The notes below the pieces were generated by a model. That model was not told where the DNA came from, did no database searches, and saw nothing but the letters and a program-made list of their open reading frames with translations. From Variovorax terrae (GTDB lineage Bacteria; Pseudomonadota; Gammaproteobacteria; Burkholderiales; Burkholderiaceae_C), in the NCBI RefSeq assembly GCF_022809125.1, contig NZ_JALGBI010000001.1:1364001-1428000 (forward strand): 64,000 bases of DNA, written 5' to 3'. Position 1 is the stretch's first letter. Each line of letters opens with the position of its first letter. This document shows positions 1 to 64,000 of this stretch, piece after piece. The position numbers were made by a program, and so were the translations under genes.

Positions 1-687
1 ACGCTGGCACAGGACTATGCCTTCGGCCGCGACGGCGTGAAGGCGTTCAAGGAGTCCGTGAAGCAGGCGCACATCGTGCATGAGGAATACCTGCCGGCCA
101 ACACCACCGACTTCACGGCGGGCGCGCAGCGCCTGATCGACAAGCTCAAGGACCTGCCGGGCCGCAAGGTGATCTGGATCGTCTGGGCGGGGGCGGGCAA
201 TCCGTTCAAGATCGCCGACCTGGACTTGAAGCGCTACGGCATCGAGATCGCCACGGGCGGCAACATCCTGCCGGCCATGGTGGCCTACAACCAGTTTCCG
301 GGCATGGAGGGCGCCACGTACTACTACTTCGGCTTCTCCAAGAATTTGACCAATCTCTGGCTGGTCACCAACCACTACACGCGCTTCAAGTCGCCGCCGG
401 ACTTCTTCACGGCTGGTGGCTTCTCGGCCGCGATGGCACTGGTGACGGCGCTCAAGAAGACCAATGGCGACACCAACACCAACAAGCTCATCAGCACGAT
501 GGAAGGCATGAGCTTCGACACGCCCAAGGGCAAGATGACCTTCCGCAAGGAAGACCACCAGGCCCTGCAGAGCATGTACCACTTCCGCGTCGCCCCGGGC
601 GCGCGCGCCGGAACCATGGCCGATCTGTACCTGGTCAAGGAAATCAAGCCGGAGGAGATGAGCCTGCCGATCCGCAACCGCCGGTGA
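1..687 (+). CDS. ABC transporter substrate-binding protein, LivK-like (5' end outside window)
   Basis: C-terminal 228 residues of a type I periplasmic binding protein of the branched-chain amino acid/amide ABC family; the frame is open from base 1, so the start and signal peptide lie upstream of the window. It aligns almost residue for residue with the C-terminal half of the next gene (base 1 matches base 1416). Long stretches are identical, but there are divergent patches around FGFSKNLTNLWLVTNHYTRF and in the last 30 residues before LPIRNRR. Such proteins capture a small solute in the periplasm and hand it to a LivHMGF-type importer; a matching importer lies at 3778-7349. Substrate is unknown. 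The patchwork of identity suggests a recent tandem duplication or gene conversion, with the divergent patches possibly altering ligand choice. Confidence 0.9.
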   Translation, partial: TLAQDYAFGRDGVKAFKESVKQAHIVHEEYLPANTTDFTAGAQRLIDKLKDLPGRKVIWIVWAGAGNPFKIADLDLKRYGIEIATGGNILPAMVAYNQFPGMEGATYYYFGFSKNLTNLWLVTNHYTRFKSPPDFFTAGGFSAAMALVTALKKTNGDTNTNKLISTMEGMSFDTPKGKMTFRKEDHQALQSMYHFRVAPGARAGTMADLYLVKEIKPEEMSLPIRNRR

Positions 688-775
688 ACCCGGGTGTGCC
701 ATGCGTCACGACCGTGTAGCATGGGCCGGACGCTGTCATGGATACCGCAAAAACCCTGTTCAGTAAAAATACAAA

Positions 776-833
776 TGTCTTTTATTTAGGCATTCAATTT
801 GTCTTTTTAATGGACATTCTGAAACTGTCTTTT
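776..833 (+). promoter_or_regulatory. Three phased TGTCTTTT repeats in an AT-rich leader
   Basis: The octamer TGTCTTTT occurs at 776-783, 800-807 and 826-833, spaced 24 and 26 bases, in an island (about 740-860) far richer in A+T than its surroundings. It lies 80-140 bases upstream of the receptor gene at 915. Regular spacing near 2.5 helical turns suggests binding sites for a regulator or a promoter-proximal element; this is inference. Confidence 0.4.
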
Positions 834-914
834 GGAAAAATCCATGCGAATCAATGGCTTGCGTTCTGGCACGAACTGTGCACCATTCTGGCACCAACAA
901 TAGGAGGCATTTCC

Positions 915-2099
915 ATGCAACGACGTACCCTGGTCGCGCTCGCGACCCTCGCCACGGCACTCAGCGCTCCGGCCTTTGGCCAATCGGGCGAAATCCGCAT
1001 CGCTCACGTGTACAGCAAGACCGGCCCGCTGGAGGCCTATGGCAAGCAGACCCAAGTGGGCCTGATGATGGGATTGGACTACGCCACCGGCGGGACCATG
1101 GCCATCAACGGCAAGAAAATCGTTCTCATCGAGAAAGACGACCAGGGCAAGCCTGACCTGGGCAAGTCGCTGCTGGCCACGGCCTACTCGGACGACAAGG
1201 CCGACATCGCGGTGGGCCCGAGCTCCTCGGGCGTGGCGCTGGCGATGCTGCCGGTGGCCGAGGAGTACAAGAAGATCCTGCTGGTGGAGCCGGCCGTGGC
1301 CGACTCGATCACCGGCGACAAGTGGAACAAGTACATCTTCCGCACGGGCCGCAACAGCTCGCAGGATGCGATCTCCAACGCCGTGGCGCTGGACAAGCCG
1401 GGGGTGAACATCGCCACGCTGGCACAGGACTATGCCTTCGGCCGCGACGGTGTGAAGGCGTTCAAGGACGCGGTCAAGAAAGCCAAGGTCGTGCACGAGG
1501 AATACCTGCCGGCCAACACCACCGACTTCACCGCCGGTGCCCAGCGCCTGATCGACAAGCTCAAGGACCTGCCGGGCCGCAAGGTGATCTGGATCGTCTG
1601 GGCGGGAGCGGGCAACCCGTTCAAGATCGCCGACCTGGACTTGAAGCGCTACGGCATCGAGATCGCCACGGGCGGCAACATCCTGCCGGCCATGGCGGCC
1701 TACAAGAGCTTCCCGGGCATGGAAGGCGCCACGTACTACTACTTCGGCATCCCGAAGAACCCGGTCAACGAAGCCATGGTGGCCCAGCACTACAAGCAGT
1801 TCAAGTCGCCGCCGGACTTTTTTACGGCCGGTGGTTTCTCGGCTGCGATGGCGCTGGTGACGGCGCTCAAGAAGACCAATGGCGACACCAACACCAACAA
1901 GCTCATCAGCACGATGGAAGGCATGAGCTTCGACACGCCCAAGGGCAAGATGACCTTCCGCAAGGAAGACCACCAGGCCCTGCAGAGCATGTACCACTTC
2001 AAGATCAAGGTCGATCCAGCGTTCGCCTGGGGCGTGCCCGAGCTTGTGCATGAGATCAAGGCCGACGAGATGGACGTGCCGATCCGCAACAAGCGCTAG
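915..2099 (+). CDS. ABC transporter substrate-binding protein, LivK-like
   Basis: A 394-residue periplasmic receptor of the branched-chain amino acid/amide family (type I fold). The start at 915 is chosen because TAGGAGGC at 901-908 is a strong ribosome binding site and the first about 22 residues form a signal peptide (RR, hydrophobic core, AFGQ). An ATG at 738 is in frame but would put AT-rich leader DNA into the protein and bury the signal peptide. The mature protein begins SGEIRIAHVYSKTGPLEAYG, typical of the family. It sits upstream of an extracellular PHB depolymerase and a four-gene importer, so a hydroxybutyrate monomer or oligomer is an attractive ligand, but family members bind very diverse solutes. 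It nearly duplicates the gene truncated at the window start. Confidence 0.9.
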   Translation: MQRRTLVALATLATALSAPAFGQSGEIRIAHVYSKTGPLEAYGKQTQVGLMMGLDYATGGTMAINGKKIVLIEKDDQGKPDLGKSLLATAYSDDKADIAVGPSSSGVALAMLPVAEEYKKILLVEPAVADSITGDKWNKYIFRTGRNSSQDAISNAVALDKPGVNIATLAQDYAFGRDGVKAFKDAVKKAKVVHEEYLPANTTDFTAGAQRLIDKLKDLPGRKVIWIVWAGAGNPFKIADLDLKRYGIEIATGGNILPAMAAYKSFPGMEGATYYYFGIPKNPVNEAMVAQHYKQFKSPPDFFTAGGFSAAMALVTALKKTNGDTNTNKLISTMEGMSFDTPKGKMTFRKEDHQALQSMYHFKIKVDPAFAWGVPELVHEIKADEMDVPIRNKR

Positions 2100-2112
2100 C
2101 CCGGTTTGAGGC

Positions 2113-2169
2113 GGCCCGGCGTCCTCGCGATGCCGGGCCTGCCTCGCAGGGGCGGCCGCCCCTTTTTTT
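2113..2169 (+). terminator. Rho-independent terminator after receptor gene
   Basis: A perfect GC palindrome, GGGGCGGCCGCCCC at 2149-2162, is followed directly by seven T residues (2163-2169). A second stem (GCCCGGC at 2114-2120 with GCCGGGC at 2132-2138) precedes it. This should separate the receptor transcript from the depolymerase gene. Confidence 0.8.
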
Positions 2170-2246
2170 GTGATCCGTTCAATGAGGAACCCCTGGCGAC
2201 ACGGGGGCAGGCGATGTTTTGTCCAAAACACACCAGGAGACACTCA

Positions 2247-3746
2247 ATGACAACCCGATTGCTTCGCACCCTTGCCGCCGCGGCGGTACTTTCCTGTGGC
2301 GCCGCCTCGGCGGCCGTGCCGCTGCCGCAGCTCGCCATCGACACCAGCCAGACCACCGTGTCGGGCCTGTCGTCCGGCGCCTTCATGGCCAACCAGCTTG
2401 GCTATGCCTACTCGTCCACCTTCAAGGGCGTGGGCATGTTCGCCGGCGGCCCCTATATGTGCGCCGGCCACAGCAACTACACGGCGTGCATGTACAACGC
2501 CAGCATCACCAGCAGCATGCTGAACACGATGCAGACCGACATCAACAACTGGAGCGGCAGCCAGATCGACAACAAGGCCAACGTCACCGGCCAGAAGGTC
2601 TACCTGTTCGTCGGCAACAGCGACACCACCGTCGGCCCCAACCCGATGAATGCGGCGCAGACCCAGTACACCAACAACGGTGTCACGTCGGCCAACATGG
2701 ACTACATCAAGCGCGACAGCACCGCGCATACCTTCCCGACCGATTTCGACAGCACGGGCAACAATGCCTGCGGCAGCACGGCATCACCCTACATCAGCAA
2801 CTGCGGCTATGACGGCGCCAAGGCGCTGTTCACCAAGTTCTACGGCACGCTGAACGCACGCAACAATGCGCCCGCCGCCGGCAACTACATCGAGTTCGAC
2901 CAGACCGCGTTCACCAGCAACCCAGGCATGGCGTCCACGGGCTGGATCTATGTGCCGTCCAACTGCGCCAGCGGCGCCAGCTGCAAGCTGCACGTGGCCC
3001 TGCACGGCTGCGTGCAGAACTACGCCACGGTGGGCGACAAGTTCGTCAAGAACACCGGCTACACGCGCTGGGCCGACACCAACAACATCGTGGTGCTGTT
3101 CCCGCAGACCTCGGTGGACAGCACCAGCCGCAGCACCGCGGCCAGCGGCTCGCTGCCCAACCCCAACGGCTGCTGGGACTGGATCGGCTGGTACGGCAGC
3201 AATTTCACGCAGAAGGCCGGCGTCCAGGCCGCCGTGCTCAAGGCCATGGTGGACCGCGTCTCCAGCGGCACGGGTTCGGGCGGCGGGGGCGGCACCACCA
3301 CGCTGGCGGCGCCCACCGGCGTGGCCACGTCCAATGCCACCACCAGCACCATGCAGATCAGCTGGAACTCGGTGACCGGCGCGGCCAGCTACAACGTGTA
3401 CCGCAACGCCAACAAGACCAACGCGCTGCCCGTGACGGCCACCAGCTTCACCGACACCGGCCTGCAGCCCTCGACCCAGTACAGCTGGACCGTGCGCGCG
3501 GCTGACGCCAACGGCGTGGAAGGCACCACTTCGGCCGCGGCCACCGGTACCACCGCGACGGGCACCACGGCGACCTGCTACACCGCCTCGAACTATGCCC
3601 ACACCACTGCGGGCCGCGCCTACCAGTCCGGCGGTTATGCCTACGCCAACGGCTCCGGCCAGAACATGGGCTTGTGGAACACCTTCTACACGACCACGCT
3701 CAAAATGACCGGGGTCAACTACTACGTCATCGGCACCTGCCCCTGA
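2247..3746 (+). CDS. Extracellular poly(3-hydroxybutyrate) depolymerase, type 2 catalytic domain
   Basis: A secreted 499-residue esterase that hydrolyses short-chain polyhydroxyalkanoate such as PHB into monomers and oligomers. The start at 2247 follows CAGGAGA and gives a signal peptide (residues 1-22, ending AASA). The catalytic domain spans about residues 25-338. The lipase box GLSSG (nucleophile Ser42) is near the N-terminus, as in the circularly permuted type 2 fold. Probable partners are Asp126 in GNSDTTVGP and His161 in AHTFPTD, with the oxyanion Cys255 in LHGC. A Gly/Ser/Thr linker (339-352) leads to a fibronectin type III domain (about 353-437), then a Tyr/Gly-rich C-terminal domain (440-499) that probably binds polymer. 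It lies between an ABC receptor and the importer ATPases, suggesting polymer degradation coupled to uptake. No internal truncation is seen. Confidence 0.9.
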   Translation: MTTRLLRTLAAAAVLSCGAASAAVPLPQLAIDTSQTTVSGLSSGAFMANQLGYAYSSTFKGVGMFAGGPYMCAGHSNYTACMYNASITSSMLNTMQTDINNWSGSQIDNKANVTGQKVYLFVGNSDTTVGPNPMNAAQTQYTNNGVTSANMDYIKRDSTAHTFPTDFDSTGNNACGSTASPYISNCGYDGAKALFTKFYGTLNARNNAPAAGNYIEFDQTAFTSNPGMASTGWIYVPSNCASGASCKLHVALHGCVQNYATVGDKFVKNTGYTRWADTNNIVVLFPQTSVDSTSRSTAASGSLPNPNGCWDWIGWYGSNFTQKAGVQAAVLKAMVDRVSSGTGSGGGGGTTTLAAPTGVATSNATTSTMQISWNSVTGAASYNVYRNANKTNALPVTATSFTDTGLQPSTQYSWTVRAADANGVEGTTSAAATGTTATGTTATCYTASNYAHTTAGRAYQSGGYAYANGSGQNMGLWNTFYTTTLKMTGVNYYVIGTCP

Positions 3747-3777
3747 CCTTTCGAACTGCGACAACCGACAGGAGATC

Positions 3778-4551
3778 ATGAGTTTGCTAGCCACTCAGGA
3801 CCTGACCATCCGCTTTGGCGGCCACGTGGCGGTCAACGCCGTGACCTGTGCTTTCGAGCCAGGCACGCTGACCGCCATCGTGGGCCCCAACGGGGCAGGC
3901 AAGACCACCTACTTCAACCTGATCTCCGGTCAGCTCCGGGCCTCCAGCGGCACTGTCACGCTGGGCGGCCAGGACCTGTCGGGCCTTGGCGCCTCGGCCC
4001 GCACGCGTGCGGGCCTGGGCCGCGCCTTTCAGCTCACCAACCTGTTCCCGAACCTCACGGTGCTGGAGAACGTGCGGCTGGCCGTGCAGGCTACGCGCGA
4101 AGGCGCGCATCGCCGCGGCCTCAACCTCTGGAGCATCTGGAGCGACCACCGGGCGCTGACCCAGCGCGCCGAGGAAATCCTCGAGGCCGTGGCCATGAGC
4201 GACAAGCAGCTGACGCCGGTGGCCAGCCTGCCGCACGGCGACCAGCGCAAACTCGAAGTCGCGCTGCTGATGGCGCTGGAGTCCCAGGTCTTCATGTTCG
4301 ACGAGCCCACCGCCGGCATGAGCCACGACGAGGCGCCCGTGATCCTGAACCTGATCCGCTCGCTGAAGAAGGACAAGAGCAAGACCATCCTGCTGGTCGA
4401 GCACAAGATGGACGTGGTGCGCGAACTGGCCGACCGCATCATCGTGCTGCACAACGGCACGCTGGTGGCCGATGGCGATCCCGCCACGGTGATTGCATCG
4501 CCCGTCGTCCAGGAGGCTTACCTGGGCGTGGCCAAGGAGGCAGCCCGATGA
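3778..4551 (+). CDS. ABC transporter ATP-binding protein, LivG-like
   Basis: A 257-residue ATPase of a branched-chain amino acid-type importer. Walker A is GPNGAGKTT (36-44), the signature region LPHGDQ (151-156), Walker B FMFDEPTAG (172-180) and the switch His is His209 in LVEHK. The LPHGDQ signature in place of LSGGQ is usual for LivG. The start follows AGGAG at 3771. Its stop overlaps the next start (ATGA at 4548-4551), so it is first in a translationally coupled importer operon (ATPase, ATPase, permease, permease). It begins 31 bases after the depolymerase stop with no visible terminator, so co-transcription with the depolymerase is likely. Confidence 0.9.
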   Translation: MSLLATQDLTIRFGGHVAVNAVTCAFEPGTLTAIVGPNGAGKTTYFNLISGQLRASSGTVTLGGQDLSGLGASARTRAGLGRAFQLTNLFPNLTVLENVRLAVQATREGAHRRGLNLWSIWSDHRALTQRAEEILEAVAMSDKQLTPVASLPHGDQRKLEVALLMALESQVFMFDEPTAGMSHDEAPVILNLIRSLKKDKSKTILLVEHKMDVVRELADRIIVLHNGTLVADGDPATVIASPVVQEAYLGVAKEAAR

Positions 4552-5276
4552 GCGACCACAACCTGCTGACGCTGCAAGGCGTGCACACCCACATCGGCGC
4601 CTACCACATCCTGCACGGCGTGGACCTCGCGGTGCCCCGGGGCCAACTCACCATGCTGCTGGGCCGAAACGGCGCGGGCAAGACCACCACGCTGCGCACC
4701 ATCATGGGCCTGTGGCGTGCCTCGCAAGGCCGGATCACGTTCAACGGCCAGGACATCACCGGGCTGCCCACGCCGCAGATCGCGGACCTGGGCATTGCCT
4801 ACGTGCCCGAGAACATGGGTATTTTTTCCGACCTCACGGTCAAGGAGAACATGCTGCTGGCGGCGCGCCAGGCCCGCAGCGCGGGCCAGATGAACGAAGA
4901 GCGCCTGGCCTGGATCTTCAAGCTGTTCCCGGCCGTCGAGAAGTTCTGGAGCCATCCGGCCGGCAAGCTCTCGGGCGGGCAGAAGCAGATGCTGGCGGTC
5001 TCGCGCGCCATCGTCGAGCCGCGCGAGCTGCTGATCGTGGACGAGCCCAGCAAGGGGCTGGCACCGGCCATCATCAACAACATGATCGATGCCTTCGCTC
5101 AGCTCAAGGCCAGCGGCGTGACCATCCTGCTGGTGGAACAGAACATCAATTTCGCCAAGCGCCTGGGCGATGGCGTGGCCGTGATGGACAACGGCGTGGT
5201 GGTCCACGCCGGCACGATGAAAGCCTTGGCTGAGGACGAGGCGCTGCAGCAGTCGCTGCTGGGGCTGGCACTATGA
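4548..5276 (+). CDS. ABC transporter ATP-binding protein, LivF-like
   Basis: The second ATPase of the importer, 242 residues. Walker A is GRNGAGKTT (39-47), the signature LSGGQKQ (141-147) and Walker B LLIVDEPSKG (161-170), the last characteristic of LivF. It would pair with the LivG-like protein on the cytoplasmic face. It overlaps the preceding gene by ATGA (4548-4551) and the following permease by ATGA (5273-5276), strong evidence for a single translation-coupled unit with fixed stoichiometry. Confidence 0.9.
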   Translation: MSDHNLLTLQGVHTHIGAYHILHGVDLAVPRGQLTMLLGRNGAGKTTTLRTIMGLWRASQGRITFNGQDITGLPTPQIADLGIAYVPENMGIFSDLTVKENMLLAARQARSAGQMNEERLAWIFKLFPAVEKFWSHPAGKLSGGQKQMLAVSRAIVEPRELLIVDEPSKGLAPAIINNMIDAFAQLKASGVTILLVEQNINFAKRLGDGVAVMDNGVVVHAGTMKALAEDEALQQSLLGLAL

Positions 5277-6256
5277 AAAACCTGGACTTCGATTGGAAAC
5301 CCCTGGCGCTGGTGCCGCTGCTGGCGCTGGCCGTGCTGCCGTTCATCGGCTCGGGCTCGACCTGGCTGACACTGACCGTGGCCGGCCTGGCCATGGGCAT
5401 GATCATCTTCATCATCGCCTCGGGCCTCACGCTGGTGTTCGGCCTGATGGACGTCCTGAACTTCGGCCATGGCGTGTTCATCGCGCTGGGCGCCTTCGTT
5501 GCCACCAGCGTGCTGGGCGGCATGGCCGACTGGACCGGCTCGCAAGAGCTGTGGCGCAACTTCGTGGCGGTGCTACCCGCCATGGTGGTGGCGATGCTCG
5601 TGGCCGGCGCCGTCGGCCTAGCCTTCGAGCGCTTCCTGGTGCGGCCGGTGTATGGCCAGCATCTCAAGCAGATCCTCATCACCGTGGGTGGCGCCATCAT
5701 CGGCGAGGAACTCATCAAGGTGGTCTGGGGACCCGAGCAGATTCCGCTGCCGCTGCCCGAGGCCATGCGCGGCTCGCTGTTCATCGGCGATGCGGCCATC
5801 AGCAAATACCGCCTGATCGCGGTGGCCGTGGGGCTGCTGGTGTTCGGCGTGCTGGCATGGACGCTGGGCCGCACCAAGATCGGCCTGCTGATCCGCGCCG
5901 GCGTGCAGGACCGTGAAATGGTCGAGTCGCTGGGCTACCGGATCAAGCGGCTGTTCGTCGGCGTGTTCGTGGTCGGCAGCGCGCTGGCGGGCCTGGGCGG
6001 CGTGATGTGGGGGCTGTTCCAGCAGAACGTGGTGCCGCAGATGGGCGCGCAGGTCAACGTGCTGATCTTCATCGTCATCATCATCGGCGGACTCGGCTCC
6101 ACGGGCGGGGCGCTGATTGGCGCGCTGCTGGTGGGGCTGACGGCCAACTACACCGGCTTCCTGGTGCCGAAAGCGGCGTTGTTTTCCAATATCGCGCTCA
6201 TGGTGGCCGTGCTGCTGTGGCGCCCGCAGGGGTTCTTCCCCGTGACCAACCGGTGA
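5273..6256 (+). CDS. Branched-chain amino acid-type ABC transporter permease, LivH-like
   Basis: A 327-residue inner-membrane permease with about eight hydrophobic segments. The motif LNFGHGVFIALGAFVA near residue 60 is typical of LivH, as is the conserved cytoplasmic stretch IRAGVQDREMVESLGY where the ATPases dock. The final segment contains the glycine-rich IIIGGLGSTGGALIGALLVG. It starts inside the preceding ATPase stop (ATGA), and the second permease follows after 13 bases. The substrate cannot be read from the permease. Confidence 0.88.
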   Translation: MKNLDFDWKPLALVPLLALAVLPFIGSGSTWLTLTVAGLAMGMIIFIIASGLTLVFGLMDVLNFGHGVFIALGAFVATSVLGGMADWTGSQELWRNFVAVLPAMVVAMLVAGAVGLAFERFLVRPVYGQHLKQILITVGGAIIGEELIKVVWGPEQIPLPLPEAMRGSLFIGDAAISKYRLIAVAVGLLVFGVLAWTLGRTKIGLLIRAGVQDREMVESLGYRIKRLFVGVFVVGSALAGLGGVMWGLFQQNVVPQMGAQVNVLIFIVIIIGGLGSTGGALIGALLVGLTANYTGFLVPKAALFSNIALMVAVLLWRPQGFFPVTNR

Positions 6257-6269
6257 GGCGCCAGACATC

Positions 6270-7349
6270 ATGCTGACTCGACTTCTTTCCAACGATTTTC
6301 CGCGCAGCCGCGTGCTGGCCGTGCTGCTGCTGGCCGTGCTGCTGGGGCTGGCCTTCGCGCCGTTCGTCTTTCCGGGCGTCAAGGCCTTGAACGTGGCCGC
6401 CAAGGTGCTGGTGTTCGTGGTGCTGGTGGCCAGCTTCGACCTGTTGCTGGGCTACACCGGCATCGTGAGCTTCGCCCACACTATGTTCTTCGGCATCGGC
6501 GCCTACGGTGTGGCGATCGCCAGCACCAGCATGGGGCCGACCTGGAGCGCCCTGGGCGTGGGCCTGCTGGTGTCGCTGGCGGTGTCGTTCCTGCTGGCGC
6601 TCACCATCGGCCTGTTTTCGCTGCGCGTGCGGGCGATCTTCTTCGCAATGATCACGCTGGCGGTGGCAACCGCGTTCCTGACGCTGGCCTCCCAGCTGTC
6701 CGACTTCACGGGCGGCGACGACGGGTTGACCTTCAAGGTGCCGGCGCTGCTGTCACCGGCCTTCGAGTTCGCCGAGGAGCCGTTCCTCGGCGTGTCGCTG
6801 GACGGGCGCCTGCTGTGTTACTACCTGCTGTTCGTCGTCGCGCTGGTGCTGGTGCTGGCCCTGCTGCGCATCGTGAATTCGCCGTTCGGCCGCGTGCTGC
6901 AGGCGATCCGCGAGAACGAGTTCCGCGCCGAGGCCATCGGCTACCGCGTGGTGGTGTACCGCACCACCTCGAGCATCCTGTCGGCGCTGTTCGCCACGCT
7001 GGCGGGCGCGATGCTGGCGCTCTGGCTGCGCTACAACGGCCCGGACACCTCGCTGTCGTTCGAGATCATGCTCGACGTGCTGCTGATCGTGGTGATCGGC
7101 GGCATGGGCACGATCTACGGTGCGGCCATCGGTTCGGCGCTGTTCCTGGTAGCGCAGAGCTACCTGCAGGATCTGCTCAAGTTCGGCAGCGAGGCCGCTG
7201 CGGGCCTGCCCTGGATGGCGGCCCTGCTGTCGCCCGACCGCTGGCTGCTGTGGCTCGGTGTGCTGTACGTGCTGTCGGTCTACTACTTCCCGACCGGGGT
7301 GGTGGGGCGCCTGCGCGCCGCCGCCAACCCCAAGGCCGCCAGTCATTGA
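6270..7349 (+). CDS. Branched-chain amino acid-type ABC transporter permease, LivM-like
   Basis: The second permease of the importer, 359 residues with many membrane-spanning segments. Signature features include YTGIVSFAHTMFFGIGAYG early on and the coupling-helix region LQAIRENEFRAEAIGY in the middle, both typical of LivM. It would form a heterodimer with the LivH-like protein and receive substrate from the LivK-like receptors. The ribosome binding site is weak, suggesting translational coupling to the upstream permease. The hydrolase gene follows after 10 bases. Confidence 0.88.
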   Translation: MLTRLLSNDFPRSRVLAVLLLAVLLGLAFAPFVFPGVKALNVAAKVLVFVVLVASFDLLLGYTGIVSFAHTMFFGIGAYGVAIASTSMGPTWSALGVGLLVSLAVSFLLALTIGLFSLRVRAIFFAMITLAVATAFLTLASQLSDFTGGDDGLTFKVPALLSPAFEFAEEPFLGVSLDGRLLCYYLLFVVALVLVLALLRIVNSPFGRVLQAIRENEFRAEAIGYRVVVYRTTSSILSALFATLAGAMLALWLRYNGPDTSLSFEIMLDVLLIVVIGGMGTIYGAAIGSALFLVAQSYLQDLLKFGSEAAAGLPWMAALLSPDRWLLWLGVLYVLSVYYFPTGVVGRLRAAANPKAASH

Positions 7350-7359
7350 CAAGACTTCT

Positions 7360-8226
7360 ATGAGCTTTACCTCCAACTACCTGGTTTGCCAGGGGCGTGA
7401 AATCCACTACACCGAATGGGGGGCGTCCAACGCCGAGGTGGTGATCGCCTGGCATGGACTCGCGCGCACCGGGCGCGACATGGATGAGCTGGCGGCGCAC
7501 CTGAGCGGGCGCTACCGCGTGATCTGCCCCGACACGCTGGGGCGCGGCCTGAGCCAGTGGAGCCCCCAGCCGCAGGCCGAGTACCGGCTCGAGTTCTATG
7601 CACGCATCGCGGCCGATCTGTTCGCCCAGCTGGGCATCGGGTCTGCGCACTGGGTTGGTACCTCCATGGGAGGGGCCATCGGCACCGTCTGCGCCTCGGG
7701 CCTGTTCCAGCCGCAGCTCAAGGGCCGCATCAAGAGCCTGCTGCTCAACGACAACGCGCCCGAGCTGGCGCGTCCGGCGCTCGACCGCATCAAGGCCTAT
7801 GCGGGCAACCCGCCGGCGTTTGCCACCATGCTCGAGCTCGAGGCCTTCTTCCGGCAGGTCTACCAGCCCTACGGCTGGCTCAGCGACGCGCAATGGCGGC
7901 GCCTGACGGAAACCTCCACACGCCGCCTGCCCGATGGCCGCGTGACGCCGCACTACGACCCGGCCATGGTGCAGCAGTTCATCCATCACCCGGATGACTA
8001 CCTGATCTGGGACCACTACGACGCGCTGAGCATCCCGGTGCTGTGCTTGCGCGGCGCCGAGTCGGACCTGGTGCTGCGCGAGACCACCGCGCAGATGCTG
8101 CAGCGCGGCCCGGGCGCCCGGGGGCAGGCGCGCGTGGTGGAAGTGGCACACTGCGGTCATGCCCCGGCACTCAATGTGCCGGAGCAGCTCGACCTGGTGG
8201 CCAGCTTCCTTCATGAGCACGACTGA
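7360..8226 (+). CDS. Alpha/beta-fold hydrolase (candidate intracellular oligomer esterase)
   Basis: A 288-residue cytoplasmic hydrolase with no signal peptide. The oxyanion motif WHGLARTG is at 31-38, the nucleophile Ser102 lies in GTSMGG (100-105), and the catalytic His is probably His267 in AHCGHAP. The start at 7360 is chosen because it lies 10 bases downstream of the permease stop and begins at the conserved first strand; an upstream in-frame ATG inside the permease gene is rejected. Position as the last gene after a depolymerase-importer set suggests it cleaves imported ester oligomers (for example 3-hydroxybutyrate dimers), but the family is broad and other esters or lactones are possible. 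Its 3' end overlaps the next gene by 14 bases. Confidence 0.8.
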   Translation: MSFTSNYLVCQGREIHYTEWGASNAEVVIAWHGLARTGRDMDELAAHLSGRYRVICPDTLGRGLSQWSPQPQAEYRLEFYARIAADLFAQLGIGSAHWVGTSMGGAIGTVCASGLFQPQLKGRIKSLLLNDNAPELARPALDRIKAYAGNPPAFATMLELEAFFRQVYQPYGWLSDAQWRRLTETSTRRLPDGRVTPHYDPAMVQQFIHHPDDYLIWDHYDALSIPVLCLRGAESDLVLRETTAQMLQRGPGARGQARVVEVAHCGHAPALNVPEQLDLVASFLHEHD

Positions 8227-9124
8227 CGATCTTTCTGCACCGCCGCGCTGGCGCATCCTGCTGCTGGGCGCCACCGGCCTGCTGGGGCGAGCCGTTGCTG
8301 CCGCGCTGCAGGACGGTTTCGAGGTGATGATGCCGCCGCGTGCGCAACTCGACCTGCTGCGCGCGCAAGAGGTCGCCGCGTTCCTGCGGCAGCACCGGCC
8401 GGCGGTGGTGATCAACTGCGCCGGCTGGAGCGATGTGGACGGCGCGCAAGACCATCCCGAAGCGGCCGGAGCGCTCAACCATGGGGCCGTGGCCGCGCTG
8501 GTGCAGGCCTGCGATGCCGCGGCCGCTTCGCTGATCCATTTCTCGACCGATTTCGTGTTCGACGGCCGCAAGACGGCTGCCTACACCGAAGCGGATCTGC
8601 CCGCGCCGCTCAGCGTCTATGGCCAGAGCAAGCTGGCGGGCGAGCAGGCTGTGCTTGCCAGCGCCGGTGCTCACCTGGTGCTGCGAGTGAGCTGGCTGTA
8701 CGGCCCGGGCGGGCGCAACTTCTTCAGCCAGGTGCGGGGCTGGCTTCAGCAGGACCGGGAGCTCCGGGTGGTGGCGGACCAGGTGTCGGTGCCCAACCAT
8801 GTGCAGCCGTTGGCCGCGGCGCTGCGCGAGGTGCTGGCCCGGGCCGCGAGCGAGCGCGGTGATTTCCTGGGGCGCCATCGCGGGCTGTACCACCTGAGCG
8901 CCTCGGGCCAGGCCAGCCGCTACGAGTTTGCCCGCGAGGCGGCCCGCGCACTGGGCGACAGGGCCGTGGCGCGGCTGTTGCCGGTGGCTGCCGCCAGCTT
9001 TCCGATGAAGGCCGAGCGGCCTGCCTTCAGCGCGCTGTCGAGCCGGCGCTTCGAGCGCGCCTTCGGCATCGCGCTGGCCGATTGGCGCGAAGCGGTGCGC
9101 GCGGCAGCGCCTGCGGGCGCATGA
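8213..9124 (+). CDS. SDR-family NAD(P)-dependent reductase, RmlD (dTDP-4-dehydrorhamnose reductase)-like
   Basis: A 303-residue extended short-chain dehydrogenase. The nucleotide-binding motif GATGLLG is at 19-25, followed by CAGWSDVDGAQDHPE and the STDFVFDG segment characteristic of RmlD. The catalytic YxxxK occurs in VYGQSKLAGEQ. The start at 8213 overlaps the hydrolase end by 14 bases, implying read-through coupling. No other rhamnose genes (rmlA, B, C) are nearby, so a role in dTDP-rhamnose synthesis is uncertain; it may act on another nucleotide sugar. Confidence 0.8.
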   Translation: MSTTDDLSAPPRWRILLLGATGLLGRAVAAALQDGFEVMMPPRAQLDLLRAQEVAAFLRQHRPAVVINCAGWSDVDGAQDHPEAAGALNHGAVAALVQACDAAAASLIHFSTDFVFDGRKTAAYTEADLPAPLSVYGQSKLAGEQAVLASAGAHLVLRVSWLYGPGGRNFFSQVRGWLQQDRELRVVADQVSVPNHVQPLAAALREVLARAASERGDFLGRHRGLYHLSASGQASRYEFAREAARALGDRAVARLLPVAAASFPMKAERPAFSALSSRRFERAFGIALADWREAVRAAAPAGA

Positions 9125-9136
9125 GACCGGGCCGGC

Positions 9137-10219
9137 TCAGGGCCGGGAGGATAGCTCGGGGGAGGGCGCGGCGCCTGCGGATGCAGATGCGGCCAGCGTG
9201 GGCCAGCCGGCGAGCTGGCGCTGCGCCACGTTGCACAGCGCGGTGATCCATTCCGGGCTGTCGTTGAGGCAGGGAATGTAGTGAAACTCCTTGCCGCCCG
9301 CCGTGAGGAAGGCGTTGCGGGCCTCCTGCGAGATCTCTTCCAGGGTCTCGAGGCAGTCGCCGGTGAAGCCGGGGCAGACCACGTCGACACGCCGCACGCC
9401 GGTTTTCGCCAGCGCGATCAGGCTGGGCTCGGTGTAGGGTTCGAGCCATTTGGCCTTGCCGAAACGCGACTGGAAGGTAAGGCGGTACTGCTCAGGGGCG
9501 AGGCCCAGCCGCTGCGCCAGCAACTGCGCGGTGGCCTGGCACTCGTCGCTGTAGGGGTCGCCCAGGAGCCGGGTGCGCTCGGGCACGCCGTGAAAGCTCA
9601 TCACCAGCCGGTCGGGGCGGCCGTGCTGGCGCCAGTACTGCGTGATGCGGCTGGCCAGCGCGTCGATGTAGCCCGCGTCGTCGTGGTAGCGGTTGACGAA
9701 GCGCAGCTCGGGCAGGCTGCGCACGGTGCGGGCCCAGGCATAGACGGCATCGAAGACGCTGGCGGTGGTGGTACCCGAGTATTGCGGGTAGGCCGGCAGC
9801 ACCAGGATGCGCGTGACGCCTTCGGCCTTCAGCAGGTCGAGCTGCGAGGCGATCGACGGGTTGCCGTAGCGCATGGCATAGCGCACGATGAGGCGGCGGT
9901 GGCCGCGCTCGCCCAGCCAGCCCTGCAGCAGCGTGGCCTGCTTGTCGGTCCAGACCTTCAGCGGCGAGCCCTCGGGCGTCCAGATGCTGGCGTACTTGGC
10001 GGCGGACTTCTTCGGCCGCACGCGCAGGATGATGCCGTGCAGGATCGTCTTCCAGACCAGCGGCGGGATTTCCACCACGCGCGGGTCGCTCAGGAATTCG
10101 GCGAGGTAGCGGCGCAGGGCGGCCGGCGTGGGGGCATCGGGCGTGCCCAGGTTGCACAGCAGAACGGCGGTGTAGTCCTGCTGCCCCTCGAGGTGGGGCG
10201 GTTCTTTGGCGAAGGTCAT
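9137..10219 (-). CDS. hemH: Ferrochelatase
   Basis: A 360-residue enzyme inserting ferrous iron into protoporphyrin IX, the last step of haem synthesis. Conserved signatures are [13 protein letters not shown] at the start, [11 protein letters not shown] holding the metal-binding His, and [17 protein letters not shown] with the active-site Glu. The start at 10219 is chosen because the protein then begins [20 protein letters not shown]; upstream in-frame sequence is not family-like. It runs divergently from the HAD phosphatase 19 bases away, so the two share a very short promoter region, and converges with the RmlD-like gene. Haem supply would matter for the cbb3 oxidase encoded later in the window. 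Confidence 0.95.
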
Positions 10220-10238
10220 GAGGTATTCTCCCGCACCT

Positions 10239-10934
10239 ATGCTGGACATCAAGAAAATCAGGGCAATCAGCCTGGATCTGGACGACACCCTGTGGCCGAT
10301 CTGGCCGACCATCGAGCGCGCCGAGAAGTGCCTGCATCTGTGGCTTACCGAACATGCGCCGATGACGGCCGCCCTGTTTTCAAGCCCCGGCGCGCTGCGC
10401 GACATCCGCGACTACATGGCGGCGAACCGGCCCGACCTGCGGTCCGACCTCAGCGCCGTGCGCCGCGAATCGATCCGATTGGCGCTGTACCGGGCGGGCG
10501 AGAACCCGCTGCTGGCCGAGCCGGCGTTCGAGGTGTTCTTTGCCGAGCGCCAGCGGGTGCAGCTGTTCGACGATGCCCTGTCGGCCCTGGAATTCCTGTC
10601 AGCCCGCTTTCCCCTGGTCGCCTTGTCCAACGGCAATGCCGACGTGCAGCAGGTGGGGCTGGGCGCCTATTTCCAGGCTGCCATCAGCGCCCGCGAGTTC
10701 GGCGTGGGCAAGCCCGATCCGCGCATCTTCCATGCGGCGGCCGGCGCGGTCGATGTGCCGCCCGAGGCCGTGCTGCATGTGGGCGATGACGCCATGCTCG
10801 ACGTGCTTGGCGGCATCAACGCCGGCATGCAGACGGTCTGGGTCAATCGCGCCGACCACCTGTGGCCGCACGAGGTGCAGCCGCATGTGACGCTGGGCAA
10901 CCTGACCGAGCTGTGCGACCTGCTCGCGCACTGA
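10239..10934 (+). CDS. HAD-superfamily hydrolase (YigB-like phosphatase)
   Basis: A 231-residue phosphatase of HAD subfamily I. Motif I is [11 protein letters not shown] with the nucleophile Asp, motif [11 protein letters not shown], motif III the Lys in GVGKPDP, and motif [15 protein letters not shown]. It resembles YigB-type enzymes, some of which dephosphorylate the riboflavin intermediate 5-amino-6-(5-phospho-D-ribitylamino)uracil; the true substrate is unknown. The start at 10239 (MLDIKK) is preferred over 10206, which would overlap the divergent hemH start. Confidence 0.85.
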
Positions 10935-10944
10935 CCGCCGGCGG

Positions 10945-12204
10945 CTACAGGCTCAGCGCCGCGGCCGTGCCGCTGCGCGTGGCGCCTTCGAGCGTGGCCG
11001 GGTAGGGGCCGTCAACGTAGTCACCGCAGGCCAGCAGGCCCGCGGCGATGTGCAGGCCGGGCCGCCTGAGCCCCGGCGTGCAGGCGAAGGTGGCCCGTTT
11101 CTCCACCACGGTCTGCACCAGGTGCAGGCCGGACAGCCCCAACTGCTGGCGAGCCTGCGCGAGCACCTGCTGCTCCAGCGCGCCGCGCTCGCCCTGGCTG
11201 GCGCTGGCGACGAAGGCCAGCAGGCCGGCCGGGCCGCCGAGCTGGCCGCGGTCGAACGCGAACTGGGCTGGCGCTCCGGGGCCGCAGCGCAGGGTGACCA
11301 TCGGCTGCGCGAGCCGGGCCGCGCTCGCGGCGTAGACCGTGGTGATCGCGGTGAAGTCCAGTGCCCGGGCCTGGCGCGACCAGTCGGCGGCCGGCGCACC
11401 GCTGTCTTCGGCCAGGCGCGCTGCTTCGGTTGGCGGACAAGCCAGGATCACGCGGTCGTAGCGGGCACCGTCGACCTGCCAGTGCGGCCCGTCGGCCTGC
11501 AGGTGCTGGACGCGGTGGCCCGGCACGACCCGGCCGCCGCGCTGCGCCAGCCAGCGTGCGGCGGCCTCGGGGAACAGGGCGCCCAGGTCGGCGCTTGGCA
11601 GCAGCAGGTGGGAGCCGCCGCTGATGCCGAACAGCGCGTCGCGCAGCACGCGCAGGAACACCTGGCCGCTGGCGTCGGCCGCGGGCAGGTTGAGCGCGGA
11701 AACGCACAGCGGCTCGATCAGCTCGGCCATCACGCGCGGGGTCAGGCCGGCGCACAGGCCGGCCACGGTCTGCGCGGGCGCGCATTCGAAGCGGCCGCGC
11801 TGCCAGCCGGCGGCCGTGCGCAGCAGGGCGAGCTTGTCGCGCCAGTGCCAGCCGCGTGCCGTGAGGATGCCGGCCAGGGCGTCGAGCGGCGCGGGCAGCT
11901 GCGGCAGCTTCAGGCCGCGCCCGTCGGGAAAGCGCAGCACCAGCGGCAGGCGACGCAGGGCGGCCGCGGCATCCACGCCGACCAGGTGCATCAGCCGCAG
12001 TGTCTCGGTGTAGGCGCCGATCAGGATGTGCTGGCCGTTGTCCAGCGTCACGGCCGAGCCGTCGGGCAGGCGGCCCGGCAGGCCGCGCGCGCGGCCGCCC
12101 AGGGTGCGCGCGCTCTCGAGCACCGTGACGGCGTGGCCGGCGTGCGCGGCTTGCACCGCGGCGGCCAAGCCGGCCCAGCCGGCGCCGACGATGGCGATGT
12201 TCAT
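10945..12204 (-). CDS. hpnE: Hydroxysqualene dehydroxylase HpnE
   Basis: A 419-residue FAD-dependent amine oxidase-like enzyme that reduces hydroxysqualene to squalene, the third step of the bacterial squalene route. It opens with the dinucleotide-binding motif VGAGWAGLAAAVQAAHAG followed by VTVLESARTLGGRARG, and ends with the family motif GDYVDGPYPATLEGATRSG. It is the last gene of hpnCDE, all on the minus strand. It converges with the HAD phosphatase. Confidence 0.92.
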   Translation of the reverse strand: MNIAIVGAGWAGLAAAVQAAHAGHAVTVLESARTLGGRARGLPGRLPDGSAVTLDNGQHILIGAYTETLRLMHLVGVDAAAALRRLPLVLRFPDGRGLKLPQLPAPLDALAGILTARGWHWRDKLALLRTAAGWQRGRFECAPAQTVAGLCAGLTPRVMAELIEPLCVSALNLPAADASGQVFLRVLRDALFGISGGSHLLLPSADLGALFPEAAARWLAQRGGRVVPGHRVQHLQADGPHWQVDGARYDRVILACPPTEAARLAEDSGAPAADWSRQARALDFTAITTVYAASAARLAQPMVTLRCGPGAPAQFAFDRGQLGGPAGLLAFVASASQGERGALEQQVLAQARQQLGLSGLHLVQTVVEKRATFACTPGLRRPGLHIAAGLLACGDYVDGPYPATLEGATRSGTAAALSL

Positions 12205-12244
12205 GGGGCAGGCGCCGCCAGGGGGCGCCGGGGCATGCGGGCCA

Positions 12245-13084
12245 TCAGAGGGTTCCCAGCGCCTGCACCTTCCACGCCAGCCAGAACTTGCGCAGCGGCG
12301 TGAGGCTGACGCGCTGGTGCAGCACCTGGAAGTTGTCGCGCTCGATCTCGCGCAGCAGCGTGCGGTAGATGCTGGCCATCATGAGGCCGGGCTTCTGTGC
12401 GCGGCGGTCGGCATCGGGCAGCAGGGCGAAGGCCTCGTCGTAGAGGCGGTGGGCGCGTGCGGCTTGGAACTGCATGAGCGCGGTGAAGCGGTCCGAGTAG
12501 CTGCGCTTGAGGATGTCGTTGGCCTTCACGTCGAACTGCTGGAGCTCGTTGACGGGCAGGTAGATGCGCCCGCGCATGGCGTCCTCGCCCACGTCGCGGA
12601 TGATGTTGGTGAGCTGGAACGCCAGGCCCAGGCGGTGCGCGTACTCGGTGGTCTGCGCCTGCGTCTGGCCGAAAATGCGCGCGGCGACTTCGCCCACCAC
12701 GCCCGCCACCAGGTGGCAGTAGCGCTGCAGGCCGGGGAAGTCGAGGTAGCGGGTCTGGTCCAGGTCCATCTGGCAGCCCTCGATGATGGCCAGCAGGTGG
12801 CCCGGCTCGATGCCGTGGCCGGCGGCCAGCGGCATCAGCGCCTTCGTGACCGGGTGGCTGGGCTGGCCCGCGAACGCCTTCGCCACCTCGGTGCGCCACC
12901 AGGCGAGCTTGCTGTGCGCCACGCCGGGGTCGGTGACTTCGTCGACCACGTCGTCCACTTCGCGGCAGAAGGCATAGAAGGCGGTGATGGCGGCGCGCCG
13001 GGGCTTGGGCAGGAAAAGAAAGGCGTAATAGAAGCTGCTGCCGGAGGCGGCGGCTTTCTGCTGGACGTACTGCTCGGGGGTCAT
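12245..13084 (-). CDS. hpnD: Presqualene diphosphate synthase HpnD
   Basis: A 279-residue squalene/phytoene synthase-family enzyme condensing two farnesyl diphosphates into presqualene diphosphate. The two Asp-rich magnesium-binding motifs are REVDDVVDEV and NIIRDVGEDAMRGRIYLP. Gene order (hpnC, hpnD, hpnE) and length fit HpnD rather than phytoene synthase. A 40-base gap holding GC-rich inverted repeats separates it from hpnE. Confidence 0.92.
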   Translation of the reverse strand: MTPEQYVQQKAAASGSSFYYAFLFLPKPRRAAITAFYAFCREVDDVVDEVTDPGVAHSKLAWWRTEVAKAFAGQPSHPVTKALMPLAAGHGIEPGHLLAIIEGCQMDLDQTRYLDFPGLQRYCHLVAGVVGEVAARIFGQTQAQTTEYAHRLGLAFQLTNIIRDVGEDAMRGRIYLPVNELQQFDVKANDILKRSYSDRFTALMQFQAARAHRLYDEAFALLPDADRRAQKPGLMMASIYRTLLREIERDNFQVLHQRVSLTPLRKFWLAWKVQALGTL

Positions 13085-13123
13085 GGCGCCGATTGTCCCA
13101 TTGCATATCTCATGCGGTCCGCC

Positions 13124-13981
13124 TCACATCCACAGGCTGCGCCACAGCAGCCGCGGCGCGTCCAGGGCGCCCAACCGGGGGCGGGTGCGCAGCGTGGCGA
13201 AATCCAGGGCCTCGATCTTGTCGAGGATGCGCAGGCCGCCCTGAACCACCAGCCGCAGCTCCCAGCCGGCCCGGCCCGGGACCTGGTGCACGAGTGGAGC
13301 CCCTTTTTGCATCAAGGTCCGCGCCCAGTGGACTTCGCTTGCTATCAATTTGGTAGCTTCGGGAGTCTGCCGCAGCGCCTGCAGGTCGGCTTGCGCCACG
13401 CCGTAGGCGGCGCTGTCCTGGTGCGGCAGGTAGTGGCGGCCGCGCCGCAGGTCCTGCCCGAGGTCTTGCCAGAAGTTGATGAGCTGCAGCGCCGAGCAGA
13501 TGTCGTCGCTGCGCGCGAGCGACGCGCCGTCGTGCACGCCGTACAAGTGCAGCAGCAGCCGGCCGACCGGGTTGGCAGAGCGGCGGCAGTAGTCGAGCAG
13601 CTCGGCGCGGTCGGCGTAGCCGGCGGCGTCGCGGGTCTTTTCCACATCCTGCACGAAGGCGCTGAGCAGATTGGCCAGCAGCGGCTCGGGCAGGGCAAAG
13701 CTGTGCATGGCCTCGCGCAGCGGGCCGAACACCTGCGGCCAGCGGGCCGACGCGGGCTCGCGGCGCGCGGCGGCGGCGAGGTCGGCGCGGTAGGCGGCGA
13801 GCTCGTCCAGCCGCTGCTGCGGCGCGGCATCGCCCTCGTCGGCGATGTCGTCGGCCGTGCGGGCAAACCAGTAGATCGCGGCGATGGCCGGGCGCAGCCG
13901 GGGCGGGCAGAGCCAGGACGCCACCGGGAAATTCTCGTAGTGGGTGACGGGCGGGGCAGAGGGAGCGGCGGCGAGATTCAC
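13124..13981 (-). CDS. hpnC: Hydroxysqualene synthase HpnC (GTG start)
   Basis: A 285-residue paralogue of HpnD that converts presqualene diphosphate to hydroxysqualene. Asp-rich motifs are RTADDIADEGD and INFWQDLGQDLRRGRHYLP. The start is read as GTG at 13981, giving MNLAAAPSAPPVTHYENFPV; no convincing ribosome binding site is visible. Residues about 208-227 are encoded by a copy of the dispersed mini-repeat (13302-13358) in the orientation that yields an ATKLIAS...ARTL peptide. It is the first gene of the hpnCDE operon and diverges from the RND efflux operon. No squalene-hopene cyclase is present in the window. Confidence 0.9.
   Translation of the reverse strand: MNLAAAPSAPPVTHYENFPVASWLCPPRLRPAIAAIYWFARTADDIADEGDAAPQQRLDELAAYRADLAAAARREPASARWPQVFGPLREAMHSFALPEPLLANLLSAFVQDVEKTRDAAGYADRAELLDYCRRSANPVGRLLLHLYGVHDGASLARSDDICSALQLINFWQDLGQDLRRGRHYLPHQDSAAYGVAQADLQALRQTPEATKLIASEVHWARTLMQKGAPLVHQVPGRAGWELRLVVQGGLRILDKIEALDFATLRTRPRLGALDAPRLLWRSLWM
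13302..13358 (+). repeat. Dispersed mini-repeat, copy A (inside hpnC)
   Basis: On the plus strand: a T-run, AAGGTCC, CCAGTGG, then GCTATCAATTTGGTAGC at 13341-13357. This matches the other copies in order and spacing. It lies within hpnC, which reads it on the opposite strand as about 20 in-frame codons. Confidence 0.65.
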
Positions 13982-13996
13982 GGCCGAGATTGTCGC

Positions 13997-14025
13997 TTGA
14001 CAAGTATTCGCGTTTACCCTAGATT
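13997..14025 (+). promoter_or_regulatory. Sigma-70 promoter for RND efflux operon
   Basis: TTGACA at 13997-14002, a 17-base spacer, and TAGATT at 14020-14025, about 55 bases upstream of the membrane fusion protein start. The -35 element is perfect. Confidence 0.75.
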
Positions 14026-14045
14026 ACTAACCGGTCAGTCAGTAG
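14026..14045. promoter_or_regulatory. Putative repressor operator at the RND promoter
   Basis: ACTAACCGGTCAGT (14026-14039) is a pseudo-palindrome (12 of 14 positions symmetric) centred on ACCGGT and extended by a repeated CAGT. It lies just after the -10 element, where a TetR-family repressor typically blocks RND operons. No such regulator gene is adjacent in the window. Confidence 0.5.
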
Positions 14046-14080
14046 AAGATTCTTTGCATACTTTTACATTAACCCTCGCC

Positions 14081-15274
14081 ATGCCCGAACCCTCTCTCAC
14101 ACCGCGAATTCTTGCCGGCCTTGGTGCCGCCGGCGTGGCCCTGCTGCTGACGGCCTGTTCCAAGCCGGCGCCGCCGGAGGAGCCGGTGCGGGCGGTCAAG
14201 GTGATGACCGTGGGCGTGGACGGCTTCCAGGCCGGTTACGAATTTGCCGGCGAGGTGCGGGCGCGCATCGAGTCGCGCCTGGGTTTCCGGGTGGCGGGCA
14301 AGATCATCCGGCGCCAGGCTGAACTGGGCCAGCGCGTCAAGGCCGGCCAGGTGCTGGCCCAGCTCGACCCGCAGGACTACCGGCTGGCGGCCGACGCGGC
14401 GCGCGCGCAGGTGGCCGCGGCGCAGACCAACCGCGACCTGGCGGCGGCCGACTACCGGCGCTACAAGGAACTGAAGGACCAGAACTTCATCGCCGGCGCC
14501 GAACTCGAGCGCCGCGACGCCACGCTCAAGGCGGCCCAGGCCCAGCTTGAACAGGCGCAGGCGCAACTGGCCTCGCAGGGCAACCAGGCGGCTTACACCA
14601 GCCTGGTGGCCGATGTGTCCGGGATCGTCACCGCGATCGAGGCCGAGGTCGGCCAAGTGGTGGCGGCCGGCACGCCAGTGGTGCGCATCGCGCAGGACGG
14701 CCCGCGCGACGCAGTGTTCTCGGTGCCCGAGGACAAGGTGGCGGCGATCCGGCCGGGCTCGGTTGTCGATGTGCGGGTGTGGGCCGGCAATGCGCGCCTG
14801 ACGGGCCGGGTGCGCGACGTGGCGGCCAGCGCCGACCCGGTGACGCGCACCTTCCCGGTCAAGGTGGCTCTGGACGGCCAGGACACCCCGGCGCTGGGCG
14901 CCACGGTCTATGCGGCGCCGCAGGCGCTCAGCCACGCGGGCGCGCAGGTCATCAAGCTGCCGACCAGCGCGCTGCGGCAGGACGGCCAGGCCACGGCGGT
15001 GTGGGTGCTCGACAAGGCGGCGATGACGGTCCGCTCGCAGCCGGTGCAGATCGCCACGGCCGACGGCAACGAGGCCGTGATCAGCGGCGGGTTGCAACCG
15101 GGCATGCTGGTGGTGTCGGCCGGCGTGCATGTGCTGCAACCGGGGCAGAAAGTCACGATTTACCAGCCAAAAGTGCCGGAGGTCCAGGCCAGCGGGTCAC
15201 AGAGCGCTATCAAAAACGTAGCGACTGCCCTGCCTGCGGCATCGGCCGCGGCGCCCGCCCTGGCCGCGAAGTGA
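14081..15274 (+). CDS. RND efflux periplasmic adaptor (membrane fusion lipoprotein)
   Basis: A 397-residue periplasmic adaptor linking an RND pump to an outer-membrane channel. It has a lipoprotein signal (LLLTACSK, lipidated Cys near residue 25), a biotinyl-lipoyl-like domain, an alpha-helical hairpin rich in Ala/Gln (about 105-170), and a beta-barrel domain. The family motifs RVAGKIIRRQAELGQRVKAG and TSLVADVSGIVTAIEAEVGQ are clear. The start at 14081 is the first ATG after the strong promoter at 13997. Residues about 363-381 (PEVQASGSQSAIKNVA) are encoded by a copy of the dispersed mini-repeat (15168-15222). The pump gene follows after 7 bases. No outer-membrane factor is encoded beside it. 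Confidence 0.88.
   Translation: MPEPSLTPRILAGLGAAGVALLLTACSKPAPPEEPVRAVKVMTVGVDGFQAGYEFAGEVRARIESRLGFRVAGKIIRRQAELGQRVKAGQVLAQLDPQDYRLAADAARAQVAAAQTNRDLAAADYRRYKELKDQNFIAGAELERRDATLKAAQAQLEQAQAQLASQGNQAAYTSLVADVSGIVTAIEAEVGQVVAAGTPVVRIAQDGPRDAVFSVPEDKVAAIRPGSVVDVRVWAGNARLTGRVRDVAASADPVTRTFPVKVALDGQDTPALGATVYAAPQALSHAGAQVIKLPTSALRQDGQATAVWVLDKAAMTVRSQPVQIATADGNEAVISGGLQPGMLVVSAGVHVLQPGQKVTIYQPKVPEVQASGSQSAIKNVATALPAASAAAPALAAK
15168..15222 (+). repeat. Dispersed mini-repeat, copy B (inside RND adaptor gene)
   Basis: GAGGTCCAGG, AGCGGGTCA and GCTATCAAAAACGTAGC in the family order, read in frame as PEVQASGSQSAIKNVA near the C-terminus of the adaptor, where insertion is likely tolerated. Confidence 0.8.
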
Positions 15275-15281
15275 GGCGGCC

Positions 15282-18200
15282 ATGACGCAAGCCCAGCCCA
15301 AGGAGAGCTTCAACCTCTCGAAGTGGGCGCTGGACCATCCGGCGCTCACCCGCTACCTGATGATCGTGCTGATGCTGCTGGGCTTTGCCGCCTATTTCCA
15401 GCTCGGCCAGGACGAAGACCCGCCGTTCACCTTCCGCGCCATGGTGGTGCGCACCTACTGGCCCGGCGCCACGGCGCAGCAGGTGGCCGAGCAGGTGACC
15501 GACAAGCTCGAGCGCACGCTGCAGGACGTGCCCTATGCCGACAAGATCCGCAGCTACTCCAAGCCGGGCGAGTCGCAGATCATCTTCCAGATCAAGGACT
15601 CGTCGCGCGCCGGCGAGGTGGCCAACGTCTGGTACACGGCGCGCAAGAAGATCGGCGACATGAAGTACACGCTGCCCGCGGGCGTGCAGGGGCCGTTCTT
15701 CAACGACGACTTCGGCGATGTCTACGGCGTGATCTATGCGCTGGAGTCCGACGGCTTCAGCTACGCCGAGCTCAAGGTCTTCGCCGACGACGTGCGCCAG
15801 CAGCTGCTGCGCGTGCCCGACGTGGCCAAGGTCGACCTGTTCGGCGTGCAGGACGAGAAGGTCTACATCGAGATCTCGCAGCGGCGCCTGGCCCAGCTCG
15901 GGCTGGACATGAATGCCGTGCTGGCCCAGCTGGGCCAGCAGAACGCGGTGGAATCGGCCGGCGCCGTGCAGACGCCGCTGGACGTGGTGCAGGTGCGCGT
16001 GGCCGGTCAGTTCGCGGCGGTGGAGCAGCTCAAGGCCATGCCGATCCGCGGCAGCTCGGGCAACCAGCTTCGCCTGGGCGACATCGCCGACGTCAGGCGC
16101 GGCTACGTCGATCCGCCCGCGGTCAAGGTGCGGCACCAGGGCCGGGAAGTGATCGCGCTGGGGGTCTCCATGGCCAAGGGCGGCGACATCATCGCCCTGG
16201 GCAAGGCGCTGCAGACCGCCACGCAGCGCATCGGCAAGGCCCTGCCGGCGGGCGTGAGCCTGCAGCAGGTGCAGGACCAGCCCCGGTCGGTGTCCAGCTC
16301 GGTCAATGAGTTCGTGCGCGTGCTGATCGAGGCCGTGGCGATCGTGCTGGCCGTCAGCTTCATCAGCCTGGGCCTGCACCGCCGCCCCGGCAACCACCCG
16401 CTGTGGCGGCGCTGGACCCTGGACATGCGGCCCGGCCTGGTGGTGGGCATCACGATCCCGCTGGTGCTGGCCGTGACCTTCCTGGCCATGAACTACTGGG
16501 GCATCGGGCTGCACAAGATCTCGCTGGGCTCGCTGATCATCGCCCTGGGCCTGCTGGTGGACGACGCCATCATCGCGGTCGAGATGATGGTGCGCAAGAT
16601 GGAGGAGGGCTACGACAAGGTGCGCGCCGCCACCTTCGCCTACGAGATCACCGCCATGCCCATGCTCACGGGCACGCTGATCACGGCCGCGGGCTTCCTG
16701 CCCATCGGCATCGCCAGGTCGGTGACCGGTGAATACACCTTCGCGATCTTCGCCGTGACGGTGATCGCGCTGGTGCTGTCGTGGATCGTGTCGGTGTACT
16801 TTGTGCCTTACCTGGGAACCTTGCTGCTCAAGACGCCGCCGGGCCGCCCCAAGGCGGCTGGCGCCCCCTCGGGGGGCAGCGAAGCACACGCCGTGGCGAG
16901 CGTGGGGGCAGGCGGCCTGCCACACGTGCAGGAGGTGGCTGAGGGCCACGACAGTCCGCACGAGATGTTCGACAGCCCGTTCTACAACACCTTCCGCCAG
17001 GCGGTGAACTGGTGCGTGCAGCACCGCTGGCTCACCATCGGCGCCACGCTGCTGATCTTCGCGCTCGGCATCGTGGGCATGGGCCGGGTGCAGCAGCAGT
17101 TCTTCCCCGATTCGAGCCGGCCCGAGATCCTGGTGGACATCTGGTTCCCCGAAGGCACCTCGTTCGCGGCCAACGAGGAGGTGACGCGCCGCGTCGAGCA
17201 GCGCTTCATGGCGCTGGACGGCGTGACCACGGTCAGCACCTGGGTCGGCTCGGGCGTGCCGCGCTTCTACCTGCCGCTGGACCAGGTGTTTCCCCAATCC
17301 AACGTCTCGCAGTTCATCATCATCCCCAAGGACCTGAAGCTGCGTGAATCGCTGCGCGTGCAGCTGCCCGCGCTGCTGGCCCAGGAGTTTCCCGAGGTGC
17401 GCGGGCGCGTCAAGCTGCTGCCCAACGGCCCGCCGGTGCCGTACCCGATGCAGTTCCGCGTGATCGGCACCGACCCGGTGGCGCTGCGCGCGCGCGCCGA
17501 CGAAGTCAAGGCCGCGATGCGCGAGAGCCCCAACACGCGCGGCGTCAACGACAACTGGAACGAATCGGTCAAGGTGCTGCGGCTGGAGGTGGACCAGTCC
17601 AAGGCGCGCGCCCTGGGCGTCACCAGCCAGTCGATCGCCCAGGCCTCCCGCACCATCCTGGCGGGCACCCCGGTCGGCCAGTTCCGCGAGAACGACAAGC
17701 TGATCGACATCGTGCTGCGCCAGCCGCTGGACGAGCGCAACGCCATCACCGACATCGCCAACGCCTACCTGCCCACGGCCTCGGGCCAGTCGATCCCGCT
17801 GACCCAGATCGCCAAGCCGGTGTTCACCTGGGAGCCGGGCGTGATGTGGCGCGAGAACCGCGACTACGCCATCACCGTGCAGGGCGACATCATCGAGGGC
17901 CTGCAGGGCGCCACCGTCACCAACGAGCTGCTGCCCCAACTGAAGCGCCTGGAGGCCGGATGGCCGCCGGGCTACCGCATCGAGGTGGCCGGCGCGGTGG
18001 AGGAAAGCTCCAAGGGCTCGGCCTCGATCGCCGCGGGCATCCCGATCATGCTGTTCATCACCTTCACGCTGCTGATGCTGCAGCTGCAGAGCTTCAGCCG
18101 CGCCATGCTGGTGTTCCTGACCGGGCCGCTGGGCATTGCCGGCGTGGCCGGCGCGCTGCTGGTGCTGAATCGGCCGTTCGGCTTCGTGGCGCTGCTGGGC

Positions 18201-18548
18201 GTGATCGCGCTGATGGGCATGATCCAGCGCAACTCGGTGATCCTGATCGACCAGATCGAGCAGGACCGCTCCCGAGGCGTGCCGGCCTGGGACGCCATCG
18301 TCGAATCCGCCGTGCGCCGCCTGCGCCCCATCGTGCTGACGGCCGCCGCCGCCGTGCTGGCCATGATCCCGCTGTCGCGCAGCGTGTTCTGGGGCCCGAT
18401 GGCTGTGGCCATCATGGGCGGCCTGATCGTGGCCACGGTGCTGACCCTGCTGGCGCTGCCGGCCATGTACGCCGCATGGTTTCGCGTGAAACGCGAAACA
18501 CCGGCGTTATCGGAATCCGCCCCGGCGGGGCAGGCGCAGGGCGCGTGA
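15282..18548 (+). CDS. RND-family efflux pump inner-membrane permease
   Basis: A 1088-residue proton-driven drug exporter of the AcrB/MdtB class. The first membrane helix (about residues 22-42) is followed by a large periplasmic loop with YPxA-like WPGATAQQVAEQV. Helices 2-6 include the proton-relay stretch IIALGLLVDDAIIAVEMMVRKMEEGY, and the last helices contain VALLGVIALMGMIQRNSVILIDQIEQ. Between helices 6 and 7 the cytoplasmic loop carries an insertion (about residues 520-545) encoded by a GC-rich palindromic repeat at 16841-16911. The 3' end contains a hairpin repeat that recurs just after the stop. It forms an operon with the adaptor gene. Substrate is unknown. Confidence 0.9.
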   Translation: MTQAQPKESFNLSKWALDHPALTRYLMIVLMLLGFAAYFQLGQDEDPPFTFRAMVVRTYWPGATAQQVAEQVTDKLERTLQDVPYADKIRSYSKPGESQIIFQIKDSSRAGEVANVWYTARKKIGDMKYTLPAGVQGPFFNDDFGDVYGVIYALESDGFSYAELKVFADDVRQQLLRVPDVAKVDLFGVQDEKVYIEISQRRLAQLGLDMNAVLAQLGQQNAVESAGAVQTPLDVVQVRVAGQFAAVEQLKAMPIRGSSGNQLRLGDIADVRRGYVDPPAVKVRHQGREVIALGVSMAKGGDIIALGKALQTATQRIGKALPAGVSLQQVQDQPRSVSSSVNEFVRVLIEAVAIVLAVSFISLGLHRRPGNHPLWRRWTLDMRPGLVVGITIPLVLAVTFLAMNYWGIGLHKISLGSLIIALGLLVDDAIIAVEMMVRKMEEGYDKVRAATFAYEITAMPMLTGTLITAAGFLPIGIARSVTGEYTFAIFAVTVIALVLSWIVSVYFVPYLGTLLLKTPPGRPKAAGAPSGGSEAHAVASVGAGGLPHVQEVAEGHDSPHEMFDSPFYNTFRQAVNWCVQHRWLTIGATLLIFALGIVGMGRVQQQFFPDSSRPEILVDIWFPEGTSFAANEEVTRRVEQRFMALDGVTTVSTWVGSGVPRFYLPLDQVFPQSNVSQFIIIPKDLKLRESLRVQLPALLAQEFPEVRGRVKLLPNGPPVPYPMQFRVIGTDPVALRARADEVKAAMRESPNTRGVNDNWNESVKVLRLEVDQSKARALGVTSQSIAQASRTILAGTPVGQFRENDKLIDIVLRQPLDERNAITDIANAYLPTASGQSIPLTQIAKPVFTWEPGVMWRENRDYAITVQGDIIEGLQGATVTNELLPQLKRLEAGWPPGYRIEVAGAVEESSKGSASIAAGIPIMLFITFTLLMLQLQSFSRAMLVFLTGPLGIAGVAGALLVLNRPFGFVALLGVIALMGMIQRNSVILIDQIEQDRSRGVPAWDAIVESAVRRLRPIVLTAAAAVLAMIPLSRSVFWGPMAVAIMGGLIVATVLTLLALPAMYAAWFRVKRETPALSESAPAGQAQGA
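16841..16911 (+). repeat. GC-rich palindromic repeat inserted in frame in the RND pump gene
   Basis: Contains GCCGCCCCAAGGCGGC (16843-16858), an inverted repeat around AA, then GCGCCCCCTCGGGGGGC and GCGAAGCAC...GCGAGCGTGGGGGC. From memory this matches an intergenic repeat common in Comamonadaceae. Here it is translated as part of the cytoplasmic loop (GRPKAAGAPSGGSEAHAVAS). Confidence 0.7.
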
Positions 18549-18584
18549 CCCGCATGGTTCCGCGTGAAGCGCGAAACACCGGCG
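18472..18584 (+). repeat. Direct repeat (35 bp, 78-bp period) carrying a hairpin
   Basis: CCGCATGGTTTCGCGTGAAA... at 18472-18506 recurs at 18550-18584 with two substitutions. The first copy contains a perfect 9-bp stem (GTTTCGCGT / ACGCGAAAC, loop GAA) at 18479-18499; in the second the stem is partly degraded. The first copy is the end of the RND gene and the second is downstream of its stop. Confidence 0.75.
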
Positions 18585-18622
18585 GCGGCCTGAATCCGGT
18601 TCGCGGCTGCGCATCCGGGGTC

Positions 18623-18650
18623 TCAACAAGGCCCGGTTCCGCGCTAAAAT
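18623..18650 (+). promoter_or_regulatory. Promoter upstream of tRNA-Leu and tig
   Basis: TCAACA at 18623-18628, a 16-base spacer and TAAAAT at 18645-18650. Transcription would start near 18657 and run through a hairpin into tRNA-Leu; no other promoter is visible before the tRNA. Confidence 0.5.
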
Positions 18651-18671
18651 AGAAGGTTGACCGATTTCCAG

Positions 18672-18727
18672 CGGACGGTCTGCGCGGCGCGGCAGGGCTC
18701 CTGCGGCGCCCCGGGGCCGTCCGTTTT
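18672..18727 (+). ncRNA. Leader hairpin or small RNA upstream of tRNA-Leu
   Basis: CGGACGGTC (18672-18680) pairs with GGCCGTCCG (18715-18723), and an inner stem GCAGG/CCTGC lies between; the outer stem is followed by TTTT at 18724-18727. It lies between the predicted promoter and the tRNA. It could be a terminator giving a short RNA of about 70 nt, an attenuator, or simply a processed leader. Confidence 0.4.
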
Positions 18728-18739
18728 CATTGGACCGGC

Positions 18740-18826
18740 GCGCGGGTGGCGAAATTGGTAGACGCACCAGGTTTAGGTCCTGACGCCAGCAATGGTGTGG
18801 GGGTTCGAGTCCCCCCCCGCGCACCA
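18740..18826 (+). tRNA. tRNA-Leu (anticodon TAG)
   Basis: An 87-base tRNA with CCA encoded. The acceptor stem GCGCGGG pairs with CCCGCGC; the D-arm is TGGCGAAATTGGTAGACGCA, the long variable arm is typical of leucine, and the T-loop is GGTTCGAGTCC. The anticodon loop TTTAGGT gives TAG. The first anticodon-stem pair is a C-A mismatch (CCAGG against CCTGA). tig follows after 28 bases, so both are probably on one transcript. Confidence 0.95.
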
Positions 18827-18854
18827 GGATATGTCTTTTAAAGAGAGTTGAAAA

Positions 18855-20165
18855 ATGGCTGTGAATGTTGAAACCCTTGAGAAGCTGGAACGCAAGATGA
18901 CGTTGACGCTGCCCGTCAACGTGATCCAGTCCGAAGTGGATGCCCGCCTGAAGAAGCTGGCCCGCACCGTCAAGATGGACGGTTTCCGTCCCGGCAAGGT
19001 TCCGATGAACGTGGTGGCCCAGCGCTATGGCTACTCGGTTCACTACGAAGTCATGAACGACAAGGTCGGCGAAGCCTTCGCCAGCGCCGCCAACGAGGCC
19101 AAGCTGCGCGTGGCCGGCCAGCCGCGCATCACCGAAAAGGAAGGCTCGCCCGAGGGCGAGCTGTCGTTCGACGCCATTTTCGAGGTCTACCCCGAAGTCA
19201 AGATCGGCGACCTGGCCAGCGCCGAGGTGGAGAAGGTGTCGGCCGAAGTGACCGACAGCGCCATCGACAAGACCCTGGAGATCCTGCGCAAGCAGCGCCG
19301 CACCTTTGCCCAGCGCGCCCATGACGCGGCGGCCCAGGACGGCGACCGCGTGACGGTCGACTTCGAAGGCAAGATCGACGGCGAGCCCTTCTCGGGCGGC
19401 AAGGCCGAGGACTTCCAGTTCCTGGTCGGCGAAGGCCAGATGCTCAAGGAGTTCGAGGATGCCGTGCGCGGCATGAAGTCGGGCGAAAGCAAGACCTTCC
19501 CGCTGGCCTTCCCCGCCGACTACCATGGCAAGGACGTGGCCGGCAAGCAGGCCGACTTCCTGGTGACCGTGAAGAAGGTCGAGGCCGCCCACCTGCCGGA
19601 AGTCAACGAGGCGCTGGCCAAGTCGCTCGGCATCGCTGACGCCACGGTGGAAGGCCTGCGCGCCGACATCAAGAAGAACCTGGAGCGCGAAGTCAAGTTC
19701 CGCCTGCTGGCCCGCAACAAGAACGCCGTGATGGACGCTCTGGTGGCCAAGGCCGAACTCGACCTGCCCAAGTCCAGCGTGCAGGCCGAAGTGGACCGCA
19801 TGATCGAAGGCGCCCGCGCCGACCTCAAGCAGCGCGGCATCAAGGACGCCGACAAGGCGCCGATCCCCGACGACGTGTTCCGCCCGCAGGCCGAGCGCCG
19901 TGTGCGCCTGGGCTTGGTGGTGGCCGAGCTGGTGCGTGCCAATGAACTGCACGCCAAGCCCGAGCAGCTCAAGGCCCACATCGAGGAGCTGGCCGCCAGC
20001 TACGAGAAGCCGGCCGACGTGGTGCGCTGGTACTACGGCGACAACCGCCGCCTTGCCGAGGTCGAGGCCATCGTGATCGAGAACAACGTGACCGATTTCG
20101 TGCTGGCCAAGGCCAAGATCAACGACAAGGCCGTGTCGTTCGACGAGCTGATGGGCCAGAACTGA
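18855..20165 (+). CDS. tig: Trigger factor (ribosome-associated chaperone, peptidyl-prolyl isomerase)
   Basis: A 436-residue chaperone that binds nascent chains at the ribosome exit tunnel. The N-terminal ribosome-binding domain carries the signature [12 protein letters not shown] near residue 40. The FKBP-like isomerase domain spans about 155-240 ([22 protein letters not shown]), and the C-terminal chaperone domain completes the usual length. It is followed by clpP, clpX and lon, the classic folding and degradation cluster. Start 18855 follows GAGAG. Confidence 0.97.
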
Positions 20166-20188
20166 TCCGTCCGCCCATCTGACGATCT

Positions 20189-20226
20189 GGGGCTTGTGCT
20201 TGGCGGCACAGGCCCCATTTGTTTTT
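20189..20226 (+). terminator. Terminator between tig and clpP
   Basis: GGGGCTTGTGC (20189-20199) pairs with GCACAGGCCCC (20206-20216), with one G-T pair, followed by ATTTGTTTTT. It would partly separate tig from clpP transcription. Confidence 0.75.
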
Positions 20227-20240
20227 CGGTACAGTACCGA
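20226..20240. promoter_or_regulatory. Perfect palindrome in the clpP leader
   Basis: TCGGTACAGTACCGA is a 7-bp inverted repeat around a central A, ending 20 bases before the clpP ATG and overlapping the tail of the tig terminator. It may be an operator; no known regulator site was recognised. Confidence 0.4.
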
Positions 20241-20259
20241 CAGCATCTCTGGAGAAAAC

Positions 20260-20868
20260 ATGAGCGCACTGGAAACACAAGGCCTGGGCATGGTCCCGAT
20301 GGTCATCGAGCAGTCGGGCCGTGGCGAGCGGTCCTACGACATCTATTCACGCCTGCTCAAGGAGCGGGTGATCTTCCTGGTGGGCGAGGTCAACGACCAG
20401 ACCGCCAACCTGGTGGTGGCGCAGCTGCTGTTCCTGGAAAGCGAGAATCCGGACAAGGACATCTCGTTCTACATCAACTCCCCGGGCGGCTCGGTCAGCG
20501 CCGGCATGGCGATCTTCGACACCATGAACTTCATCAAGCCCGACGTCTCCACCCTGTGCTGCGGTTTCGCGGCCAGCATGGGCGCCTTCCTGCTGGCGGC
20601 CGGCGCCAAGGGCAAGCGCTTCTCGCTGCCGAATTCCAAGATCATGATCCACCAGGTACTGGGCGGCGCGCGCGGCCAGGCGACGGACATCGAAATCCAC
20701 GCCCGCGACATCCTCAAGACCAAGGATCAGATGAACCGCATCCTGGCCGAGCGCACCGGCCAGTCGCTGGAAAAAATCACGCGCGACACCGAGCGCGACT
20801 ATTTCCTGTCGGCCGACGAGGCGAAGGACTACGGCCTGGTCGACCAGGTGATCGCAAAGCGCGCCTAG
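20260..20868 (+). CDS. clpP: ATP-dependent Clp protease proteolytic subunit
   Basis: A 202-residue serine peptidase forming the tetradecameric degradation chamber used by ClpX and ClpA. The catalytic triad is Ser106 in GFAASMGAF, His131 in IMIHQ and Asp180, the E. coli positions shifted by nine. The start at 20260 follows GGAG at 20251-20254; an in-frame ATG at 20194 lies inside the tig terminator and is rejected. clpX follows after 115 bases on the same strand. Confidence 0.97.
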
Positions 20869-20983
20869 CACGCACCCGTCAGCGAGGTTGCATGGCTGCA
20901 ACGGCGTTTTCTGTAACAGAAAGCGCCGTTTTTATTTGGTTATCATTCAGAAACTACCCGTAACAAGGCAAGGCGCCCCCCAC

Positions 20984-22249
<1,266 letters not shown>

Positions 22250-22308
22250 TTGCGCAAGCGGGATCGGGCCATTCCACCGGTGAAGACCCCGTCCCCATCA
22301 ACCCTTCG

Positions 22309-22328
22309 ACCGGCATTGCGATGCCGGT
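22309..22328. promoter_or_regulatory. Perfect hairpin before the lon promoter
   Basis: ACCGGCAT (22309-22316), loop TGCG, ATGCCGGT (22321-22328). There is no T-run, so it is more likely a weak terminator for clpX or a regulatory element than a canonical terminator. Confidence 0.4.
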
Positions 22329-22330
22329 GG

Positions 22331-22358
22331 GTTGAAAATCACCGTCCGCTGACCATAT
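22331..22358 (+). promoter_or_regulatory. lon: Sigma-32-like heat-shock promoter for lon
   Basis: GTTGAAA at 22331-22337, 13 bases, then GACCATAT at 22351-22358, against the heat-shock consensus CTTGAAA and CCCCATAT. It sits 26 bases before the lon ATG, which fits lon being a heat-shock gene in proteobacteria. Confidence 0.6.
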
Positions 22359-22383
22359 TCAACAGGTAAACACAAGGATTCCC

Positions 22384-24813
<2,430 letters not shown>

Positions 24814-24842
24814 GGATGATTTTTTGCAATTTGATGGACGCC

Positions 24843-24872
24843 TTGCAAAAGGGCCAAAAAATTGTATATAAT
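24843..24872 (+). promoter_or_regulatory. Promoter of the tRNA cluster
   Basis: TTGCAA at 24843-24848, 18 bases, then a perfect TATAAT at 24867-24872. Start would be about 24879, 32 bases before tRNA-Gly. The -35 element is also half of an inverted repeat TTTTGCAA (24822-24829) / TTGCAAAA (24843-24850). Confidence 0.75.
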
Positions 24873-24910
24873 TCAAGTCTTGCAAGCGAACAACAACGCA
24901 AGCAAGCAAT

Positions 24911-24986
24911 GCGGGAATAGCTCAGTTGGTAGAGCGCAACCTTGCCAAGGTTGAGGTCGAGAGTTCGAGACTCTTTTCCCGCTCCA
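24911..24986 (+). tRNA. tRNA-Gly (anticodon GCC)
   Basis: 76 bases including CCA. Acceptor GCGGGAA pairs with TTCCCGC; anticodon arm CAACC TTGCCAA GGTTG gives GCC; T-arm GAGAGTTCGAGACTC. It is the first of three tRNA genes in the cluster. Confidence 0.97.
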
Positions 24987-24993
24987 CATTCCG

Positions 24994-25021
24994 AAAGGGA
25001 AGCGAAAGCTTCCCTTTTTTG
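24994..25021 (+). terminator. Terminator after tRNA-Gly
   Basis: AAAGGGAAGC, loop GAAA, GCTTCCCTTT and further T residues. It lies between tRNA-Gly and tRNA-Cys, so some read-through or a separate promoter is needed for the downstream tRNAs. Confidence 0.8.
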
Positions 25022-25043
25022 TCAAGAGAGACGGAAAAATCCT

Positions 25044-25117
25044 GGCGCGATAGCAAAGCGGTTATGCACCGGATTGCAAATCCGATTAGCCCAGTTCGAC
25101 TCTGGGTCGCGCCTCCA
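25044..25117 (+). tRNA. tRNA-Cys (anticodon GCA)
   Basis: 74 bases including CCA. Acceptor GGCGCGA pairs with TCGCGCC; anticodon arm CCGGA TTGCAAA TCCGA gives GCA; T-arm CCCAGTTCGACTCTGGG. The closing anticodon-stem pair is imperfect. Confidence 0.95.
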
Positions 25118-25124
25118 GAGACCC

Positions 25125-25160
25125 AGCCCCGCCAACCCACGTTGCCGGGGCTGTTTTGTT
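25125..25160 (+). terminator. Terminator after tRNA-Cys
   Basis: AGCCCCG (25125-25131) pairs with CGGGGCT (25146-25152), followed by GTTTTGTT. It lies between tRNA-Cys and tRNA-Leu. Confidence 0.65.
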
Positions 25161-25175
25161 TGACAATAGACTGTG

Positions 25176-25268
25176 GCCCGGATGGTGAAATTGGTAGACA
25201 CAGCGGACTTAAAATCCGCCGCTTTCCCGAAAGGGAGCGTACCGGTTCGACCCCGGTTCCGGGCACCA
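25176..25268 (+). tRNA. tRNA-Leu (anticodon TAA)
   Basis: 93 bases including CCA. Acceptor GCCCGGA pairs with TCCGGGC; anticodon arm GCGGA CTTAAAA TCCGC gives TAA; the long variable arm CTTTCCCGAAAGGGAGC is typical of class II tRNA-Leu; T-arm CCGGTTCGACCCCGG. Confidence 0.97.
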
Positions 25269-25288
25269 CACCGATGGAGAGCCGCCCT

Positions 25289-25918
25289 ATGACACGCTAC
25301 AACGCCCCCTATGAAATCCATGTGCACGGCGACGTGCCCCTGCGCGCCGATGTGGGCTTCGAGCAGCTGCAGGATGCGCTCAAGCCGCTGTGGAAATACG
25401 CCGGTGCGCGTTCGCTGGCCGACGGCGCCACCAGCATCTACGAAGAAGAGCCCGGCATCAAGTTCGATGCGCACGAGCACCTGCTGCAGGTGTGCTGGAC
25501 CGTGCCCGGCGACGAGGATTTCCGCCAGGCGCTGGACGACATGTGCATGAGCCTCAACGAGCTGACCGAGCGCGGCGCGGCGGTCGAAGTCACGTTCTAC
25601 GACGCCGAGTTCGACGAGGAGGACGAGGAGTCCGGCGCCGAGGCGCGCGACGATTTTCTGCTGCTGTTCGTCGGCCCCACGCCCGCGGCCATCATGCAGG
25701 CGCAGCGCGACCTGCTGGTGCAGGACGTGGTGAACCTCATGGAACGCCATTTCGACGGCTCCGAACTCGGCGGCGTGGTCGCCGAAATCGACAAGCTGTT
25801 CACGCAGCGCTTCGATGCGCTCGTCGACTCGCTGGAAATCGGCAAGCCGCCGCGCAGTCCGGGCGGCGGCCATGGCGGCTTCAGCCACGGCGGCCGCAAG
25901 CCGCGCCACCTGCACTGA
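25289..25918 (+). CDS. Conserved hypothetical protein with acidic patch
   Basis: A 209-residue soluble protein I do not recognise with certainty. No signal peptide or membrane segment. It opens MTRYNAPYEIHVHGDVPLRAD, has a highly acidic segment (DEEDEE, about residues 112-118), then VGPTPAAIMQAQRDLLVQDVVNLMERHFD, which looks helical. It ends in a Gly/His/Arg-rich tail (GGGHGGFSHGGRKPRHLH) that could bind metal or nucleic acid. The start at 25289 follows GGAGA at 25276-25280; an ATG at 25274 in the same frame is an alternative. It starts 21 bases after tRNA-Leu and may be co-transcribed. Confidence 0.75.
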   Translation: MTRYNAPYEIHVHGDVPLRADVGFEQLQDALKPLWKYAGARSLADGATSIYEEEPGIKFDAHEHLLQVCWTVPGDEDFRQALDDMCMSLNELTERGAAVEVTFYDAEFDEEDEESGAEARDDFLLLFVGPTPAAIMQAQRDLLVQDVVNLMERHFDGSELGGVVAEIDKLFTQRFDALVDSLEIGKPPRSPGGGHGGFSHGGRKPRHLH

Positions 25919-26020
25919 CCGCGCCCCTGCGGCGGCAGGCCCGGCCGCCCGGCTGGGCCGCCGCGGCCTGACGGCTGTCATGCCCGTCGGCTATGCTTGG
26001 CCTCCTTTCAGGAGCAGCGC

Positions 26021-27328
26021 ATGGCCCTCTTTTCCCAGGATGCCCTCAACCCCGGTGTCGCCAAGCGCGAGGTGTTCGGCTGGGCCATGTACGACTTCGC
26101 CAACTCGGGCTACACCACGGTCGTGATCACCGCGGTGTTCGCGGCCTACTTCGTCGGCGGCATCGCGGGCAAGGCCGAATGGGCCACCTTCGCCTGGACG
26201 GCGGCGCTCAGCATCTCCTACGCCATCGTGATGCTCACCATGCCCTCGCTCGGGGCCTACGCCGACCTGCGCGCGGCCAAGAAGCGGCTGCTGATGCTCA
26301 CCACGGCCGGCTGCGTGGCCACCACGGCGGCGCTGGCCCTGGCGGGGCCCGGCAGCGTGGCGCTGGCCATGGTGCTGGTGATCGTCTCCAACACCTTCTA
26401 CTCCTACGGCGAATCGCTCACGGCGGCCTTCCTGCCCGAGCTGGCGCGGCCCGAGGCCCTGGGCAAGGTCAGCGGCTGGGGCTGGGGCTTCGGCTACTTC
26501 GGCGGCATGCTGGCGCTGGGCCTGAGCCTGGCCTACGTGATCTGGGCGCAGGGGCAGGGCATCAGCGCCGACCGCTTCGTGCCGGTCACGCTGCTGATCA
26601 CGGCCGTGCTCTACGGGGCGGCCTCGCTGGTCACCTTCCGGCTGCTGGGCGAGCGCGCCCGGCCCAATCCGGCGGCGCTGCGGCAAAGCGGCCTTCGCGC
26701 CTCGCTGGCCCAGCTTGGCAGCACCTTCCGCCAGGCGCGCCGCTTCAAGGATTTCATGTGGCTGCTGGTCTGCGCCGTGTTCTACCAGGGCGGCGTGGCG
26801 GTGGCCATCGCGCTGGCGGCCATCTATGCCGAGCATGTGATCGGCTTCAAGCAGCAGGAGACCATGGTGCTGATCTTCGTGCTCAACCTCGCGGCGGCGG
26901 GCGGCGCCTTCGCCTTCGGCTACTGGCAGGACCGCATCGGCCACAAGCTAGCGCTGTCGGTGACGCTGCTGGGCTGGATCGCCACCTGCGTGATCGCGGC
27001 CGCCGCCACCACCAAGGGCGGCTTCTGGTGGGCTGCGGCCATCGCGGGCCTGTGCATGGGCTCCAGCCAGTCGGCCGGGCGCGCCATGGCTGGCATGTTC
27101 GCGCCCGAGAAGCAACTGGCCGAGTTCTACGGTCTGTGGACCTTCGCGATCCGCCTGGCCAGCATCATCGGCCCGCTGAGCTATGGCGCGATCACCTGGA
27201 TGACCGGCGGCGACCAGCGCACGGCCATCCTGTCGACCGCCGTGCTGTTCGTCGCGGGCCTGCTGCTGCTGATGCCCGTCAACGTGAAGCGCGGGCGCGA
27301 GGCGGCCTTGCTGGCGGGCCGGGCCTGA
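26021..27328 (+). CDS. MFS transporter, UMF1/Atg22-like family
   Basis: A 435-residue integral membrane transporter with about twelve hydrophobic segments. The opening EVFGWAMYDFANSGYTTVVITAVFAAYF is diagnostic of the UMF1 (Atg22-like) branch of the major facilitator superfamily, as is GSSQSAGRAMAGMFAPEKQLAEFYGLW late in the sequence. Bacterial members are poorly characterised, and the substrate is unknown. The start at 26021 follows CAGGAG. A dispersed mini-repeat lies just downstream of the stop. Confidence 0.85.
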   Translation: MALFSQDALNPGVAKREVFGWAMYDFANSGYTTVVITAVFAAYFVGGIAGKAEWATFAWTAALSISYAIVMLTMPSLGAYADLRAAKKRLLMLTTAGCVATTAALALAGPGSVALAMVLVIVSNTFYSYGESLTAAFLPELARPEALGKVSGWGWGFGYFGGMLALGLSLAYVIWAQGQGISADRFVPVTLLITAVLYGAASLVTFRLLGERARPNPAALRQSGLRASLAQLGSTFRQARRFKDFMWLLVCAVFYQGGVAVAIALAAIYAEHVIGFKQQETMVLIFVLNLAAAGGAFAFGYWQDRIGHKLALSVTLLGWIATCVIAAAATTKGGFWWAAAIAGLCMGSSQSAGRAMAGMFAPEKQLAEFYGLWTFAIRLASIIGPLSYGAITWMTGGDQRTAILSTAVLFVAGLLLLMPVNVKRGREAALLAGRA

Positions 27329-27336
27329 CGCCGGTC

Positions 27337-27400
27337 ACTATCAATTTAATAGCTGAAGAAGACCGCTGGACCAGGACATCAGGCCGATTTGATGCAGATT
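27337..27400 (-). repeat. Dispersed mini-repeat, copy C (intergenic)
   Basis: Read on the minus strand: GGCCTGATGTCCTGG, AGCGGTC, then AGCTATTAAATTGATAG. It lies between the convergent MFS and murI genes. The minus strand would encode RPDVLVQRSSSAIKLI, the same peptide frame as copies E, F and B, although this copy is not in a gene. Confidence 0.8.
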
Positions 27401-27439
27401 TTCGCCTGAAGGAGCCCTGCGGAGCCGGTTCCCGGCGTT

Positions 27440-28243
27440 TCAGGCCAGCCAGCGCGCGGCAGCGGCCTCCAGGGCGCCGGGCCGGTCGGTGCCGAGCAGG
27501 CGCAGCTGGCCGCCGCCGGCCTCGTCGGTGGCCAGCAGCCCGGCGGCTTCGAGCCGCTGGCGCGTCTGGCGCGCCACGGGCTCGCCGGTGTCGACCAGCG
27601 TCACTTGCGGTCCGACCAGCGCACGCAGCACGTCGCTGGCGAAGGTGTAGTGGGTGCAGCCGAGCACCAGCGTGTCGATCTGCCCGTTTCCAGAGCCAAA
27701 TGACCCCAAGGTCCTGGTGTACTGGTCGCACAGTGCTATGGTTTTCGTAGCATCGGCGGACTGGATCGCGTCGGCCAGCCCGTCGCAAGGCTGCACGATG
27801 AACTCGGCCTGGCCGGCCAGCGCCTCGTGCAGCGCACGGAACTTGGCGCTGGCCAGCGTGCCGCGCGTGGCCATGATGCCGATGCGCCCGGTGCGGCTCA
27901 GCGCGATGGCGGGCTTGAGGGCGGGCTCCACGCCGATGATGGGCAGATCCGGGTGCTCGGCCCGCAGCAGGTGCACGGCCGCGGTTGTGGCGGTGTTGCA
28001 GGCCACCACCAGCGCCTTGATGCCATGCTGCGCGCGCAGCTCCTGGGTGATGGCCTGCGAGCGCGCCGCCACGTAGGCGTCGCCGCGCTCGCCGTAGGGC
28101 GCGTGGCCGCCGTCGGAGAAGTAGACGAAGTCCTCGCGCGGCAGGCCGGCGCGCAGGGCCCGCAGGATGCTCAGGCCGCCGACGCCGCTGTCGAACACGC
28201 CCACCGGCCGGCGGGCACCCGGAAGAGGGCTGGTATCACCCAT
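27440..28243 (-). CDS. murI: Glutamate racemase
   Basis: A 267-residue cofactor-independent racemase making D-glutamate for peptidoglycan. The N-terminus VGVFDSGVGGLSILRAL is diagnostic. The two catalytic Cys are in VACNTATT and LGCTHYTF. Residues about 164-186 (DATKTIALCDQYTRTLGSFG) coincide with a copy of the dispersed mini-repeat (27687-27752), read in the reverse orientation, in a loop just before the second catalytic Cys. It lies 16 bases downstream of the class I fumarase gene on the same strand. Confidence 0.93.
   Translation of the reverse strand: MGDTSPLPGARRPVGVFDSGVGGLSILRALRAGLPREDFVYFSDGGHAPYGERGDAYVAARSQAITQELRAQHGIKALVVACNTATTAAVHLLRAEHPDLPIIGVEPALKPAIALSRTGRIGIMATRGTLASAKFRALHEALAGQAEFIVQPCDGLADAIQSADATKTIALCDQYTRTLGSFGSGNGQIDTLVLGCTHYTFASDVLRALVGPQVTLVDTGEPVARQTRQRLEAAGLLATDEAGGGQLRLLGTDRPGALEAAAARWLA
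27687..27752 (+). repeat. Dispersed mini-repeat, copy D (inside murI)
   Basis: Plus strand: CCCCAAGGTCCTGG, ACTGGTC, then GCTATGGTTTTCGTAGC at 27735-27751. It is inverted relative to copy C, 290 bases away, and more diverged than B, C, E and F. Confidence 0.55.
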
Positions 28244-28259
28244 GGGGCGGGGCGGGCCG

Positions 28260-29801
28260 TCAGGCTGCGGCGACGGGGATGCTCTTGAACTCGCCGGTGG
28301 CGATCTTCTTCTGCCACTCGGCCGGGCCGGTGATGTGGGCGCTGGTGCCGCCCGCGTCCACCGCCACCGTCACGGGCATGTCGACCACGTCGAATTCATA
28401 GATGGCTTCCATGCCGAGGTCGGCGAAGCCCAGCACCTTGGCGGTCTTGATGGCCTTGCTCACGAGGTAGGCCGCGCCGCCCACCGCCATCAGGTAGGCG
28501 CTCTTGTGGTTGCGGATGGCCTCGATCGCCACGGGGCCGCGCTCGGCCTTGCCGATCATCGCGATCAGGCCGGTTTCCTTGAGCATCATGTCGGTGAACT
28601 TGTCCATGCGCGTGGCGGTGGTCGGGCCGGCCGGGCCGACGGCCTCGTCCTTCACCGGGTCCACCGGGCCGACGTAGTAGATCACGCGGTTGGTGAAGTC
28701 CACCGGCAGCTTCTCGCCTTTGGCCAGCATGTCCTGGATGCGCTTGTGCGCGGCGTCGCGGCCGGTCAGCATCTTGCCGTTGAGCAGCAGCGTGTCGCCG
28801 GGCTTCCAGCTCGCCACTTCTTCCTTGGTGAGGGTGTCGAGGTTGACGCGCCGGCTCTTGTTGTAGTCAGGTGCCCAGTTGACGTTGGGCCACAGGTCGA
28901 GCGAGGGCGCGTCGAGGTAGACCGGGCCGCTGCCGTCCATCACGAAATGCGCGTGGCGCGTGGCGGCGCAGTTGGGGATCATGGCCACGGGCTTGCTGGC
29001 CGCGTGCGTGGGGTACATCTTGATCTTGATGTCGAGCACCGTGGTGAGGCCACCCAGGCCCTGCGCGCCGATGCCCAGGGCATTGACCTTCTCGTACAGC
29101 TCCAGGCGCAGCTCCTCGGTCTTGTTCGAGGGGCCGCGCTGCAGCAGCTCGTACATGTCGATGTCGTCCATCAGCGATTCCTTGGCCATCAGCATGGCCT
29201 TCTCGGCCGTGCCGCCGATGCCCAGGCCCAGCATGCCGGGCGGGCACCAGCCGGCGCCCATGGTGGGCACGGTCTTGAGCACCCAGTCGACCAGCGAATC
29301 GCTCGGGTTGAGCATCACGAACTTGGACTTGTTCTCGCTGCCGCCGCCCTTGGCCGCGACGGTGATGTCGAGTTTGTCGCCGGGCACGATCTCGGTGAAG
29401 ATCACCGCGGGCGTGTTGTCCTTGGTGTTCCTGCGGTCGAACTGCGGGTCGGCCACGACCGAGGCGCGCAGCGTGTTGTCGGGATGGTTGTAGCCGCGGC
29501 GCACGCCTTCGTTGATGGCGTCCTCCAGGCTGCCGCTGAAGCCTTCGAGGCGCACGTCCATGCCGATCTTGAGGAACACGTTGACGATGCCGGTGTCCTG
29601 GCAGATCGGGCGGTGGCCGGTGGCGCTCATGCGCGAGTTGGTCAGGATCTGCGCGATCGCATCCTTGGCCGCCGGGCTCTGCTCACGCTCGTAGGCGCGC
29701 GCCAGGTGGGCGATGTAGTCGGCCGGGTGGTAGTAGCTGATGTACTGCAGGGCGCCGGCGATGGACTCGATCAGGTCGTTTTGCTGGATGCGGGTGGTCA
29801 T
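28260..29801 (-). CDS. Fumarate hydratase class I (iron-sulfur)
   Basis: A 513-residue single-chain class I fumarase that hydrates fumarate to malate in the TCA cycle using a [4Fe-4S] cluster. Cluster ligands are expected among the Cys in [20 protein letters not shown] and IPNCAATRH. The C-terminal domain contains [21 protein letters not shown]. It is divergent from the class II fumarase gene, with 128 bases between the starts. The iron-sulfur enzyme is oxygen-sensitive, while the class II enzyme is not. Confidence 0.93.
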
Positions 29802-29929
29802 GGTGGTTCGTGAGGTCTGCGGTGGGCAACACCCATCGGATGAGAATTGCTTTTATTTACGGCTATGCTTGGCGGCTTTGGACAGGACGGGGCCGTCCAG
29901 TCCGCTATTTTGACAGGTCAGGCCATCCC

Positions 29930-31327
29930 ATGAGCACACGCCCTTCCACCCGCACCGAACGCGACACTTTCGGGCCCATCGAGGTTCCGGCCGACAAGCT
30001 GTGGGGCGCGCAGACCCAGCGCTCGCTGCAGAACTTCGACATCTCCGGCGAGCAGCAGCCGCGCGAGATCATCAAGGCGCTGGCACAGGTGAAGCGGGCC
30101 TCGGCGATCGTCAACCACGCGCTGGGCCTGCAGGACGCGAAGAAGACCGAGGCCATCGTGGCGGCCGCCGACGAGGTCATCGCCGGCCGGCACCCGGGCG
30201 AGTTCCCGCTGGTGGTCTGGCAGACCGGCTCGGGCACGCAGACCAACATGAACGTCAACGAGGTGCTGGCCAACCGCGCCAGCGAGCTGCTCGGCGGCGA
30301 GCGCGGCGAGGGCCGCCTGGTGCACCCGAACGACGACGTGAACCGCAGCCAGTCGAGCAACGACGTGTTCCCCACGGCCATGCACGTGGCCGCCGTGGAA
30401 GCCATCACGCACAGGCTGCTGCCCGCCATCGCCAAGCTGCGCGGCACGCTGGAGCAGAAGTCGAAGGACTTCACCGACATCGTGAAGATCGGCCGCACCC
30501 ACCTGCAGGACGCCACGCCGCTCACGCTGGGCCAGGAATTCTCGGGCTATGTGGCGCAGCTCGCGCATGGCGAGGCGCATGTGCGCGCCGCGCTGCCGCA
30601 CCTGTGCGAACTGGCGCTGGGCGGCACGGCGGTGGGCACAGGGCTCAATGCGCCCAAGGGCTACGCCGAGCAGGTGGCGGCCGAGCTGGCGAAGCTCACC
30701 GGCCTGCCGTTCGTGACCGCGCCGAACAAGTTCGAAGCCATGGCCAGCGTCGACGCGCTGGTGCACGCCCACGGCGCGCTGAAGACGCTGGCCGCCAGCA
30801 TGAACAAGATCGCCAACGACGTGCGCTGGCTCGCCAGCGGCCCGCGCAGCGGCATCGGCGAACTGAGCATTCCCGAGAACGAGCCGGGTTCGTCCATCAT
30901 GCCGGGCAAGGTCAACCCGACGCAGAGCGAGGCTGTCACGATGCTGGCCGCGCAGGTGTTCGGCAACGACGTGGCCATCAACATCGGCGGCGCTTCGGGC
31001 AACTTCGAGCTCAATGTGTTCCGCCCGATGGTGGCGCACAACTTCCTGCAGAGCGTGCGCCTGCTGGCCGATGGCATGGTGAGCTTCAATGACCACTGCG
31101 CCGCGGGCATCGAGCCCAACCGCGAGCGCATCACGGAGCTGGTGCAGCGCTCGCTGATGCTGGTGACGGCGCTCAACACGCACATCGGCTACGACAAGGC
31201 CGCCCAGATCGCCAAGAAGGCGCACAAGGACGGCAGCAGCCTGCGCGAGGCGGCGCTGGCGCTGGGCCACGTCACAGCCGAGCAGTTCGACGCCTGGGTG
31301 GTGCCGGGCCACATGGTCGGGCGCTGA
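29930..31327 (+). CDS. fumC: Fumarate hydratase class II
   Basis: A 465-residue tetrameric, iron-independent fumarase. Signature motifs are [36 protein letters not shown] and the superfamily loop [13 protein letters not shown] near residue 320. The start at 29930 gives [17 protein letters not shown]. Together with the divergent class I gene it gives the cell an oxygen- and iron-stress-resistant backup. The shared spacer contains GGACGG...CCGTCC inverted repeats around 29886-29898. Confidence 0.96.
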
Positions 31328-31344
31328 GAACGTGTTGACGTTCT
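31327..31344. terminator. Short inverted repeat between convergent fumC and proX
   Basis: AGAACGT, loop GTTG, ACGTTCT: a perfect 7-bp stem starting at the last base of the fumC stop. There is no T-run, so terminator function is uncertain. Confidence 0.35.
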
Positions 31345-31363
31345 GAGGCGCGCGGGGCCGGTG

Positions 31364-32374
31364 TCAGCGCGCCGCTGCGCGCGCGGTCTCGATCCAGCCG
31401 TCGAACAGCGCCTGGTGCCCCCGCACCCAGGCATCGACATGGTGCGCCACGTCCTGCGGCCGGTTCTCGCCGTCGCGCATGCGCAGGTTCTGCGCGTTGA
31501 TGTCGGTCACCGGCAACTGCATGATCTCGAACAACTTCGCGGCCGCCGGGTTGGCCTCGGCAAAGGTGCGGTTGGCCACGATGCGCTGCGTGTTGGGCAC
31601 GAAGCCGTAGTTGCGGCCGTTGGCCAGCCGCGTCTCTGTGCCCTGCTGTCCGCCCGGCAGCGCCGAGAACGGCACCTGCAGCCACACCACCTCGCGGCCC
31701 GGCCGCAGCACGCCGCTGACCCAGTAGGGCGTCCAGGTGTAGTAGAGGATGGGCTTGCCCTGCTGGTAGCGCGCAAGGGTGTCGGCCATGAGGGCCGGGT
31801 AGCTGCCTTGCACATGGGTGACGGTGGCGCGCAGCTGGTAGGCGTCGAGCTGGTGCTCGATCACGGCCTCGCAGCCCCAGCCGGGGTTGCAGCCGGTGAG
31901 GTCGGCCCGGCCGTCGCCGTTGCTGTCGAATAGCGCGGCGATCTTCGGGTCGCGCAGCTGCGCCAGGCTGGTGATGTGGTGCGCGTCGGCGGTCTTCTTG
32001 TCGATCAGGTAGCCCTGCACGGCGCCGGTGGAGTAGGTGCCCTGGCGCCACAGCCGGGCGTCGCCACCGGCGTTCTTGTAGAAGTCGGCGTGCAGCGGGT
32101 CCCAGTGGTCGGCGATGAAGGTGGCGTCGCCGTTGGCCACGGCCAGGTGGGCCGTCGGGTATTCCACCTCCTTGACGGGCTGCACCTCGTAGCCGAGTTT
32201 TTCCAGGGCCTTGGCGACGAGCAGGGTCTGGAAACTCTCCTCGGCGATCGGGCTTTGCAGCGGCTGGACCCGGATGCCGGCGCCGGGCAGGGCTTGGGCG
32301 CCAACGGGCAAGGCCAGGCACAGGCTGGCGGCCAGGGCCGCGGCGGCGCTGCGGGCGAGGGTGGGAAGGCTCAT
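31364..32374 (-). CDS. proX: Glycine betaine/proline ABC transporter substrate-binding protein
   Basis: A 336-residue periplasmic receptor for the osmoprotectants glycine betaine and proline betaine. It closely follows the E. coli ProX pattern: [22 protein letters not shown] (calcium-loop-like, with the disulfide pair), [16 protein letters not shown] (ligand-binding Trp residues) and [14 protein letters not shown] signal peptide ends near AQA. The start at 32374 is chosen for AGGAG seven bases upstream; an alternative ATG at 32395 overlaps the proW stop (ATGA) and would add seven residues. Last gene of proVWX. Confidence 0.93.
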
Positions 32375-32391
32375 GCGGGAACTCCTTTTCT

Positions 32392-33594
32392 TCATGGCTG
32401 GCCGCTGGCGAGTGCGGGCGCGGCGGGCATGACGGGCATCGCGGCCGGCGCCAGGCGCTGCCGCAGCAGCGGACGCAGCACCAGGCCCACCGGACCGCTC
32501 TGGTACCAGCGCCGTGCGCCACGCCTGGGCTGGCCCATGGACTGCGTGAGGCGGTCCAGCGTGATGGCCAGCAGCACGATGCCCAGGCCGCCCACGGTGG
32601 CCAGGCCCATGTCGAGGCGGCCGATGCCGCGCAGCACCATCTGGCCCAGGCCGCCGACGGCGATCATGGAGGCGATCACCACCATCGATAGCGACAGCAT
32701 CAGCGCCTGGTTGATGCCGGCCATGATCGACGGCATGGCCAGCGGCAACTGCACTTTCATGAGCAGTTGCCAGGGCGAGGCGCCGTAGGCGCGCGCGGCC
32801 TCCACCAGGTCGGGGCGCACCTGGCGGATGCCCAGGCTGGTCAGGCGCACCAGCGGCGGCAGCGCGAAGATGATGGTGACGATCACCCCCGGCACGTTGC
32901 CGATGCCGAACAGCATGACCACTGGCACCAGGTAGACGAAGGCCGGCGTGGTCTGCATCGCATCGAGCAGCGGGCGCGTGAGGCGCTGGGCGCGTTCGCT
33001 GTGTGCCAGCACGATGCCCAGCGGCAGGCCGATGGCCAGGCAGAACACCAGCGAAGTCAGCACCAGCGACAGCGTGACCATGGCTTCGGGCCAGATGCCG
33101 AGCATGGCCACCAGCAGCAGCGACACCACGGTGCCGATGGCCAGCACCCGGCCCGCCAGCTGCCAGGCCAGCAGCCCGAGCAGGGCGATCATGGCCAGCG
33201 AGGGCACGCTCTGCAGCAGGCCCTCCACCGAGTTCAGCGTACCGTCGATGGGAGCGCGCACGGTCTGGAAGAACGGGCGGAAATGCAGCACCACCCAGTC
33301 CAGCCCCTGGTTGATCCAGGACTCGACCGGCAGCGAGCCGTCCCACAGCCGGCTCAGGTGAAAGCCCGTGGCCGCATCGGCGCCAGGGCTGCCGGGCAGC
33401 AGGGCCGGCGCGTCCAGCCAGTCGGTGCTGCCGGCCGCGCTGAGGTTCTGCCAGGGGTCGTCGTTCAGCGGCGCCACCGCGGCGGCGGGCGCATCCCAGG
33501 GCGCGGGGGCATCGGTGCCGGCCGTCAGCGGCGGCAACCCCGGCGGGGCCGTGAGGAGGTGGGAAGAGGTGTCAATGGACAGGTTGTCGTTCAT
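32392..33594 (-). CDS. proW: Glycine betaine/proline ABC transporter permease
   Basis: A 400-residue inner-membrane permease. A long Ala/Pro-rich N-terminal region (about 100 residues, no membrane segment) precedes several helices, longer than usual for ProW. The conserved coupling region [26 protein letters not shown] is present, and [17 protein letters not shown] follows. The C-terminal Pro/Ala tail is also extended. It lies between proV and proX on the minus strand. Confidence 0.92.
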
Positions 33595-33697
33595 GGTGAA
33601 AACCTTCGCGAGGGAAAAGGGGCGGCGCGGCCGGGGGCCGGGCTGCGGCGGATGGGGCGGATGGGGCGGGCGCGGGCGGATGGGGCGGGCGCGGGCG

Positions 33698-34900
33698 TCA
33701 GGGCTGCGTGCCGCGATCGAGGAACTTGAGCAGCGTGTTCTTGCTGATCGCGCCGCAGAAGCGGCCGCTCCCGTCGACCACGGGCAGCGCATAGGGCGCC
33801 TGCGCCACCTGCCCGAACAGGCCGTTCACCGGCTCGCTCGCGGGCAGCGGCGCCACGCCGCCCAGGTAGGCGTGCGACAGGCCGAGCGGGCCCACGTGGC
33901 CGTCCAGCGCCTCGCGCAGCGAGTCGGCCGACACCATGCCGAGAAATACTTGGCCGGGGCTGACCACATAGGCGTAGTCGCGGTCCTGGTCTTCCAGCAT
34001 CTTGAGTGCGGCGCGCGCCCCCCGGCCCGGCTGTTCGGACACCACGACCTGGCTCTTGCGCGCGATGTCGCCGGCCTTGAACACGGCCGCGGCATCCACG
34101 CCGCGCACGAAGCTGCGCACGTAGTCGTTGGCCGGGTGGCGCAGGATGTCTTCCGGCGTGCCGACCTGGATCACCTGGCCGTCCTTCATGATGGCGATGC
34201 GGTCGCCGATGCGCATGGCCTCGTCGAGGTCGTGCGAGATGAAGACGATGGTGCGCCGGCGCACCTGCTGCAGGCGCAGCAGCTCGCTCTGCATATCGGT
34301 GCGGATGATGGGGTCGAGGGCCGAGAAGGCCTCGTCCATCAGCAGGATGGACGGATCGGAGGCCAGCGCCCGGGCCAGGCCCACGCGCTGCTGCATGCCG
34401 CCGGAAAGCTCGTCGGGGTAGCTGTCGCCCCAGCCGGCCAGCCCGACCTGGGCCAGCGCCTGGTCGGCCTGCTCCAGCCGCTCGGCCCGGCCCACGCCCG
34501 CGAGTTCCAGCCCGAAGGCGGTGTTCTCGCGCACCGTCATGTGCGGCATGAGGGCGAACGACTGGAACACCATGCTGATGTCCTTGCGGCGCAGCGCGCG
34601 CAGCCGGGCGCCCGAGTGTTCGTTGATGTCGCTGCCGTCGATGATGATGCGGCCCGAGGTTGGCTCGATCAGCCGGTTGAGCAGCCGCACCAGCGTGGAT
34701 TTGCCGGAGCCCGACAGGCCCATGATGACGAAGATCTCGCCCGCGGCGATGTGCAGGCTGGCGTCGAAGACACCGATGGAGTTGCCGGTCCGGGCCAGGA
34801 TGTCCTGTTTGGACAGGCCTTGCCGGACCAGTTCAAGAGCGGCTTCGGGCTCGTCGCCGAAGACCTTGAACACATGATCGATCACGATTTCTTTTGCCAC
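33698..34900 (-). CDS. proV: Glycine betaine/proline ABC transporter ATP-binding protein (GTG start)
   Basis: A 400-residue ATPase. Walker A is GLSGSGKST, the signature LSGGMQQR and Walker [14 protein letters not shown]. Two C-terminal CBS domains (about 280-395) sense ionic strength in this family and gate transport. The start is read as GTG at 34900, with AAGGAG nine bases upstream giving [18 protein letters not shown], the expected N-terminus; upstream ATGs lie in non-conserved sequence. First gene of the proVWX operon, divergent from nhaA, so osmotic and sodium defence genes share the 449-base spacer. Confidence 0.93.
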
Positions 34901-35189
34901 GCGCCTGGGCTCCTTGTGTGAAGGGTTGACACAGCGCCGCCAGGATGGGCGGCAGGGTGGGCGGGCCCAGAGCCCGATGCGGCGGCTCACCCGGGCCCGT
35001 GGGGGCCTGGATGGCGCAATGGCGTGGTCACCGGCAGAGACGGTGGAGGCCGGGCAGGCGCTGAAAACGGCTTGGCGAAGACAGTGCCTGTCGTGCGCTT
35101 CAAAAGGGGCCTGTCGGACGGCTTCTGAATGACGCGGCATCGGGGCCGGAGGGCCGGCCGGGGTGACGGGCGCAGGGCCCGACTTGACG

Positions 35190-35213
35190 ATTTGCCAGCA
35201 GATGCCGGCAAAT
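35190..35213. promoter_or_regulatory. Inverted repeat upstream of nhaA
   Basis: ATTTGCCAGC, AGAT, GCCGGCAAAT: a 10-bp inverted repeat with one mismatch. It lies about 35 bases before the predicted -10 element. Confidence 0.45.
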
Positions 35214-35214
35214 G

Positions 35215-35229
35215 ACCTAGTTCATAGGT
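35215..35229. promoter_or_regulatory. Putative operator ACCTA-N5-TAGGT at nhaA promoter
   Basis: ACCTA GTTCA TAGGT overlaps the position of the -35 element for the TATAAT at 35248-35253. A repressor bound here would block RNA polymerase. Confidence 0.45.
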
Positions 35230-35349
35230 TGTAAAACAAGCAGTAATTATAATTTAACGTCATGATCGAGTCAAGGCCGGCGCCGGATCATGGCGGCACG
35301 GCCGTTCGCCGCACCGGCTCAACACGCTTTCGCCCTCCCGGGAGTTTCC

Positions 35350-36531
35350 ATGCTCGACACCCTCCAGCGCGCCCTGCGGCGCTTCATGCATGCCCCTTCT
35401 TCGGGCGGCGTGGTGCTGGCGCTGGCTGCGCTGGCCGCCCTGGTGGTCAGCAATTCGGGCTGGAGCGGGTTCTACGAGCAGTTTCTGAACCTGCACGGAG
35501 AGGTCCGCATCGGCGGCGATGCGCTGGTGCTGTCCAAGCCGCTGCTGCTGTGGGTGAACGACCTGTGGATGGCGGTGTTCTTCTTCCTGGTGGGGCTGGA
35601 GATCAAGCGCGAGCTGCTCGACGGTGAACTCGCGTCGCGCAGCCAGGCGCTGCTGCCTGCCGGCGCCGCGCTCGGCGGCATGGTGGTGCCGGCGCTGATC
35701 TACGCGGCCATCAACCGGGGCGACGGCGTGGCTCTGCGCGGCTGGGCCATTCCGGCGGCCACCGACATCGCCTTCGCGCTGGGCATTCTGATGCTGCTGG
35801 GCCGCCGCGTGCCGGCCTCGCTCAAGGTGTTTCTCACGGCCGTCGCCATCATCGACGACCTCGGCGCGATTCTCGTGATCGCGTTCTTCTACACGGCGAA
35901 CCTGTCGCCCGGCATGCTGCTGATGGCCGCCGCCGGCGGCGCCGTCCTGCTGGCGCTGAACCGGGCGCGGGTGATGAGCATCGGCCCCTACGTGGTGGTG
36001 GGGCTGGTGATCTGGGTCTGCGTGCTCAAGTCGGGCATCCACGCCACGCTCGCCGGGGTGATCACCGCGCTGGCCATCCCCCTGGACGATGGCCGGGGCC
36101 GCTCGCCGCTGAGGACGGCCGAGCACGCGCTGCACCCCTGGGTGGCCTTTGCCGTGCTGCCCATGTTCGCGTTCGCCAATGCCGGCGTTTCGCTGCAGGG
36201 CGTCACGCCGGGCACCTTGCTGCAGACCGTGCCCCTGGGCATCGTGGCGGGCCTGCTGGTGGGCAAGGCGGTCGGCGTGTTCGGCGCCTCGTGGCTGCTG
36301 ATCCGCCATGCCGGCGCGCGGCTGCCCAGCGAGGCGAGCTGGGGCCAGTTCTTCGGGGTCTGCGTGCTGTGCGGCGTGGGCTTCACCATGAGCCTGTTCA
36401 TCGGCGCGCTGGCGTTCGAGGGGCAGGACGCGGCCTACGAGACCCAGCTCAAGCTGGGCGTCCTGGCGGGCTCCCTGCTGTCGGGCCTGCTGGGCTCGGC
36501 CCTGCTGCTGCGCCGCCCGCGCGGCGCCTGA
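35350..36531 (+). CDS. nhaA: Na+/H+ antiporter NhaA
   Basis: A 393-residue inner-membrane antiporter exchanging sodium for protons. The transport-site sequence VAIIDDLGAILVIAFFYT holds the essential Asp pair, preceded by IPAATDIAFALGILMLLG. Late helices include FFGVCVLCGVGFTMSLFIGALAF. The start at 35350 follows GGGAG; upstream in-frame ATGs would add a Pro/Ala-rich extension. It is divergent from proVWX. Confidence 0.95.
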   Translation: MLDTLQRALRRFMHAPSSGGVVLALAALAALVVSNSGWSGFYEQFLNLHGEVRIGGDALVLSKPLLLWVNDLWMAVFFFLVGLEIKRELLDGELASRSQALLPAGAALGGMVVPALIYAAINRGDGVALRGWAIPAATDIAFALGILMLLGRRVPASLKVFLTAVAIIDDLGAILVIAFFYTANLSPGMLLMAAAGGAVLLALNRARVMSIGPYVVVGLVIWVCVLKSGIHATLAGVITALAIPLDDGRGRSPLRTAEHALHPWVAFAVLPMFAFANAGVSLQGVTPGTLLQTVPLGIVAGLLVGKAVGVFGASWLLIRHAGARLPSEASWGQFFGVCVLCGVGFTMSLFIGALAFEGQDAAYETQLKLGVLAGSLLSGLLGSALLLRRPRGA

Positions 36532-36540
36532 GCCCGGGGC

Positions 36541-37143
36541 TCAGTGCGCCTCGTACTGGCTGGCCATCAGCTTGTCGGTGTAGGCGATCGCCATGGCCGA
36601 CAGCAGGAAGGCGATGTGGATCGACGTCTGGGCAATCAGCACGCGGTCGGTGTAGTTGTCGGCGTTGATGAAGGTCTTGAGGAGGTGGATCGAGCTGATG
36701 CCGATGATGGACATCGCCAGCTTGACCTTCAGCACCGAGGCATTCACATGGCTGAGCCACTCGGGCTGGTCGCGGTGGCCTTCCAGGTTCATGCGGCTCA
36801 CGAACGTCTCGTAGCCGCCGATGATCACCATGATCAGCAGGTTGGAAATCATCACCACGTCGATCAGGGCCAGGACCACCAGCATGATGACGGTCTCGTT
36901 GAGCGTCGTGATCGGCGCCGTGGTCTTGTAGCCGATGCTGGTGACCAGCGCCTCGAGCGCGGTTTCGCTGCCAAAGGCCGCCATGACCAGGTGCTCCAGT
37001 TCGACGATGAAATGCACCACGTATACCGCCTGGGCCACGATCAGGCCCAAATAGAGAGGCAGCTGGAGCCAGCGGCTGGCGAAGATCAGATTGGGCAGGG
37101 GGCGCAGGGGAGAGGTCTTGTTGTTCGGGCGGAGATCGGACAT
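36541..37143 (-). CDS. YqhA/UPF0114-family inner-membrane protein
   Basis: A 200-residue membrane protein with three or four hydrophobic segments. The conserved stretch [36 protein letters not shown] followed by [24 protein letters not shown] is characteristic of the family. Function is not established. It converges with nhaA (9 bases apart) and diverges from acs. Confidence 0.85.
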
Positions 37144-37325
37144 GGCAGGGCGCCGGTCGGCGAGGGGAGTGGGTTGTCGGGCAGCCGAAATTGTAGGGGT
37201 GCTTTGTGACTGCCTGCGCCATCCCGCGGCGTGGGGTAAATTTGTAAGCTTGGCGCCAGTCAGTGGCTTGTAAGTGCAGGCCCCGACATTACCGCGCAGT
37301 TCACATTAACCTGAGGAGACAACTC

Positions 37326-39311
<1,986 letters not shown>

Positions 39312-39399
39312 CCGCCAACCGCATCGCCAGCCGGAGGTTGCTATCAAAAGAAGAGCGGAAGATGACCGCCCGACAAGGACCTCCGGCCGATAATGCATG

Positions 39400-39433
39400 A
39401 AAAAAGCCCGCTGGATGCAGCGGGCTTTTTTTC
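39400..39433. terminator. Bidirectional terminator between acs and cytochrome c gene
   Basis: AAAAAGCCCGCT (39401-39412), loop GGATGC, AGCGGGCTTTTTTT. It has A-tract and T-tract flanks, so it serves both convergent genes. Confidence 0.9.
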
Positions 39434-39449
39434 TGGAGGCGGGGCAGGC

Positions 39450-39755
39450 TTATTTGAGCGTCAGGATCCAGCCGGCCAGCTTCTTGGCCTCGGCGTCATT
39501 GACCTGCGTGTTGGCCGGCATCGGCACGGCGCCCCACACGCCCGAGCCGCCCTTGATGATCTTGGCGGAGAGCTTGTCCACGGCGTCTTTCTGGCCGGCG
39601 TACTTGGCGGCGACGTCCTTGAAGGCGGGGCCGACCAGCTTCTTGTCCACCGAATGGCAGGCCATGCAGTTCTTGGCCGTGGCCAGGGCCTGATCGGCCA
39701 GCGCGGGGACGGCTGCCGTTGCAGCGAGAACCAGCGTAAACAGGGCACGTTTCAT
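39450..39755 (-). CDS. Small periplasmic c-type cytochrome
   Basis: A 101-residue class I cytochrome c. A signal peptide (about 1-20, ending ALA) is followed by the haem motif CMACH (Cys30, Cys33, His34). The axial Met is probably in VWGAVPMPANTQV. Length and pattern fit cytochrome c-551/c8-type electron carriers feeding terminal oxidases such as the cbb3 complex at the window end. Confidence 0.92.
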   Translation of the reverse strand: MKRALFTLVLAATAAVPALADQALATAKNCMACHSVDKKLVGPAFKDVAAKYAGQKDAVDKLSAKIIKGGSGVWGAVPMPANTQVNDAEAKKLAGWILTLK

Positions 39756-39870
39756 CGTTTTCCTCGTGGGTTGAGTTACAGTTCTTCAACGTGATTGTAG
39801 TGATTGCCGTTGACCGGGCTGTAATGCCCCTGTAAAGCATGTCAGCGGCCAGAATCCCCCGGAGGCTGTG

Positions 39871-40113
39871 ATGTATTTGTTGGGCATCGGAATCGTCTTA
39901 CTGCTGCTGAAGTACCTGGAGGTCGGGGTCGTCGCAGGCTGGGACTGGTGGATCGTGCTGGCGCCGTTCGGGCTGGCGGTGGCCTGGTGGGCCTGGGCCG
40001 ACTGGTCGGGCTACACCAAGAAGAAGGCCATGGAAAAAATGGACAAGCGCAAGCAGGAGCGCATCAGCAAGAACCGCGAAGCCATGGGGCAGGGCGTCAA
40101 GCGGCGCAAATGA
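39871..40113 (+). CDS. Small Trp-rich membrane protein (TIGR04438-like)
   Basis: An 80-residue protein with two hydrophobic segments: MYLLGIGIVLLLLKYLEVG, then a Trp cluster VAGWDWWIVLAPFGLAVAWWAWADWSGY. A highly basic tail (KKKAMEKMDKRKQERISKNR) ends the protein. This matches a small Trp-rich family I associate with Burkholderiales, function unknown. ATG 39871 is preferred over GTG 39868 because GGAGG ends at 39865. Confidence 0.8.
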   Translation: MYLLGIGIVLLLLKYLEVGVVAGWDWWIVLAPFGLAVAWWAWADWSGYTKKKAMEKMDKRKQERISKNREAMGQGVKRRK

Positions 40114-40183
40114 CCCTGGCCTTCGCCGCCGCCCGCAGGCGGCGAAGGCAGGCCCGGCGCGCCGCCGAGCCTCAGGCTTCGTC

Positions 40184-43100
40184 TCAGGCCTTGTGGCGGC
40201 GCAGTCCCCAGGCGCGCACCACCAGGTAGATCACCGGCAGCACCAGCAGCGTGAGCAGCGTGGTGGTCAGCATGCCGCCCACGATCACCAGCGCCAGCGG
40301 GCGCTGCGCCTGCGAGCCGATGGCGTGCGACATGGCGGCCGGCAGCAGGCCCAGGCCGGCCAGCAGGGCCGTCATCAGCACCGGGCGCATGCGCAGCGCC
40401 GCGCCGTCGAGCACCGCCTGGCGCAGGGTCTCGCGGGTCAGCCGGCCGGCTTCTTCCAGGCGTTCGTCGAGCAGCTTGCGCACGTAGGCGATCAGGATCA
40501 CGCCATCCTGGATCGCGATGCCGAACAGCGACAGGAAGCCGATGGCCGCCGAGATCGACAGGTCCTCGCCCGCAAGGTAGAGCGCCGTGATGCCGCCGAT
40601 GGCCGCGAACGGCACGTTGATCAGCACGATGCTCGCGTCGCGGAAGCTGTTGAAGGCGAAGAACAGCAGGATCAGGATCACGCCCAGCGTGGCGGGAATG
40701 ATGATCGACAGCTTGGACTGCGCTTCCTTCATCTGGTCGAACTGGCCCGCCCATTTGAGCGAGTAGCCGCGCGGCAGCTCGACTTCCTTGGCGATGCGTG
40801 CCTGCAGCTCGGCCACGGTGCTGCCCAGGTCGCGGTCGCGGATGCCGAACTTCACCGCCATGTAGCGCTTCGCTCCCTCGCGGTAGACGAAGAACGGGCC
40901 ATTGGTCTGCTCGATCTTTGCCAGCATGGACAGCGGGATGCGCGAACCGTCGGGCGCGTCCACCAGCAGCTGGCCCAGCCGGTCGGCGCTGGCGCGCTCG
41001 TTCTGCGGCAGGCGCACCGCCACGTCGACGCGGCGCTCGCCTTCCAGCACCGTGGTGGCGACGCCGCCGCCGATGGCGTTGCTGATGACGTTCTGCAGGT
41101 CCGACACATTGACGCCGAAGCGTGCGCAGGCGGCCCGGTCGATGGTGATGTTGAGCGTGGGCTGGCCCAGGGCGCGCAGGATGCCGGCATCGACCACGCC
41201 GGGCGTGTCGTCGAGCACCTTCTCGATCTGCTCGGCCAGCGCGGTCAGCTGGCCCAGGTCGGCGCCGAAGATCTTCACCGAGTTCTCGCCCTTGACTCCT
41301 GACAGCGCCTCGGCCACGTTGTCCTGGATGTACTGCGAGAAGCTCACGTCGACGCCGGGAATGGTGTCGAGCTGGGCCTGCAGGCGCCGCACCACGTCTT
41401 CGCGGGTCACGCCCACCGGCCATTCGCCAGGCTCCTTGAAGGCCAGCGAGTATTCCTGGTTGAACACGCCGGTGGCATCGGTGCCGTCGTCGGGGCGGCC
41501 GATCTGGGCCGTGACGTTGCGTACTTCGGGCTGGCGCAGGAACAGCTCGCGCAACTGCTTGCTGACCTTCACCGAGTAGTTCATGTCCACCGTGGTGGGC
41601 AGGGTCACGCGGATCCAGAGGTTGTTTTCCTCCAGCGTGGGCAGGAAGGAGGTGCCTAGCCGCGTGAGCAGGAACAACGCGACGCCGAAGGCCGCGAGCG
41701 CGGCGAACAGCACCCGCTTGGGCCGGTCGAGCATGGCGCCGGCCAGGCGCCGGTAGCCGTTGAGCATGCTGATGAAGTACTTGGGCTCGTGCAGCTGGCT
41801 GGCGCTCTTGTAGGCGAACGAGGCCATGGCCGGCACCAGCGCCAGCGCCAGCACGATGGACGCGAGCATCGCCACGCCCATGGTCATGCCCATGGGATGG
41901 AAGATCTTGCCTTCCACGCCGCCCAGGATGAACAGCGGCGAGTAGGCCACGATGATGATGCTGGTGGAGAAGACCACCGGCCGCTGCACCTCGGCCACGG
42001 CGGCGACGATGGCCTCCTTGACGGTGGCGTATTTTTTCTCCTCGATGGTGCGGATGATGTTCTCGATCACGATCACCGCCGCATCGACGATCAGGCCGAA
42101 GTCCACCGCGCCGAGCGAGATCAGGTTGGCCGGGATGCCGACCTGGGTCATGCCGATGAAGGCGGCGCACAGGCCCAGCGGGATCACCATGGCCACGATC
42201 AGCGCGCCGCGGAAGTTGGCCAGGAAGGCGTACAGCACCATCAGCACCAGGGCCATGCCCACGACCAGCGTGTGCTGCACGGTGTCCACCGTCAGGTCCA
42301 GCAAATGCTGGCGGTCGTAGAACGGCGTGATCTGCACGCCCGCCGGCAGGGCGCCCGCGTTGAGTTCGTTGATGCGCTCGCGCACCTTGCCCAGCACCTC
42401 GCTGGCGTTGCCGCCGCGGCGCATCAGCACGATGGCCTCGACGATGTCGTCCTTCTCGTTCTGCGCCACCTGGCCCAGGCGCGGCGCGTAGCCGGCGCTG
42501 ACCTCGGCCACGTCGCCCACGCGCACCGGCACGCCGCTGTTGGTGGCGATCACGATGTTCTTCACGTCCTCGAGCGTGCGCAGCATGCCCACGCCGCGCA
42601 CCACCACGCGCTGGCTGCCAGTGTTCAGCACGTCGCCGCCGGCATTGCCGTTGCCGCTTTGCACCGCGGCCATGAGCTGGGCCAGTGTCACGTTGTACAG
42701 CTGCAGGCGCCCGGGGTCGGGGATCACCTGGTACTGCTTGACGCGGCCGCCGAACGCCGTCACGTCGGCGATGCCGGGCACGGTCTTGATGGCCTTGTAG
42801 ATGGTCCAGTCCTGCAGGGTCTTGACCGAGGTCGGATCCCAGCCGGGCGCGTCGATGCGGTAGCGCAGGATCTCGCCCAGCGCATCGGCGTCGGGCGAGA
42901 AGTCGGGTGTCACGTTGTCGGGCAGGTTGATGCCCTGCAGGTACTGCTGCACGTTGTTGCGTGCCACGAACGAGCTCACGCCGTCGTTGAACTGCACCGT
43001 GACCACGCTCAGCCCGAACAGCGAGATCGAGCGGAAGGCCTTGACGTCGGGCAGGCCGGCCAGCGCCGTCTCGATCGGGATGGTCAGCTGCTGCTCGACT

Positions 43101-43303
43101 TCCAGCGTGCTGCGGCCGGCCCATTGGGTGATGACCTGCACGTTGAGCGGCGAGACGTTCGGGTAGGGCTCGATCGGCAGCTTGCGAAAGGCCTGGATGC
43201 CGGCCAGCAGCAGGGCCACGCAGGCGGCCGCCACCAGCCAGCGGCGGTCGATCATGAGCCGGGCCAGCTTGTGGGCCCAGGTGTTGGTGGCCTGCTCGCT
43301 CAT
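40184..43303 (-). CDS. Heavy-metal-type RND efflux permease (CzcA/CusA family)
   Basis: A 1039-residue inner-membrane pump. The helix-4 motif LGAVDFGLIVDAAVIVIENIIRTIEEKK is characteristic of heavy-metal RND proteins, as is PLNVQVITQWAGRSTLEVEQQLTIPIE at the N-terminal periplasmic entry. Two large periplasmic domains and about twelve helices are present. The metal cannot be assigned by eye. Its start overlaps the adaptor stop by ATGA (43300-43303); it is the last gene of a tripartite operon preceded by a two-component system. Confidence 0.92.
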   Translation of the reverse strand: MSEQATNTWAHKLARLMIDRRWLVAAACVALLLAGIQAFRKLPIEPYPNVSPLNVQVITQWAGRSTLEVEQQLTIPIETALAGLPDVKAFRSISLFGLSVVTVQFNDGVSSFVARNNVQQYLQGINLPDNVTPDFSPDADALGEILRYRIDAPGWDPTSVKTLQDWTIYKAIKTVPGIADVTAFGGRVKQYQVIPDPGRLQLYNVTLAQLMAAVQSGNGNAGGDVLNTGSQRVVVRGVGMLRTLEDVKNIVIATNSGVPVRVGDVAEVSAGYAPRLGQVAQNEKDDIVEAIVLMRRGGNASEVLGKVRERINELNAGALPAGVQITPFYDRQHLLDLTVDTVQHTLVVGMALVLMVLYAFLANFRGALIVAMVIPLGLCAAFIGMTQVGIPANLISLGAVDFGLIVDAAVIVIENIIRTIEEKKYATVKEAIVAAVAEVQRPVVFSTSIIIVAYSPLFILGGVEGKIFHPMGMTMGVAMLASIVLALALVPAMASFAYKSASQLHEPKYFISMLNGYRRLAGAMLDRPKRVLFAALAAFGVALFLLTRLGTSFLPTLEENNLWIRVTLPTTVDMNYSVKVSKQLRELFLRQPEVRNVTAQIGRPDDGTDATGVFNQEYSLAFKEPGEWPVGVTREDVVRRLQAQLDTIPGVDVSFSQYIQDNVAEALSGVKGENSVKIFGADLGQLTALAEQIEKVLDDTPGVVDAGILRALGQPTLNITIDRAACARFGVNVSDLQNVISNAIGGGVATTVLEGERRVDVAVRLPQNERASADRLGQLLVDAPDGSRIPLSMLAKIEQTNGPFFVYREGAKRYMAVKFGIRDRDLGSTVAELQARIAKEVELPRGYSLKWAGQFDQMKEAQSKLSIIIPATLGVILILLFFAFNSFRDASIVLINVPFAAIGGITALYLAGEDLSISAAIGFLSLFGIAIQDGVILIAYVRKLLDERLEEAGRLTRETLRQAVLDGAALRMRPVLMTALLAGLGLLPAAMSHAIGSQAQRPLALVIVGGMLTTTLLTLLVLPVIYLVVRAWGLRRHKA

Positions 43304-44487
43304 GAGCCGGCCCCGGCGCGGGTCGAGCCCAGCGGGTTGCTGGCCGGCTTGCCGGGCTGGGGATTGGTGATGCCGCGGTCCATCAGCACGCTGCCTTCGA
43401 TGACGACCCGGTCATTGGCCTGCAGGCCGCGCGTCACGGCCAGGTGGCCGGCGTCGTTGGCCGGCGCCACCTCGACCGAGACCCGCTCGAAGCGCTGCGG
43501 CTCGCGCTGCACGATGACGAAGGATTCGGCGCCGTCCTGCACCACTGCGGCACGCGGCACCACCGGTAGCTGGCGCTCCTGCATGGACACTTCGGCGCGG
43601 GCGAACATGTCGGGCTTGAGGGCTCCGTTCGGGTTGGGCAGGTCCACGCGGATATTGACGGCGTGGGTCTGCGGATCGACCGACGGCGCGATGAAGCTCA
43701 CGCGCCCGCGCAGCGGCGCGCCCGGCGCCAGGCCGGTGACCTGGATGTCGACCATCTGGCCTTCGTGCAGGCGCGGCAGGTCGGCCTCGAACACATTGCC
43801 CAGGAACCACAGCGAGGACAGGTCGGCGATGGTGCCCAGCGAGCCGCCGGTGTCGAGGTAGCCGCCCGGATCCACGTTGCGCTTGATGAAGCGGCCGCTG
43901 ATGGGTGCCCGGACCACGAGGTGCTGCTGCGCGCTGCCGCTGCGGTCGAGCTGCTCGATGTCGGCGGGGCTGGCGCCCAGCACCTGGAGCTTGTTGCGCG
44001 CGCCGGCGAGCGTGGCCTGCGCGTCTTCCAGCAGGTCGGAGGTGGACTGGGTGTTGAGCATGCGCACCGCGCTGCGCGCCAGCAGGAACTCGTTCTGCGC
44101 CGAGATGAACTCGGGGCTGTACAGCCAGGCGATGGCTTCGCCGGCCTTGACGCTGGCGCCTTCGAACACGGCGATCCGGTCGATGCGCCCGGCCAGCCGC
44201 GCCGATACCTGGTTGATGCGCATGCCGTTGAGCGCGAGCTTGCCGCTCAGGCGCAGGGCGTCGCGCACGGTCTGGAGCTGGGCCGGAACGACCTCCACCA
44301 GGCTTTGGCCGAGGCGCGCCTGGCTCGGCGTCGGCACGGGCTGGACGGCGGCCACCGCGGCCGCGACGGGGGTTTCCGGGCCGGCCGGCCGGGCGGCCGG
44401 CAGCAGCGACCTGGCGCCAAAGGCACCCAGCAGCAGGCCTGCCACGCCGGTCGCGGCGGCAGCGGCCCATGTCTTCTTGTTCATCAT
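43300..44487 (-). CDS. RND efflux periplasmic adaptor (CzcB/CusB family)
   Basis: A 395-residue adaptor anchored by an N-terminal hydrophobic helix (about 8-28). Lipoyl-like and hairpin regions follow: SARLAGRIDRIAVFEGASVKAGEAIAWLYSPEFISAQNEFLLARS, then VVRAPISGRFIKRNVDPGGYL. Start is ATG 44487 (a second ATG follows at once), with AAGGAA upstream. No His-rich metal-binding N-terminus is apparent. It overlaps the pump gene. Confidence 0.9.
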   Translation of the reverse strand: MMNKKTWAAAAATGVAGLLLGAFGARSLLPAARPAGPETPVAAAVAAVQPVPTPSQARLGQSLVEVVPAQLQTVRDALRLSGKLALNGMRINQVSARLAGRIDRIAVFEGASVKAGEAIAWLYSPEFISAQNEFLLARSAVRMLNTQSTSDLLEDAQATLAGARNKLQVLGASPADIEQLDRSGSAQQHLVVRAPISGRFIKRNVDPGGYLDTGGSLGTIADLSSLWFLGNVFEADLPRLHEGQMVDIQVTGLAPGAPLRGRVSFIAPSVDPQTHAVNIRVDLPNPNGALKPDMFARAEVSMQERQLPVVPRAAVVQDGAESFVIVQREPQRFERVSVEVAPANDAGHLAVTRGLQANDRVVIEGSVLMDRGITNPQPGKPASNPLGSTRAGAGS

Positions 44488-44512
44488 GGTCGTGTTTCCT
44501 TGGGGTGTCGGG

Positions 44513-45838
44513 CTACAGGTCGCCGATGGCGGTGTCCAGCGCAACGCGCGCCTGCAGCGCGACCGAGCGCGCCTGCAGCGCAGCGAATTCGGCACTGCGC
44601 ATGGCGTTGTAGGCGTTGATGACGTCGATGTATGCGGTCTGGCCGGTGCCATAGTTGGTGAGCGTCAGCCGGTAGGCGACGCGGGCCTGTTCCAGCAGGC
44701 GGCCTTCGATCAGCTTGAGCTGCTCAAGGCTCTGGGTCCACTGGAAGTAGGCGGTGTCCACCGCCAGCAGGGCCTGCTGGCGCAGGGACTCGTCCGCGTC
44801 GCGCGCCGAGCCGAGCTGGGCCTTGGCCTGGTCGATCAGGTTGCGCTCCTTGCGGCCGAAATACAGCGGGAAGGTCACGCCCACGCTGATACCGTAGGAC
44901 TCGTTGTTGCCAAAGCCCCAGGGCGGCGCGGCCGAGTTGAACGACAGCGCGACGTTGAAGTCGGGCCGCGAGCCGAGTTCGGCCAGGTCCACGCTGCGCT
45001 GGGCTCCCTCCAGCGTGAACTGCGAGGCCTTGAGCGCCGGGTTGCGCGTCAGCGCCGCCTCGCGCAGCGTGTCGAGGTTCGGCACCTGGCGCTCCGGAAC
45101 CATGTCCTGCGTGGGAAGGGCCAGGGGCATGCCGGGCGGCCGCCCGATGAGCCCGCCGATCTGCGCCGCCAGCGTCTGGGCCTGGCGCTCCAGCCCCAGC
45201 AGGTCGGTGCGCAGCTGTTCTTCCGTGACCTGGGCGTTGATGTAGTCGGCATAGGCCGCCGCGTTCTGCGCATAGCGCAGGCGCGTGATCTGCTTGATCT
45301 GTTCGAGCCGGTCGAGCTGGGTCCGCGACAGGCGGATCTGGGCCTGGTTGGCCTGCCACGAGAACCAGGCGGTCTTGAGCTGCCCGACCAGCTGGACCAG
45401 CAGCGACTCGGTCTCGGCCCGGGCCTGATGGGCCTGTGCCTGGACGATGTCGCCACTCAGGCGCTTCTTGCCGGGCCAGTACAGGTTCTGCGAGAGCGAC
45501 CAGCTCATGCTTTCGGAGGTGCCGATGGCAAAGGGGTTGTGGCGCAGCGGCCCCTGGTTGACGGTGAAGGTCGGGTTGTCGGGCGCGCGCGCGGGCTCGA
45601 CGCCGAACTGCGTGGCTCGGGCCGCGCCCTGGGCCGAGCGCAGCTGTGGATTGTTCCGTTTCAGTTCGTCCACCAGGGCGGGCAGGGTCCAGGTGGCGCC
45701 TGCGGGGCTGGTGGCCTCGACGGCCTGGGCCGGCAGGCCCTGGGCCTGCAGCGCGGGCGTGCACAAGAGGCCGAACAGCAGGGCGAGGCTGAAGCCGCAG
45801 CGTCGGTGATGCGCCGTGTAATGAAAGTGTCGTGCCAT
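44513..45838 (-). CDS. Outer-membrane efflux channel (TolC/CzcC family)
   Basis: A 441-residue outer-membrane factor with a signal peptide (ending LQAQ, about residue 33). The two repeated halves have long coiled-coil helices, and family motifs such as RNPALKASQFTLEGAQRSVDLAELGSRPDFNV are clear. Start 45838 follows AGGAG. It is the first structural gene of the efflux operon; a predicted response-regulator box lies 33-60 bases upstream. Confidence 0.9.
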   Translation of the reverse strand: MARHFHYTAHHRRCGFSLALLFGLLCTPALQAQGLPAQAVEATSPAGATWTLPALVDELKRNNPQLRSAQGAARATQFGVEPARAPDNPTFTVNQGPLRHNPFAIGTSESMSWSLSQNLYWPGKKRLSGDIVQAQAHQARAETESLLVQLVGQLKTAWFSWQANQAQIRLSRTQLDRLEQIKQITRLRYAQNAAAYADYINAQVTEEQLRTDLLGLERQAQTLAAQIGGLIGRPPGMPLALPTQDMVPERQVPNLDTLREAALTRNPALKASQFTLEGAQRSVDLAELGSRPDFNVALSFNSAAPPWGFGNNESYGISVGVTFPLYFGRKERNLIDQAKAQLGSARDADESLRQQALLAVDTAYFQWTQSLEQLKLIEGRLLEQARVAYRLTLTNYGTGQTAYIDVINAYNAMRSAEFAALQARSVALQARVALDTAIGDL

Positions 45839-45870
45839 GGCAAACTCCTGCGCGGATTGTGCGGGCGGCC

Positions 45871-45898
45871 GGCTTTACAAAGGCTTAACGCCTGTTAC
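45871..45898 (-). promoter_or_regulatory. Tandem direct repeats, predicted response-regulator box
   Basis: On the minus strand, GTAACAGGC, GTTAAGCC and GTAAAGCC follow one another, the last two in 11-base register, as in OmpR/PhoB-type boxes. The array lies just upstream of the outer-membrane channel gene and just downstream of the kinase gene. Confidence 0.5.
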
Positions 45899-45899
45899 C

Positions 45900-47339
45900 T
45901 CATTTTGACGCTGGGGCAGCTTCCGTAGTGTGACGGCCTGTGCGCTGGTGCGGCAGGCGGAAGGTCACGCGCGTGCCGGTGCCCTGCGGGCCGCTGCCGA
46001 TCAGCAGTTCCCCGCCCAGGCCGCGCACCGCCTTCTGGGCGATGGGCAGGCCCAGCCCCGAGCCGCTGGCGCTGGCCTGGTCGCCGCGCCAGAACGGGGT
46101 CAGCATCTGGTCGCGCACGGCGGGCGCGATGGCCGGTCCGTTGTCCTGCACATGGACCAGCAGCTCATCGCCCGCCGGCTCCAGGCTGATCCGCACCACG
46201 GGGCCTCCATACAACAGGGCGTTGTCGATGACGTTGCCTAGCGCCTCCTCGAGCAGGATCGGGCTGCCGCTGAGCCAGAGCGGGCCCAGCCGTGCCAGGT
46301 CGGCATCGGCCTGCAGCGTCTTGTGGGCCGCGGCGGCGGGCTCCTGCCAGCGCCCGGCCACCTCCTGCAGCAGGGCGCAGAGTTCGAACCGGGTGGTTTC
46401 GGCCGGTGTCCCGCGCTCGGAGCGCGCCAGCGCCAGCAGCTGGCGCACCAGGTGCGTGGCGCGCGAGGCCGCGGCATGCAGTTCGTCCAGCACCTCGCTG
46501 TCGGGCGGCTGCCCGGGATTGGCGTGATGGGTGCGCTGCAGGTCGTCGGCCAGCAGCTTGAGCCCGGCCACGGGGGTGCGCAGCTGGTGCGCGGCATCGG
46601 CGATGAAGCGCCGCTCATGCGCCACGGCCTCCTGCAGGCGGGCCAGCAGATCGTTGATGTGGCCGATCAGCCCGCGCAGCTCGTCGGGCACGTTGTCCAG
46701 AGGCAGGGGCGACAGGTCGTCGATGCCGCGCCGCGCCACGGCGAGGGTGGTGTCGCGAGCGGGCGCCAGCCCATAGCGGATGCCCAGGAACAGCAGGGGG
46801 ATGATCAGAAAGCCCAGGCCGGCGGCCGGCAGGAAGATGGCCAGGGCGAGTTCGCGGCTGATCTGGTCGCGCTTGGACTGCGCTTCGCCCACGATGACCC
46901 AGACCGATTCGGGTCGCCCGGCCTGCTCCAGCCGAACGGCCACGGCCCGCAGGCTGCCCCAGGTGGTGGGCGTGTCGTAGAACAGCGGGTGCCCGGTGGG
47001 CTGCTGATCGGAGCCTTGCGGCAGGCTCAGTTCGGCGTTGCCGACCAGGGTGCGGCCGTCGCCGGTGCGCACCGTGAAGCGCGAGGGCGAGAGCGAGTCG
47101 AACACCAGCGAGGCCGCGGTGCGCGAGTCGACCGCGAACCGCGGCCCTTCGGCATCCCAGCGCACCTGCGCGCCCAGGGCCAGGGCATCGTCCTTGAGGA
47201 TCCGGTCGAACGAGCTCTGGGCCGTGCGCCCGGCCAGCCAGAAGGCGGCCAGCATGGCCAGCAAGGCCGGCAGCAGCCACAGCCACAGCAGCGGGTAGAG
47301 CAGCTTGCGCAGCAGGCTGGCGCTGCCCGCGGGATTCAT
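45900..47339 (-). CDS. Two-component sensor histidine kinase
   Basis: A 479-residue membrane kinase. Helix 1 spans about residues 14-36, a periplasmic sensor domain about 40-160, and helix 2 about 166-187. HAMP-like and dimerisation regions follow, with the phosphorylated His251 in FIADAAHQLRTP. The ATP-binding domain has GNVIDNALLYGG, VQDNGPAI and GSGLGLPIAQKAV. Its start overlaps the response-regulator stop by ATGA. It is expected to sense periplasmic metal and control the adjacent efflux operon; the signal is inferred from context. Confidence 0.92.
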   Translation of the reverse strand: MNPAGSASLLRKLLYPLLWLWLLPALLAMLAAFWLAGRTAQSSFDRILKDDALALGAQVRWDAEGPRFAVDSRTAASLVFDSLSPSRFTVRTGDGRTLVGNAELSLPQGSDQQPTGHPLFYDTPTTWGSLRAVAVRLEQAGRPESVWVIVGEAQSKRDQISRELALAIFLPAAGLGFLIIPLLFLGIRYGLAPARDTTLAVARRGIDDLSPLPLDNVPDELRGLIGHINDLLARLQEAVAHERRFIADAAHQLRTPVAGLKLLADDLQRTHHANPGQPPDSEVLDELHAAASRATHLVRQLLALARSERGTPAETTRFELCALLQEVAGRWQEPAAAAHKTLQADADLARLGPLWLSGSPILLEEALGNVIDNALLYGGPVVRISLEPAGDELLVHVQDNGPAIAPAVRDQMLTPFWRGDQASASGSGLGLPIAQKAVRGLGGELLIGSGPQGTGTRVTFRLPHQRTGRHTTEAAPASK

Positions 47340-48019
47340 GGCGCGCTGCCGGCCTGTGCCAGCTCCAGCGCATAGCCGACGCCGCGCACCGTGACGATGG
47401 TGACGCCGGTGGCCGCCAGCTTGCGGCGCAGCTTGAGGATGTAGATCTCCACCGCGTTGGCGCTGAAGTTCGATTCCCAGCTCGACATGGCCGAGATGAT
47501 GCGGCTCTTGGGCACGGCGGCGCCGGGGGAGGCCATCAGCAGCTCGACCAGCGCGGCTTCGCGCGGGCTCAGCGCGAGCCGCTCCTCGCGATGGCGCAGT
47601 TCCCGGCTGCTGGTGTTGAAGCTGAGTTCCCCCACGTGCAGCAGGTTGCTGGCGCCGCCGCGGCGGCGGCGCATGATGGCGCGCAGCCGGGCCACCAGTT
47701 CCTCGGCCTCGAAGGGCTTGGCGAGGTAGTCGTCGGCGCCGCCGTTGAGTCCCTGCAGACGGTCCTGCAGTTCGTCGCGCGCGGTCAGGATCAGCACCGC
47801 CAGCTCGAGGCCGCGCCCGCGCCAGTGCCGCAGGACTTCCAGGCCATTGCGCCGGGGCAGGCCGAGGTCGAGCACGGCGGCGTCGTAGGGCTCGGTGGCG
47901 GTGGCCGCCAGGGCCAGCTCGCCATCGGCCGCCACGTCGACCTGCCAGCCCTCGGCCTGCAGCGCGCGCCGGATGCCCAGCCGCAGGGCCGGGTCATCCT
48001 CGACGACCAGGACGCGCAT
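47336..48019 (-). CDS. OmpR-family response regulator
   Basis: A 227-residue DNA-binding regulator. The receiver domain has acidic pocket EDD (7-9), phosphorylated Asp51 in VLDLGLP and conserved Lys101. A winged-helix domain (about 130-220) ends in IVTVRGVGYALE, typical of the OmpR family. First gene of the regulator-kinase pair upstream of the tripartite efflux genes. Start 48019. Confidence 0.94.
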   Translation of the reverse strand: MRVLVVEDDPALRLGIRRALQAEGWQVDVAADGELALAATATEPYDAAVLDLGLPRRNGLEVLRHWRGRGLELAVLILTARDELQDRLQGLNGGADDYLAKPFEAEELVARLRAIMRRRRGGASNLLHVGELSFNTSSRELRHREERLALSPREAALVELLMASPGAAVPKSRIISAMSSWESNFSANAVEIYILKLRRKLAATGVTIVTVRGVGYALELAQAGSAP

Positions 48020-48048
48020 GTTGCGATGAGTCCGCTGGGCTCAGCGGC

Positions 48049-49746
48049 TCAGAAGTTGTCGAGCACCGCGCCCTTGCTGGCGCTGGCCGCGTTGAAGGCG
48101 AACTTGGCCTGCACGCCGCGGGTGTAGCGCGGGGCCGGCGGGGTCCAGCCTGCGCGGCGCTTGGCGAGCTCGGCTTCGGGCACGTTGAGTTCGAGCATCA
48201 GCTTGTGGGCGTCGATGGTGATCGAGTCGCCCTCGTGGATGAAGGCGATGTTGCCGCCGGCCGCCGCCTCCGGCGCCACATGGCCCACCACCATGCCCCA
48301 GGTGCCGCCGGAGAAACGGCCGTCGGTGATCAGGCCCACGCTCTCGCCCAGGCCGGCGCCGATCAGCGCGCCCGTGGGCGCCAGCATCTCGGGCATGCCC
48401 GGGCCGCCCTTGGGGCCGAGGTAGCGCAGCACCATCACGTCGCCAGCGACGATCTTGCCATCGAGAATGGCCTTGAGCGCCGACTGCTCGTCGTCGAACA
48501 CGCGCGCCGGGCCGGTGATGACCGGGTTCTTGAGGCCGGTGATCTTGGCGACCGCGCCCTCGGGGCTCAGGTTGCCCTTGAGGATGGCGAGGTGGCCCTG
48601 CTCGTACATGGGCTTGTCGATCGGCCGGATCACGTGCTGGTCGGCGCGCGGCTGGTCTGGCACGTCCTTCAGCACTTCGGCGATGGTCTGGCCGCTGATG
48701 GTGAGGCAGTCGCCGTGCAGCAGGCCGGCGTTCAGCAGCACCTTCATGACCTGCGGGATGCCACCGGCCTGGTGCAGGTCCACCGCGAGGTACTTGCCGC
48801 TGGGCTTGAGGTCGCACAGCACCGGCGTCTTCTGGCGGATGCGCTCGAAGTCGTCGATGGTCCATTCCACGCCGGCCGCATGCGCGATGGCGAGGAAGTG
48901 CAGCACCGCGTTGGTCGAGCCGCCAGTGGCCATGATCACGGCGACGGCGTTCTCGATCGCCTTGCGGGTCACGATGTCGCGCGGCTTGATGTCCATCTTG
49001 ATGGCCTCGATCAGCACCTTGGCCGATTCCTTGGCCGAGTTCTGCTTCTCGTCGTGCGGATTCGCCATGGTGGACGAGTAGGGCAGGCTGATGCCCAGCG
49101 CCTCGAAGGCCGACGACATGGTGTTGGCCGTGTACATGCCGCCGCAGGAGCCGGTGCCGGGGATGGCGCGCATCTCGATCTCGCGCAGGTCTTCGTCGCT
49201 CAGGTTGCCGGCGGCGTTCTGGCCCACGGCTTCGAACACGCTCACGATGTTGAGGTCCTGGCCCTTCCACTTGCCCGGCAGGATGGTGCCGCCGTAGACG
49301 TAGATGGCCGGCACGTTGGCGCGCAGCATGCCCATCAGGCCGCCGGGCATGTTCTTGTCGCAGCCGCCGACGACGAGCACGCCGTCCATCCACTGGCCCT
49401 GCACCGAGGTCTCGATGCAGTCGGAGATGACTTCGCGGCTCACCAGCGAGTACTTCATGCCTTCGGTGCCCATGGCCATGCCGTCCGAGATGGTGGGCGT
49501 GCCGAACACCTGGGCGTTGCCGCCGGCTTCCTCGATGCCCGCGATGGCCGCGTCGGCCAGCTTCTGCAGGCCCGAGTTGCAGGGCGTGATGGTGCTGTGG
49601 CCGTTGGCCACGCCGACCATGGGCTTCCTGAAGTCGCCTTCCTCGTAGCCCATGGCGTAGTACATGGAGCGGTTCGGGGCGCGCGACTTGCCTTCGGTGA
49701 TGTTGGCCGAGCGGCGGTTGATCTGGATGGTTTTGATGTCTGCCAT
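48049..49746 (-). CDS. ilvD: Dihydroxy-acid dehydratase
   Basis: A 565-residue iron-sulfur enzyme in valine, leucine and isoleucine synthesis, dehydrating dihydroxy acids to 2-oxo acids. Cluster Cys are in [23 protein letters not shown] and [14 protein letters not shown]. The catalytic C-terminal region contains [19 protein letters not shown]. The start at 49746 ([20 protein letters not shown]) is preferred; upstream in-frame codons are non-conserved. It is divergent from a LysR-type regulator gene, which may control it. Confidence 0.96.
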
Positions 49747-49861
49747 GGTGTCTCTCTGTGGGGCGGGTGGGATGCCTGCAGGCGCAAGGCCGTCATTGTG
49801 GCAGCGCCGAGTATGCGCCGCAGCACAACCGCGCGTCCAATCTATTTCTCGGAACCTATTA

Positions 49862-49876
49862 ATATGCTGTGCATAT
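49862..49876. promoter_or_regulatory. LysR-type box overlapping its own start codon
   Basis: ATATGC TGT GCATAT is a perfect 6-bp inverted repeat containing T-N11-A (T63...A75 of this segment), the LysR core motif. It covers the first bases of the regulator ATG (49875) and lies in the ilvD-lysR spacer. Confidence 0.55.
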
Positions 49877-50798
49877 GAGTGATCCATTCATTGAACTGAG
49901 GCTGTGGCGCCAGTTCACGGCCGTGGCCGAGGAGCTGCATTTCGGCCGCGCCGCGCAGCGCCTGCACATGACGCAGCCGCCGCTCACGCAGGCGATCGCC
50001 CAGCTCGAGAAGCTGCTGGGCGTGCGCCTGTTCGACCGCACCAAGCGCAGCGTGCAGCTCACGGCCGCTGGCGCCGCGCTGCTGCCCGAGGCGCGCGAGC
50101 TGCTGTCGCGCGCCCAGGCGCTGCCCGGCCAGGCCCGGGCGGCGGCGGCGGGCGAGCTGGGCCGCCTGCGGCTGGCCTTTGTCTCGACCGTGGGGTTCGA
50201 CCTGCTGCCGCAGTGGGTGCGCGCCTTTCGCGCGCGCCACCCGCGCATGGAGCTGGACCTGAGAGAGGCCACCGGCGACCAGCAGCTTCAGATGTTCGAA
50301 CGTGGCGAGATCGACGCCGGCTTCATGCTGCATTCGCCGGGCTTCGCGCCGGCCGGCCTGGCGCACCTGCCGATCGCCCGGGAGCCGCTGGTGCTGGCGC
50401 TGCCGGCGCACCATGCGCTGGCCGGTGCCGCGGCGCTGGCGCTGGACCGGGTGCTGGCCGAGCCGCTGGTGATCTTTCCGCGCCGCATCGTGCCTTCGCT
50501 GTACGACGCGATCTTTGCGCTGTACCACGCGGCCGGCCATTCGCCGCGGGTGGCGCAGGAGGCGATCCAGATGCAGACCATCGTCAACCTGGTGTCGGCC
50601 GGCCTCGGCGTGGCCTGGGTGCCGGCCAGCGTGATGCAGTTCCAGCGGCCGGGCGTGGTCTACCGCAGCGTGGCCGGCCGCCGCAAGCTGCCGGCCTGCG
50701 AGACCAGCCTGGCCTGGCCGCTGCCGCTGCGCAGCCCGTCGCTGGGCAACTTCATCGCTTTCGCACGCCAGGCGGCGGCCGGCGCCGCGCCGGTGTAG
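49875..50798 (+). CDS. LysR-family transcriptional regulator
   Basis: A 307-residue regulator. The N-terminal winged helix-turn-helix has [53 protein letters not shown] in the classic arrangement, and the effector-binding domain begins near residue 90 ([17 protein letters not shown]). The start at 49875 is chosen over GTG 49869 by motif position. It diverges from ilvD, the usual arrangement for a LysR regulator and its target, but the effector is unknown. Confidence 0.9.
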
Positions 50799-50865
50799 CG
50801 GGCGCCAGCGTTGCCTGGCCTGGAGGAGGCCTCGGCTTGCCGGTGTCTTGCCCGGTCTGTCATTC

Positions 50866-50897
50866 GGGGGCCATGGGCCTGCGGCACAATGGCCCCC
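50866..50897. promoter_or_regulatory. lgt: Perfect inverted repeat abutting the lgt start codon
   Basis: GGGGGCCAT (50866-50874) and ATGGCCCCC (50889-50897) pair over 9 bases with a 14-base loop, ending one base before ATG 50898. No Shine-Dalgarno sequence lies between. It may affect lgt translation. Confidence 0.5.
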
Positions 50898-51728
50898 ATG
50901 CTGATGTACCCGCAAATCGACCCTGTCGCCCTCAAGCTCGGCCCGCTGGCCATCCACTGGTACGGCCTGACCTATCTCGCTGCTTTCGGGCTGTTCATGT
51001 TCCTGGGGCTGCGCCGCCTGCGGCACGAGCCCTTTGCCTCCATTACCGGCCCGGGCGCCTGGACGCGCAAGGACGTGGAGGACATCCTGTTCCTCGGCGT
51101 GCTGGGCGTGGTGGTGGGCGGGCGCCTCGGCTACTGCCTGTTCTACAAGCCGGGCTACTACCTCACGCACCCGCTGGAGATCTTCGCGGTCTGGCAGGGC
51201 GGCATGAGCTTTCACGGCGGCATGCTGGGCGTGATCGGCTCCATGCTGTGGTTCGCGCACTCGCGCCGCCGGCCCATGCTGCAGGTGGCCGACTTCGTGG
51301 CGCCCTGCGTGCCCACCGGCCTCGCGGCCGGTCGGGTGGGCAACTTCATCAACGGTGAGCTCTGGGGGCGCTTCAGCGACCCGAACCTGCCCTGGGGCAT
51401 GGTGTTTCCCAACAGCGGCTCGATGCTGCCGCGCCATCCCTCGCAGGTCTACCAGTTCCTGCTCGAAGGCCTGCTGCTGTTCGTGCTGCTGTGGCTGTAC
51501 GGCCGCAAGGCGCGCAAGCCCGGCCAGGTGGCGGCGGCCTTCCTGGTGGGCTACGGCGTGTTCCGCTTCATCGCCGAGTTCTTCCGCGAGCCCGACGCCT
51601 TCCTGGGCCTGCTGTCGCTGGGCATGAGCATGGGGCAGTGGCTGTGCCTGCCGATGATCGTGGGCGGCGTCTGGCTCTGGCTGTGGGCCGAGCGGCAGGC
51701 GCCGCGCACGGGCCGGGCGGCGGCATGA
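50898..51728 (+). CDS. lgt: Prolipoprotein diacylglyceryl transferase
   Basis: A 276-residue inner-membrane enzyme that adds diacylglycerol to the lipobox Cys of prolipoproteins. Key motifs are [27 protein letters not shown] and the signature [14 protein letters not shown]. Seven hydrophobic segments are seen. The start at 50898 ([21 protein letters not shown]) fits the family; an in-frame ATG at 50889 falls in the hairpin. Its stop overlaps the next start (ATGA at 51725-51728). Confidence 0.95.
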
Positions 51729-52783
51729 CGGCCCGCGCGGTCGGGGCCGTGGTGCTCCTGGCCGCGCTGCTCACGGCAGCCTGGGCCCAGCCGCCGGGCG
51801 CGGACCGGCCGGTGCCGCTGCCGGACCTCTCGAACGGCGTCACCTTGCGCGTGGCCTATGTCGAGAATCCGCGCCTGCCGGCACTCCCCGCGCCGCGCCT
51901 GGACGCCATCCTGGCGCTCACGGCCCGGCAGCTTCAGGCGCACCTGGGCATCGCCGCCCGCTTCACCGAACCGCAGCACCTGCCGATCGGCCCGCTGTTC
52001 TCGGCGCTGAGCCCGCGGCTGGCGCTGGAGGCCGAACGCCAGCGTCTGGACGCAACGCCCGATCCCGCCAGGCTCGAGCCGCTGGTCCGCCCGCTGCTCA
52101 AGGACCTGCGTGAAGCCGGCGACCTCGCGCAGCAAAGGCGCTTCGCGGCACCTTACCTGGTGCAGCCGCCCGCGGACGGCAGCGACCGGGCCTTTGCGCG
52201 CGCCTTGCTGATCACCCAGCACACGCTGCTGCGGGACTGGGGGCAGGCGCTGGCGCTCGACGGCCGGCCGGTGATCGGCGGCGACCGCTACAACGAGTAC
52301 AGCTTCTGGAACCTGCTGGGCTCGACCGAGCTGCCTTACGAAGTGGTCATCACCAACCAGCTGATCGCCAGCGCCGAACGCACGGAGAACTCGGTGCACA
52401 GCGCGATCCGCGGCGGCGTCAGCAACGGCATCACCACCCAGAGCCGGCGCGGACGCTACCAGCTGGTGTCCATCCTCAGCAGCTACCCGTTCACCGACGC
52501 CTCGGCCCTGGCGCAGCGCCTGCGCGGCGGCGAGCCGCTGTCCGAGGCGCAGGCCGACAGCGCCATGGCGCTGCTGCTGGCCCACGAGCTCGGCCACCAG
52601 CTGCTGCACCTGGGGCACCCGTTCGGCAACGCGCACTGCCTCATGACGCCACCGGTGGCGCTGGCGTTCCGCTCCTGGGAGGCTGCGCTGGCGCCGGAGC
52701 AATGCCCGCTGGGCAGCAGCCGGGCCCAGACGCCGGGATTCCTGCGCTTCGCCAGTCCCGACGCGATGTTCCGGCCGCGCTGA
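51725..52783 (+). CDS. Predicted secreted zinc metallopeptidase, unrecognised family
   Basis: A 352-residue exported protein with a signal peptide (about 1-21, ending AWA). I do not recognise the family. The C-terminal part has a zinc-peptidase-like motif, [12 protein letters not shown] at 287-298 with Glu288, then HCLM at 304-307, reminiscent of the metzincin/archaemetzincin layout but not an exact match. A second Cys at 327 could pair with Cys305. The middle contains [30 protein letters not shown]. It overlaps lgt by ATGA, so it is co-translated with the lipoprotein acyltransferase. No lipobox is present. A GntR regulator follows after 107 bases. Confidence 0.7.
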
Positions 52784-52865
52784 ACCGGCGCTCAGTCATC
52801 GTCAACGCGTTCTCAGGGTATGCCCGCATGCCGAGGGGCTTGCCGCAGGCATGCTGGTCTGTTGA

Positions 52866-52881
52866 TAATTACGTGTAATTA
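52866..52881. promoter_or_regulatory. Operator palindrome upstream of GntR regulator
   Basis: TAATTACGTGTAATTA is a perfect 16-bp palindrome ending 9 bases before the regulator ATG, in an AT-rich patch of otherwise GC-rich DNA. It is the likely self-operator for the malonate operon. Confidence 0.6.
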
Positions 52882-52890
52882 CAGAAAATT

Positions 52891-53574
52891 ATGCGCCTCA
52901 TCACCCCCAGCCTCGCCCCCCAGTCGCTTCATGACGAAGTGGCGGCCAGCCTGCGCAGCCGCATCTTCGGGGGCGAGCTGGCGCCGGGCAGCTTCATCGA
53001 CGAGGCGGCGCTGTGCGAGAGCCTGAAGATCTCGCGCACGCCGCTGCGCGAGGCGCTCAAGGTGCTGACGGCCGAGGGGCTGGTGCGCCACGAGCCGCGC
53101 CGCGGCTGCTTCGTCAACGAGGTCACGGCGCAGGACCTCGACGAGATCTTCCCCGTCATCGCGCTGCTCGAAGGGCGCTGCGCCTTCGAGGCCGCGCGCC
53201 GCGCCAGCGATGCCGACCTCGCGGCGCTGGAGACGCTGCACGAGCGGCTCACGCGCCATGCCAAGGCCCGGCGCATCAACGACTACTACGAGGCCAACCA
53301 CCTGATCCACGAGGCCATCATCACGCTGGCCAACAACCGCTGGCTGGCCCAGGTGATCGGCGACCTGCGCAAGATCCTCAAGCTGGCGCGGCTGCAGCAG
53401 CTGCACGCGCCGGGCCGGCTGGAGCAGAGCCTGTCGGAGCACCTCGCGGTGTTCGCCGCGCTCAAGGCGCGCGACAGCGAGGGCGCCGAGGCCGCGATGC
53501 GCACCCACCTGACGCGCCAGCGCGAAGCCCTGCGCGAGCTGGCGCGCAACCAGCCGTCGAGGCTGGCGTCATGA
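52891..53574 (+). CDS. GntR-family regulator (FCD domain), malonate operon regulator candidate
   Basis: A 227-residue regulator. The winged helix-turn-helix (about 10-75) has FIDEAALCESLKISRTPLREALKVLTAEGLV, and the FCD ligand-binding domain (about 85-215) contains metal-binding positions in DYYEANHLIHEAII and SLSEHLAVFAAL. It is the first gene of an operon with malonyl-CoA decarboxylase and malonyl-CoA synthetase, matching the position of MatR in rhizobial mat operons. Its ligand is probably malonate or malonyl-CoA (inference). Confidence 0.88.
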   Translation: MRLITPSLAPQSLHDEVAASLRSRIFGGELAPGSFIDEAALCESLKISRTPLREALKVLTAEGLVRHEPRRGCFVNEVTAQDLDEIFPVIALLEGRCAFEAARRASDADLAALETLHERLTRHAKARRINDYYEANHLIHEAIITLANNRWLAQVIGDLRKILKLARLQQLHAPGRLEQSLSEHLAVFAALKARDSEGAEAAMRTHLTRQREALRELARNQPSRLAS

Positions 53575-53629
53575 GCCCTCGCCGGGCCCTTGCCGCGACG
53601 GCCGCAACCTGCCAGAGGGAGTGGATCGC

Positions 53630-55096
53630 ATGAGTGCGCCCGAATGGATTGCCCGCAGCGTCTCCAGACTGCGCTCCACCGAGAAATCAGAGGGAAAAAG
53701 GCCTGATGTCCAGGTGCAGCGGTCATCGGATGCTATCAAAACAGGAGCAGCCGAAGGTGCCCGCTCGACCCGGGAGCGGCTGCAGGCCACGCTGCGCCGC
53801 AAGCAGGAGGCGCTCTCGCCGCGCGTGCTGCGGCGCACGCTGACCGAGCTGCAGGCCATCATCGACCCGCAGGTCAGCGAGATCGAAGGCGGCCGCCGCG
53901 CCATGCGGGTGGCCGGCTGGTATGCCGGCGCCGCGCCCAACGAGCGGCGCGACATGTGGCTGCTGATGAGCGAGCAGTTCGTGGCCGACGCGCAGAAAAC
54001 CAAACTGGCGCAGGCCCAGTTCGAGGCCGCCGTCGGCACGCCCGATGAAGCCGTGGCCGAAGTGCGTTACCGCCGCGCCACGGTGTCGCCGCGCCGGCGC
54101 CTGCTGCAGCGCTTCAGCGCCTTCCCGGACGGCATCCGGTTCCTGGTCGATCTGCGCGCCGAGATGCTGCCCCACCTCAAGTCGGACAAGCGCCTGCAGG
54201 CGCTGGACGTCGAGATGGAATACATGTTCTCGACCTGGTTCGACGTGGGCTTCCTGGAGCTGCGCCGCATCAGCTGGGACTCGCCCGCGTCGCTGATCGA
54301 GAAGCTCATCAAGTACGAGGCGGTGCACGACATCAAGAGCTGGTCCGATGTCAAGAACCGGCTGGACTCGGACCGCCGCTGCTACGGGTTCTTTCACCCG
54401 CGGCTGCCCGACGATCCGCTGATTTTTGTCGAGGTGGCGCTGATGGACGAGATCGCCGGCAGCATCACGCCGCTGCTCGACGAGTCGGCCGATGCCGCGG
54501 ACCTGAACAAGGCCACCACCGCGATTTTCTATTCCATCAGCAACACGCAGGGCGGCCTGCGCGGCGTGAGCTTTGGCGATTCGCTGATCAAGCGCGTGGT
54601 CGAGACCCTGAAGGAGGAATTCCCCCGGCTCAAGACCTTCGCCACGCTGTCGCCGATTCCCGGCTTCCGCGGCTGGCTGGGAAAGAACGCCGCCGCCATG
54701 CTGGAGCAGCTCGATGACAAGGCCCGCACGGCGCTGGGCCGCGCCATCGGCTTCGAGCCGCCGACGGCCGCGCATTTTCTCGGCGCGGCCGACAACGTGC
54801 TGGCGCTGCCCGACAAATCGCCGGTGCGGCTGATGCTGCTGCGCTGCGCCGCGCGGTATCTCGGCCAGGCGATGGAGGGCGGCAAGCCGGCCGATGCCGT
54901 GGCCCGCTTTCACCTCGGCAACGGCGCCTGCGTCGAGCGGCTGAACTGGGCCGGCGACCCCTCGCCCAAGGGGCTCAAGCAGTCGTATGGGCTGATGGTG
55001 AACTACCTGTACGACCTGAAGCGCCTGGACAGGCACCGCGCCCTGCTCGCCAGCGGCAGGATCGCCGTTTCGGGGCAGATCAAACCCCTGCTGTGA
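53630..55096 (+). CDS. Malonyl-CoA decarboxylase
   Basis: A 488-residue enzyme converting malonyl-CoA to acetyl-CoA and CO2. The helical N-terminal domain is followed by the catalytic GNAT-like domain with IFYSISNTQGGLRGVSFGDSLIKRV and LKTFATLSPIPGF, and the C-terminal VARFHLGNGACVERLNWAGD. The start at 53630 follows AGAGGGA. Residues about 22-40 (RPDVQVQRSSDAIKTGA) come from a copy of the dispersed mini-repeat (53694-53748), placed in a variable N-terminal region. It corresponds to MatA of malonate operons. Confidence 0.92.
   Translation: MSAPEWIARSVSRLRSTEKSEGKRPDVQVQRSSDAIKTGAAEGARSTRERLQATLRRKQEALSPRVLRRTLTELQAIIDPQVSEIEGGRRAMRVAGWYAGAAPNERRDMWLLMSEQFVADAQKTKLAQAQFEAAVGTPDEAVAEVRYRRATVSPRRRLLQRFSAFPDGIRFLVDLRAEMLPHLKSDKRLQALDVEMEYMFSTWFDVGFLELRRISWDSPASLIEKLIKYEAVHDIKSWSDVKNRLDSDRRCYGFFHPRLPDDPLIFVEVALMDEIAGSITPLLDESADAADLNKATTAIFYSISNTQGGLRGVSFGDSLIKRVVETLKEEFPRLKTFATLSPIPGFRGWLGKNAAAMLEQLDDKARTALGRAIGFEPPTAAHFLGAADNVLALPDKSPVRLMLLRCAARYLGQAMEGGKPADAVARFHLGNGACVERLNWAGDPSPKGLKQSYGLMVNYLYDLKRLDRHRALLASGRIAVSGQIKPLL
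53694..53748 (+). repeat. Dispersed mini-repeat, copy E (inside malonyl-CoA decarboxylase gene)
   Basis: GGCCTGATGTCCAGGTGCAG, CGGTCATCGGAT, GCTATCAAAACAG. Read in frame as RPDVQVQRSSDAIK. Together with copies B and F it defines the peptide frame. Confidence 0.8.
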
Positions 55097-55224
55097 GATG
55101 GGAGCAGCGCGGGCCATCGCGGCGATCTGGCCTGGCCATGACCGGCAAGCGGCCGGCGCCGTGTTTTTTCCCTGAGAATGTTCGTGTGAGTTCGATAACA
55201 ACCGATGGATAGGAGACAAGCACC

Positions 55225-56214
55225 ATGAAACACCTCAACCGCCGCGATGTGCTGCGCCTGGCAACCGCCGGCGCTGCCGCGGCTTCTTCGTCTTCCGTGC
55301 TGCATGCGCAGAGCGGCTGGCCCACCAAGCCGGTGACCCTGATCGTGCCGTTCCCGGCCGGCGGCGGCACCGACGCCTTTGCGCGGCCGCTGTCCGGGCA
55401 GTTCGCCAAGCTCAGCGGCAAGACGCTGGTGATCGACAACCGCGGCGGCGCCGGCGGCACGCTGGGTGCGGGCATCGCGGCCAAGGCGCCGGCCGATGGC
55501 TACACGCTGTTCATGGGCGCGGTGCACCATGCGATCGCGCCGTCGATGTACCCCAAGCTCGACTACGACCTCGAGCGCGACTTCATCCCGCTGTCGCTGC
55601 TGGCCAACGTGCCGCAGGTCGTGGTGGTCAACCCCAAGAACATCACGACGCCGGATTTCAAGTCCTTCCTCGACTACGTGCGCAAGAACCCGGGCCGGCT
55701 CAACTACGGCTCGGCCGGCACCGGCACCTCGCACCACCTCGCGGGCGAACTGTTCAAGCAGCAGACCAAGACCTTCATCACCCACATCCCCTACACCGGC
55801 GCCGGCCCGGCCTTGCGCGATCTGGTCGGCGGCCAGGTGGACATGATGTTCGACGGCCTGGGCTCCTCGGCGGCCCACATCAAGGGCGGGCGCGTCAAGG
55901 CGCTGATGGTCTCGGGCGCCAAGCGCAACCCGGCCTTCCCCGACGTGCCCTGCGCGGCCGAGGTCGGCCTGCCCGACTACACCGTCACCACCTGGTACGG
56001 CCTGTGGGCGCCCAAGGGCACGCCGCCCGACGTGCAGGCGCGCATCGCGGACGACATGCGCAAGGCGGTGCTGTCCGATGAGCTCAAGGCCGTCTGGGCC
56101 AGCAATGGCGCCGAGTTCGGCAACCTCTCGCCGCAGCAGTTCGGCGGCTTCGTGCACGGTGAAATCACCCGCTGGGCCGCCGTGGTCAAGGCCTCGGGCG
56201 CGAAGCTGGACTGA
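55225..56214 (+). CDS. Bug-family periplasmic solute-binding protein
   Basis: A 329-residue receptor of the tripartite tricarboxylate transporter type, very common in Burkholderiales. Signal peptide with NRRDVLRLA (twin-arginine-like) ends near HAQ. The mature protein has the family signature WPTKPVTLIVPFPAGGGTDAFARPL and DNRGGAGGTLGAGIAAKAPADGYTL. In this malonate operon it may capture malonate for uptake, taking the place of the MatC carrier; no membrane subunits (TctA, TctB) are encoded nearby. Start 55225 follows AGGAG. Confidence 0.9.
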   Translation: MKHLNRRDVLRLATAGAAAASSSSVLHAQSGWPTKPVTLIVPFPAGGGTDAFARPLSGQFAKLSGKTLVIDNRGGAGGTLGAGIAAKAPADGYTLFMGAVHHAIAPSMYPKLDYDLERDFIPLSLLANVPQVVVVNPKNITTPDFKSFLDYVRKNPGRLNYGSAGTGTSHHLAGELFKQQTKTFITHIPYTGAGPALRDLVGGQVDMMFDGLGSSAAHIKGGRVKALMVSGAKRNPAFPDVPCAAEVGLPDYTVTTWYGLWAPKGTPPDVQARIADDMRKAVLSDELKAVWASNGAEFGNLSPQQFGGFVHGEITRWAAVVKASGAKLD

Positions 56215-57024
56215 ATGGCCGGGCATATCGCGCTCGACACGGCAGGCCCGCATCCGGGCCTGGCCTTCGTCACCCTGTCCCATCCCGGCAAGCTCAATGC
56301 CATGTCGCGCGCGATGTGGCGCGAGCTGCGCGCGGTGTTCGAGCAGGTCCAGCGCAGCGGCGGGATCCGCTGCGTGGTGATCCGCGGCGAGGCCGGCCAG
56401 TTCTGCGCGGGCGGCGACATCGCCGAGTACCCGGGCTTTCGCTTCGAGGAGGCCGGCCTGCGCGACTTCCATGAGCGCGACGTCTGGGGCGGCCTGCAGG
56501 CCCTGCTTGATTGCGACGTGCCCCTGGTCGCGCAGATCGAGGGCGCCTGCATGGGGGCGGGAGTGGAGATCGCGAGTTGCTGCGACATCCGCATCGCCGC
56601 CGAGTCGGCGCGCTTCGGCGCCCCGATCGCCCGGCTCGGCTTTCCGATGGCGCCGCGCGAGGCCCAGCTCGTGATGCGGGCGGCCGGCGAGCTGACCGCA
56701 CGCGAAATGCTGCTGGAAGCGGCCGTGCTCGACGCCGCCGAGATGAAGGCGCGCGGCTTTCTCCACCGCGTGGTGGACGAGGGGCAGGCGGCCGAGCAGG
56801 CCTTGCAGGCTGCCCGGCGCGTGGCGGCGCTCGCGCCACAGGCCGCACGCCTCAACAAACAGACCTTTCGGGCATTGAATCGGCCAGAGGTCCAGGTGCA
56901 CGGGAGCTCGGCAGCTATGGATTTGATAGCAAACGCCTACCGCTACGCGGACAGCGACGAACACCGCGAAGGCATCCAGGCCTTCATTGAAAAACGAACC
57001 CCCCGCTTTCTGACCCCACCATGA
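56215..57024 (+). CDS. Enoyl-CoA hydratase/isomerase family protein
   Basis: A 269-residue crotonase-fold protein. Oxyanion motifs are GQFCAGGDIAEYPGF and ACMGAGVEIASCCDIRIA. Catalytic Glu residues of true hydratases are not obviously both present, so the reaction is unknown. ATG follows the Bug stop immediately, and the stop overlaps the malonyl-CoA synthetase start (ATGA). Residues about 222-239 (RPEVQVHGSSAAMDLIA) are from a copy of the dispersed mini-repeat (56878-56930). Its position in a malonate operon suggests action on a malonyl- or related acyl-CoA. Confidence 0.85.
   Translation: MAGHIALDTAGPHPGLAFVTLSHPGKLNAMSRAMWRELRAVFEQVQRSGGIRCVVIRGEAGQFCAGGDIAEYPGFRFEEAGLRDFHERDVWGGLQALLDCDVPLVAQIEGACMGAGVEIASCCDIRIAAESARFGAPIARLGFPMAPREAQLVMRAAGELTAREMLLEAAVLDAAEMKARGFLHRVVDEGQAAEQALQAARRVAALAPQAARLNKQTFRALNRPEVQVHGSSAAMDLIANAYRYADSDEHREGIQAFIEKRTPRFLTPP
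56878..56930 (+). repeat. Dispersed mini-repeat, copy F (inside enoyl-CoA hydratase gene)
   Basis: CGGCCAGAGGTCCAGGTGCA, CGGGAGCTCGGCA, GCTATGGATTTGATAGC. Read in frame as RPEVQVHGSSAAMDLIA, aligned with copies E and B. Confidence 0.8.
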
Positions 57025-58577
57025 GCAACGGAAACCTCTTTGCCGCGCTGCGCGCCGCCTTTCCCCCCGATCTGGACGGCACGGCCGTCGAAACCGACAA
57101 CGGCCTCCACTACAGCTGGCGTGACCTGGAGCGCGGCACCGCCATGCTGGCCAACCTGCTGGCCTCGCTCGGGCTGCCCGAGGGCGCGCGCGTGGCGGTG
57201 CAGGTGGAGAAATCGGTCGAGGCCATGCTGCTGTACCTGGCCACGCTGCGCGCGGGCTATGTGTTCCTGCCGCTGAACACGGCCTACCAGAGCGCCGAGA
57301 TCGAGTACTTCATCGGCAACGCCGAGCCCGCCGTGGTGGTCTGCACCGCCAAGAACTTCGGCTGGGTCAGCAAGATCGCCTTCAAGGCCGGCACCGCGCA
57401 CGTGTTCACGCTGGACGACAACCGCAGCGGCTCGCTGCTGGAGCGCGCATCGCACTGCAGCGACCAGCACGAGCCGGTGCGCAAACAGGCCGGCGACCTC
57501 GCCGCCATCCTCTACACCAGCGGCACCACGGGCCGCAGCAAGGGTGCCATGCTGACGCACGGCAACCTGCTGAGCAACGCCGTGATGCTCAAGGACTACT
57601 GGGGCTGGAGAACGCCCGAGCAAGGCGGCGACGTGCTGATCCACGCGCTGCCGATCTTCCACGTGCACGGCCTGTTCGTGGCCATCCACGGCGCGCTGAT
57701 CAACGGCAGCAAGATGATCTGGCTGGCCAAGTTCGATCCGAAGCTCGTCGTGCGCAAGCTGCCCGAGGCCACGGTCTTCATGGGTGTGCCCACGCTCTAT
57801 GTGCGCCTGCTGGCCGAGCCGGGCCTGACGCGCGAGGCCGCGAGCCGCATGCGCCTGTTCATCGCGGGCTCGGCGCCTCTGCTGATCGAGACCTTCAACG
57901 AATGGAAGGAGCGCACCGGCCACACCATCCTGGAGCGCTACGGCATGAGCGAGACCATCATGCTCACCTCCAACCCCTACGCGGCCGATCCGCACCACGG
58001 CGGCCAGAGTGAGCGGCGCGGCGGCACCGTGGGCTTTGCGCTGCCCGGCGTGAGCCTGCGCGTGCAGGGCGACGAGGGCCGTGACCTGCCTGTGGGGGAG
58101 ATCGGCGGCATCCAGGTCAAGGGCCCCAACGTGTTCAAGGGCTACTGGCGCATGCCCGAGAAGACGGCGGAGGAGTTCACCGCCGATGGTTTCTTCAAGA
58201 CGGGCGACGTGGGCCGGGTGGACGAGCGCGGCTACGTCACCATCGTGGGCCGCAGCAAGGACCTGATCATCAGCGGCGGCTACAACGTCTACCCGGCCGA
58301 GATCGAGGGCTACATCAACGAGATGGCGGGCGTGGCCGAGAGTGCGCTGGTGGGCGTGCCGCACCCCGATTTCGGCGAGGTGGGCGTGGCCGTCGTGATC
58401 CCGAGGCCCGGTGGCGCGCCGGACGGCGAGCGCATCCTCGCGCAGCTCAAGGCGCAGCTTGCCAACTTCAAGATTCCCAAGCGCTGCTTCGTGGTGGACG
58501 AACTGCCGCGCAACACCATGGGCAAGGTGCAGAAGAACCTGCTGCGCGAGCAGTACCGGAGCCTGTTCGGCTCCTGA
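57021..58577 (+). CDS. matB: Malonyl-CoA synthetase (acyl-CoA ligase, MatB-like)
   Basis: A 518-residue AMP-forming ligase expected to activate malonate to malonyl-CoA. Adenylation motif YTSGTTGRSKGAMLTHGNLL near residue 166, HALPIFHVHGLFVA, ERYGMSET, then YFKTGDVG-like FFKTGDVGRVDERGY and GGYNVYPAEIEGYI. The C-terminal LPRNTMGKVQKNLLR has the catalytic Lys. The substrate assignment rests on similarity to MatB and on the adjacent decarboxylase; other short dicarboxylates are possible. It overlaps the hydratase gene and ends the operon. Confidence 0.9.
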   Translation: MSNGNLFAALRAAFPPDLDGTAVETDNGLHYSWRDLERGTAMLANLLASLGLPEGARVAVQVEKSVEAMLLYLATLRAGYVFLPLNTAYQSAEIEYFIGNAEPAVVVCTAKNFGWVSKIAFKAGTAHVFTLDDNRSGSLLERASHCSDQHEPVRKQAGDLAAILYTSGTTGRSKGAMLTHGNLLSNAVMLKDYWGWRTPEQGGDVLIHALPIFHVHGLFVAIHGALINGSKMIWLAKFDPKLVVRKLPEATVFMGVPTLYVRLLAEPGLTREAASRMRLFIAGSAPLLIETFNEWKERTGHTILERYGMSETIMLTSNPYAADPHHGGQSERRGGTVGFALPGVSLRVQGDEGRDLPVGEIGGIQVKGPNVFKGYWRMPEKTAEEFTADGFFKTGDVGRVDERGYVTIVGRSKDLIISGGYNVYPAEIEGYINEMAGVAESALVGVPHPDFGEVGVAVVIPRPGGAPDGERILAQLKAQLANFKIPKRCFVVDELPRNTMGKVQKNLLREQYRSLFGS

Positions 58578-58598
58578 GCGGGGCTGGGCGGGCCGGCC

Positions 58599-59042
58599 TT
58601 AGCGCAGCACCAGCACCGGCACGTGCGAATGCGTGAGCACGTGCTGGGTTTCGCTGCCCAGCAGCAGGCGCTTGAGCCCCTTGCGGCCGTGCGAGGCCAT
58701 CACCACCAGATCGCACTTGTGCTTCTTGGCCGCCGCGATGATGGCCTCGGCCACCAGGTCTGACTTGGCCGTGACGGCCTTGGCCTTGAGGCCCTTGGTT
58801 TCCGCCGTCTTCTTGATCGCGTCGACCACGGCCTGGCCCTGGTCGGCCCACTGCTTCTCCACCGCCGCGACTTCCTTCACCGGCACCGGCAGCGAGCCCT
58901 CGAAATAGCTTTGCGGGTAGCGCGGGATCACCGTCAGGGCCACGATTTCCGCGTCCGCCAGACTGGCCAGCTTGAGGCCGTGCTGCACGGCTTTCTTCGA
59001 GAGGGTGGAACCGTCGGTGGCGATGAGGATGCGTTGGTACAT
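58599..59042 (-). CDS. Universal stress protein, UspA family
   Basis: A 147-residue soluble Usp-fold protein. The N-terminus MYQRILIATDGSTLSKKAV is standard, and the ATP-binding motif is MASHGRKGLKRLLLGSETQHV. It converges with the malonate operon and diverges from ccoI across a spacer with a perfect FNR box, so it may be oxygen-regulated. Confidence 0.93.
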   Translation of the reverse strand: MYQRILIATDGSTLSKKAVQHGLKLASLADAEIVALTVIPRYPQSYFEGSLPVPVKEVAAVEKQWADQGQAVVDAIKKTAETKGLKAKAVTAKSDLVAEAIIAAAKKHKCDLVVMASHGRKGLKRLLLGSETQHVLTHSHVPVLVLR

Positions 59043-59096
59043 GGCGTGTCTCCTGGGTTGGGTGGCGCCAGATTAGCCGATTCCGGGGGGCTTTGC

Positions 59097-59110
59097 TTGA
59101 TCCAGATCAA
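59097..59110. promoter_or_regulatory. FNR/Anr box between uspA and ccoI
   Basis: TTGATCCAGATCAA is a perfect match to the TTGAT-N4-ATCAA consensus of oxygen-sensing FNR-type regulators. It is 35 bases before the ccoI ATG and 55 from the uspA start, so it may serve both directions. Confidence 0.85.
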
Positions 59111-59144
59111 GGCTCGCGGCGAAGCATGCCACTAGCCTTGCGGG

Positions 59145-61439
59145 ATGCAAGCCGTCCGCCTTCCCGCTCCGCCCGCGATCGCTCCGGGCGCAGGCGCGCT
59201 TTCCGGGCCACAGGACGACGCCACCGACTGGACCGCCTTCAGCCGGCCGATCGGGGAGGCGGGCCAGCCCCAGCGCTGGGAGTCGCAGATCGTTATCGAA
59301 GGCATGCATTGCGCGGCCTGCCCCATCACCATCGAACAGGCGCTGTGCCGGGTGCCGGGCGTCGAGTCGGCCGAGGTGAGCGCCGCTGGCGCCCGGGCCC
59401 GCGTGGTCTGGCGCAGCGCCGAGGTCCAGCCGGCCGGCTGGCTTGGCGCCATCCGCCGGGCCGGCTACCGCGCCTGGCCTGCCACCGATGCCTTTGCGCA
59501 GGACCGGCGGCGCCGGCAGCAGCGCCTGATGCTGTGGCGCTGGCTGGTTGCGGGCTTTTGCATGATGCAGGTCATGATGTACGCCGTGCCGGCCTATGTG
59601 GCCGCGCCCGGCGAGATTACGCCCGACATCGAGCAATTGCTGCGCTGGGCTTCCTGGGTGCTGACGCTGCCAGTGGTCCTGTTCTCGTGCGGCCCGTTCT
59701 TTGCCAGCGCCGCGCGCGACCTGGCGCAGCGGCGCATCGGCATGGACCTGCCGGTGGCCCTGGGCATCGTGATCGCGTTCGCGGCCAGCACGGCTGCCAC
59801 CTTTTCGCCCGATGGCTGGTGGGGACGCGAGGTCTGGTTCGACTCGCTCACCATGTTCGTGTTCTTCCTGCTCACCGGCCGCTGGCTGGAGCAGCGGCTG
59901 AAGGATCGCACGGCGGGCGCGCTCGATGCCCTGATGCAGCGCCTGCCGCTCAGCGTGGAGCGCCTGGAGGCCGACGGCAGCTTCCGGCGCGTGGCGATCC
60001 ACCGGCTCGCGCCGGGCGATGTGGTGCGCGTGCTGCCCGGCGAGGCGTTCCCGGCCGACGGCGTGCTGACGGACGGCGAGACGCTGGCGGACGAAGCCCT
60101 GCTGACGGGCGAGTCGCGCCCGGTGCCCAAGTTCGCCGGTGCCCCGGTCATCGCCGGCAGCTACAACCTGTCGGCGCCGGCCCGGGTGCGGATCGAGCGC
60201 GTGGGCCAGGACACGCGCTATGCCGGCATCGTGGCGCTGATGGAGCAGGCCTCGTTCGACAAGCCGCGCCTGGCCGTGCTGGCCGATCGGGTGGCGCGGC
60301 CGTTCCTGGCGCTGGTTTTGCTGGCCGGCGCGGCGGCTGCCGCTTGGTGGTGGCCGAGCGACCCGGCCCGCGCCGTGATGGCGGCCGTTGCGGTGCTGAT
60401 CGTGACCTGCCCCTGCGCGCTGTCGCTCGCCACGCCGGCTGCCATGCTGGCGGCCGCCGGCTCGCTGGCGCGGCGCGGCGTGCTGGTGCGGCGCCTGCAG
60501 GCGCTCGAGGCGCTGGCCGGCATCGACACCGTGGTGTTCGACAAGACCGGCACGCTGACGCAGGACCGCATGGCGCTGAACGCCATCCGCGCACGCGCCG
60601 GCGTTTCGCCGGACAAGGCCCTGTGCCTGGCCGCGGCGCTGGCCCGGCATTCGCTGCACCCGGCCTCGCGCGCGCTGGCCGCGGCCGCCGCGATGCCGCT
60701 GCAGGCCACCGACGTGAAGGAGACGATGGGGCAGGGGCTGTCGGGCCAGGTGCTCGACCCGAGCCAGCCGGCTTCGCCGCTGCGGCTGCGGCTGGGCTCC
60801 GCCGGCTTCTGCGGCCTGCCGGCCGGGCCGCGGCCCGGCGGCGTGCTGCAGGTGCATCTGTCGAGTGACGCGGGCTGGCTGGCGACCTTCGAGCTGGAAG
60901 AGGCCCTGCGGCCGGAGGCGCTGGCGGCCGTGCAGGCGCTGCGCGAAGCGGGCGTGCAGGTGCAGCTGCTGTCGGGCGACCGCCAGTGGCCGGTGCAGCG
61001 GATGGCCCGCTGCGCGGGCATCGCGCAGGCGTTCGGGGAATGCCTGCCGCAGGACAAGCTGGCCCATGTGCAGGCCCTGCAGCGCCAGGGCCGCCGCGTG
61101 GCCATGGTGGGCGACGGCCTGAACGACGGGCCGGTGCTGGCCTGCGCCGACGTGTCGGTCGCCATGGGGCAGGGCGTGCCGCTGGCCCAGGCCCAGGCCG
61201 ATTTCGTCGTGCAGGGCGGGCAGCTGCTGGAGGTGCCCCATCTGCTGAGGCAGGCGCGCCGCACGCTGCGCATCGTGCGGCAGAACCTGCTGTGGGCGGC
61301 GCTCTACAACGCGCTATGCGTGCCGCTGGCCCTGATGGGCTGGCTGCCGGCCTGGGCCGCGGGCCTGGGCATGGCGGCCAGCTCCCTGCTGGTGGTGCTG
61401 AATGCCCTGCGGCTGGCCAGAGCGGAGGGCGGGGGCTGA
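59145..61439 (+). CDS. ccoI: Copper-type P-type ATPase for cytochrome cbb3 assembly (CcoI/FixI)
   Basis: A 764-residue heavy-metal ATPase supplying copper for cbb3 oxidase biogenesis. N-terminal HMA domain with GMHCAAC (53-59), eight membrane helices, actuator TGES, membrane CPC (about 422-424) and phosphorylation motif DKTGT (Asp466), then [10 protein letters not shown]. Immediately followed by ccoS (stop and start overlap by one base) and ccoNOQP, which identifies it as CcoI rather than a detoxifying pump. Confidence 0.93.
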
Positions 61440-61576
61440 TGGACATCCTGTTCCTGCTGATTCCGCTGTCGGTGGCCCTGGTGCTGCTGATCCTCGGCGG
61501 CCTGTGGTGGGCCGTGGAGCATGGGCAGTTCGAGGACGTCGAGTCCGAAGGGGAGCGCATTCTTCGCGGCGATTGA
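61439..61576 (+). CDS. ccoS: Cytochrome cbb3 oxidase maturation protein CcoS
   Basis: A 45-residue membrane protein: one helix ([26 protein letters not shown]) and a short acidic tail ([16 protein letters not shown]). Its start overlaps the ccoI stop (TGATG). CcoS-type proteins assist insertion of haem and copper into the oxidase. Its stop overlaps an FNR box that precedes ccoN. Confidence 0.9.
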
Positions 61577-61586
61577 CGCAGGTCAA
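61573..61586. promoter_or_regulatory. FNR/Anr box upstream of ccoN
   Basis: TTGACGCAGGTCAA, TTGAC-N4-GTCAA, a symmetric near-consensus FNR site covering the end of ccoS and lying 55 bases before the ccoN ATG. Confidence 0.7.
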
Positions 61587-61641
61587 TACGCCGCTGCGCC
61601 TTGAGGCCGACACTGGCACCGTTCAAGCAAAGAGGTGCGAG

Positions 61642-63075
61642 ATGAATGATCCCGGGGTGCAGGCCGTCTACAACGACACCGTGGTGCGGCAGTTTTCCAT
61701 CATGGCCGTGGTCTGGGGCGTGGTGGGCATGCTGGTCGGCGTGGTGATTGCCGCGCAGCTGGCCTGGCCCGACCTGAACTTCGGCATCCCGTGGCTCAGC
61801 TACGGCCGGCTGAGGCCATTGCACACCAATGCGGTGATCTTCGCCTTTGGCGGCTGCGCGCTGTTCGCCACCAGCTACTACGTGGTGCAGCGCACCGGCC
61901 AGGTCCGCCTGTTCGCGGGGCCGCTGGCCGCGTTCACCTTCTGGGGCTGGCAGGCCGTCATCGTGGCCGCGGCCATCAGCCTGCCGCTGGGCTACACCAC
62001 CGGCAAGGAGTATGCGGAGCTGGAGTGGCCGATCGACATCCTGATCACGCTGGTGTGGGTGTCCTATGCCATCGTGTTCTTCGGCACCGTGGGCCGGCGG
62101 CGCGTCAAGCACATCTACGTGGCGAACTGGTTCTATGGCGCGTTCATCCTCGCCGTGGCCGTCCTGCACGTGGTCAACAGCGCCGAGGTGCCGGCCGGCT
62201 GGATGAAGAGCTACTCGGCCTATGCCGGCGTGCAGGACGCGATGATCCAGTGGTGGTACGGCCACAACGCGGTGGGCTTCTTCCTCACGGCCGGCTTCCT
62301 CGGGATGATGTACTACTTCATCCCGAAGCAGGCCGAGCGGCCCGTCTACTCGTACCGGCTCTCGATCGTGCACTTCTGGGCGCTGATCTTCACCTACATG
62401 TGGGCCGGCCCGCACCACCTGCACTACACCGCGCTGCCCGACTGGACCCAGTCGCTGGGCATGATGTTCTCGCTGATCCTGCTGGCGCCGAGCTGGGGCG
62501 GCATGATCAACGGCATCATGACGCTGTCGGGCGCCTGGCACAAGCTGCGCGACGACCCGGTGCTGCGCTTCCTGATCGTCTCGCTGTCGTTCTACGGCAT
62601 GAGCACCTTCGAGGGGCCGATGATGTCGATCAAGACCGTCAACGCGCTGAGCCACTACACCGACTGGACCATCGGCCACGTGCACTCCGGCGCCCTGGGC
62701 TGGGTTGGCCTGATCTCGATGGGCTCGCTGTACTTCCTGATCCCGCGCATGTTCGGGCAGAAGAAGATGTACAGCACCAAGGCCATCGAGCTGCACTTCT
62801 GGATCGCCACCATCGGCATCGTGCTCTACATCGCCGCCATGTGGATTGCCGGCGTGATGCAGGGCCTGATGTGGGGTGCCGTCAACACCGACGGCACGCT
62901 GACCTACACCTTCGTGGAGTCGGTCAAGGCCACCTATCCGTTCTACGTGATCCGCGTGCTGGGCGGTGTGCTGTATCTCGGCGGCATGCTGGTCATGGCC
63001 TGGAACACCTGGATGACGGCGGTCTCGGGGCGCTCCGTGCATGTGCCCATTCCCGCCCTTGCGGCCCACGCCTGA
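61642..63075 (+). CDS. ccoN: Cytochrome cbb3 oxidase subunit I
   Basis: A 477-residue catalytic subunit with about twelve membrane helices holding haem b and the haem b3-copper centre. Haem/copper ligands are visible in [34 protein letters not shown] and [11 protein letters not shown]. It reduces oxygen with high affinity under low oxygen. Start 61642 follows AGAGG. First gene of ccoNOQP, probably FNR-controlled. Confidence 0.97.
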
Positions 63076-63087
63076 GGAGAAGACACC

Positions 63088-63717
63088 ATGACCGACAACA
63101 CCCAGGCCACGCCCGGCTTCTCGCACGAGAAGGTGGAGACCAGCAACTTCCTGATGATCGTGCTCATCCTGCTGGTGGTCGCCATCGGCGGGCTGGTGGA
63201 GATCGTGCCGCTGTTCTTCCAGAAATCCACCACCGAGGCGGTGACGGGCGTCAAGCCCTACACCGCGCTGCAGCTGATGGGGCGCGACGTCTACCTGCGC
63301 GAGGGCTGCTACAACTGCCACTCGCAGATGATCCGGCCCTTCCGCGCCGAGACGCTGCGCTACGGCCACTACTCGGTGGCCGGCGAATTCGTCTACGACC
63401 ATCCGTTCCAGTGGGGCAGCAAGCGCACCGGGCCCGACCTGCACCGCGTGGGCGGCAAGTACAGCGACGAATGGCACCGCATCCACCTGAACAACCCGCG
63501 CGACGTGGTGCCCGAATCCAACATGCCGGCCTATCCGTGGCTGGAGAAGGCGGCGGTCGATCCGGCCGAGGTGGCGCCCCGCATGCAGGCGCTGCGCCGG
63601 GTGGGCGTGCCCTACAGCGATGCGGAGATTGCCGCCGCGGCGGCCGACGTCAAGGGCCGGACCGAGCAGGACGCCCTGGTGGCCTACCTGCAGTCCCTGG
63701 GCCGCGCACTGAAATAA
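63088..63717 (+). CDS. ccoO: Cytochrome cbb3 oxidase subunit II
   Basis: A 209-residue mono-haem cytochrome c subunit. One N-terminal membrane anchor (about 21-43) is followed by the haem motif [12 protein letters not shown]. It passes electrons to CcoN. Start 63088 follows GAGGAG, 12 bases after ccoN. Confidence 0.96.
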
Positions 63718-63727
63718 GGAGAAGCCC

Positions 63728-63865
63728 ATGGACATCACCAGCCTGCGCGTGATCGCCACGGTGGCGTGCTTCGCCACCTTCATCGGCATCCTGATCTGGG
63801 CGTTCGCGCGCCGCAACACCGCCCGCTTCGACGAGGCCGCCCGCCTGCCTTTCGAGCAGGACTGA
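63728..63865 (+). CDS. ccoQ: Cytochrome cbb3 oxidase small subunit CcoQ
   Basis: A 45-residue single-helix protein, MDITSLRVIATVACFATFIGILIWAFARR with a short charged tail. CcoQ-type proteins stabilise the complex, especially against oxygen. It sits between ccoO and ccoP, with AGGAG upstream (63718-63722). Confidence 0.9.
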   Translation: MDITSLRVIATVACFATFIGILIWAFARRNTARFDEAARLPFEQD

Positions 63866-63890
63866 GCCACACCATCGGGGATTCCCAAGC

Positions 63891-64000
63891 ATGAGCGATT
63901 TCACAAGCAACTTCTGGTCGGTCTACGTGGCCGGCCTGGCCCTGGCCGGCATCCTCGGCTGCCTGATCCTGCTGTGGGTCACGGCCCGCAAGAAGGTGGC
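63891..64000 (+). CDS. ccoP: Cytochrome cbb3 oxidase subunit III (3' end outside window)
   Basis: The first 36 residues of a longer protein, MSDFTSNFWSVYVAG then an N-terminal membrane helix and ARKKV. Position after ccoNOQ and the N-terminus fit CcoP, the di-haem cytochrome c subunit. The window ends inside it. Confidence 0.85.
   Translation, partial: MSDFTSNFWSVYVAGLALAGILGCLILLWVTARKKV

Follow-up and report, generated by a model that had tools for sequence, protein, structure and literature searches.

A dispersed 67-bp motif read in frame in unrelated genes of Variovorax terrae: inserted unit or recognition sequence?

How does the same short sequence come to be read in frame in several unrelated proteins of one bacterium? 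The question is raised by the window, i.e., the whole stretch of 64,000 nucleotides of Variovorax terrae analysed here, for which the original prediction described six copies of a dispersed repeat, five of them inside genes, and interpreted them as an element that inserts in frame. All six copies were recovered at the places described, five of them indeed inside called genes, and a core pattern, itself drawn from these six copies, gave seven matches in the window with up to three mismatches, against 0.27 expected, six being the copies already noted and one not. A weight matrix also placed seven copies in the window, one of them absent from the original prediction (Table 1); this seventh copy has a degenerate right-hand palindrome, and no copy was seen at the equivalent position in the other lineages compared. 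As for the host genes, HpnC, the RND adaptor and MurI are supported by NCBIfam over the cut-offs, whereas the hydratase is matched by many crotonase/enoyl-CoA hydratase models, the best 25 listed all falling below cut-off, and the decarboxylase has no NCBIfam match, its name being that given by the original prediction.

Table 1. Copies of the motif located in the window by the weight matrix (PWM).
Positions	Strand	PWM score	Location	Orientation and frame
13293..13359	+	46.6	in hpnC	antisense to gene, antisense frame 1
15158..15224	+	59.7	near C-terminus of RND adaptor gene	sense frame 0
27335..27401	-	76.9	intergenic, convergent genes either side	
27687..27753	+	58.0	in murI	antisense frame 1
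39338..39404	-	68.3	intergenic, convergent genes (seventh copy)	
53684..53750	+	74.5	N-terminal linker of malonyl-CoA decarboxylase	sense frame 0
56866..56932	+	54.8	in enoyl-CoA hydratase	sense frame 0

The motif is not confined to the window. In 80 stretches of about 20 kb each on the largest contig, together with the window (1,662,397 bases in all), the weight matrix, which covers positions -24 to +42, found 193 copies, and the reversed matrix found none in the identical bases, which upholds the excess over chance for which a genome search had been proposed. Extrapolated to the source genome (G000; 4.93 Mb), this corresponds to approximately 570 copies, and a near-identical core pattern with up to two mismatches gave 490 matches in the whole genome against 3 for the reversed pattern. 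The dispersed motif is thus confirmed as real and abundant. Its copies score 62 bits on average and have a mean GC content of 50.5%, against 68% for the window. The excess over the reversed control stops at three mismatches (59 vs 23 at three, 342 vs 375 at four), and only three sites in the sampled bases score between 10 and 25 bits, a sharp gap between copies and background of the kind that favours descent from a mobile repeat.

The information content per position gives a length of about 67 bp, rather than the 55-65 bp first proposed, and reveals a composite architecture, in which two A/T tracts some 10 bp apart (-23 to -20 and -13 to -10) are followed by GGCC and then by two pseudo-palindromes, GAKGTCC-9-GGWCAT and TGCTAT-7-RTAGCA. 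The spacing from GTCC to GCTAT is exactly 24 nt in all six of the copies first noted, and GTCC stands at the fixed distance in 85 of 87 loci of the source genome chosen by the right palindrome alone, against 0.7% by chance.

The placement of the copies relative to genes, which were called with a purpose-written gene caller, is far from random. Only 78 of the 193 copies lie wholly inside genes, with 55 overlapping a gene end and 60 intergenic, against 80%, 9% and 11%, respectively, of random 67-bp windows, so that copies are under-represented in coding sequence; the mean score is 67 in intergenic copies vs 58 in genes. Among the 114 assignable intergenic or partial copies, there are 1.45 per kb in the gaps between convergent genes, 0.55 in tandem gaps and 0.21 in divergent ones (40 copies in the first of these classes vs 8 in the last), a preference that again favours a mobile repeat. 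The in-gene copies comprise 43 in the sense and 35 in the antisense orientation. The original prediction had suggested looking for a favoured coding frame, and one was found: 37 of the 43 sense copies share one frame, where about 22 would be predicted from stop-codon content alone, while 25 of the 35 antisense copies share one frame, where about 23 would be predicted from open frames alone. In the sense orientation, the preference is therefore stronger than the openness of the frame would predict, which is not the case for the main antisense frame; among antisense copies, it is the minor frames that depart from openness.

Along the chromosome, the copies per 20 kb are under-dispersed relative to a Poisson distribution (P 0.005, 79 stretches), and neighbours less than 1 kb apart are fewer than at random (10 vs 17.8, P 0.017), with equality to random for neighbours less than 2 kb apart. 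Stretches of less than 65% GC, a weak proxy for newly acquired DNA, are poor in copies, with 11 in 10 such stretches vs 175 in the 69 others. A replication-strand bias, suggested by an initial listing mostly of '+' copies on one contig, was rejected as an artefact of that listing: the full sample has 104 forward and 89 reverse copies, and the two halves of the contig do not differ in this respect. Nor did the copies follow a trend along the contig, beyond their absence from the final 38 kb of the sample.

Whether a copy arrives as a unit can be judged from orthologues with and without it, the comparison that the original prediction had recommended. In ligA, the motif region aligned gap-free with 20 other genomes (21 in all), and the right palindrome scores 10-14 of 14 in the 17 genomes with at least 60 exact right-hand hairpins, against 7-9 of 14 in the four genomes with 0-5 hairpins, the lowest of the 17 being three low-count genomes (60, 114 and 128 hairpins). 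Over the 21 genomes, the score follows the hairpin count with a rho of 0.74, on a scoring template taken from the motif. The four motif-poor genomes have a similar protein pattern without the motif, and, over 22 codons, the source gene differs from them by 6-10 codons changed silently and 8-11 that replace a residue. In purD, the alignment is gap-free with 18 of 20 other genomes, 12-15 extra nt being present in G035 and G009. Here, the motif occurs in the source genome and in four of 14 other motif-bearing genomes (G012, G019, G031 and G035), is missing from the other ten, and is found in none of six motif-poor genomes. Judged from these alignments, the copies in ligA and purD seem to have formed where they stand, through small changes and not by insertion.

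Six further sites were compared with the motif-poor relatives G068 and G170 by global alignment of the motif and 30 nt on each side, and the net change in length ranged from -30 to +42 nt and was never +67: 0 at hpnC (G068 only), +26 and +42 nt at the RND adaptor, -27 and -30 nt at murI, -3 and 0 nt at truB, +21 and +21 nt at L140_6666 (a gene that, by inspection only, resembles ABC ATPases), for G068 and G170, respectively, and +18 nt at L140_1941 (G068 only). The best PDB homologues at eight sites differ in length by 0 to +8 aa, where the insertion of 67 bp would lengthen the protein by 22 aa: 0 for PurD and LigA, +1 for a MobA-like protein (weak match), +3 for both an RluD-like protein and MurI, +4 for TruB, +5 for AroA and +8 for a YfiH family protein, with a second PDB homologue of PurD longer by 2 aa. 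The insertion of a fixed-length unit is thus not supported at the tested sites, as far as these alignments indicate, and the in-frame dispersed family of the original prediction stands in that unrelated proteins read the motif in frame, but not as the insertion of such a unit. Partial insertion is possible, given the 18-42 extra nt at some sites and the location of the decarboxylase and hydratase copies in regions of variable length. In the hydratase copy, the codons under the 5' A/T tract (TFRAL) are among those that align in orthologues, which were compared in 64 loci.

These results bear directly on the explanation by a mobile repeat of ancient origin (MITE-, REP- or RPE-like), which would since have been trimmed to fit and homogenised throughout each lineage by gene conversion. 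The extra nucleotides at the adaptor, L140_6666 and hydratase sites are in its favour, as is the frequency of Y1 transposase-like genes, present in 222 of 299 genomes. On the other hand, ligA is gap-free and purD nearly so, and a 67-nt difference was seen at none of the tested sites. A RAYT/REPtron arrangement was also rejected in a survey of Y1 genes and their flanks, where a strict-hairpin copy lay within 200 bp of a Y1 gene in only one of 16 genomes, and one genome with 389 hairpins (G020) has no Y1 match at all. We consider a mobile origin of this kind improbable.

The comparison of lineages offers a further view of how the copies change. In six other genomes, from each of which 10-19 copies were selected with a generic scorer, the commonest central word is not GTCC: GCCC in G123 (11/12), G223 (8/13) and G035 (14/19), GCCG or GCCA in G031 (6/15) and G262 (6/13), and GCGC in G144 (4/10). 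Of 191 source copies, a place in another lineage could be assigned to nine, and at eight of these nine sites a copy can be recognised, by inspection, in one or more other lineages, with C where the source has T. At murI, for example, three other placed lineages have GCCC vs GTCC in the source copy, and the N-terminal linker of the decarboxylase has the versions of other lineages in part of the orthologues. On the evidence of these aligned sites, the central block varies from lineage to lineage, and a gene site common to several lineages has in each the version proper to it. The original prediction held that the same residues at the same sites in distant genera would make the similarity ancestral; by that rule some sites, being occupied in other genera as well, are ancestral, yet their letters vary with the lineage. 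In murI, L183 and L186, the loop letters are similar and the stem letters different between lineages, which points to stepwise change, a pattern absent from L130 and L134.

In the close pair G031 and G262, 10 of 14 G031 sites could be placed by both flanks and all are occupied in G262, which tells against a mobile repeat, whereas one G031 site that is empty at the matching place in G180 speaks for one. With the best-matching partner chosen, and one partner used twice, the identity between the two genomes is 75-96% at core positions, 63-89% over whole elements and 77-88% in the aligned flanks.

The motif has a patchy distribution, occurring in a subset of one family. The exact right-hand hairpin is present in 143 of 299 family genomes, the source included, with 1 to 529 matches per genome, of which one or two may be chance, and has no match in the remaining 156; none of 243 genomes sampled from other families of the order has more than four. 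Named loci around one gene show the motif in Polaromonas, Rhodoferax, Acidovorax and relatives. The competence gene ComEC, tried as a discriminator of the presence of the motif, was rejected, as it is found in 287 of the 299 family genomes, including the source, and so does not discriminate between motif-rich and motif-poor genomes.

The palindromic blocks raise the question of whether the motif acts as a folded strand, in the form of a structured RNA in transcripts or of a single-stranded DNA hairpin. Several lineages have complementary central arms, the T-G combination at 28/36 would form a pair in just one of the two strands, and, of the 24 base pairs proposed in the source copies, one outer central-stem pair (-3/19) pairs above shuffles (P 0.004). 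However, three pairs (-22/-11, -19/-14 and 29/35) fall below shuffles (P <=0.007), and the variable pairs show no excess over them, whether in the right palindrome (23/41, 27/37 and 28/36) or at -1/17, 4/12 and 5/11; the conserved core pairs are near-invariant and thus uninformative on covariation. The lack of covariation in most pairs speaks against a folded strand, as do the presence of both orientations in genes and the Rfam search, in which the matches were confined to tRNAs and to miRNAs, the latter unrelated and below threshold. With no Rfam family and little covariation, a structured RNA element appears very improbable, as does any other reading as a folded strand. The complementarity of the arms across lineages would fit protein half-sites on double-stranded DNA at least as well.

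The explanation that we tentatively favour, at a little short of an even chance, is that of a dispersed motif, recognised as double-stranded DNA, that an uptake-like drive would maintain. In its favour are the 193 copies against none with the reversed matrix, the constancy of GTCC at the fixed distance in the source and of other words elsewhere, the alignments of ligA and purD, the absence of a 67-nt difference at any tested site, the sites shared between lineages, the placement and scores of copies relative to genes and convergent gaps, their even spacing and scarcity in GC-poor stretches, the lack of a strand bias or contig trend, and the little covariation of the arms. The motif would be bound by a putative protein, with recognition parts consisting of the A/T tracts, about one helical turn apart, the lineage-specific GTCC-9-GGWC and the constant GCTAY-7-RTAGC, and would not be a mobile insert. 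Copies would arise and persist mainly through substitutions in pre-existing sequence, within the tolerance of the host protein, an origin seen at ligA and purD that we infer to be general. Where the preferred version shifts in a lineage, the old sites would shift too, as seen at the placeable shared sites. The putative drive would resemble that of the uptake sequences USS and DUS, in which case motif-bearing DNA would be taken up or favoured and recombined back, and better matches would become established at hundreds of sites with no benefit to the individual genes. Several findings count against such a drive, i.e., a span far longer than the USS/DUS cores, the few weak intermediates, the extra nucleotides at some sites, the gaps in occupancy at purD, the one base pair that exceeds shuffles, the near-universal ComEC, the random frequency of neighbours within 2 kb, and the identity between G031 and G262, which is above that of the flanks only at core positions and not over whole elements.

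Alternatively, the motif may serve throughout the genome as the binding site of a protein that organises the chromosome, acts in repair or regulates genes, each copy being retained by ordinary selection with no uptake drive. The pair of dyad-like blocks, whose arms covary little, would suit the half-sites of a dimer, a single central version prevails in the source genome, the counts per 20 kb are more even than Poisson, and the core positions of the close pair compare with the flanks as given above. Nevertheless, copies lie at seemingly arbitrary places, even in conserved enzyme domains, where selection per site should be weak; they follow no strand pattern or clear contig trend, and they are patchy within a single genus, with 400 hairpins in G095, 529 in G278 and one in G200. 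This alternative is unlikely in our view, although less so than a mobile origin.

The uptake-like drive may be extended to a bolder claim, which we hold to be possible but doubtful, namely that the motif represents a third DNA self-recognition (uptake-signal) system of independent evolutionary origin, patchily present among Comamonadaceae and their close relatives, with an unusually long composite motif and central half-sites that would switch dialect at orthologous sites genome-wide and rewrite proteins. If true, a third uptake-preference family would provide a long motif with several dialects in environmental bacteria, with which the origin of such signals, their changes of dialect and their influence on proteomes could be tested. 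Should the motif not be concerned with uptake, its maintenance at some 570 places, with shifts in concert, still needs explaining. In either case, it advises caution, as repeats that look inserted can be built in place.

Known systems share some of these properties. The Rickettsia palindromic elements (RPE) are repeats read in frame in unrelated proteins and described as inserted units; the present motif is also read in frame in unrelated proteins, but insertion of a unit length was looked for and not found at ligA, purD and the six further sites. REP elements are dispersed and partly palindromic, and are associated with RAYT transposases; the motif shares the first two features, together with its enrichment between convergent genes, but two-fifths of its copies are wholly in genes and a Y1 gene is seldom near a copy. 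The betaproteobacterial repeat elements (BRE), in the parts of their description drawn on here, are 75-91 bp long in Bordetella, with 69% GC, often in tandem and present in at most 29 copies per genome (Hot et al. 2011; PMC3110155). Both are small dispersed repeats found in some of the same genera, with some copies inside genes, but in this comparison by description the motif differs in length, GC content and copy number, and identity with BRE was rejected on the first two. As in the original prediction, which knew of no formal description, no account of the 67-bp motif was found in the literature searches, subscription journals being mostly outside their coverage.

The closest parallel is with the uptake sequences, namely the uptake signal sequences (USS) of Pasteurellaceae and the DNA uptake sequences (DUS) of Neisseriaceae. 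In the portions of the sources relevant here, a strong uptake sequence preference is known for species in two bacterial families, and USS evolve by point mutation rather than insertion and are under-represented in new and constrained sequence (PMC7811141); DUS have dialects and a permissive core location (PMC3630211, PMC2397512), many recent DUS are argued to arise by recombination (PMC2397512), one orientation of uptake sequences favours a frame in genes (PMC2346458), and a graded excess of mismatched forms is reported (PMC1939737). The motif resembles them in its hundreds of dispersed copies, strong over-representation, lineage dialects, presence inside genes, where one orientation favours a particular frame, and rarity in coding sequence, and resembles USS in the substitution origin seen at ligA and purD, with the mixed changes in length at the other sites. 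It differs in being a 67-bp composite, vs a core of 9-12 bp, in missing the graded excess of near-matches, with few weak intermediates, and in belonging to another family. For its length and for this missing graded excess, we do not file the motif as an uptake sequence, but it seems to behave most like one.

A natural example of gain or loss of the dispersed 67-bp motif is provided by one genus of the family (g96), in which the exact right-hand hairpin of the motif was counted 400 times in genome G095, 529 times in G278 and once in G200. Family genomes that have the Y1 transposase-like gene mostly carry one copy of it; of 20 stretches that were read, 19 have the gene at a length of 230-253 aa, and copies of the motif rarely lie close to it.

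Features and their coordinates
Feature	Location	Remarks
Y1 transposase-like gene	G000 (source genome):C2:424512-424838	also in many family genomes
tRNA genes, group of three	window 24911-25265	
Further single tRNA gene	window 18740-18823	
GC-rich repeat, ~76 bp, distinct from the 67-bp motif	window 16834-16909	within RND permease gene, in frame

Duplicated segments, spaced 1415 bp apart, were also observed in window 1-2000, with identities of 92% (300 nt) and 94% (224 nt).

The GC-rich repeat has nine matches in the sample of the source genome, including the window copy, and dozens in a motif-poor relative (G068). In size and GC content, it is like the betaproteobacterial repeat element (BRE) of Hot et al. 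(2011).
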